Shown here: one piece after another, positions 1-32,483 of the stretch
Position numbering within the stretch: the first letter of the stretch is position 1
Layout: each line of letters starts with the position of its first letter
DNA from: Jutongia hominis
Lineage (GTDB): Bacteria; Bacillota; Clostridia; Lachnospirales; Lachnospiraceae
DNA: 32,483 nt
Assembly (NCBI RefSeq): GCF_014384965.1
Contig: NZ_JACRSW010000029.1
Span: 1 to 32,483 of the forward strand
Direction: 5' to 3'
Translations under genes and position numbers: made by a program
The notes under the pieces: model-generated
Database searches by the model: none
Seen by the model: the letters and a program-made list of their open reading frames with translations, nothing else
What the model was told of the DNA's origin: nothing

Positions 1-150
1 CGCTTTTATGTCAAACATATATTCTGTTTTCACGCTTTGCCTATAGTTGCTGCAAATCTGTTTTTGTACCACACATATCTTGCATTTTTGCTCTGATCGC
101 TCTCCTACAAATTGGAATTTGCTTTTCCTTTCTTACCATTTTTAATCGAA

Positions 151-1653
151 TTAAATACCAAGTAATTTTTCCAACTCATCCATTGCATCGCCAATCTCCA
201 TTTCAATTTCGCGAATATTAGCCATAATTTCTGAAGTCGGAGGATATTCTACCGGAATGTATTCGATCTCTTTGTATTTATTAAAGCTTAAATCATAGTC
301 ATTTTCTATGATCTCATCTTTTGATACCATAAATGACTTTTCTGTACGTTTTCGCTCTGCCTCTTTATCTAAATGCTTAAAACGTTCTATAATGTCCGGT
401 ATATCATTTTCTTCGACAGGAGTCCGTTTATCATCCAGACTTCGTCCATCTGCTGTCATTTCATAGAACCATACCTGATCGGTTCCTCCATTCTCTGTCT
501 TTGTAAAGATCAAGATCGCTGTCGATACTCCGGCATATGGTTTAAACACTCCGGAAGGCATTGAAATAACTGCTTCCAAGCGCTGGTTTTCTACAATTTC
601 TTTTCGAATTGACTTATGTGCTTTTGAAGAACCAAAAAGTACCCCATCCGGTACGATACACGCACATCTGCCACCGATTTTAAGAATCCGTAAAAATAAT
701 GCTAAAAATAAAAGTTCCGTTTTTTTAGTCTTGCATACTTTGAGCAGATCCCCTGATACCGTTTCCGCATCCAAACTACCCTTAAAAGGCGGATTTGCTA
801 ACACAAGAGAATATTTGTCTTTATCTGTGTTCTGATCTGACAGGCTGTCCCGGTATTCAATCACAGGGTTGTCAATTCCATGCGTCATCATATTCATTGC
901 ACCAATGCGAAGCATTGTACGATCCATGTCATATCCGTGAAACATATGATTCATATAATGATCTTTTTTCTGACGATCAAAGAAAATTTCTTCCTTTTTC
1001 TTTTCTTTTAAATATTCACCGGATGCAACCAAAAAACCGGATGTACCACATGCCGGATCACAGATTACTTCATCACTGGCCGGATCCATCATTTCAACCA
1101 TCATTCGAATAATATGTCTCGGTGTACGGAATTGTCCGATCAATCCGGATTTTGCAATTTTAGACAACAGATATTCATAAACATCTCCTCTGACATCTGC
1201 TGTCTGCATCTCATTCATCATTGCATAGATTTCATCTAATGCATCGACTACTTTTGATAAAACCAATGGAGTAGGCAGTTTAAAAATCGCATCATCCATA
1301 TACTTTGAGTATGCACTGTCTTTATCGTTATGCAATGTTTTAATAAAAGGAAATACCCATTCATGCATAACAGAATACATTCTGTCTGCCGGAAAGTCCC
1401 GGAAAACAGACCATTTCAACTGTATCCCGTCAATCATTGTATCCCCAATCTTCACCTCATTTGTAAAGATACTTTGATAAGGAAGCCCAAGCATGGCACT
1501 TTCCTTTGCCCTCTTATTATCCGCATCATCCAGATCACGAACAAACATCAGATATGTAATCTGTTCTATTACACTAAGTGGTTCTACAATGCCACTCGCT
1601 GCAAAAACATCCCACAACCCATCTATCTTATTCTTTAATTCTCCTGTTATCAT
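151..1653 (-). CDS. hsdM: Type I restriction-modification DNA methyltransferase subunit (HsdM-like)
   Basis: A 500-residue N6-adenine methyltransferase of the type I M-subunit family. The SAM-binding motif I (DPACGTSGF) is at residues 199-207 and the catalytic NPPF motif at 287-290. The preceding QFRTPRHI segment is typical of HsdM, and the N-terminal 150 residues look like the helical HsdM_N domain. The start codon follows GGAGAGGAGTAGTAA. The gene begins 14 bp after the stop of the GH13 gene upstream, so the two may be co-transcribed, an odd pairing. No HsdS or HsdR is visible: positions 1-150 hold no continuing specificity-subunit frame, so partners, if any, lie beyond the left edge. Family call firm; whether it belongs to a working system is unknown. 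Confidence 0.9.
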   Translation of the reverse strand: MITGELKNKIDGLWDVFAASGIVEPLSVIEQITYLMFVRDLDDADNKRAKESAMLGLPYQSIFTNEVKIGDTMIDGIQLKWSVFRDFPADRMYSVMHEWVFPFIKTLHNDKDSAYSKYMDDAIFKLPTPLVLSKVVDALDEIYAMMNEMQTADVRGDVYEYLLSKIAKSGLIGQFRTPRHIIRMMVEMMDPASDEVICDPACGTSGFLVASGEYLKEKKKEEIFFDRQKKDHYMNHMFHGYDMDRTMLRIGAMNMMTHGIDNPVIEYRDSLSDQNTDKDKYSLVLANPPFKGSLDAETVSGDLLKVCKTKKTELLFLALFLRILKIGGRCACIVPDGVLFGSSKAHKSIRKEIVENQRLEAVISMPSGVFKPYAGVSTAILIFTKTENGGTDQVWFYEMTADGRSLDDKRTPVEENDIPDIIERFKHLDKEAERKRTEKSFMVSKDEIIENDYDLSFNKYKEIEYIPVEYPPTSEIMANIREIEMEIGDAMDELEKLLGI

Positions 1654-1667
1654 TTACTACTCCTCTC

Positions 1668-3221
1668 CTACAACCGGATAAACGCAACGCTCTGTCCCTC
1701 TGCTGTCACCTTACTTCCATCACACTCTACTTTGCCACCAAACGCATAAATCGTTTCTTTGCCTTCTTCGTCAAAATCAAAAGATACATTCTGAGCGGAC
1801 GGATTGATCACAACAAGCACTTTTTCTTCATAATTGCTTCTGATATAAGCCAATGGATAAGCGTCTTTCTTTGCATAGACAAATGAAATGTCTTCCTGAT
1901 TAGAAAGTGCTTTGTGTGCCTTTCTGACCTGTAAAAGTTTTTTCACTTCCTGATACAGTGAATCCGGATCCTGTATCTGTGCCGCTACCGTCGGGCGGTC
2001 TTTTTTAGGATCCTGACTGATATAAAGTTTCTCTTTTGGTGCGGTACTAAATCCGGCATTCACCCCCTGATCCCATTGCATCGGAGAACGTGAACCGGTT
2101 CTGCCATAGCCGCCTTCGACCGAATCCAGTCCCTCCACATAACGCATACCGATCTCATCACCATAATAGATGAATGGTGCTCCCGGCATAGATAACAGAA
2201 ATGCAAATGCAATCTTTAACTCATCCCCATGCAATAATCTTGCCAGACGATCCATATCATGATTTCCTGACGGAATACAGATCAGACCCTTCTTGTCTGC
2301 CTTTTTATAATTTTCGATATATTTTTCTACAAATACAGATACATCTCCCTTACCGCGTGAAGAGAAGAACGGTTCTTCACAGCGGAACAGATCGTTATAA
2401 TGAGATGGTCCGAAATGAAGCAAAAAGTCCATATGGAAACCGCCAAGAATCGATTTGTCCGGTTCGCCCCATTCGGAAACCATAGCTGCTTTTGGAAATT
2501 CTGCATTTAAGAATTCCCGTACATTCTGCCAAAGTTTGATCGTTCCTTTGCTGTCAGGATCATTTTTAACCAACGAACCTGCCATATCCACGCGGAAACC
2601 GTCACAGCCCATTGTAAGCCAGAAACGCATGACATCTTTCATTGCTTCCAATGTTGCCTGTGGTCCCGGTGCATCCTGTGGCTGCTGCCAGTCTCTTTCC
2701 TGTGTATAGAAGCCATAATTTAATGCCGGCTGATGTGAGAAAAAGTTGACCGCACAGGAACCGTCCCTGTCAGAAATACCACGGATACAATTCATTCCCT
2801 GTGGCTCTTCCCAAATACAGTCCGTCCATACATAACGGTCTGTATATTCATTCTTCTCGGCTTTCATGGATTCTTTAAACCACTTATGCGTTACCGCAGT
2901 ATGTCCCGGAACTAAGTCTAGGATCACATGCATGTCCCTTTTATGCGCTTCTTCAAATAAATGTGCAATATCTTCATTCGTACCATAGCGTGGTGCAACG
3001 GTATAGTAATCTTCCACATCATATCCAGCATCTCCAAATGGCGATAAAAAGCAGGGATTTAACCAGATTGCATTACATCCTAATTCTTTGATATAATCCA
3101 GTCTTTTGATGATTCCCGGAATATCACCGATTCCGTCTGCATTGGTATCCTGAAAAGATTGTGGGTAAATTTCATAAAATGTGGCATCTGCAAGCCACTC
3201 CGGCTGTTTATTCTCTGGCAT
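1668..3221 (-). CDS. GH13 alpha-glucosidase / alpha-amylase family enzyme
   Basis: A 517-residue glycoside hydrolase family 13 enzyme acting on alpha-glucosidic bonds. It has no signal peptide, so it probably works on imported oligosaccharides in the cytoplasm. Visible family elements: a DTNADGIGD calcium-loop-like segment at residues 25-33; region I DLVPGH at 102-107 (most relatives have N before the H); region II GFRVDMAG with nucleophile D212; region III VSEWGE with acid/base E250; region IV GNHD with D322. The C-terminal 100 residues look like the usual beta-sandwich domain. A DxNxDGxGD loop and this length fit oligo-1,6-glucosidase-like members, but the exact specificity cannot be read. 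It lies downstream of the sugar-transporter operon, beyond that operon's terminator, with its own leader. Confidence 0.9.
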   Translation of the reverse strand: MPENKQPEWLADATFYEIYPQSFQDTNADGIGDIPGIIKRLDYIKELGCNAIWLNPCFLSPFGDAGYDVEDYYTVAPRYGTNEDIAHLFEEAHKRDMHVILDLVPGHTAVTHKWFKESMKAEKNEYTDRYVWTDCIWEEPQGMNCIRGISDRDGSCAVNFFSHQPALNYGFYTQERDWQQPQDAPGPQATLEAMKDVMRFWLTMGCDGFRVDMAGSLVKNDPDSKGTIKLWQNVREFLNAEFPKAAMVSEWGEPDKSILGGFHMDFLLHFGPSHYNDLFRCEEPFFSSRGKGDVSVFVEKYIENYKKADKKGLICIPSGNHDMDRLARLLHGDELKIAFAFLLSMPGAPFIYYGDEIGMRYVEGLDSVEGGYGRTGSRSPMQWDQGVNAGFSTAPKEKLYISQDPKKDRPTVAAQIQDPDSLYQEVKKLLQVRKAHKALSNQEDISFVYAKKDAYPLAYIRSNYEEKVLVVINPSAQNVSFDFDEEGKETIYAFGGKVECDGSKVTAEGQSVAFIRL

Positions 3222-3252
3222 ATCAGAATCTCCTTGTTATATATTTTGTTAT

Positions 3253-3321
3253 GGATAAACAATTGGATAAACGATAACGATACTACAGCTGTATCTTTAC
3301 GCTAAACGCTATCCGTTTATC
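3253..3321. promoter_or_regulatory. Repeated operator-like half-sites upstream of the GH13 gene
   Basis: GGATAAAC occurs twice as a direct repeat (3253-3260, 3265-3272). GATAAACG (3266-3273) is mirrored by CGTTTATC (3314-3321). Between them is the palindrome TACAGCTGTA (3284-3293). The cluster sits 30-100 bp before the GH13 start, where a LacI-family or similar sugar repressor would bind. The regulator is not identifiable here. The rest of the 3222-3597 gap holds only the terminator at 3444-3496 and a small palindrome at 3528-3546. Confidence 0.4.
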
Positions 3322-3443
3322 GACTTTATACTCACCATGTTACTCTTTCAAAGTTTTCCTTCCTGATCGGAAGAAATTTTGCATGTACACATACAATTCC
3401 ACTATACATTTCCTCGTTTTAAAAAGCAAGAACAAAAGTAAAA

Positions 3444-3496
3444 AGCCCTGCCATCGTGCATATCTGCCGGATATCCGGTCGCACAATGACAAGACT
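3444..3496 (-). terminator. Rho-independent terminator of the sugar ABC operon
   Basis: Arms 3444-3459 and 3481-3496 pair over 16 positions with G-U wobbles on the minus-strand RNA. The loop is rich in GC palindrome, and a T run follows on the minus strand. It lies about 100 bp past the stop of the last permease gene. Confidence 0.75.
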
Positions 3497-3597
3497 TTTT
3501 TTGCAAGTTTATTCTACTAAAAACACATTTTGATGATGATCATCAAAGAAATCATAAACATCTGACTTTCTGATCTTGTTAAAACAGATCCTTGATT

Positions 3598-4626
3598 CTA
3601 ATTTTTCTTTTTCTTTCTCTTTACTGCTGCAATGATTGCCTGCAATACGATGAAGAAACAGAGCAATGCAGATAATGTGATTCGTACCCACCAGCTTGAA
3701 AGAGTACCCTGTGTTGTGATCAGACTTGAAATAGTACCATTGATCAATACACCAAAGAGTGTACCGATTACGGTTCCGACACCACCACTCAAGAGCGTAC
3801 CACCGATTACAGCTGATGCGATCGCATCCATTTCAAGACCTTTTGCCTGCTCTACGAAACCGGCACAACTGTTCAGACAGAAGAGGAAACCACCAAGACC
3901 GGCTAAGAAACCGTCCAGTACATAAGCTTTCATCTTTGTTCTCTTTACATTTAAGCCCATCATAACCGCACTTTGCTGATTGCCACCGATCGCATACAGG
4001 TTACGACCAAACTTGGTAAACTTAAGCATAATCGTGATCAAAATGACAACTCCAAGTGCAATGATCACAGTTGGATAAATATATGCCGGAATAAACATTC
4101 CTCGTCTGTTATAAGTACCAAACGGAAGATTGATACGGTAGTTTGCCCATGCTAAGAAAGTTTTGTTCTTAATGGCGATCATGTCGGTACTGATAACAGC
4201 TGTTAAACCTCGCCCGAAGAACATACCTGCCAACGTTACAATGAATGGCTGAATCTCCAGATATGTTACTAAGTAACCCTGAACGACACCAAAGAGAATA
4301 CCGATCAGTAATGAGATCACAACGGCTGAGATTGCACTCATGCCTTTGTTTTCCATTGCATATGCGGCTGACATACAAACCAATGCGGTAACAGAACCAA
4401 CCGAGATATCGATTCCACCGGTGATCATGACTAATGTCATACCACAACCTATAACGATCAGGCCAGCATTCGAAATGAACAGGTTCATAAACATCTGGGG
4501 TTTTGCAAAACCTTTGTCTTCAAAAATTATCATTCCTGCGATGTACATTACTGCGAATAACACGATTGTAATCATCAACAGGAATGTACTACTATTAATT
4601 TTTCTTTTAGCTTTTTTCTTTTCCAT
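3598..4626 (-). CDS. yjfF: Sugar ABC transporter permease (YjfF/RbsC family)
   Basis: A 342-residue polytopic membrane protein of the CUT2 (ribose/galactofuranose-type) permease family, with about nine hydrophobic segments. Family motifs seen include GGIDISVG after the third membrane segment and GLEMDAIASAVIGGTLLSGG near the C-terminus, which couples to the ATPase. A GTG twelve bases upstream is possible, but the ATG at 4626 has the better-placed AAGGTGG site, which lies inside the end of the preceding permease gene. It is the last gene of the binding protein - ATPase - permease - permease order seen in E. coli ytfQRT-yjfF. The symbol is by analogy; the substrate is not proven. Confidence 0.85.
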   Translation of the reverse strand: MEKKKAKRKINSSTFLLMITIVLFAVMYIAGMIIFEDKGFAKPQMFMNLFISNAGLIVIGCGMTLVMITGGIDISVGSVTALVCMSAAYAMENKGMSAISAVVISLLIGILFGVVQGYLVTYLEIQPFIVTLAGMFFGRGLTAVISTDMIAIKNKTFLAWANYRINLPFGTYNRRGMFIPAYIYPTVIIALGVVILITIMLKFTKFGRNLYAIGGNQQSAVMMGLNVKRTKMKAYVLDGFLAGLGGFLFCLNSCAGFVEQAKGLEMDAIASAVIGGTLLSGGVGTVIGTLFGVLINGTISSLITTQGTLSSWWVRITLSALLCFFIVLQAIIAAVKRKKKKN

Positions 4627-4627
4627 A

Positions 4628-5704
4628 TTAATGACCACCTTCCATCGCTTTATTGTTCTTTAAAGCTCTTTTTTTCTTCCACTCATCTACAGATCTTCTA
4701 AATACAGGACTCTGGATCACCACGATAATGATAACGACAACTGCCTTGTATACAGGAAGCTGATCGGCTGATACATTCATTGCATAAAGTGTTGTTGTCA
4801 ATGCCTGAATCGTATAAGCACCGATAACAGAACCCATGATGCTGAATTTACCACCACTTAAAACGTTGCCACCAAGAGCAACTGCAAGGATCGCATCCAT
4901 TTCTAAGTTCAGACCAATGTTATTTGCATCTGCTGAGTAGATACGGCTTGAAGCAACAATCCCGGCAATACCTGATAAGATTCCACAGATCACATAAGTT
5001 AAAAACTTGATCATTGTAGAATTCAGACCAACCAGTCTGGATGCGGAACCGTTAATACCTACGCTTTCGATATAAAGACCAAGTGCTGTCTTTTTCAAAA
5101 CCAGATTGACAATTATGATCGCTGCTATTGCGAAGAAAATCGGTGTTGGTACAGGACATTTACCGATATATCCACCCATTACTTTGAAAGAACCTACACG
5201 TACATATGTAATCTGACCTTTTGTAATAAGCTGTGCAATACCACGACCGGCTGTAAACAAAATCAACGTCGCGACCATAGGCTGTATGCCAAGATTTGCT
5301 ACGAGGAAGCCGTTAAATGCTCCACAAATGGCTGCAACGATAATTGCTGCGATAATTGCAAGTGCCATGGAATTCATCAACTCATTGGTTGATACCTGAC
5401 CACCGGATAAGATCTGACAACAAACTGCTGCGGCCACCGCCATAACTGCACCAACACTGATATCCTGACCACCGGATGCTGCTGTTACCAGTGTCATACC
5501 AATGGCTACGATAACCAACTCTGACGCACGGTTTACAACATCGACAAGATATCCGTAAAGAACACCGTTTTTAATAGATACTGCAAAAAAGTTTGGTGTC
5601 TTAATTACATTTACTAAAAGTACAACAAGCAAGCAGACGATTGGTAAAAAAAGACGGTGCTGCGTGATTGCTTTCCAGTTAAAACTTTTCTTTTCATTAC
5701 TCAT
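4628..5704 (-). CDS. ytfT: Sugar ABC transporter permease (YtfT/RbsC family)
   Basis: A 358-residue CUT2-type permease, paralogous to the next gene, with the motif GGQDISVGAV after the second or third membrane helix and LEMDAILAVALGGNVLSGG toward the C-terminus. The pair presumably forms a heterodimeric channel with the ATPase below. The ATG at 5704 follows AGGAGGTGAC by the usual distance and overlaps the ATPase stop by 8 bp, so translation is probably coupled. A GTG at 5716 lies within the ribosome site and is less likely. Confidence 0.85.
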   Translation of the reverse strand: MSNEKKSFNWKAITQHRLFLPIVCLLVVLLVNVIKTPNFFAVSIKNGVLYGYLVDVVNRASELVIVAIGMTLVTAASGGQDISVGAVMAVAAAVCCQILSGGQVSTNELMNSMALAIIAAIIVAAICGAFNGFLVANLGIQPMVATLILFTAGRGIAQLITKGQITYVRVGSFKVMGGYIGKCPVPTPIFFAIAAIIIVNLVLKKTALGLYIESVGINGSASRLVGLNSTMIKFLTYVICGILSGIAGIVASSRIYSADANNIGLNLEMDAILAVALGGNVLSGGKFSIMGSVIGAYTIQALTTTLYAMNVSADQLPVYKAVVVIIIVVIQSPVFRRSVDEWKKKRALKNNKAMEGGH

Positions 5705-7214
5705 TGTTCTTGTCACCTCCTGCTATGGTCTCCATGATCTTCTCCTGTGTAAGATCATCACCCTTGATCTCACCGACTTTCTTACCATCACGGAGAACTG
5801 CCATTCTACTGCAGGTACGAAGCATTTCTTCTACTTCGGACGAAATAAAGGCGATTGACTTACCTTCATCTGCCAGTCTCAGAACTAATTTCTGAATCTC
5901 TGTTTTCGTACCGATATCAATACCTCTGGTTGGTTCATCTAAGATCAAAAATCTTGGATTTGTAAGCAGCCAGCGTCCAAGAATAACTTTCTGCTGATTA
6001 CCACCTGAAAGACTCTTGATCGGTGTTTCCATACTTGCTGTCTTGATTTGCAATAGATTAATAAAGTTAGTAGCGGCATCTTCCATCTCTTTACGCTTCA
6101 TTGGTTTAAACATTCCACGTTTTGCCTGCAATGCGATAATAATGTTTTCACGTACTGACAGGTCTGCAAGAATACCGTCTTTCTTTCTATCCTCAGGTAA
6201 ATATGCCATTCCTGCTTTCATTGCATCTAATGGAGCATTTATCTTTACTTTTTTGCCAAAGACTTTCACTTCGCCGGTATCTGCCTTGTCAGCTCCATAA
6301 ATCGCTCTTACAAGTTCAGAACGTCCGGAGCCAAGAAGACCGGTAAGACCAACCACTTCACCTTTGTTAAATGTAATATCAAAAGGTTTGATCGATCCAT
6401 GATGTGATACACCAACGGCTTCAATAACAGGATCTCCTTCTTTTACCTCTCCACTTCTTTCACTCTTAATATCTGCAAGGTCATCAAAATCTTTACCCAT
6501 CATTTTCGCTACTAACTGAACTCTTGGTAAGTTCTCTACATCATATTCGCCAACAAGCTCACCGTTTCTTAATACTGTGATCTTGTCACAGACTTCATAA
6601 ACCTGTTCCAAAAAGTGAGTTACAAAAATAATACCTACACCTTTTGCTTTTAATTTTTTCATCAGGGCGAACAGCTTCTCTACTTCTTCTTCATCCAATG
6701 ATGAAGTCGGTTCATCTAAGATCAATACTTTACACTCCATATCTACTGCTCTTGCAATTGCGATCATCTGCTGAATAGCGATCGAACATTCATCAAGCAA
6801 TGTAGTCGGAGCAACATCAATATCTAAAGATTCCAGTAAAACTTTTGATCTGGAATTCATTTCTTTCCAGTTGATCATGCCAAGCTTTTTAGGTTCCCGG
6901 CCAATAAACAAGTTCTCTGCAACTGTAAGGTTCGGACATAAGTTTACTTCCTGGTACACAGTGCTAATACCATTGTTCTGGGCATCCTGTGGTGATTTGT
7001 TCACCATTGCCTTTCCATCCATGATGATCTCACCTGCATCGAAAGGATAGATACCTGTTAATACTTTGATCAGCGTTGACTTTCCGGCTCCATTCTCTCC
7101 CATCAAAGCATGAATATCGCCTTCGCATAGCTTAAAGTCAACATTAGATAATGCTTTTACACCTGGGAATGTCTTAGTGATGCCTTTCATCGTCAAAATT
7201 GTTTTCTGAGCCAT
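5697..7214 (-). CDS. ytfR: Sugar ABC transporter ATPase with two nucleotide-binding domains (YtfR/RbsA/MglA family)
   Basis: A 505-residue tandem ATPase that powers the two permeases. The first domain has Walker A GENGAGKST at residues 39-47 and Walker B LILDEPTSSLD near 164-174. The second domain has a degenerate Walker A (GLLGSGRSE), a full LSGGNQQKV signature and LILDEPTRGID, the asymmetry normal for this family. The start chosen is the second ATG (MAQKT), seven bases after AGGTGG; the ATG six bases upstream is too close to the ribosome site. It is separated from the binding-protein gene by an attenuator-like hairpin. Confidence 0.92.
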   Translation of the reverse strand: MAQKTILTMKGITKTFPGVKALSNVDFKLCEGDIHALMGENGAGKSTLIKVLTGIYPFDAGEIIMDGKAMVNKSPQDAQNNGISTVYQEVNLCPNLTVAENLFIGREPKKLGMINWKEMNSRSKVLLESLDIDVAPTTLLDECSIAIQQMIAIARAVDMECKVLILDEPTSSLDEEEVEKLFALMKKLKAKGVGIIFVTHFLEQVYEVCDKITVLRNGELVGEYDVENLPRVQLVAKMMGKDFDDLADIKSERSGEVKEGDPVIEAVGVSHHGSIKPFDITFNKGEVVGLTGLLGSGRSELVRAIYGADKADTGEVKVFGKKVKINAPLDAMKAGMAYLPEDRKKDGILADLSVRENIIIALQAKRGMFKPMKRKEMEDAATNFINLLQIKTASMETPIKSLSGGNQQKVILGRWLLTNPRFLILDEPTRGIDIGTKTEIQKLVLRLADEGKSIAFISSEVEEMLRTCSRMAVLRDGKKVGEIKGDDLTQEKIMETIAGGDKNNE

Positions 7215-7311
7215 TTGCATTCCACCTACTTTCTAAAAATGTGTAAAACCAGTGTTCTCACCGATTTCTCATTCCTTCCTGTACCGATTTCTTTGATTGA
7301 AAAAGGTATAA

Positions 7312-7358
7312 AAATAGCGCAATACAGCTTTTATGTTAATTTCTATATTGCGCTATTT
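7312..7358 (-). terminator. Intercistronic hairpin / attenuator between binding protein and ATPase genes
   Basis: A perfect 13-bp stem (AAATAGCGCAATA 7312-7324 with TATTGCGCTATTT 7346-7358) is followed on the minus strand by a T-rich stretch. It lies between a highly expressed type of gene (binding lipoprotein) and its membrane partners. Partial termination or mRNA protection at such a place usually keeps the binding protein in excess. Confidence 0.7.
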
Positions 7359-7396
7359 CTTAAACACTTGTAGCGTTTTCTTTTATAAAACCTCTT

Positions 7397-8473
7397 TTAG
7401 TATGCACGTTTTGAAATCACATCATCTGTTACTACAGTAACATCATAATCTTTTCCATCTGCTGAAATCTTAGCAACATCTTTTACTGCTGCGAAAACTT
7501 CTTCGTCTACATACTGTTTCTTATCCGGCTCTTTGCCTGCTTCTAATGATTTGATGATCTCTTCTACACGAGGACCATGTAATGGGTTACACTCTGTGTC
7601 TAAGATGATCTTGCCATCTTTTACATCTGTTAAACCTGTCTTTGTAGAGTCGAATGACATTACAAGGATATCATCTTTACCTGTACCGACTTTCTTACCT
7701 GCTGCTGTGATCGCATCAATTGCACCGAATGCTTCGTTATCGTTCTCGCAGTAAACTACGTCGATATCATCACCATGTTTCTTTAAAAGTGATTCCATAA
7801 CTTCCTGGCCTTTTGCCTGTGTGAATTCACCTGTTTCTTTTGCAAGTAATGTCCAGTTCTTGTTTTCTTTGCAAGCTGCTTCAAGACCTTTTGTACGTCC
7901 GATCTGAGCAGAAGCACCGATTGTACCCTGGATATCTACGATGTTGATCTTTTCATTTCCACGACCGGTTGCATCTAAGTAAGCTTTTAACCAAGCTGCT
8001 GCTTTCTTACCTTCAAGTTCGAAGTTTGAACCTACCCAAGCTGTGTATAAGCTGTCATCTGATACCTTAACCATACGGTCTACGATGATTACAGGAATTC
8101 CTGCATCTTTAGCTTCTTTTAATACTGTATCCCAACCGGTTTCTGTTACAGGAGCTAATACAATATAGTCAACTTCCTGCTGGATGAAGTTTCTGATCGC
8201 TTTGATCTGATTTTCCTGTTTCTGCTGAGCATCATCAAAGATTAATGTGTAGCCATTCTCTTCGCTGAATGTCTCTTTCATTGATGTAGAGTTTGCTGTA
8301 CGCCAGTCTGACTCAGCACCTACCTGTGAAAAACCTACTGTAATGTTACCGCTCTTTGAGCTGTCATCTGCTTTCTTTGCATCTTTTGATCCGTTTGATG
8401 ATCCACAAGCTGTCAAAGAGAAAAGCATACAAGTTGCTAATAATACTGAACATAAAATTTTCTTAATCTTCAT
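7397..8473 (-). CDS. ytfQ: Sugar-binding lipoprotein of the ABC importer (periplasmic-binding-protein family 1, YtfQ-like)
   Basis: A 358-residue secreted lipoprotein that would capture the sugar outside the membrane. Residues 1-23 are a lipoprotein signal with lipobox L-T-A-C23, followed by a short Ser/Lys-rich linker. The mature part has the two-lobed family features: VGFSQVGAESDWRTAN at the first strand, an internal DYIVLAPVTETGWD segment, and CENDNEAFGAIDA in the hinge region. The opening FSQVGAESDWR resembles E. coli YtfQ (a galactofuranose/arabinose-type binder) more than RbsB. With araD and a kinase nearby, a pentose such as L-arabinose is a reasonable guess. RBS GAGGAGG is well placed. 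Confidence 0.88.
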   Translation of the reverse strand: MKIKKILCSVLLATCMLFSLTACGSSNGSKDAKKADDSSKSGNITVGFSQVGAESDWRTANSTSMKETFSEENGYTLIFDDAQQKQENQIKAIRNFIQQEVDYIVLAPVTETGWDTVLKEAKDAGIPVIIVDRMVKVSDDSLYTAWVGSNFELEGKKAAAWLKAYLDATGRGNEKINIVDIQGTIGASAQIGRTKGLEAACKENKNWTLLAKETGEFTQAKGQEVMESLLKKHGDDIDVVYCENDNEAFGAIDAITAAGKKVGTGKDDILVMSFDSTKTGLTDVKDGKIILDTECNPLHGPRVEEIIKSLEAGKEPDKKQYVDEEVFAAVKDVAKISADGKDYDVTVVTDDVISKRAY

Positions 8474-8526
8474 ACTATTTTCCTCCTCAATTTCTTGAAT
8501 AGTTTTGGTTACCCGCTACAATTATT

Positions 8527-8556
8527 ATTATAGATTTTCTTGTTGAATTTACCATA
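8527..8556 (-). promoter_or_regulatory. Likely promoter of the sugar ABC operon
   Basis: On the minus strand a consensus -10 TATAAT lies at 8532-8527, about 55 bp before the binding-protein start. The matching -35 position is poor, as expected of a promoter that needs an activator. The AraC-type response regulator encoded just upstream is the natural candidate. Confidence 0.5.
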
Positions 8557-8604
8557 AAGAAAATTATGAAAAAAGTTTATTATTTTATCAGTAATTTTTA
8601 TTTT

Positions 8605-10041
8605 TTATATTTTTTTATCCGAGAAGTTGAATTTTTTTGGAATTCTTACACGAATCCGCGTTCCTTCACCATATTTCGACCAGATATCAATACCATATCC
8701 GGCACCAAAATATAAAACAAGCCGTCCTTGGACTGCTGCCAACCCAAAACCCACATTATTATTCTGCTTCAATCCTTCTTTCACTTCCTGTAAGCGTTCC
8801 TCTTTCATTCCGATCCCATCATCAAGCACCTGAATGATAATATCATCTCCCGCATCGTCAAATGTGATCGTAATCTTGCTCTGACCTCTCTTTTCCTTAA
8901 CACCATGGTAGAGTGCATTTTCCACCAACGGCTGTAATGTCAGCTTCGGCAGACTGATCATTTCAAACTCTTCCGGAAGATTGATCGAATATTCTAAGAT
9001 ATCACTATAACGGATCTGTTGGATTTCAAGATAGCTCTTCGTATGTAACACTTCATCAAATAGAGAAATAACATCCTCACCTTTTGATAAGGCGGTCCGA
9101 AAAAACATAGAAAGATGGGTCAGCATTTCAATTGCTTCATCATGCATATCAGCTTCTACCATCCATACAATCGTATCTAGTGTATTATATAAGAAGTGAG
9201 GACTTACCTGCGCCTGTAATAACTCTAGCTGTGTCATATGCTGTTTTCTTTCTTCCTCCTTGACATTTTCAAGTAATGTCTGGATACGTCGTGCCATTTT
9301 CTGAATACCCTGATCCAGATTTTTCACCTCAATCACATTTGTTTCAACCGGCAGGATTTCAAAATTACCATGTCCGACTTTTCGTACATTTTCGCTCAGG
9401 CAGCTGATCGGATGTGTAATCTCTTTTGCAAGCCGAAATGACTTTCTGACCATCCATGCTACAATCAAAGCTACGATCACACCGAGTATCGATCCTACTA
9501 TCATTATCCGAATAAACATATTATCCTCAACCTGCTTTAAATATCCGGCCTCATAATAGATATAATCTCCCATCGCACTTTGTATCAGCTCAGTCAGAAC
9601 ATAGACGTTACTGGTCAGTTGCTGCTGTCTGGAATCATAACTTTCTGTCTTGGACAGGACACGCATACGCTTTTTCAAATTCTTGCAATTTGCAATCACA
9701 CGATCAATCGCTTCTTTGCTTTCTTTGCGAACTGTCGTTTCCCGTAACTCTTGTGCTACACTGATCGCCTCATTAACATCCTGAATCGGCAATGTCTTCT
9801 GATCTACACTTCCTACGCAGTAATGATACATTTTCAGGTCCATATTTTCCTTAAAACTCAGACTAAACTTACTGCTAAGGTTCATATTGTGTGTGATCAC
9901 AGAATAATTTCCAATATAAATACATAAGAAAAAGAATACCAGCAGTATACAGAATACTAATGAAAGTGCAAGACTCCATATTAAATATTGCATTTTTGTA
10001 TTTAAGCTAAGTTCTTCGTATTTTACTCTTCTTTTTTTCAC
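8605..10041 (-). CDS. Sensor histidine kinase, YesM/LytS-type
   Basis: A 478-residue membrane sensor kinase. Transmembrane segments at residues 18-43 and 178-199 enclose a 130-residue extracellular helical sensor. A HAMP-like segment follows, then the His_kinase box SPHFLYNTLDT with phospho-acceptor H282, and the HATPase domain with LVENALYHGVKE and DDGIGMKEE. It starts with GTG in the GTGA overlap with the response regulator stop, so the pair is translationally coupled. This kinase class usually partners an AraC-type regulator and controls a neighbouring sugar ABC transporter, which is exactly what lies downstream. Confidence 0.92.
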   Translation of the reverse strand: MKKRRVKYEELSLNTKMQYLIWSLALSLVFCILLVFFFLCIYIGNYSVITHNMNLSSKFSLSFKENMDLKMYHYCVGSVDQKTLPIQDVNEAISVAQELRETTVRKESKEAIDRVIANCKNLKKRMRVLSKTESYDSRQQQLTSNVYVLTELIQSAMGDYIYYEAGYLKQVEDNMFIRIMIVGSILGVIVALIVAWMVRKSFRLAKEITHPISCLSENVRKVGHGNFEILPVETNVIEVKNLDQGIQKMARRIQTLLENVKEEERKQHMTQLELLQAQVSPHFLYNTLDTIVWMVEADMHDEAIEMLTHLSMFFRTALSKGEDVISLFDEVLHTKSYLEIQQIRYSDILEYSINLPEEFEMISLPKLTLQPLVENALYHGVKEKRGQSKITITFDDAGDDIIIQVLDDGIGMKEERLQEVKEGLKQNNNVGFGLAAVQGRLVLYFGAGYGIDIWSKYGEGTRIRVRIPKKFNFSDKKI

Positions 10042-11669
10042 TTGGCTGCCCCCTGATTACGATATTCACTTGGTGTACATCCCTGTGTTTTCTTAAACAA
10101 AAAACTAAAATAATGAGAATCTTTATAGCCAACCTCTAAAGCAATCTCACCGGAACGCTTGTCTGTGCATCGAAGCAGCTCTTTTGCTTTATTCATTCTA
10201 AGTCCTGTCAGATATTCAATAAATGTCTGGCCCATTTTCTGACTAAACATCGCACTAAAATGGTTTGCACTAACATTTGCCACACAGGCAACGGTGTTCA
10301 GCGTCATGTTTTCATCAGAAAAATTTTCTTCCATATATTGTACTGCACTTTGTAATACATTCTGGTATTTACCACGGCTTTTCTCTTCTCTAAGCTCGAT
10401 CGCTTTTTGCAACGCTTTCTTAATGCTTTCTTCGATCACCGACAGATCTGCCACCTGATTCATACCTGACGCTTCTAATAAAGAATTGTCGATCACATCT
10501 TTTTCATATCCCAGTTTCTGTAAAAAAGACACAATGCAAAAATGAATATTCAGCAAAATGTATTGACGAAACATTTTCGACTTTAATGCAGATTCTCCAA
10601 CCATCTGTATATAATTCTTTACAAAGCTGTCCGTTTCATCCTCCAATGCATTGCACAAAAAGTTCTGAAAAATTGTAGGATTGACTACGTTAGTATCGAC
10701 AGCAACTAAATCTTTTAATTCATTTTCCTCCGTATTATTTCCCAGAACCATATCAGAAGATATAACATGGGAATATCCAAAATAACGATATGCAAATATC
10801 TGCATTCCTTTCTCATAGCAATCAGGAAGCTGGCTTAATCGTTCTACGGGTTCTGAGGCACAAACGATCCACTCTAATCCACACTCATCCTTTTCCATGA
10901 TCTTTTGCAAAGTTTCCACACAATTCTTTGTTTTTCTCTGCATTGTATCATACTCACCGGTCAGCAACACAACATAACTAAACATCTGGTTGCGGAACAT
11001 ATATGTATTGGCTTCTACTTGCAATACATCATCAATCTGCTTTTGTACATCCGCTGCTTTCTGTGAATATCCCTGATCTACAGAATCAGAATCCTTGCTT
11101 GCCGCAAGAGAAAAGAACACAAGATTATAACTTTCAGCTGTAATATCAATTGAAAGCTGCTCTGCTTTTTCATAAATTTTCTGAAGATCCGTATGTTTCG
11201 TGACCAGCATTTCAAAGAAGTCTCTGCGTGAATTATTCTCATATTCTTTCATCTCACGCTCAAATTTTTTATAATAATCCTGTTGTCTGTCTTTCTCTTC
11301 AAAATCTTTCTGAATCTTTTTTAATACCTTCTCAAAATCCGCTCTTGCAATTGGCTTTAGCAAATAATCATCTACACCGATTGCAATCGCTTTACGTGCG
11401 TATTCAAAATCATCATATCCACTAACAATCACTATACGGATATTCGGAAATTCTTTTTTCACAATACTGCTTAATGTCAGTCCATCCATAAAAGGCATCT
11501 TAATATCTGTGATCAGGACATCCGGTTTGCTTTTACGAATCATAGGCAAGGCGATCTCACCATCTTTCGCCTTGCCTACTAACTCAAAACCATATTCTTT
11601 CCAGGGAATCATTCTTTCTAATGCTTCCCTGATCACAATTTCATCTTCAATCAAAAAAACTTTAATCAT
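10038..11669 (-). CDS. Response regulator with AraC-type DNA-binding domain, YesN-like
   Basis: A 543-residue two-component regulator. The receiver domain (residues 1-125) has acidic residues E9/D10, phospho-acceptor D55 in ITDIKMPFMDG and the conserved K near 104 (LLKP). A long middle region of about 300 residues is seen in YesN relatives. The C-terminal 100 residues are a double helix-turn-helix AraC domain (ANVSANHFSAMF and the closing GYKDSHYFSFLFKKTQGCTPSEYR). RBS AGGAGC precedes the ATG. It probably activates the ABC operon promoter near 8530. Confidence 0.92.
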   Translation of the reverse strand: MIKVFLIEDEIVIREALERMIPWKEYGFELVGKAKDGEIALPMIRKSKPDVLITDIKMPFMDGLTLSSIVKKEFPNIRIVIVSGYDDFEYARKAIAIGVDDYLLKPIARADFEKVLKKIQKDFEEKDRQQDYYKKFEREMKEYENNSRRDFFEMLVTKHTDLQKIYEKAEQLSIDITAESYNLVFFSLAASKDSDSVDQGYSQKAADVQKQIDDVLQVEANTYMFRNQMFSYVVLLTGEYDTMQRKTKNCVETLQKIMEKDECGLEWIVCASEPVERLSQLPDCYEKGMQIFAYRYFGYSHVISSDMVLGNNTEENELKDLVAVDTNVVNPTIFQNFLCNALEDETDSFVKNYIQMVGESALKSKMFRQYILLNIHFCIVSFLQKLGYEKDVIDNSLLEASGMNQVADLSVIEESIKKALQKAIELREEKSRGKYQNVLQSAVQYMEENFSDENMTLNTVACVANVSANHFSAMFSQKMGQTFIEYLTGLRMNKAKELLRCTDKRSGEIALEVGYKDSHYFSFLFKKTQGCTPSEYRNQGAAK

Positions 11670-11700
11670 CTTACCATGCTCCTATCTTATAACCTGCCGG

Positions 11701-13566
11701 TTATTCGATGGCGATAAACTTATCTGTCTCTCCTCTAAGATCCGCAGTAATCTCCTGATTGACGATCATTTCTTTGTTGACACTACCCATCTCGTCTACC
11801 AGATCAGCTGCACTGCGTGCAGCATTTGATACTCCGGTCGAACTTTCTGCTATGATACGGGAAATGTTTTCCATTGAAGTTCCCATCTTCTCCATCTCTG
11901 TCTTGAGATTATCTGACTTTTCAGAGAAACCATTCATCTTATCATTGATGTATTTTGCGTCCGTCTGATACTGACGGCTTGCTGTTACAAATGATTCATA
12001 ATCCGGCAGAATTCTTGTATTTGTATATTCTACCATATTGTTGGCGTTATTGGCTAATTCATTTACAGCTTCGATTACCATTTGATTGATTTCCTGAATC
12101 TGACCAACTGTACTTTTAGTAGACTCTGCAAGCTGACGGATCTCATCTGCTACTACTGCAAAACCTCTGCCCGCTTCTCCGGCTCTTGCAGCTTCAATTG
12201 ATGCATTTAATGCAAGCAGGTTTGTTTTGCCTGAGATCTTTAAGATCTGATCTGTCAGATCGTTGACCTGTGATACATTTTTGCTATTTTCAATTGCCTG
12301 CGTCAACTTTTCTGTAATCCCTTTGATCATTCCATCGGTGTCTACTTTATTTGTAACAGCATTTGTCTCCAATGCAGTCGCTCTTTCTGCCATCTCAACA
12401 GAATAACCATTCAGGTTATCGGAAGTATCTGCCATTTCAGCAACATCTCCCTGAATCTCACCGGTTGCATCAGACATACTCCCTACATTTGAGTCGACTT
12501 CTTCCATCGTAGCCGACAACTCTTCCATTGACGCAGAAATATCACATAAATTTTCGTTTACATGTCCGGAACTTTCTGCCACATTATCCACTACCGTATT
12601 CATCTTTTGCGTATTATGAATAATATTGGTCATAACATTTTGTAATGTTTCAATAAAGATATTGATTCCTTTTGCAAGCTGACCAATCTCATCCTCTGAT
12701 TTTTCTGTCAGTCGAACCGTCAGATCACCTTTCTCCTGCTGAATACCTTCTACAACTCTGTTAAGCTGTGTATGTGCATGTACCAGCGGCGTCACAATCG
12801 TACGGTTACAAATGATTACAGCAACTCCTAAAATAACAGCAATAATCGCCAACATAACTATTGCAATTGCAACAGAGCTATAATAGCTTGCTTTTTGTGC
12901 ACTGACACCGGAATCAACACTTTCCTTGCTCTGGTCACGTAACTGTGCCAAAATATCGCACATCTCGTCTGACATTGTTGTAAGCTCTCCATTTGTCATA
13001 CGGATTGCACCTTCATTGTTTCCACTTTTACTCATGCTGATTGACATTTCATAGTTGTCAAGATAGGAAACCAGCTTCTTTTGGAAATCCTGATATAATT
13101 TTACTGCCTTATCTTCTGTCAGTGAATCTTCCAATGCTTTACTGTACTTGTTTACACTTTTCTTAGATGCCTCCATCGACTTTTCAATCGTATTCTGCCC
13201 ATCTTCTTCTGCAAGACAATGTTGCAGCATCATTTTTTGCAGCATCGTAAATTCCTGTGATAACGAGTCAACTTCCATTATGTTTTCTAAATAGGTATCA
13301 GAGATCTTTTTACTTGACTGCTGTACGCGTCCGAGACTGCCAATACTGATAAAGCATGAAACAATACCAAGCACAGCGATGCCAAAGATCGGAACAAGAA
13401 TCTTTACACGTACACTATGACTCATCTTTGTCTTAAATTTTGATGATACATTTCCCTTTTGTACCTTTTTCGGTGCTTTAACCTTTTGTACTGTATTTAT
13501 CGGTGCTTTTTCTTTTTTTACATTCTCTTTTTTGTTTGAAAAAATAATCTTATCTCTTTTTTTCAT
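11701..13566 (-). CDS. Methyl-accepting chemotaxis protein
   Basis: A 621-residue chemoreceptor when started at the ATG at 13566, which follows GGAG at 8 bases; an upstream in-frame ATG at 13641 lacks a ribosome site. The basic N-terminal 50 residues precede TM1 (55-77). A periplasmic-style four-helix sensor (78-229) is followed by TM2 (230-254), HAMP (255-310) and a long cytoplasmic coiled coil. The signalling tip ([19 protein letters not shown] and on, residues 448-480) is intact, so it should contact CheA and CheW. It lies only 31 bp upstream of the response regulator gene on the same strand, suggesting joint expression of taxis and sugar uptake. Confidence 0.93.
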
Positions 13567-13698
13567 ACGATATCTCCATTTCCTGACAGACAAACTGTAA
13601 TAATCACTTGCAAAACACTTCCTGTAAAAGCTTTGTAACAATCTGCTGTCATTCTGTTTTCCTTTTTCATATAAGTGCTTTTTCTATCTTCTTTTTAC

Positions 13699-13727
13699 AG
13701 TATAACATTTTCATAGATAGGAAATGG
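13699..13727 (-). promoter_or_regulatory. Extended -10 promoter of the chemoreceptor / two-component genes
   Basis: On the minus strand TGTTATACT (13707-13699) is an extended -10 (TG-N-TATACT). The -35 position (13727-13722) is weak. It lies about 130 bp before the chosen start of the chemoreceptor. Confidence 0.45.
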
Positions 13728-13885
13728 ATGTTTTTTTATCTGAATTGTTAGTTTTTTTACGATGAATGTGTCGAAAAATGGTATTTTTCGTCTTTATATA
13801 CGCTAAATTCACCAAAAAAACTTATAGTCTCGCAATGTGTGACCGATGCAAAGCATCTGCATTTTGGGGTGATCTGTTCACAAAA

Positions 13886-13923
13886 ATAAGGAGACAAAAA
13901 AGATTCCTCTTTTGTCTCCTTAT
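13886..13923 (-). terminator. Terminator downstream of araD
   Basis: A 14-bp perfect stem (13886-13899 with 13910-13923, ATAAGGAGACAAAA and its complement) is followed on the minus strand by TTTTTG. The stretch 13567-14146 has no convincing gene; 13924-14090 is very T-rich on the plus strand with repeated GTTTTTTG/GAATTT-like words. Confidence 0.75.
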
Positions 13924-14096
13924 GATTCGGTTTTGAATTTGAGTTTTAAGTTTTTTGTTTGAATTTTATTTTACATTTTAATTTGCGTTTGCATTCTTGA
14001 TTTTTAAGTTTTTTGAAGACTGCATTTCCGGTTTAACATATTGATCTTAAACTTTTTGTTTGAAATTCCTGCCTTCTTTCTCGTTATTTCGTGTCC

Positions 14097-14150
14097 CTAG
14101 TGTGCTGACCTATTCATATTTAGCTAAATAGCAACATGCCGGTACACTAG
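14097..14150. other. Stem-loop overlapping the araD stop codon
   Basis: CTAGTGT (14097-14103) and ACACTAG (14144-14150) are exact inverted repeats that enclose a second palindrome TATTTAGCTAAATA (14117-14130). The outer arm contains the araD stop codon. It may be a 3' mRNA stabiliser or part of the termination region. Confidence 0.4.
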
Positions 14151-14842
14151 TTCTGTCCATAATAGGCATTTGCTCCATGTTTACGATAGAAATGCTTATC
14201 ACGAATGCTATCCGGTGCCGGAAGCACTTTTGGATTGATCAGTTCGGTCTTTGTAGCCATCTTAGCAACTTCTTCCAGTACAACCGCATTATGCACAGCT
14301 TCTGCTGCATCCTTACCCCATGTAAATGGTCCGTGGTTCTTACAAAGAACGCCCGGTGTATGCATTGGATTTAACTTTCTTTCTTCAAAAGTCTCAATGA
14401 TAACAAGTCCGGTGTTTTTCTCATAAGCAGAATCAATCTCTTCCGGTGTCAGGCTTCTTGCGCAAGGAATCTCACCAAAGAAATAATCTGCGTGTGTTGT
14501 TCCATATAAAGGAATCGAACGTCCTGCCTGTGCCCATGAGGTTGCTTCCGGTGAATGCGTATGCACAACACCCCCGATCTCAGGATATTTCTTATATAAT
14601 ACCAAATGCGTCGGTGTATCAGAAGATGGTTTGTAGTCTCCTTCAATCTTATTACCCTCTAAGTCCATTACAACCATATCTTCCGGTTTTAATTTATCAT
14701 AATCCACACCGCTTGGCTTAATTACAAAATATCCGCTTTCTCTGTCAATACCGCTGACATTGCCCCATGTATATGTGATAAGCCCTCTCTTTGGCAGTTC
14801 CATATTGGCTTCATATACCTGTTTTTTTAATTCTTCTAACAT
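14147..14842 (-). CDS. araD: L-ribulose-5-phosphate 4-epimerase
   Basis: A 231-residue class II aldolase-fold enzyme, the same length as E. coli AraD, converting L-ribulose 5-phosphate to D-xylulose 5-phosphate in L-arabinose breakdown. The start at 14842 (MLEELKKQV) matches the AraD N-terminus; an ATG nine bases upstream sits too close to the AGGAGG. Seen: TWGNVSG at 25-31, KPSG at 42-45, zinc ligands D75, H94, H96 and H170 at the positions expected from E. coli (each offset by one), and the [13 protein letters not shown] segment. It follows the kinase gene with a 155-bp spacer. No araA is in the window. Confidence 0.95.
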
Positions 14843-14997
14843 GCTTGTCATTCCTCCTTGTAACGTTTCATTTCTCTCTACAAACGATTGATCGGTTTAT
14901 CAAAAACAATAAATCCGTGTATTCTTCTTTTGATCCGATCCATTCCATCATGAATCATTGTATTTTTTGATTCATTCTCAAAAATGCATTTTCATGC

Positions 14998-16587
14998 CTA
15001 CAGATTTTCTACGGCTGCTCTTTCCACAGCAAGTCCTTTATTATAACGTACTAAGAAATCATCAAAGCCTTTTACATCTTCTGCATCCGGCTCTAATGTT
15101 GTTCCGCTCTGTCCGACAAATACTTTGTTGCTCAGATAATCTGCTAATGATTCGTTATCTTTATTTACAGCAAGATATTGTGCTAATACGGCAATGCCCC
15201 ATGCACCACCTTCACTTGCCGTATCCATAACGGTTACCGGTGTATCCATAGCTGCTGCCATAATTTTCTGACCTGCTACCGGCACAGTAAAGAAACCGCC
15301 ATGTCCGTAAATCTTGTCTACCGGAACTTTCTCTTCTTTCAGAAGGATATCCAGTCCGTTCTTTAATGCACCTAATGCCGTAAACAAATGTACTCTCATA
15401 AAGTTTGCAAGACTCACATTGTCATTTGCATGTCTGACAAATAACGGGCGGCCTTCATCGAATCCGGTAATGCTTTCTCCTGAGAAATAGTTATATGCCA
15501 AAAGTCCGCCACAATCCGGCTCGCCTTTTAATGCAACCTGGAAAAGCACTTTGAACAGTTCTGTCATATCTACTTCCATACCCATTGCCTCTGCAAATTC
15601 CTTGAAAAGATTTACCCATGTATTGATATCAGAAGTACAGTTATTACAATGTACCATGGCAACCAGATCACCAACCGGCGTTGTCACAAGATCGATCTCT
15701 GTATGAAGTTTCTTTAACTCTTCTTCCATAACGATCATCGCAAAGACAGAAGTACCTGCCGATACATTTCCGGTACGGACTTTTACGCTGTTTGTCGCTA
15801 CCATTCCGGTTCCGGCATCGCCTTCCGGCGGACACATTGGTGCACCGGCTTCTAATGTACCTGTCGGATCAAGCATCTTAGCGCCTTCGGCTGTCAAGGT
15901 GCCCGCTTCCTGACCTGCAACCAGAGATTTCGGAAGAATGTCTTTTAACTTCCAGTCAAAATGATATAGTTCTACTAAACGATCAAATTTCGCAATTTTA
16001 TCTTCATCATAATCTTTTGTCTTACAATCAATCGGAAACATACCGGAAGCATCACCCACTCCAAGTACTTTCTGACCGGTAAGCTGCCAGTGGATATATC
16101 CGGCAAGTGTTGTAAAGAATGTAATATCTTTTACGTGGTCTTCTTTCTTTAAGATTGCCTGATACAAATGAGAAATACTGTAACGCTCCGGTACATTGAC
16201 CTGAAACTCTTGCGTCAGCTTCGCTGCCGCCTCTTCTGTCATTGTATTACGCCATGTTCTAAATGGTACAAGCAATTCATCTTTCTTATTAAATGCCATA
16301 TAACCATGCATCATTGCACTAATACCGATTGAAGCAACCTTCTTTAATGGCAGGTCATATTTCTCTTTTACATCCTTTGCTACTGCTGCATAACATGCCT
16401 GTAATCCTGAATGGATCGCATCCAGGCTGTATGTCCAGATACCATCAACTAACTGGTTCTCCCAATGAAAGCCTCCGACAGCCAATGTTTCACAATTTTC
16501 ATCCACCAAAACAGCCTTAATACGCGTAGAACCAAATTCAATACCAAGTGCTGCCTTTCCGTTCATAATACTTTCTTTTGCGTTCAT
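14998..16587 (-). CDS. FGGY-family carbohydrate kinase, probable ribulokinase
   Basis: A 529-residue sugar kinase. The phosphate-1 motif GIEFGSTRIKAVL is near residues 15-27. The C-terminal half carries the FGGY ATPase domain, with the adenosine-motif-like GHGGFFTVPVAGQ around 435-447 and GGAWGIAVLA following. It is a cytoplasmic enzyme that would phosphorylate L-ribulose (or a similar ketose) to feed AraD encoded next. It is not the classical AraB sequence type, so ribulokinase is inferred from the neighbour and family. RBS GGAGGG lies eight bases before the ATG. An AraR-like operator overlaps its promoter. Confidence 0.82.
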   Translation of the reverse strand: MNAKESIMNGKAALGIEFGSTRIKAVLVDENCETLAVGGFHWENQLVDGIWTYSLDAIHSGLQACYAAVAKDVKEKYDLPLKKVASIGISAMMHGYMAFNKKDELLVPFRTWRNTMTEEAAAKLTQEFQVNVPERYSISHLYQAILKKEDHVKDITFFTTLAGYIHWQLTGQKVLGVGDASGMFPIDCKTKDYDEDKIAKFDRLVELYHFDWKLKDILPKSLVAGQEAGTLTAEGAKMLDPTGTLEAGAPMCPPEGDAGTGMVATNSVKVRTGNVSAGTSVFAMIVMEEELKKLHTEIDLVTTPVGDLVAMVHCNNCTSDINTWVNLFKEFAEAMGMEVDMTELFKVLFQVALKGEPDCGGLLAYNYFSGESITGFDEGRPLFVRHANDNVSLANFMRVHLFTALGALKNGLDILLKEEKVPVDKIYGHGGFFTVPVAGQKIMAAAMDTPVTVMDTASEGGAWGIAVLAQYLAVNKDNESLADYLSNKVFVGQSGTTLEPDAEDVKGFDDFLVRYNKGLAVERAAVENL

Positions 16588-16722
16588 CGTAAAATCCCTC
16601 CATTTCTTTTATTTCCCTGATCATGCTTCCTGCCATCCGGCTTTTTATCATGATCCTTATCTCTTCCTGCAAACTTTTCCATCCTTGCAAATCATCTGAT
16701 ACTACTATGTTACAACGTGTCC

Positions 16723-16738
16723 GCTTGTATTTACAAGT
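16723..16738. promoter_or_regulatory. AraR-like operator upstream of the kinase-araD genes
   Basis: GCTTGTATTTACAAGT has symmetric arms CTTGTA and TACAAG around a two-base centre, close to the known Bacillus AraR consensus ATTTGTAcgTACAAAT. It overlaps a candidate minus-strand -35 (TTGTAA) about 140 bp before the kinase start. It suggests arabinose-dependent derepression. The rest of the 16588-16920 spacer holds the cotJ promoter on the other strand. Confidence 0.55.
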
Positions 16739-16859
16739 TGTTTTTTTCTCCTTTTTGTTTAATATTTTATGCCCAAAAGCTTTCTTTTGTATTTTTAGGC
16801 AAAAACATGCCGGAAAAGATATTGTAGCACATTTTATCCAAACTTACATATATATGTGT

Positions 16860-16886
16860 TAATACGATTTTTATGCTTCATACGAT
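16860..16886 (+). promoter_or_regulatory. Candidate sigma-E promoter of the cotJ operon
   Basis: CATACGAT (16879-16886) differs from the sigma-E -10 consensus CATACAAT at one place. TAATACG (16860-16866) resembles the -35. The 12-base spacing is slightly short. The cotJ operon is known to be sigma-E dependent in Bacillus subtilis. It lies 35 bp before cotJA. Confidence 0.5.
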
Positions 16887-16920
16887 CATTTCGCAGAGCA
16901 TATAAGAAAGGACTTTCAAT

Positions 16921-17145
16921 ATGAGAAACATGAACCAAAGACCAAACTGTGATGCATGCTCAAGCCAGTATAATGATCCTCTTCGCGGTATGCCTCTTGC
17001 CATGGCATATGTCCCATGGCAGACATGGTGCAAAACCTATGATCCGCAAAAAGGATTAAGCTGTGGAACGATTTTCCCACCTTTGAACCTGCCATTTTAC
17101 GGATGTATTCCGAGAGGATGCAACCAGCGAGGAGGTGCCTTATGA
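16921..17145 (+). CDS. cotJA: Spore coat associated protein CotJA
   Basis: A 74-residue protein with the CotJA signature MPLAMAYVPWQ, then a tyrosine, then GTIFPPLNLPF near the C-terminus. It is a small spore-coat component made in the mother cell. RBS AAAGGA lies eight bases before the ATG. Its stop overlaps the cotJB start by four bases (ATGA). Confidence 0.93.
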   Translation: MRNMNQRPNCDACSSQYNDPLRGMPLAMAYVPWQTWCKTYDPQKGLSCGTIFPPLNLPFYGCIPRGCNQRGGAL

Positions 17146-17405
17146 CAAACGAACAGCATCAGCTTTTAATGTATATTGATCAGATCAGCTTTGCTTTGGA
17201 TGATACAGTGCTTTTCCTTGATACACATCCTTGTGACACGGAAGCACTTGCTTATTATCAGGAATTAAAAGAGGAGCGGAAGATGGCAATGGAAAAATAC
17301 GCTTCCAAATTCGGTCCATTGCAAAATGATAATGTAAAATGTGGCTGCTCCTGGAGCTGGGTTGAAACTCCGTGGCCTTGGGAATTAGAAGGGAGGGATT
17401 GCTAA
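17142..17405 (+). CDS. cotJB: Spore coat protein CotJB
   Basis: An 87-residue protein of the CotJB family, recognised by LLMYIDQISFALDDTVLFLDTHP and the C-terminal WSWVETPWPWE. The start at 17142 follows GAGGAGGTG and lies in the ATGA overlap with cotJA. In-frame codons upstream at 17103 belong to the cotJA overlap and lack a ribosome site. Its TAA shares one base with the cotJC start. Confidence 0.93.
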   Translation: MTNEQHQLLMYIDQISFALDDTVLFLDTHPCDTEALAYYQELKEERKMAMEKYASKFGPLQNDNVKCGCSWSWVETPWPWELEGRDC

Positions 17406-17719
17406 TGTGGAATTATGAAAAGAGATTACAATATCCTGTGCATATTACACGCACAAATGCAAAAGCAGCACAGATAATAATGAGCCAATACGGTGGTCCT
17501 GACGGTGAAGCCAGTGCATCCATGCGTTATCTGACCCAGCGTTATTCAATGGAAAACCGGGCTGTCATTGGCACATTGACCGATATAGGGATATCCGTTA
17601 TGATAGCGACCACTATCTTAACACATATAAAATGCATTATCTTGATGCATAATGCATATAAAATAGAGTTTTTCACGGATTTGGATTCGGACAAAACGGT
17701 AATAATTTTACCGTTTTAG
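17405..17719 (+). CDS. cotJC: CotJC, 5' part, interrupted after codon 62 (chimeric reading frame)
   Basis: The first 62 codons are the N-terminus of CotJC, a manganese-catalase-like spore-coat protein (normally about 190 residues): MWNYEKRLQYPV, QYGGPDGEASASMRYL and the end TLTDIG. At that point the sequence departs from the family and runs 42 unrelated codons into the element's left end, stopping at 17719. The fragment retains the first metal-ligand glutamate (in GGPDGE) but lacks the E-x-x-H pair that follows TDIG. The missing remainder is at 32347-32483. RBS GGGAGGG precedes the ATG. As it stands the product should be inactive; excision of the element would restore it. Confidence 0.93.
   Translation: MWNYEKRLQYPVHITRTNAKAAQIIMSQYGGPDGEASASMRYLTQRYSMENRAVIGTLTDIGISVMIATTILTHIKCIILMHNAYKIEFFTDLDSDKTVIILPF
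17579..17589 (+). repeat. attL core of the cotJC intervening element
   Basis: ACCGATATAGG, identical to 32347-32357 in direct orientation and in the same codon phase of cotJC (T-D-I-G). Left of it is cotJC, right of it is element DNA. On the element side, 17591-17612 forms one arm of the reconstructed attP inverted repeat. Confidence 0.88.
17591..17612 (+). repeat. Left-end arm of the attP inverted repeat
   Basis: The reverse complement of this segment matches 32333-32354 at 17 of 22 positions, including ten consecutive bases (ATAGCGACCA, 17603-17612, against TGGTCGCTAT, 32333-32342). In the excised circle the two arms flank AGGG. Confidence 0.75.
17632..17657. repeat. ATGCAT-rich inverted repeat inside attL
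   Basis: ATGCATTAT (17632-17640) and ATAATGCAT (17649-17657) are exact inverted repeats with a third ATGCAT between (17645-17650). They lie 43-68 bp inside the left boundary and could bind an accessory or directionality protein. Confidence 0.4.
17693..17717 (+). terminator. Hairpin at the end of the chimeric cotJC frame
   Basis: AAAACGGTAA (17693-17702) pairs with TTACCGTTTT (17708-17717), and the stem overlaps the stop codon at 17717-17719. The downstream bases are only moderately T-rich. It would end cotJ transcription inside the element's left end. Confidence 0.6.
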
Positions 17720-17763
17720 ATTGCAATTTTTGGTTTTTCATGTCGATTAGTGTTATTTTTTGC

Positions 17764-17791
17764 AAAAAGTGGCGGTTTCCCGCCACTTTTT
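17764..17791. terminator. Bidirectional terminator between cotJ and the recombinase
   Basis: AAAAAGTGGCGG (17764-17775) pairs with CCGCCACTTTTT (17780-17791) across a short loop. With T runs in both directions it serves the recombinase (its stop overlaps at 17790) and transcripts coming from cotJ. Confidence 0.85.
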
Positions 17792-19439
17792 ATTTGCTGT
17801 TTCTATCAACAAACTCTGTTTCCAATATCTCCGTCCGAAAATTCGCTCCGTTTCCGGTAGAGTGGATCCTAAGCTGTATGCCAAAAGGCAGCGATTTTAG
17901 CCATACCACAAGACGGTTACAGCCTCGTTCTTCTTCCCGGTACACAACGATTTCTTGGAGAATTTCACGATACAGCATCTCATTTTGGTCACCATCACCA
18001 AAGCTAAGAATTTCGTCCAATGCTTTTTCCAACAGGTCTGTCTTCTCTTGATCTATTCTGTAAAGTTCCTGCTTTTGTCTGCTTTGCGAAATAAGCTCCT
18101 GCAAATGTGTAATCTCTTTATCATACCACTGTATCTGCCTATATAAGTCGTCTTTCGATAGCTTATCATCCAGCATCATATCAAATGCTTTTCGTTTTTT
18201 TGCTTCTATGACACCAATTTTTTGTGTTATCTTATCCATGTCGATCAATAATTCTGATGTATATCTTACTTTTCTGACATTTTCTAATATCTCTTCTCGT
18301 ATTCGCTCTTTATCTTTCTGATCGCAAAGCAGATCATTACAATATTTCATACAGCTAAACAATGCACGTTCATTGATACTGCGATTTGAACAGCCTATTT
18401 GCTGCCCTTCGAGAATCTTTGCTCCTCCATGGCGTGATTTTTGAAAACACCACCATGCACGATATGTTCCAGACTGTAGCTTTCTCGTTCGGCTGATAAA
18501 GCGGCTGCCACACTCACCGCAACGAATTTTTCCGCTGCACCAGTAACGATTGCTATGTCTTTCCTTCGAACGATACAAAGAAGAACGTCTTGCCAGCTCT
18601 TCCTGTGTGCGATTCCACAACTCCCTGGCAATGATCCCCTCATGATGATTTTTTATGTAAATTTTTTCTTCCTGACCGCGATTATATTTTTTCTTGTGCG
18701 TCAGATAATCCGGAGTAAATGTCTTTTTCTGACACAGATCTCCAACATATTTTTCATTATGTAAAATTCGCAAAATGACAGTACCCGACCACTCTTCCAT
18801 ACGTTTTGGGAAAATACCTTCTTCGTGTAATTCTCTTGCAATCGCAAATGCACCTTTTCCCTCATTCGTATATTTATGAAAAATGGATTTTACGATCAAT
18901 GCCTCTTCTTCCTGAATGGATAATATACCATTTTTTACTGTATAGCCCAGCATATCTCTGCCGAAAACAACGCCCTGCTCCATGCGCCTTTTCTGTCCCC
19001 ATTTCACACGCTCGGAAGTCTTGCGGCTTTCCTCCTGTGCCAGACTTGCCATGATCGTCAAACGCAATTCACCATCCTGATCGCGTGTATCGATATGGTC
19101 GATCGTAAAAATAATGCCAACACCTGCTTCTTTCAGCTTTCGTGTATACGCAAGTGTATCTACTGTATTTCTTGCAAAACGAGACACCTCTTTTGTTAAG
19201 ATCAGGTTAAATCTCCCTTGCAAGGCATCTTCGATCATTTGCTGAAAACCGATTCTGTTACGAATCTGCGTTCCGCTGATTCCTTCGTCATAATAGATTT
19301 TGGTCAATTGCATATTTTGTTTTGCATTGATATATTGTGCAAAGTAACTTCTCTGGCTTTCGAGTGAATGCATCTGATCCTCTTTTTCTGTAGATACTCT
19401 GGCATAAGCAGCCACACGTAAAGGTGTCTGATACTCCAA
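17790..19439 (-). CDS. Large serine recombinase (SpoIVCA-like site-specific recombinase)
   Basis: A 549-residue large serine recombinase. The N-terminal resolvase domain (about 1-150) has AAYARVST with R14 and catalytic S16, plus SRFARN and the QEESRKTSERVKWG helix. The Recombinase domain follows (about 160-280; GYTVKNGIL, AFAIARELHEEGI). A zinc-ribbon segment (CGECGSRF, further C residues to about 350) and a C-terminal coiled coil (about 390-490) complete the family layout. It starts with TTG five bases after AGGTGA and directly after the stop of the small upstream gene. Its 3' end is about 200 bp from attL. It is the obvious enzyme for integration and excision at cotJC. SpoIVCA, which removes skin from sigK, has the same architecture. 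Confidence 0.95.
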   Translation of the reverse strand: MEYQTPLRVAAYARVSTEKEDQMHSLESQRSYFAQYINAKQNMQLTKIYYDEGISGTQIRNRIGFQQMIEDALQGRFNLILTKEVSRFARNTVDTLAYTRKLKEAGVGIIFTIDHIDTRDQDGELRLTIMASLAQEESRKTSERVKWGQKRRMEQGVVFGRDMLGYTVKNGILSIQEEEALIVKSIFHKYTNEGKGAFAIARELHEEGIFPKRMEEWSGTVILRILHNEKYVGDLCQKKTFTPDYLTHKKKYNRGQEEKIYIKNHHEGIIARELWNRTQEELARRSSLYRSKERHSNRYWCSGKIRCGECGSRFISRTRKLQSGTYRAWWCFQKSRHGGAKILEGQQIGCSNRSINERALFSCMKYCNDLLCDQKDKERIREEILENVRKVRYTSELLIDMDKITQKIGVIEAKKRKAFDMMLDDKLSKDDLYRQIQWYDKEITHLQELISQSRQKQELYRIDQEKTDLLEKALDEILSFGDGDQNEMLYREILQEIVVYREEERGCNRLVVWLKSLPFGIQLRIHSTGNGANFRTEILETEFVDRNSK

Positions 19440-19616
19440 TCACATCACCTCATTTTGCAAAAGGATATTTAATTGGCTGTCAGATATCATTTTTTTGTCA
19501 TACAGTTGCTTATAAATGCCTCGTTTTAATACCTTTTCAAAGGATTTCTTGGTGTCAAAAGGAATACGCTCGTTTCCCCGGTCATCTATTGTCTTCATAC
19601 TATGTTCTTCATTCAT
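19440..19616 (-). CDS. Small protein coupled to the recombinase; candidate directionality factor
   Basis: A 58-residue acidic/basic soluble protein whose TGA is directly followed by the TTG start of the recombinase, so translation is coupled. The C-terminal half (KQLYDKKMISDSQLNILL) looks like a short two-helix SHOCT-like segment. The family is not recognised with certainty. The start at 19616 is preceded by AGAG only; an ATG at 19634 has no ribosome site. Serine recombinases need a small recombination directionality factor for excision, and a coupled small gene is a plausible one, but this is inference from position. It could equally be an accessory protein of another kind. Confidence 0.65.
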   Translation of the reverse strand: MNEEHSMKTIDDRGNERIPFDTKKSFEKVLKRGIYKQLYDKKMISDSQLNILLQNEVM

Positions 19617-19698
19617 AACAACTCTATTCTCCATTTTTATGATCAGACGCGATCGAATGCTTTAAAGGTGGTTGTTTTAATATACAACAAGTGCCTGC

Positions 19699-19727
19699 TT
19701 TTTATGTCATTTTCAGAGAGATCATAT
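19699..19727 (-). promoter_or_regulatory. Weak sigma-E-like promoter of the recombinase operon
   Basis: On the minus strand ATATGAT (19727-19721), 14 bases, then CATAAAAA (19706-19699) have sigma-E-like spacing but a poor -10 match. It lies about 65 bp before the small gene. It is reported only because skin recombinases are sigma-E dependent. Confidence 0.25.
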
Positions 19728-19828
19728 CATGGATTTTGCTTCAGATTCACGATTCTATTCTTGTAAAGCTGTTCCTACAAAGTCATTCTTACAAAACTTT
19801 TCATCCTGCTTTATAAAAATAATCAGCT

Positions 19829-19855
19829 CATTTGTTTGCTAAACACAAACAAATG
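19829..19855. repeat. Short hairpin in the 19635-20054 spacer
   Basis: CATTTGTTTG (19829-19838) and CAAACAAATG (19846-19855) form a perfect 10-bp stem with a seven-base loop. It sits between divergent genes and has no clear T run. Confidence 0.45.
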
Positions 19856-19941
19856 CCAGCCTTACTATTGCTTTTTGTTTTTAAAAAACTATTTTACACA
19901 AGAAATCCTATTTTTTTCCTTATAATTGTCATAAAATGTAA

Positions 19942-20000
19942 TTATCGGCAATTATTTTTCCAGAGTTTTATATCACGATTCATTGATAAATTGCCGATAA
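19942..20000. promoter_or_regulatory. Perfect 12-bp inverted repeat before the 20055 gene
   Basis: TTATCGGCAATT (19942-19953) is mirrored exactly by AATTGCCGATAA (19989-20000), 35 bases apart. The right arm covers the likely -35 (TTGCCG) of a promoter whose -10 lies in the TATATATAAT run near 20012-20024. It could be a paired operator or a leader structure. Confidence 0.45.
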
Positions 20001-20054
20001 AAGTTTACTATCAATATATATATAATTTATGATTACAGCTTTGAGGAGAATACT

Positions 20055-20651
20055 ATGGAAAGTAAAGCTAACACAAAACAGAAAGATAATATGCAGGAAA
20101 ATAACCGATTTAATAACGATAAAATCTATAAAAACATTAAACTTCCTTTAAAATCACTTGCTCTTTTTATTTTTATTATGTCATTCGCAATTGATAAATT
20201 ATACAGTTGTGCCTATCATGTTAATGATGCACCGGCACAAGTAAGTGCCGCACCGGTCGTTCCTACGTCAAGTCCATTTATAGATGCAAATACCTGTACA
20301 CTTGTTACATATGACAAGATCCAGACCGGTTCATTTGCCGGCTCCTATGTATTATTAGATATTGTTATCGGTAATATCAAAGACAATAAACTAATCGAAT
20401 CTGTCTCCTTCGATGCCTATTACAAAACCCAAAATGGGTATTTTAAAGATGAAGATATTTTAATTGATTATTCCGAACAACCGAAATTCAAAAAGATACG
20501 CAATTTAAAAAACGGAACAACTATACGATCTTGTTTATATGTAGAAACCGACAATTCATTTGGTGATGAGATCGCATCGTATAAAGTTTTAAAAAAGAAG
20601 AGACTAGATATTCATAAATTAAAAACAATAGCTAAAAAGCGTCTTAAATGA
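20055..20651 (+). CDS. Exported or membrane-anchored protein of unknown function
   Basis: A 198-residue protein not recognised as a known family. Residues 1-30 are polar, and 34-50 form one hydrophobic segment (SLALFIFIMSFAIDKL) that would act as signal anchor. A short Ala/Pro/Ser linker follows, then a beta-rich domain of about 110 residues (TGSFAGSYVLLDIVIGNIKDN and on) that resembles an immunoglobulin-like or DUF4352-like sandwich in pattern only. The C-terminus is lysine-rich. RBS GAGGAG precedes the ATG. It is the only long gene on the plus strand within the element and has its own terminator. Confidence 0.75.
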   Translation: MESKANTKQKDNMQENNRFNNDKIYKNIKLPLKSLALFIFIMSFAIDKLYSCAYHVNDAPAQVSAAPVVPTSSPFIDANTCTLVTYDKIQTGSFAGSYVLLDIVIGNIKDNKLIESVSFDAYYKTQNGYFKDEDILIDYSEQPKFKKIRNLKNGTTIRSCLYVETDNSFGDEIASYKVLKKKRLDIHKLKTIAKKRLK

Positions 20652-20696
20652 TACAGGTCAGAAAGTAATCTGACAGATTATCCTTCTGACCTGTAT
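20651..20696 (+). terminator. Hairpin after the 20055 gene
   Basis: ATACAGGTCAGAA (20651-20663) and TTCTGACCTGTAT (20684-20696) form a perfect 13-bp stem starting at the stop codon. Only a short T-poor tail follows, so termination may be partial. Confidence 0.6.
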
Positions 20697-20796
20697 ATCA
20701 TTTCCGGTTAGCATGAAACACTATTTTATTCTGTTTAATAATTTCATCAAACGCAATAAAGACAGTATTTATCAACGTAATACCTGCTAACCTATT

Positions 20797-21219
20797 TTAA
20801 TAAAAATACCCATTCGTTACATTACTCTGGTCAGCACCTTTAAATTTTGCTTTGAATTTTTTCTTGCCTGCCAATTTGATCGTTGCTGTGTATTTTCCGC
20901 CTGCTCTGCTCCAGCCCTCTCCCGGTGCAGACATATAAAGTTTTTTAAACGTAAGTTTTGCCGTATTGTTACCGGTTACTTTGTAAGTTCCGTAGTCCTT
21001 ATTCCTCCAGCCTTTTAAAACGACAGTACCATTTTTCTTGAATTGGAATGTATACTTTGAGCTATATGCCATAATAGGATCATCTACCTTGTTTGACCAT
21101 TTCTTTGCAATCAGCAATTTCTTTGTCTGTGACTTAGATGCTGCATTTACCGAGACAGGCAGGATCATTGCAGCACAGATTAATAGTAACATTCCAATCA
21201 TTTTTTTACTTTTTTTCAT
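20797..21219 (-). CDS. Small secreted beta-rich protein of unknown function
   Basis: A 140-residue secreted protein with a signal peptide at 1-27 (MLLLICAAMILPVSVNA, cut probably before or within ASKS). The mature part is short, lysine-rich and beta-patterned (YTFQFKKNGTVVLKG, DYGTYKVTGNNTAKLTFK), like small lipocalin-type exported proteins, but no family is certain. The start at 21219 has AAAGGAGC five bases upstream; an upstream in-frame ATG at 21246 does not. It lies about 100 bp beyond the first transglutaminase-like gene on the same strand. Confidence 0.75.
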   Translation of the reverse strand: MKKSKKMIGMLLLICAAMILPVSVNAASKSQTKKLLIAKKWSNKVDDPIMAYSSKYTFQFKKNGTVVLKGWRNKDYGTYKVTGNNTAKLTFKKLYMSAPGEGWSRAGGKYTATIKLAGKKKFKAKFKGADQSNVTNGYFY

Positions 21220-21318
21220 AATAAGCTCCTTTCGTATTTGCATCATACAAATATATTATCCCTTAATTGTCACGTTCATTTTCAACTTCTTTTTCCGGTT
21301 CATAACAATTTTCTCACA

Positions 21319-22605
21319 TTATCCCAATGCTGCAAGATCATCCATGATCGAACCATCACCATTCGCATCAAAATATTCATTTCCTTGTGCATCAAACCAC
21401 TGCTTGTAGCCATTACCATTATGCTCATAGACATGGGTTCCATCGCTTTTTACATAAATGCGATTTGTAATATATGGATTACTTGGTCTGGTATGTTTAT
21501 ATGTCCATTCACTCGTTGCATAACAGCCCGGACATTTGCAATTTGTTATCGTGGTCGCGGTTGATCGCGCTTTCGCTCTCTTTTCTGCCGCTTGTTCCAA
21601 CAAAACATCCCTACGGCTCATTCTTCTGTTGACAATATGTACATAACAAGGCTCATGCAGATTATTGACGATCTGCTTTTTGGAATATTTGTCCGTATGA
21701 TAGCGGGAAATAGACGCATTTAAACTATAACCGTGTGCTGTTGTATAAATGCCATGCCAATAAGGTTTTCCATTCTCATCTGTCGCTTTTACGACACACC
21801 ATGCATGATCGATCGTCTCGCACGATACATATTTTGTTTTCAAACCTACTGCACGTCCTATATCATATGCAATCTTTCCGCCATCTGCACAAACTCCGGC
21901 AAATTTACCATTATACAGTTTTTGAAACTGTCTGTTAAATTTCACTGGGCTGTCACAGTTAGAATAGATCCAACGTTGGTTCATTCGATAATGCGAACGG
22001 GAATGCACATATACTTCAAGGATCAATGCTTTTTTCTGCGAAGTCGTCAGCTTTTTATAAATATCTTCTTCCTTATATCTTTCATATTTTGCTGTTGTAT
22101 GGTTTTCACCTTCAAAATCCGTACTACGTTCATAGAAAAACTGATACGTGTGTGATTTATTTGCCATATCACGTTGTTCCCATTGCTCTAACGATTTTTT
22201 CAACCCAGCATCCGGATTGGCAAGCAGAGGTTTTAATTCCTTTTTGATCTTATCCAGATAATTTGTCTCTGTTTTAAATGTAATAACCTGTGTTCTTCCA
22301 TTTTCATAATAAACCTTTACAGCCTGCTTTTTCCCCATATCGGCACCGGATAGTACAAAAATATACTTATTATCGTTTGGAATCAAACGAACTTTGAAAT
22401 TCTTATCTTTGCTGATCTTTTTTACCTTTTTAACAGGGCTTTTTGTCTGATGGATCTTGTTCTCCATCGTTGCCACAACTCGTACTGTCTTTGCTTTGTA
22501 AGGTTTCTTCGTCTTTGCATCTGCACATTGTGCCTGAAAGAGACCAAGCACAACCGCAAATAACACCACAACAAACGTTCCAATATGTTTTACCGCTCTT
22601 TTCAT
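21319..22605 (-). CDS. Secreted transglutaminase-like protein 1
   Basis: A 428-residue exported protein. The signal peptide is at 1-30 (FVVVLFAVVLGLFQAQCADA). Residues 35-115 form a beta-rich N-terminal domain. The region 185-300 is transglutaminase-like, with candidate nucleophile C239 in FAGVCADGG and H267 in DHAWCVV. The usual third-residue DPTW-type segment is replaced by IYTTAHGY, so activity is not assured. The C-terminus has a CPGC pair and an HNGNGYKQWFDAQGNEYFD motif. The chosen ATG at 22605 follows AGGAG by seven bases. It is a clear paralogue of the 27838 gene. Such proteins cross-link or trim surface or coat proteins; the role here is inference. Confidence 0.82.
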   Translation of the reverse strand: MKRAVKHIGTFVVVLFAVVLGLFQAQCADAKTKKPYKAKTVRVVATMENKIHQTKSPVKKVKKISKDKNFKVRLIPNDNKYIFVLSGADMGKKQAVKVYYENGRTQVITFKTETNYLDKIKKELKPLLANPDAGLKKSLEQWEQRDMANKSHTYQFFYERSTDFEGENHTTAKYERYKEEDIYKKLTTSQKKALILEVYVHSRSHYRMNQRWIYSNCDSPVKFNRQFQKLYNGKFAGVCADGGKIAYDIGRAVGLKTKYVSCETIDHAWCVVKATDENGKPYWHGIYTTAHGYSLNASISRYHTDKYSKKQIVNNLHEPCYVHIVNRRMSRRDVLLEQAAEKRAKARSTATTITNCKCPGCYATSEWTYKHTRPSNPYITNRIYVKSDGTHVYEHNGNGYKQWFDAQGNEYFDANGDGSIMDDLAALG

Positions 22606-22811
22606 AAACATTCTCCTCTCTCCATAAAAAATATTTTCCCGATACCTTCTCAAAAGAACTCTCTTCTATCTGTTCTTTCCACTATTATTTGTTACCTTTC
22701 TCATAATTGCATCTTTATACAGTACAAATGAAATCTACTCCGAAACTTACATACATCCTAAAAGTCTGGTTTTTTATCTCCTGTTTCGAAGTATTGCTCC
22801 TTTTTTGATAC

Positions 22812-24026
22812 CTACATATCCTCCAAGAATTCATCTGCGTCAAATTCCTCTAATGTTTTCTCTTCCTTTTTTGTCCGGGCAAGCTTCGAAAGCTTTGTAT
22901 TTTGCATAAACTTTTCTGTATTAAACAAAACCAATACATCCGTAATATCCGAATACTCGCTTTGGATCGTGCCGATCGGTGTTTTCCCATATCGATAGTC
23001 GATGAGGATAATATGGTCATAAGACTCTGTCAAAAACGGCACAAAACAGTTTGCGAAAGAATCTTTGATCAAAAGCAGTGTTTTCCCTGTCTTTGCCTTT
23101 GTTGTAATCTCCATTTGAAATGTATTCTTAGACAAAAAGACATCATAACGATTGAATCCTTTTTTTGCTGCTTTTGGGAAATACAACGTATCTGCTTTTA
23201 CTTCTCCCTGATCCATGTTGATATGAATCTTCTGCGTATCTTTTGTATTATGGAACAAAACGACTTCGTCTTTTGGAACAGCGACATGTACTTTGTTATA
23301 TGTTGTACCATAAAAATCATCAAAAACTTTTTCCTGCTGATAATGCTTGATCGGATACTCTTTTGCCTGACCGGTACGCTTTGCCCACTCCTGATATGCA
23401 TAGAATGCACCAAGCGTCGTCCAATGATGATCGGTACGATAATAGATATATTCTTTTTGGTGCTTTTGCATCGTATCTTTCAGATTCAAAAGGATCTTCG
23501 GATCATTTAACCCTTTTTGAATCGAATCAAGTACATCTTTTGGCTCCTGTGCGCTGACATAGGACGGCAGATAATCAGACATTGCAAGCGTCTTAGACGG
23601 AACCATCATACAGCTTACATGTCTCTTTCCGTATTCTTTTTCCATATCATTTAGAAAAGAAGTCAGGGTATCAACATTCTCTTTTACCTGCTGTTTATCA
23701 AGCTGCTCTGTATCGTTTTTTTCAAGCAGATATCCTTTTTTGCCAATATAGACACCGTTAATGTCCTTTTTCCCAAGCTTTGTCTGAAGCGCAACGGCTG
23801 CATCTACCCAACGGTCACGCAGCGGAAACTGGTCATTCAGATAGTTTTCATATTCTGTCTGAAACGTCCCTTTTGTAAAATTCTTCTTCGTAAGCTTTGG
23901 TTTTTGCTGTAATTGTCTGTTTTCTAAATCAGAATATTTCTGATCAGGAAGAACAGTTATCGCAAGGCTGCCACTAAAAAGCATAATACAAAAGACAGCC
24001 ACCATTATAATCTGTAATTTTTTCAT
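22812..24026 (-). CDS. DHHW protein (AlgX/AlgJ-like, SGNH-fold partner of MBOAT acyltransferase)
   Basis: A 404-residue extracytoplasmic protein with an N-terminal signal anchor (residues 4-26). The diagnostic motif TDHHWTTLGAFYAY has D199, H200, H201 and W202. An IKDSFAN segment later in the protein supplies the serine of the SGNH-like site, and ENRQL is near residue 36. Members act outside the membrane with an MBOAT protein to place acyl groups on polysaccharides, as AlgX/AlgJ do in alginate acetylation. The MBOAT gene ends 18 bp upstream on the same strand. Confidence 0.88.
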   Translation of the reverse strand: MKKLQIIMVAVFCIMLFSGSLAITVLPDQKYSDLENRQLQQKPKLTKKNFTKGTFQTEYENYLNDQFPLRDRWVDAAVALQTKLGKKDINGVYIGKKGYLLEKNDTEQLDKQQVKENVDTLTSFLNDMEKEYGKRHVSCMMVPSKTLAMSDYLPSYVSAQEPKDVLDSIQKGLNDPKILLNLKDTMQKHQKEYIYYRTDHHWTTLGAFYAYQEWAKRTGQAKEYPIKHYQQEKVFDDFYGTTYNKVHVAVPKDEVVLFHNTKDTQKIHINMDQGEVKADTLYFPKAAKKGFNRYDVFLSKNTFQMEITTKAKTGKTLLLIKDSFANCFVPFLTESYDHIILIDYRYGKTPIGTIQSEYSDITDVLVLFNTEKFMQNTKLSKLARTKKEEKTLEEFDADEFLEDM

Positions 24027-24044
24027 TATGATAAAGCCTCCCTG

Positions 24045-25460
24045 TCAGAATCGAAAATAAAGAAACGGATTATATGACGAATTTACCAGCATCGCTACAC
24101 AGCTAAGCAAAAGTACGATCACCAGTACGATTCGGCAAATTTCCCGTCGCATCGTTCCTTCCGGGAAGAAATACCGGTTACACCAGTCTTTTGACCATGA
24201 TAAAGAACCAAAAAGTGCGATTAAAATCAGGATTCCATTCGATAAAAGCAAATAGAATGTCTGATCATTGATATATCCTGCTCCACCGTAAAAAAACATC
24301 GTCTTTATGTAACCGGCTGCATCTGTCATGTCCTGCCATGAAAAGAGACTCCAGCCAACCATTACCAGAAGCATGGTATAAAAATGTTGCAATATTGCCG
24401 GCAAAGCCTTTAAGACATTTTTCAAAAGAAACTTTTCTATTACAAGCAGGATGCCATAATAAACACCCCAAAGCACGAAATTGATGTACGCACCATGCCA
24501 TAAACCGGTCAAAAACCATACGATCGCAAGATTTACGATCTGACGGACAATCCCTTTCCGATTACCACCCAATGGAATATAAACATATTCACGAAACCAT
24601 GTTCCAAGAGAAATGTGCCAGCGTCGCCAGAATTCCGTAATGCTTTTTGATGCATATGGATAATTGAAGTTTTCCGGAAAAGAAAATCCAAACATCGCTC
24701 CAAGACCGATCGCCATATCCGAATAACCTGAAAAGTCAAAATAAATCTGTAATGTAAAAGCAAGAACACCAAGCCATGCTGTCGCTGTTGTGAGTGAACC
24801 CGTTTTCATTGCCGCAATCTGCTGCCAGAGCATTCCGATCTGGTTTGCGATCAATACTTTTTTGCCAAGACCGATCATAAAGTGAAAAATACCCTGACTA
24901 AACAAAGAAACCGTTTCTTTTCTCTGATCCAACTGCTTTGCCACATCTTTGTAACGGATGATCGGTCCTGCGATCAACTGCGGGAACAAAGAAACATAGG
25001 CTCCAAAAGTGATAAGATTTTTCTGTACTTTTGCATCACCACGATATACGTCGATCGTATAAGACATTGTCTGGAATGTATAGAAAGAAATTCCGATCGG
25101 TAACGGCAAATGTAACTGACCGGTTTTAATTCCCGTAACCTGATGAAGAATTTGCAAAAAGAAATCCGCATATTTGAAAAATCCTAAAAGCGAAAGATTG
25201 ATCACAGCAGAACAACATACTGCTGCTATTGCACCTTTCTTTTTTTGATTCGCTTTACAATAGGCTACCGCCTGCCCTGCCACATAGTCTACAGTCGTAG
25301 AAAAAAGGATCAAAATAACATAAACCGGTTCTCCCCATGCATAGAAAACAAGGCTTGCAAGGAAAAGAACCAGGTTATGCCATTTCTTGGGTAAAACATA
25401 ATAGGCAAGAAGAACGATTGGCAAAAAACGAAACAAAAACAGCAAACTGCTAAAAACCAT
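24045..25460 (-). CDS. MBOAT-family O-acyltransferase (AlgI/DltB-like)
   Basis: A 471-residue polytopic membrane protein that passes acyl groups across the membrane. The family residues are visible: ITEFWRRWHISLGTWFREYVYIPLGGN with H282, and the catalytic histidine in WFLTGLWHGA (H322). It has about ten hydrophobic segments starting with SLLFLFRFLPIVLLAYY. The ribosome site AAGGAG precedes the ATG. It is flanked by the DUF4358-like gene (14 bp upstream) and the DHHW gene, the usual arrangement of clostridial polysaccharide O-acetylation clusters. The target polymer is not identifiable. Confidence 0.92.
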   Translation of the reverse strand: MVFSSLLFLFRFLPIVLLAYYVLPKKWHNLVLFLASLVFYAWGEPVYVILILFSTTVDYVAGQAVAYCKANQKKKGAIAAVCCSAVINLSLLGFFKYADFFLQILHQVTGIKTGQLHLPLPIGISFYTFQTMSYTIDVYRGDAKVQKNLITFGAYVSLFPQLIAGPIIRYKDVAKQLDQRKETVSLFSQGIFHFMIGLGKKVLIANQIGMLWQQIAAMKTGSLTTATAWLGVLAFTLQIYFDFSGYSDMAIGLGAMFGFSFPENFNYPYASKSITEFWRRWHISLGTWFREYVYIPLGGNRKGIVRQIVNLAIVWFLTGLWHGAYINFVLWGVYYGILLVIEKFLLKNVLKALPAILQHFYTMLLVMVGWSLFSWQDMTDAAGYIKTMFFYGGAGYINDQTFYLLLSNGILILIALFGSLSWSKDWCNRYFFPEGTMRREICRIVLVIVLLLSCVAMLVNSSYNPFLYFRF

Positions 25461-25474
25461 ATGCCCGTTTCTCC

Positions 25475-25972
25475 TTATATATTCTTCTTGATCGCTGTCT
25501 GTCCTTTGTTATTGCTCTTCTTAGATGGTGACATCGCAATATACCAGACATATTTTCCTTTTTTCCCACATACCGCATTTTGAAATACTTTCTTTTCAGT
25601 GGAAGAATAGTCACTCAGATAGTTGCTCTTACAATTACTCTGTTTGTATTTCTTCAACGTTCCAAACAGACTTTTTGCAGCGGAAACGTTTTTTGCCTTT
25701 ATCACACAAAGACTATATACTTCTTTTGCATCAAATACATATTGCATTTCCCGTACTTTCTTTCTGTCGCTAGAAGAAAGAGCTCCAAAGTCCATTGTTG
25801 CATTTGACTTGTATTTTAACTTTTTTGTACCTCCGGTTGCTTTCAATCCGGCTGCGCAAAGTGCCTTACATGCCGGTTCACTTTTTGCCTGTGCCAAAGC
25901 CTGTGGCAACGTACACGCTACCATTATTGCTGCCATTACAATACAAATCATTTTTTTCCATCTGTTTCTCAT
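25475..25972 (-). CDS. Small exported protein, DUF4358-like
   Basis: A 165-residue secreted protein with a signal peptide at 1-28 (MICIVMAAIMVACTLPQALAQA). The YVFDAKEVYSLCVIKAKNVSAAKSLFGTL stretch resembles DUF4358, a family found beside MBOAT and DHHW genes in Firmicutes. It contains several cysteines and many lysines. It sits between the SGNH hydrolase gene (30 bp upstream) and the MBOAT gene. Family assignment is from pattern memory and moderately sure. Confidence 0.72.
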   Translation of the reverse strand: MRNRWKKMICIVMAAIMVACTLPQALAQAKSEPACKALCAAGLKATGGTKKLKYKSNATMDFGALSSSDRKKVREMQYVFDAKEVYSLCVIKAKNVSAAKSLFGTLKKYKQSNCKSNYLSDYSSTEKKVFQNAVCGKKGKYVWYIAMSPSKKSNNKGQTAIKKNI

Positions 25973-26002
25973 TCTCTTAATCCGCCTTTCTTCCTCTTAT
26001 CA

Positions 26003-27100
26003 TTAATGATCTAATGCTTTATCGTATTTTCCGACCACTTTTCCAAACTGCGTATATGCAGGATTTTTCCAATGATAGCCATCTCCTGCTGCATACTGTG
26101 CTTTCAGATAACCACCGGAATCCTTTAAAAAGTCTGTATAATCCAGATAATTTGCATGAACTTTCTTTGCAAGCTTTTTCAGCTTCTTATTAAAGATCGG
26201 GATCTGCTTCATACCGGTATGCCTTGCACGTTCCGCCCTTGTTACAGGAGATACCGCACAAAGTACAATATCGGTATTCGGGCTTGCCTGTCTGATATAA
26301 TTGATCATATCTTTATATTCCGCGATCATCAGACTGGTCTTGCGATAATGGATCTCATTCATTCCAAGCATCATATAAACACGGTATGGACGCTCCGCTA
26401 CAAGCTTTTGCAAACCGGTTCTTCCATTAAAGATTCGTTTTGTATGGAACGTTACTGTATTTAATCCACGATAAGCTACTGTTTTCTTCTTTGCACTCGA
26501 ATGCATCTGTGGAAATGCCTGTCCATAACCTACTCCCTCGCAGATCGAATCTCCGGCAAATACAATCTTTCTTTTGTATGTTTTCATTTTCATCTGTCTC
26601 TTTTTAGAAGGCACGCTGTCCGATGGTGACAGTTTTTTCTTCTTACAAGCCTGCACATAGAAAGAATAGGCTGTATGATTCTTTAATTTCTTTACCAGCA
26701 GATGTGTATTCTTTGTCACGCCTGCAAGATGATATTTTCCATTCTTCTTTGCATAATAAACACGATAATAATTCGCTTTTTTATGTTTGTTCCATGTCAC
26801 TTTAACTACATGTGTAGAATATCGAAACAGTTTCACACCGGAAACTTTCTTCCATTTCTTCACCTTTGCTGTCGGCTGTACCGTTTCTTTTGGAGCGGAT
26901 GTCTTATTCGATTGAGTCGATGGTGACGCCTCTGTTGTAGAAGTCGGACTGCTTTCCGGCAACACAGCCACAGTATTTTGTGGCTGTTCCTGTGCCTGAA
27001 CCTTGGTCTGATCATTTCCGCTTCCTATGCCAAGGCTGCTAATAAGAATCGAAGCAGCTATTCCTACGCTCCATATATGATGTATCTTTCTGTTTTTCAT
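26003..27100 (-). CDS. Secreted SGNH/GDSL hydrolase with fibronectin type III-like domain
   Basis: A 365-residue exported esterase-type protein. Order: signal peptide (1-36), Ser/Thr/Pro linker (45-78), one FN3-like domain (84-165; VKLFRYSTHVVKVTWNK), and the SGNH domain (178-365) with GDS at 183-185 (S185), GMNE (N248) and the closing DGYHW (D340, H343). It could remove or transfer O-acetyl groups on a surface glycan. The start at 27100 follows GGAGG by five bases; a GTG at 27127 lies upstream. It is the first gene of the acylation cassette, directly downstream of the 93-bp repeat array. Confidence 0.88.
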   Translation of the reverse strand: MKNRKIHHIWSVGIAASILISSLGIGSGNDQTKVQAQEQPQNTVAVLPESSPTSTTEASPSTQSNKTSAPKETVQPTAKVKKWKKVSGVKLFRYSTHVVKVTWNKHKKANYYRVYYAKKNGKYHLAGVTKNTHLLVKKLKNHTAYSFYVQACKKKKLSPSDSVPSKKRQMKMKTYKRKIVFAGDSICEGVGYGQAFPQMHSSAKKKTVAYRGLNTVTFHTKRIFNGRTGLQKLVAERPYRVYMMLGMNEIHYRKTSLMIAEYKDMINYIRQASPNTDIVLCAVSPVTRAERARHTGMKQIPIFNKKLKKLAKKVHANYLDYTDFLKDSGGYLKAQYAAGDGYHWKNPAYTQFGKVVGKYDKALDH

Positions 27101-27203
27101 ATTATCCTCCATTTTCTCGTCGTACACTCTGTAAAAATATTACTGTATATCAAAAATCCATCTCGAAATCTTTCGTTCAAAAGATTCCAAGAGTACATTA
27201 ACG

Positions 27204-27596
27204 TGCATTTTCCTATTCCGTAAATAAGTGCAAAGCCAGCGCTTTGCACTCCAAGAATTGCTAAAGCAATTCTTGTTGATGCACCGCTACCGTACATGCA
27301 TTTTCCTATTCCGTAAATAAGTGCAAAGCCAGCGCTTTGCACTCCAAGAATTGCTAAAGCAATTCTTGTTGATGCACCGCTACCGTACATGCATTTTCCT
27401 ATTCCGTAAATAAGTGCAAAGCCAGCGCTTTGCACTCCAAGAATTGCTAAAGCAATTCTTGTTGATGCACCGCTACCGTACATGCATTTTCCTATTCCGT
27501 AAATAAGTGCAAAGCCAGCGCTTTGCACTCCAAGAATTGCTAAAGCAATTCTTGTTGATGCACCGCTACCGTACATGCATTTTCCTATTCCGTAAA
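27204..27596 (-). repeat. Tandem array: four 93-bp units plus a 21-bp partial unit
   Basis: Units begin at 27204, 27297, 27390 and 27483 and appear identical; a partial fifth runs 27576-27596. Each unit holds two adjacent perfect hairpins: GTGCAAAGC-CAGC-GCTTTGCAC (9-bp stem) and AAGAATTGCT-AA-AGCAATTCTT (10-bp stem). Because 93 is a multiple of three, the minus strand stays open and reads as a 31-residue repeat (MYGSGASTRIALAILG and on). The array lies in the leader of the acylation cassette. It may be a transcribed structured RNA, an attenuator or an intergenic repeat family. Coding is doubted. Confidence 0.92.
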
Positions 27597-27625
27597 AAAG
27601 CAGATCCTACCGACAGGATACTGCT
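27594..27625 (-). terminator. Terminator of the second transglutaminase-like gene
   Basis: On the minus strand AGCAG..TCCT (27599-27608 region) pairs with AGGA..CTGCT (27615-27625), followed by six T (27599-27594). It lies about 210 bp past the stop at 27838 and directly before the repeat array. Confidence 0.7.
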
Positions 27626-27762
27626 TACTATCTATGTAAAACAGTATATCGGTATCAAAATGCATTGTCAATGTGCTTTTCTGCGTTCTAACTCTTGCAA
27701 AAATCCCATTTTGCCGTTGTTTTTATTATTATGATATTGTCATTCGTGCGCACGCATACCAT

Positions 27763-27802
27763 GTGCGTACTGTGTATTATTTGTGCGTACTGTATATTGT
27801 TC
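27763..27802. repeat. Two 20-bp direct repeats
   Basis: GTGCGTACTGTGTATTATTT (27763-27782) is followed by a near copy GTGCGTACTGTATATTGTTC (27783-27802), with a related GTGCGCACGCAT just before. No other feature is seen in the 27626-27837 spacer. Confidence 0.5.
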
Positions 27803-27837
27803 TATCACGATCTTTATCGTTTGGTTTCCTATCCGTT

Positions 27838-29076
27838 CTACAGATACATATCCTCATACAGTTTCTTTATACTCTCCGGGGCATCCAGCCATTCGTTACC
27901 ATCATCATCGAAAAAGCGGATGACACCGCCACCGTTATGTGGATGATACACGATTCCTCCACCTGGTGGGGAAACACCTAAGACTGCCCGGTTTGAAACT
28001 GTTCTATACGGATTCCAGGCGGAATGACTTAGCTTTCCTGTACAGCCGGGGCATTTAATAGTTGCAGCCAAAGCAGGGGTATCTGCCACACGCTCTTTCC
28101 AGTTCTTTGCACGCTTCAGATAATGCAATGCTGTACGGGATGGTGTACGCAAAATAGCAGCAAAACCTTTTAATGTGCCATAATCCTCCTTCTTTAAATA
28201 TTTGTCACTTTTCAGATCATATCCACACGAAGTTGTAAAAACACTCTGCCAGTATTTTGTTCCATCCTTGTCCGTTACTTTTGCAATACACCACGCATGA
28301 TTCAAGTCTGTATTGGAAATAGACTTAACATTTAATCCAACTGCCTTGCCGATATCCATTCCCATATAAGCTCCATCGCTGCATACTCCCTTAAAAGTTC
28401 CGTTATACAACTGCTTAAACTGGTTATTTTCTTTACGGTGATGACAATAGTACCACTTATATTTTTTCGTTCCATTGTAATGCATACGTCCCCGGCAATA
28501 TGCCTCCAGCACCAATGCTCTTTTCTGGGAAGTGGTAAATGTTTTCAGGATTTCATCAATGGTAAATGTCTCTGATACCTTTAATTCCTTTCCGTTGGCA
28601 TCTTCATAATCCCGATGCACACGGAATTCGTATTTTAATTTAGAATTCCGCTTGATCAGTTTTTTCTCCCACTGTGCCAGTGCTGTGCGAAGTCCCTTGT
28701 CCGGATTGGCAAGCATTGGCTTTAATTCTGCCTTGATCTTATTCAGATAATTTACTTCTGTCTTGAGATTGATCTTCTGCGTTTTGCCATTTTGAAAATA
28801 AACTTGAACTGCCTGTGTCGTATTACAATCGGTGTCCGATATCTTAATACGATATTTCCCTGATAGGATCTTGATCGCAAATGCCTTATTCGTGCTTACT
28901 TTCTTTACCTTTTTAATCTTGTTGCTAAATGCATATGTCTTTGACTTGTCCTCTACAACTTTGATCGTTTTCGTTGCATATGCTTTTGCCGCTGCCGGTA
29001 CTCCGATCCATGTTACAAACAGTAGAATTGCTATCCCCCAAAAAAACGGTTGCAAAAATTTTTTTCTTATCTCCAT
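27838..29076 (-). CDS. Secreted transglutaminase-like protein 2
   Basis: A 412-residue exported paralogue of the 21319 gene. The signal peptide is at 1-33. The N-terminal domain shares QAVQVYFQNGKTQ and NYLNKIKAELKPMLANPD with its paralogue. The transglutaminase-like core has C232 in FKGVCSDGA and H260 in NHAWCIAK. The Asp-containing segment is again replaced (VFTTSCGYDL). The C-terminus has a CPGC pair and ends with HNGGGVIRFFDDDGNEW. RBS AAAGGAG precedes the ATG. An ECF-type promoter 20-55 bp upstream matches the one before the sigma-factor gene, so it is a likely target of that sigma factor. Confidence 0.83.
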   Translation of the reverse strand: MEIRKKFLQPFFWGIAILLFVTWIGVPAAAKAYATKTIKVVEDKSKTYAFSNKIKKVKKVSTNKAFAIKILSGKYRIKISDTDCNTTQAVQVYFQNGKTQKINLKTEVNYLNKIKAELKPMLANPDKGLRTALAQWEKKLIKRNSKLKYEFRVHRDYEDANGKELKVSETFTIDEILKTFTTSQKRALVLEAYCRGRMHYNGTKKYKWYYCHHRKENNQFKQLYNGTFKGVCSDGAYMGMDIGKAVGLNVKSISNTDLNHAWCIAKVTDKDGTKYWQSVFTTSCGYDLKSDKYLKKEDYGTLKGFAAILRTPSRTALHYLKRAKNWKERVADTPALAATIKCPGCTGKLSHSAWNPYRTVSNRAVLGVSPPGGGIVYHPHNGGGVIRFFDDDGNEWLDAPESIKKLYEDMYL

Positions 29077-29099
29077 AAGTCATCTCTCCTTTCTTTTAC

Positions 29100-29131
29100 T
29101 TATATGACAAGTCAAGTTGCAAAAAAGTTTT
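29100..29131 (-). promoter_or_regulatory. ECF-type promoter of transglutaminase-like protein 2
   Basis: On the minus strand TAAAACTTTTT, 12 bases, TGTCATATA. The same words with the same spacing precede the sigma-factor gene (31349-31381). The AAACTTTT -35 and GTCATA -10 resemble ECF-group promoters. Confidence 0.75.
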
Positions 29132-29157
29132 AAAAAAATCAATTTTTTTGATTTTTC

Positions 29158-29177
29158 ATACTCAATGCATTGAGTAT
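29158..29177. promoter_or_regulatory. Operator 1: perfect 20-bp palindrome
   Basis: ATACTCAATGCATTGAGTAT is exactly self-complementary. It lies between the divergent starts of transglutaminase-like protein 2 and the XRE gene, upstream of the ECF-type promoter. It is one of four related sites. Confidence 0.7.
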
Positions 29178-29266
29178 ATAGAATATTAAGATTACCGTCA
29201 AGATTACACTCCCTGCCATTACGCAGCTTAATACATATTTTCTGTTTTCAGAATAAAAATAATAAT

Positions 29267-29304
29267 ATACTCAATCTATTAAGCATGCTCAAAGTATTAA
29301 ATAT
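29267..29304. promoter_or_regulatory. Operators 2 and 3 in the XRE gene promoter
   Basis: ATACTCAATCTATTAAGCAT (29267-29286) and ATGCTCAAAGTATTAAATAT (29285-29304) are degenerate copies of the palindrome at 29158, overlapping by two bases. They lie 40-75 bp before the XRE start, suggesting autoregulation. Confidence 0.62.
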
Positions 29305-29342
29305 GTTATGGTCATCATATAAAAAGGAGTGCGCATGATCTT

Positions 29343-29546
29343 ATGATTTCTTATAAACCGTTTTTTGAAACTTTGGCGAAAAAAAATATTTCAGAATATG
29401 AATTGATCTTTAAGCAGGGGATTTCAGCCAATACTATCCACCGTATCAAAAAAGGAGAAGCCATCACGACAAAAACTCTGGATACCCTCTGTTTTATTTT
29501 AGATTGTTCCGTTTCGGAAATTCTTGAACACGACAAGACCAAATGA
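29343..29546 (+). CDS. Small XRE/Cro-type transcriptional regulator
   Basis: A 67-residue single-domain helix-turn-helix protein. Helices 2-3 are in SEYELIFKQGISANTIHRIKKGEAITTKTLDTLCFILDCSVSEIL, the standard Cro/CI pattern. It presumably binds the ATACTCAATnnATTGAGTAT sites nearby and at the right end. The strong AAGGAG at 29323-29330 is spaced for an ATG at 29335, which opens a three-codon frame whose TGA overlaps this gene's ATG (ATGA), so start may depend on reinitiation. It is divergent from transglutaminase-like protein 2 and convergent with the sigma operon. Confidence 0.85.
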   Translation: MISYKPFFETLAKKNISEYELIFKQGISANTIHRIKKGEAITTKTLDTLCFILDCSVSEILEHDKTK

Positions 29547-29548
29547 AA

Positions 29549-29585
29549 AGTATAGGAGCAGGATATCATGTCCTGCTCCTGTACT
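29549..29585. terminator. Bidirectional terminator between the XRE gene and the sigma operon
   Basis: AGGAGCAGGA (29554-29563) pairs with TCCTGCTCCT (29571-29580), extended by weaker outer pairs, with short T runs on both sides. Confidence 0.82.
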
Positions 29586-29586
29586 T

Positions 29587-29787
29587 TCATTGATAAGAAG
29601 AAAATTTCTCTTGCTTTAGGGTTGCAATCTTCTTTTCAAAGAAAACAACCAGATCTTTTCTTTCCTGTATGACAAATTCTTCCGCCATACACAAAAGTTC
29701 TTCTTTGTGTTCCTGAAAAAATCCATCCGGCAGATTGCCAAGTGTCTCCATGATCCCGGTCATGCGTGCCAGTTCCATTGCATTCAT
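29587..29787 (-). CDS. Small hypothetical protein in the sigma-factor operon
   Basis: A 66-residue mainly helical, soluble protein (MNAMELARMTGIMETLGNLP and on) of unknown family. The start at 29787 follows AGAGGTGG, which itself lies just after the TAA of the sigma gene (29798-29800). Tight placement suggests a role connected with the sigma factor, possibly as a regulator, but nothing in the sequence proves it. Confidence 0.7.
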   Translation of the reverse strand: MNAMELARMTGIMETLGNLPDGFFQEHKEELLCMAEEFVIQERKDLVVFFEKKIATLKQEKFSSYQ

Positions 29788-29797
29788 GACCACCTCT

Positions 29798-31330
29798 TTA
29801 TTTCTGCTTGTACTTTTCATAGGCTTCTTCCAATCCGGACAAATCCTTGCGGCTCTTCATTTCCGGCAATGCTTTCATGCCTTTTGGCCAGTATTTTCTG
29901 TGATCCACTTCAGAACCGGCAGCACATTTGTATGCTTTCTCTTTGCACTTCATCTTTCCATTTATAATGGTGTAGTTATATAAATGACCATCATACATAG
30001 CTCCTGTATCACCATAATAGTCATCACCGGTTTCTACAATTACACCCGGCTTTCCGGGACGGTAATATAACCCGTTTTGAACAGAAATGCCTGCCAATTC
30101 ATCTAACAGGTACACCCCTTTTTCTTCGGAATACGAATAGAACCGATACATTTCATCATATCTGGAATCACCATAATGCAAATAAATGATCAATTCAGGA
30201 ATATTATCTTCATTCATGTCATGCAGCAGATAGTCATAATCCGTAATATGTACCTTTTGCCCTTCGTTCCACATGTCGTCCATCGTAATCTGTCTGCTCA
30301 GGAATTTTTTATAAGCTTTCTTCCACTTATCAGCCAAAGGTACCGGTGTGGCTGTAGGTTCCGGTGTCTTTGTCGGCTCTACAGTAGCCGTTGGCGTGGC
30401 AGTCGCTTCCCTTTGCTGTGTCGGTACTATTGTCGCTTTGTCAGGACTTGTCTGTCCCAGAACAACGCCCACAATCCCAAGTCCAATACCGCCTATCACA
30501 GCCACTCCTGCTGCTGCCATGGTAATTTTACCGGCCATTGAATTCAGGAATTTCTTACCGGCTGAAGCAGTTTCCATACTTTCTGCTGCTTTTGGCAGAT
30601 TTTGCAATCGCTCTAAAACCGTATTGATCGGTGGGATCACCAGTCTGCCACTCGCAAGAAATGCATTTTCCTCGCTTTCTAATAAGAACAAAAGCAAAGG
30701 CAATGGTGCCATACTGTAGAGTTTGTAACCCCGTTTTTGCAATTCTTCGGACTGCTTTTTAATCCCTTTTCTTCCGTAATTCAATCTGGACTTAACCGTA
30801 TTTTCGGAACACTCCATAGCTTGGGCAATTTCCCGGATACTGGCACCCTCCAGATGAAACATCAAAATACACATCCTCTGATCTTCCGGCAGCGCATCGA
30901 TCATAGTCCGCACCATTTCCTGTGTTTCCTTCTCTGTGTATGCTATTTCCGGCTGTCTGCTTACATCGGTGTCCTCCCATTGCATTTCCATGGTCTCTCC
31001 TTCATCATTGACACCATCCAAATCTGAAAAAAATACCATTTTCTTTTTTTGCAAAGCATTTTTCGCTGTGTTGGCAACAATCATGCCCAGCCAGCCGGGA
31101 AATTTATCGGGTTCCTTTAACGTATCCAATTTTGAAAATGCCTGCACATATGCATCTTGCAAAACATCCTGTGCATCCGAATCGTTTCCCATATACTTTT
31201 TTGCTATGAAAAACTTTTTCTGGTAGGTACTCTGGTACAAAAAATTATACCCTTCCTGCCTGCCGGCAAGTGCCTGTGAAACCGCCAGAACGTAATCCGG
31301 ATTGTTTCCTATTTGTTCATTGCTATACAT
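29798..31330 (-). CDS. Membrane-tethered ECF-type sigma factor with exported C-terminal domain
   Basis: A 510-residue fusion. Residues 25-95 are sigma region 2 (AQDVLQDAYVQAFSKLDTLKEPDKFPGWL). Residues 135-192 are region 4 (LPEDQRMCILMFHLEGASIREIAQAM, then ENTVKSRLNYGRKGIKK). A linker leads to one transmembrane helix at 269-292 (ITMAAAGVAVIGGIGLGIVG), then a Thr/Pro-rich spacer (303-332) and an outside domain of about 175 residues containing HDMNEDNIPELIIY (369-383), a calcium-loop-like motif common in clostridial exported proteins. No separate anti-sigma gene is seen; the fused tail may take that role. RBS GGAGG precedes the ATG, and an autoregulatory-looking promoter lies upstream. Confidence 0.88.
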   Translation of the reverse strand: MYSNEQIGNNPDYVLAVSQALAGRQEGYNFLYQSTYQKKFFIAKKYMGNDSDAQDVLQDAYVQAFSKLDTLKEPDKFPGWLGMIVANTAKNALQKKKMVFFSDLDGVNDEGETMEMQWEDTDVSRQPEIAYTEKETQEMVRTMIDALPEDQRMCILMFHLEGASIREIAQAMECSENTVKSRLNYGRKGIKKQSEELQKRGYKLYSMAPLPLLLFLLESEENAFLASGRLVIPPINTVLERLQNLPKAAESMETASAGKKFLNSMAGKITMAAAGVAVIGGIGLGIVGVVLGQTSPDKATIVPTQQREATATPTATVEPTKTPEPTATPVPLADKWKKAYKKFLSRQITMDDMWNEGQKVHITDYDYLLHDMNEDNIPELIIYLHYGDSRYDEMYRFYSYSEEKGVYLLDELAGISVQNGLYYRPGKPGVIVETGDDYYGDTGAMYDGHLYNYTIINGKMKCKEKAYKCAAGSEVDHRKYWPKGMKALPEMKSRKDLSGLEEAYEKYKQK

Positions 31331-31348
31331 ATCTTTTCCTCCTTTTAC

Positions 31349-31381
31349 CTATATGACAAGTGCCACGATCAAAAAGTTTTA
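31349..31381 (-). promoter_or_regulatory. ECF-type promoter of the sigma-factor gene
   Basis: On the minus strand TAAAACTTTTT (31381-31371), 12 bases, TGTCATATA (31358-31350). It is the same motif and spacing as before transglutaminase-like protein 2. It lies about 20 bp before the sigma start. Confidence 0.75.
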
Positions 31382-31465
31382 TATTTTCTAAATTTTTTTC
31401 AAAAAAACTAAGATATGGCTATTGTATCATACTTATCCTTTGTAATCAGAGGAGTTTCTATCTTA

Positions 31466-32176
31466 TCAGCCAACCACTTCCGCTCTTACACTGCGGACTC
31501 TTTTGGTCTTTGTATTTTTAAAATCCGCTGTAATAAAAGTAAAGATTCCTTTTTTCAACCGGATCGTTGAATTATTTTTAATCTTTTTGCCACCAGTATA
31601 TCCCAAACGAACCAGTTTCCATCCTTTTTTCGGTTTTACGCTGATTTTTACTTTTGTACCCAGATTGTGTTTCCAAAAGAATGGATGCTTTTTGAATTTA
31701 GAAGCATAATTTTTGCCATTAAAGGAAAATGATGCACATGGATTCCGGTATTTCCATAGTGTGATCTTGGTTGTAAAATGTTTGGTACTTTGTGTGCCAT
31801 CTTTTTCTTTCCATGTCAGATCATAAGAAAGAGTCGTAGTTCCTGCGTTCTTTCTGGTAAAATGAATATCCACTTTGTCCTGAATCTTTGCCTTTACAAT
31901 CTTTGGATTAGAAGATTTCAGGTTGATGATCTTAGCTCCCTTCGGGGTGTGGCTTCCATACAGATACAGATCTTCGTCATCTCCGATTCCCTCATCGCAG
32001 CTCCATACACAACGGGAAGTCGGGTAAGTGATCTTGTCCTGATTTACCGTTGTTTTGACCGTCTGGTCTGCCACCTCTTCTGCTTTAACATTCTGAGGGA
32101 CGAACAGCATAGTGCAAAGAAGCAACACACTGATCCCCCTTTTTCCGATTTGACGCATTTCTCGTTTTGTTTTCAT
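31466..32176 (-). CDS. Secreted protein of unknown function near the right end
   Basis: A 236-residue exported protein with a signal peptide at 1-32 (ISVLLLCTMLFVPQNVKAEE). The middle (INLKSSNPKIVKAK, then NAGTTTLSYDLTWK) looks like a bacterial Ig-like (Big2-type) domain. The C-terminal 90 residues are lysine-rich and beta-patterned. The catalytic role, if any, is unknown. RBS GGAGAAGAAT precedes the ATG. Its promoter region contains operator 4, so it is probably controlled by the XRE regulator. Confidence 0.8.
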   Translation of the reverse strand: MKTKREMRQIGKRGISVLLLCTMLFVPQNVKAEEVADQTVKTTVNQDKITYPTSRCVWSCDEGIGDDEDLYLYGSHTPKGAKIINLKSSNPKIVKAKIQDKVDIHFTRKNAGTTTLSYDLTWKEKDGTQSTKHFTTKITLWKYRNPCASFSFNGKNYASKFKKHPFFWKHNLGTKVKISVKPKKGWKLVRLGYTGGKKIKNNSTIRLKKGIFTFITADFKNTKTKRVRSVRAEVVG

Positions 32177-32223
32177 ATTCTTCTCCTTCCTTGCTATTGT
32201 TTTAGCATTCCTTTTATTTTTGC

Positions 32224-32243
32224 ATGCTCAATATATTGAGTAT
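32224..32243. promoter_or_regulatory. Operator 4 upstream of the right-end secreted gene
   Basis: ATGCTCAATATATTGAGTAT is a palindrome with one mismatch pair. On the minus strand the sequence around it (AATATACTCAAT.TATT.AGCATGC) matches 29264-29288 on the plus strand at all but two positions, so two separate promoters share one extended site. Confidence 0.7.
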
Positions 32244-32292
32244 ATTCTTTCTGACATAAAAAGTCAATAAATGTCTGTTCTTTTCGCAAGGC

Positions 32293-32314
32293 ACTTTTGT
32301 CGGACTTTTGTCGG
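32293..32314 (+). repeat. Tandem 11-bp repeat near attR
   Basis: ACTTTTGTCGG is repeated exactly head-to-tail (32293-32303, 32304-32314), ending 18 bp before the attP arm. It may be an accessory binding site for the recombination machinery. Confidence 0.6.
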
Positions 32315-32332
32315 TTAGGATGTGGGCTGGAA

Positions 32333-32354
32333 TGGTCGCTATTGGCACCGATAT
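32333..32354 (+). repeat. Right-end arm of the attP inverted repeat
   Basis: Mirror of 17591-17612 (17 of 22 positions). Its inner part overlaps the attR core. Confidence 0.75.
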
Positions 32355-32357
32355 AGG
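32347..32357 (+). repeat. attR core of the cotJC intervening element
   Basis: ACCGATATAGG, identical to attL at 17579-17589. Element DNA lies on its left; the remainder of cotJC continues on its right. Confidence 0.88.
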
Positions 32358-32483
32358 TACAGAAGAACTGGCTCATCTCGAAATTGTTGCAACAATCATC
32401 CGCCAGCTCACCAGAAACCTGACACCGGAAGAAATTAAGTCATCGGGCTTTGATAAATACTATGTTGATCATACCCTTGCAAT
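32347..32483 (+). CDS. cotJC: CotJC, 3' part (continues past the window)
   Basis: From the attR core the plus strand reads TDIGTEELAHLEIVATI, then further CotJC-like sequence (QLTRNLTPEEIKSSGFDKYYVDHTLA), to the window edge. The E-E-L-A-H group matches the Mn-catalase E-x-x-H metal-ligand pair. It is the missing continuation of 17405-17590: the codon phase matches exactly through T-D-I-G. In the integrated state it lacks the native start, although in-frame ATG codons occur in element DNA at 32320 and 32332. Confidence 0.93.

Follow-up and report, generated by a model that had tools for sequence, protein, structure and literature searches.

In Jutongia hominis the spore-coat gene cotJC is interrupted by a 14,768-bp insert, and we think it probable, judging from the sequence, that this insert is a skin-type gene-intervening element of cotJC that is excised in the sporulating mother cell. 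The DNA analysed was a stretch of 32,483 nt (contig NZ_JACRSW010000029.1), referred to here as the window. What can be seen directly is the split, the repeat and reading frame at its joints, the recombinase, an unoccupied site in a relative, the recurrence of the split at the same codon, near-identical elements in divergent hosts and the conservation of the split genes. The same-point breaks in many related gut bacteria suggest that the gene is reassembled at spore formation.

cotJC is broken at codon 62 and its flanks join in frame

cotJC is the third gene of cotJABC and follows cotJA (16921..17145, + strand; PF11007, E 7.8e-21) and cotJB (17142..17405, + strand; PF12652, E 3e-31). We found that the frame from 17405 matches Mn_catalase (PF05067) only at profile positions 1-64 and that the stretch is broken at codon 62 (TDIG), with an in-frame continuation from 32347. 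The 5' piece (17405..17589, + strand), delimited by PF05067 and by comparison of junctions across loci, holds codons 1-62 and includes E35 of the GGPDGE motif. The 3' piece (32347..32483, + strand) runs from codon 59 and is readable for about 45 codons, up to the window end; its frame matches PF05067 positions 60-89, and the two pieces are contiguous in the profile. The original observation that cotJC resumes from TDIG at 32347, in the same strand and phase, was borne out, with a small correction: the last position of the 5' piece is 17589 rather than 17590.

An 11-bp direct repeat, ACCGATATAGG, is exact at both joints, in the same strand and phase, with its left copy at 17579..17589 (+ strand, the core of attL) and its right copy at 32347..32357 (+ strand, the core of attR). 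Rechecking of the letters confirmed both this repeat and the predicted spacing of 14,768 bp. The base after the repeat is G at the left copy (GGG ATA ...) and T at the right copy (GGT ACA ...), which gives an intact reading of ...LTDIG-TEELAH.... The insertion point lies inside the coding part of cotJC, a sporulation gene, and since the direct repeats are in the same phase, as they also are in related loci, excision between them would restore the frame. Comparison with a relative carrying an intact cotJC had been proposed as a check. The closest relative among 397 sampled genomes (G253) has a single Mn-catalase match, an intact cotJC, and the joined flanks of the window align to it without a gap over 311 nt at 75% identity.

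Gene content of the insert: a large serine recombinase and no recognised phage structural genes

We rebuilt attP from both element ends, with the letters rechecked, using the P' arm (17590..17616) and the P arm (32322..32346). The rebuilt site contains a perfect 10-bp inverted repeat with arms at 17603-17612 and 32333-32342. Its dyad symmetry extends to 17/25 paired positions, a value reached by 1/2000 single-letter shuffles, and in 12/18 other elements the attP symmetry was above all 300 shuffles each.

The gene adjoining the left joint (17790..19439, − strand) encodes a large serine recombinase of 549 aa with a TTG start, and its 3' end faces the cotJC 5' piece. The protein has the domain order Resolvase, Recombinase and zinc ribbon (Zn_ribbon_recom), matches the phrog_95 integrase at E 1.3e-118 and was placed in a tree. 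Directly upstream of it is a 64-aa ORF (19440..19634, − strand), for which tblastn gave matches in 18/83 recombinase loci (E 1e-4); the HTH protein matched in 3 and the other 12 cargo proteins in none. Conservation of the 64-aa ORF was also taken from a motif-filtered list judged by eye. From its position and conservation our guess is that it may encode a recombination directionality factor or an accessory protein.

The cargo region (20055..32176) was annotated with Pfam and PHROGs. It begins with a hypothetical ORF on the + strand (20055-20651), followed on the − strand by two ORFs (20797-21246 and 21319-22653), a DHHW protein (22812-24026), an MBOAT protein (24045-25460), a DUF4358 protein (25475-25972), an fn3-GDSL protein (26003-27127) and a further ORF (27838-29076). 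An HTH protein (29343-29546) lies on the + strand, and the remainder, an ORF (29587-29820), an ECF-type sigma fusion (29798-31330) and a last ORF (31466-32176), is on the − strand. Among 10 element proteins compared with PHROGs, a set that leaves out the DHHW, MBOAT, GDSL and ECF proteins, no phage structural family was recognised and the matches were to integrase/invertase and, weakly, to HTH only. The cargo varies from element to element.

cotJC is split at the same codon in many relatives

At 73/83 loci found with the recombinase, a cotJC piece is broken near the codon seen in the window, the criterion being a tblastn match in which the 5' piece ends at codon 58-105 or the 3' piece starts at codon 50-63. 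This recurrence excludes chance as the source of the split. At 62 of these 73 loci the junction is no more than 600 bp away from an end of the recombinase gene, and comparison across loci centres the junctions on the Gly-62 codon. Two further break points in cotJC, at codons ~33 and ~136, belong to other clades of recombinase. By hand count, 47/157 sampled genomes with a Mn-catalase match, about three in ten in one family-level group, hold both sides of a split and no full-length match. When joints were reconstructed by automatic repeat finding, a full CotJC reading was obtained in 8/14 related rows; in L153, L155, L158, L163 and L165 the procedure chose wrong repeats, and L152, whose tblastn end is also off, yielded no repeat. 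The prediction of a serine-recombinase element whose precise recombination would restore cotJC is supported by wide recurrence, and also by pieces that remain open and conserved (see below).

Sixteen genomes with related elements were inspected for a full-length Mn-catalase match, which 7 lack and 9 have. The type was read for 6 of the 9, and these comprise 4 intact cotJABC paralogs (G001, G002, G005 and G012) and 2 distant Mn catalases. Of 23 5' pieces on separate contigs, only 3 by hand count, all at site I, stop no more than 100 bp beyond the junction, which hints weakly at a mixture of excised and integrated forms.

A model for excision in the mother cell

In the model that we propose, the element is mobile and site-specific. 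It would have entered cotJC as a circle, inserted by its large serine recombinase at one fixed position, codon 62, immediately ahead of the TEELAH motif, and growing cells could not make the full spore-coat Mn catalase. During sporulation the recombinase would join attL with attR in the mother cell, probably with the product of the neighbouring 64-aa ORF as directionality factor. This recombination would free a 14,768-bp circle and restore cotJC. The forespore would retain the element, and because the mother cell dies, excision would cost the element nothing. Several observations weigh against this model: the cassette of the window has none of the promoter patterns described below, 9/16 carriers have another full-length Mn-catalase match, and 3/53 cotJC 3' pieces contain a stop. 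In addition, C. difficile insertional mutants of the CotJC paralogs cotCB and cotD are described as having less catalase activity but a coat without significant defect (PMC11222575), and cells may therefore tolerate the loss of CotJC.

Sigma-E-like promoters precede recombinases in two clades

The -10 pattern CATA[ACT]A[CT]T occurs upstream of 36/77 site-II recombinases, compared with a mean of 5.7 and a maximum of 12 in 200 dinucleotide shuffles and with 5 on the opposite strand. The composite pattern GKACAA-N8-12-CATA was found at 20/77 (shuffle mean 0.47, maximum 3; opposite strand 1), and also at 3/6 site-III recombinases, which form part of an unrelated clade with a different site in cotJC. 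Single-letter shuffles served as the first control for the recombinase regions; dinucleotide shuffles, cluster representatives and a comparison with the opposite strand followed. None of the three promoter patterns is present in the recombinase cassette of the window, and all three are absent from 6/6 site-I cassettes and 5/6 spoIIID cassettes. Sporulation control, as originally predicted, is supported only at the level of the family, by the promoter motifs in relatives, and the window's own cassette gives no match. A mother-cell promoter learned from cotJA upstream regions was rejected, as its strict pattern fits only 5/53 (shuffle mean 2.3, maximum 7), and so the promoter claim rests on the recombinase regions.

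Alternative explanations of the split

The elements appear in divergent hosts in near-identical form, which indicates that they are mobile. In 8/13 comparable pairs the recombinase dS is below that of the host cotJC 5' piece, which is saturated in the other 5 (L038/L043 was left out); in L006/L008 the values are 0.042 and 1.391. The 13 pairs were chosen for similar recombinases and demonstrate like elements in unlike hosts rather than a rate. Such mobility is part of the model above. Together with the variable cargo, it would also suit an integrative element or phage relic of the ordinary kind, with its att site in cotJC, that leaves randomly or on stress; excision would then be real but independent of sporulation, and most cells would do without CotJC and tolerate this. 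Serine integrases are described as often lying inside conserved genes (PMC10083194), and both the cassette of the window, in which no mother-cell promoter is recognisable, and the lack of a significant coat defect in the C. difficile paralog mutants (PMC11222575) favour this reading. We nevertheless regard it as unlikely. Sigma-E-like promoters lie upstream of recombinases in two clades, another sporulation gene, spoIIID, is likewise split, and the sister species L038/L043, which have one split arrangement in common, show zero amino-acid change over 197 codons of the split gene. This pair, picked from 203, gave dN 0.000 and dS 0.586 for the 5' piece (61 codons) and dN 0.000 and dS 0.697 for the 3' piece (136 codons), and the recombinases of both look short.

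We rejected as very improbable the view that the split has turned cotJC into a pseudogene, at no harm to a host that has an intact paralog or does not sporulate. Intact cotJABC paralogs do exist in the four genomes named above, and 3/64 genomes tested gave no SpoIIID match. However, 50/53 cotJC 3' pieces contain no stop (3/53 do), ligand positions are conserved with H169 present in 72/72, and the L038/L043 pieces show no amino-acid change even though an intact cotJC paralog is in the same locus. Moreover, a full-length Mn-catalase match is missing from 7/16 carriers, and SpoIIID is matched in 61/64 genomes tested, in some of which it is itself split, versus 165/250 of the whole sample. An assembly artefact joining two unrelated fragments, to which the end of the window inside cotJC might point, has next to no likelihood and was rejected, as the same arrangement is seen in dozens of independent assemblies, isolates included, and on the complete chromosome of Blautia parvula, where cotJC is in four pieces.

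Comparison with other gene-intervening elements

The proposed skin-type element resembles skin in sigK of Bacillus subtilis and Clostridioides difficile in being a large serine recombinase element in a mother-cell sporulation gene. In C. difficile a small protein made under sigma-E and SpoIIID is reported to drive skin excision (PMC5025042). Skin is known to be excised precisely, restoring the frame, as is predicted for the cotJC element; skin targets a sigma factor and the cotJC element a structural coat enzyme. The cotJC element also differs in the lack of a recognised structural phage family in the 10 proteins tested, and recombinases of different clades strike cotJC, unlike sigK, at several positions. 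Another comparable element is gin in gerE of Bacillus cereus ATCC 10987, which is described as having a serine recombinase, a directionality factor, no phage genes and a 9-bp overlap at the joints (PMC5595907). Like the cotJC element it is gene-intervening. Prophage-like gene content, usual for skin-type elements though no requirement, is lacking in gin and was not recognised in the 10 cotJC element proteins compared. The description of gin covers gerE, three recombinases and one strain, whereas split cotJC genes are found in many species.

SP-beta in spsM, vfbin in spoVFB and yin in yabG are likewise recombinase-bearing elements that split sporulation genes (PMC10747680, PMC4191935), but they have other targets and are described there as prophages or prophage-like. 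The spontaneously excising C. difficile phage phi027 has an attR adjoining cotG, a CotJC-like Mn-catalase gene. Unlike in the cotJC element, cotG is placed downstream of attR and is not split by the prophage, and the available portions of the two reports describe no reconstitution of cotG (PMC11222575, PMC12122855). Durrant et al. 2022 describe diverse large serine recombinases converging on one conserved gene site, as at cotJC, and the main text of that paper contains no match to catalase or cotJ (PMC10083194).

A possible wider pattern: sporulation genes kept in pieces

So far, a small number of genes and species have been known to harbour sporulation gene-intervening elements. We lean modestly towards a wider reading, in which many sporulating Clostridia would keep mother-cell sporulation genes in pieces. 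Several independent clades of recombinases would have cut cotJC at three or four fixed codons of the active site, into as many as four pieces per genome; spoIIID and perhaps spoVFA would be cut too, and serine recombinases encoded on the elements would rejoin all of these genes in the terminal mother cell. If true, bacteria would have a programmed genome rearrangement that recurs and involves several genes, and mobile DNA would have a general niche in genes that only a dying cell needs. If mother-cell excision is confirmed, programmed DNA excision would be common in the sporulation of gut bacteria and the annotation of such genes as 'truncated' would mislead. The splits in cotJC fall at few fixed codons, involve different recombinase clades and sometimes number two or three per gene, and the choice of mother-cell genes by such elements becomes testable. 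The cotJC elements also supply many pairs of recombinase and att site.

As a separate observation, candidate splits of spoVFA were seen at three loci (L051, L062 and L077).

Removal of the inserted element would restore cotJC in frame

In the window, cotJA (16921-17145), cotJB (17142-17405) and the 5' piece of cotJC (17405-17589) lie in this order on the plus strand, and the cotJC piece matches the Mn catalase profile at positions 1-64 only. Translation from 32347 picks up this Pfam family again at profile position 60. An exact 11-bp repeat, ACCGATATAGG, is present at both joints (17579-17589 and 32347-32357), its copies on the same strand and in the same phase with a spacing of 14,768 bp, and this part of the original prediction was confirmed by the profile positions and repeat coordinates. 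The prediction also held that removal between the repeats yields an uninterrupted CotJC reading, and it proposed comparison with a relative having an intact gene. We joined the flanks by script and found that they align with the intact cotJC of such a relative, genome G253, without gaps over 311 nt at 75% identity, as expected from that claim. Judged by the kinase gene that neighbours the locus (83% identity), G253 was the nearest relative among 397 genomes drawn; it carries this gene and cotJC on separate contigs and has a single Mn-catalase match.

A large serine recombinase is encoded within the element (17790-19439, minus strand) with its 3' end toward the cotJC 5' piece and a 64-aa ORF directly upstream of it. 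The cargo comprises MBOAT, DHHW, GDSL with fn3, HTH and ECF-type sigma fusion proteins, plus proteins without a Pfam match. When ten element proteins were searched against PHROGs, four cargo proteins being excluded, only integrase/invertase and weak HTH matches were obtained. The element and its flank have similar G+C contents (0.384 and 0.392). We rebuilt attP from the element ends and observed a 10-bp perfect inverted repeat with 17 of 25 positions paired, a pairing equalled in 1 of 2000 single-letter shuffles. The attP symmetry of 12 of 18 other elements exceeded all 300 of their own shuffles. Between two cargo genes, four near-identical 31-residue repeats occupy one open frame (27097-27576), perhaps a tandem DNA repeat instead of a protein. 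Far to the left in the window, at its end, 151-1653 encodes a protein like a type I restriction-modification methylase subunit, the match being below the curated cut-off.

Most related recombinase loci contain cotJC broken near the same codon

A scan with the recombinase across genome_contigs (84,980 species) gave 80 loci, the best 80 of 129 confirmed, and viral contigs gave 3 more. In 73 of these 83 loci we found cotJC broken close to codon 62: both pieces in 21, the 5' piece only in 36 and the 3' piece only in 16. Ten had none, and in two of the ten (L017 and L029) the contig end runs into the TDIG sequence. In 62 loci a junction lies at most 600 bp from a recombinase end. In many loci the recombinase adjoins the 5' piece; other loci have it beside the 3' piece, and the two states are intermixed in the tree. 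A tblastn search of these loci, which extend no more than 10 kb to either side, with 14 cargo-side proteins found the 64-aa ORF in 18, the HTH protein in 3 and the other 12 in none; a motif-filtered list contains further loci with a short ORF of like sequence upstream of the recombinase.

Among pairs chosen for similar recombinases, recombinase dS was below that of the cotJC 5' piece in 8 of 13 comparable pairs and 5' piece dS was saturated in the other five; two further pairs lacked a comparable 5' piece. Near-identical recombinases occur in hosts with strongly different cotJC genes (L044/L045/L046 and L006/L008), which points to recent transfer. Like elements occupy unlike hosts at one and the same codon. 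L008 (447-313 and 2817-2683) and genome G065 have one cotJC 5' piece and two 3' pieces, possibly tandem elements. Two split-cotJC contigs are filed under Parabacteroides (L021) and Sunxiuqinia (L080) MAGs, probably through binning errors.

cotJC is split at several sites in many genomes

A PF05067 search of 16 carrier genomes revealed cotJC in three and four pieces. The complete chromosome of Blautia parvula (L027, L085, L084) has four, covering codons 1-33, 30-62, 63-136 and 132-197, with gaps of about 6.8, 101 (spanning the record's start) and 22.8 kb and four different recombinases at the joints. The stretch of about 101 kb is bounded by two different recombinases, so it may contain more than one element. 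The breaks define site I (codon ~33, QYGGPD/GE), site II (codon 62, as in the window) and site III (codon ~136, AAE/QKA). Site-III recombinases of three genomes share 61-79% identity mutually and 25-29% with that of the window; a further clade, named x8590 here, breaks cotJC at codon 62 or a few codons after. The breaks fall within or next to motifs that can be aligned with structurally solved Mn catalases, and we take the metal ligands of CotJC to be E35, E65, H68, E136 and H169.

We drew 250 genomes of the family that includes Lactonifactor (G001) and obtained a Mn-catalase match in 157. The 52 without a full-length match, hand-picked from the table, were re-searched, and by hand count 47 had one or more splits with both sides present: 20 at site I, 23 at site II (x8590 type included) and 9 at site III, with double splits in G064, G110, G178, G186 and G231. 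The remaining five had two adjacent fragments (G044), a weak match only (G124) or one half only (G062, G189, G206). All 17 split loci fetched carry a large serine recombinase, in each case closest to the query that corresponds to the site, and in two of these stretches tblastn found the 5' piece only. Of 157 genomes drawn at class level, 108 gave matches, none better than 1e-42 in 27 of them, and among the matches listed only part of the 27 were established as splits; a control search gave matches in 3 of 14 named genomes.

The accessible text of the literature searched, a scope outside which most subscription journals and all preprints fell, contained no element splitting cotJC or spoIIID (PMC5595907, PMC10747680, PMC10083194, PMC5027557, PMC5025042, PMC5553647, PMC517825, PMC11222575 and PMC12122855 included). 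The C. difficile phi027 prophage is reported to lie beside a CotJC-like gene, not inside it (PMC11222575, PMC12122855). Within that scope, skin-type elements that interrupt cotJC, the gene of the spore-coat catalase, are new; they are widespread and use several independent sites, and their excision is putative. They belong to the known kind represented by skin and differ in their target gene and in having several sites.

Most split pieces retain coding capacity

Among 3' pieces reaching codon 180, 50/53 are stop-free, a count in which at least one genome enters through both locus sets (G110 = L012). The ligand positions are kept in 94/96 (E35), 86/93 (E65), 81/84 (H68), 73/84 (E136) and 72/72 (H169), with a few loci entered twice and residues beyond the junction included. 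The sister species L038 and L043, selected out of 203 pairs, have one arrangement in common, with dN 0.180 and dS 1.387 for the recombinase, 0.000 and 0.586 for the cotJC 5' piece (61 codons) and 0.000 and 0.697 for the 3' piece (136 codons). The shared order suggests that the split was inherited, and if so cotJC would have been read as one protein ever since. Other computable 3' pieces have dN/dS of 0.05-0.30, values that mix pre- and post-insertion time. Within the element splitting another cotJC, both species also carry an intact cotJABC-like copy (L038, 7208-8316; L043, 7420-8468).

Sporulation-type motifs precede many of the recombinases

We scanned the 450 bp upstream of site-II recombinases for promoter patterns, with 200 dinucleotide shuffles and the opposite strand as controls. 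The sigma-E-type -10 CATA[ACT]A[CT]T was found in 36/77, against a shuffle mean of 5.7 (maximum 12) and 5 on the opposite strand; among cluster representatives it was found in 21/57 (shuffle mean 3.9, maximum 9; 5 on the opposite strand). ATA-N14-17-CATA-NNN-T was found in 27/77 (shuffle mean 4.05, maximum 12; 8 on the opposite strand), and the composite GKACAA-N8-12-CATA, which resembles a SpoIIID box next to a -10, in 20/77 (shuffle mean 0.47, maximum 3; 1 on the opposite strand). The composite also precedes 3/6 site-III recombinases and was not found upstream of 6/6 site-I, 4/4 x8590-type and 5/6 spoIIID recombinases. Of 64 genomes searched, 63 of them carriers and the other G253, 61 had a SpoIIID match, versus 165/250 in the family draw. 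The putative control by sporulation has support at the level of the element family, where motifs exceed shuffles at many related recombinases. None of the three patterns was found upstream of the window's own recombinase. The C. difficile skin directionality factor is reported to be controlled by sigma-E and SpoIIID (PMC5025042). Against control by sporulation, PMC11222575 reports C. difficile cotCB and cotD mutants with less catalase activity and no significant coat defect.

spoIIID, and possibly spoVFA, is also in pieces

In the SpoIIID search, spoIIID itself proved to be in two pieces in a subset of the genomes searched. The gene is interrupted close to codon 42 (STVHKDVT), and the end of a serine recombinase lies at the 3' half or next to it (L169-L176, from G037, G241, G202, G160, G105 and G007). 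In G037, G241, G202 and G160 a single stretch contains the two halves together with a recombinase-type frame ending at the 3' half; in G105 and G007 the two halves, and a recombinase next to the 3' one, come from separate stretches. Three contigs with relatives of the recombinase have a piece of another, possibly split gene, in which Pfam identifies an NAD-binding domain (L051, 3766-4248; L062, 11733-12218; L077, 4568-4215), followed downstream by a flavoprotein in L051 and L062. We read this piece as a C-terminal portion of dipicolinate synthase A (spoVFA).
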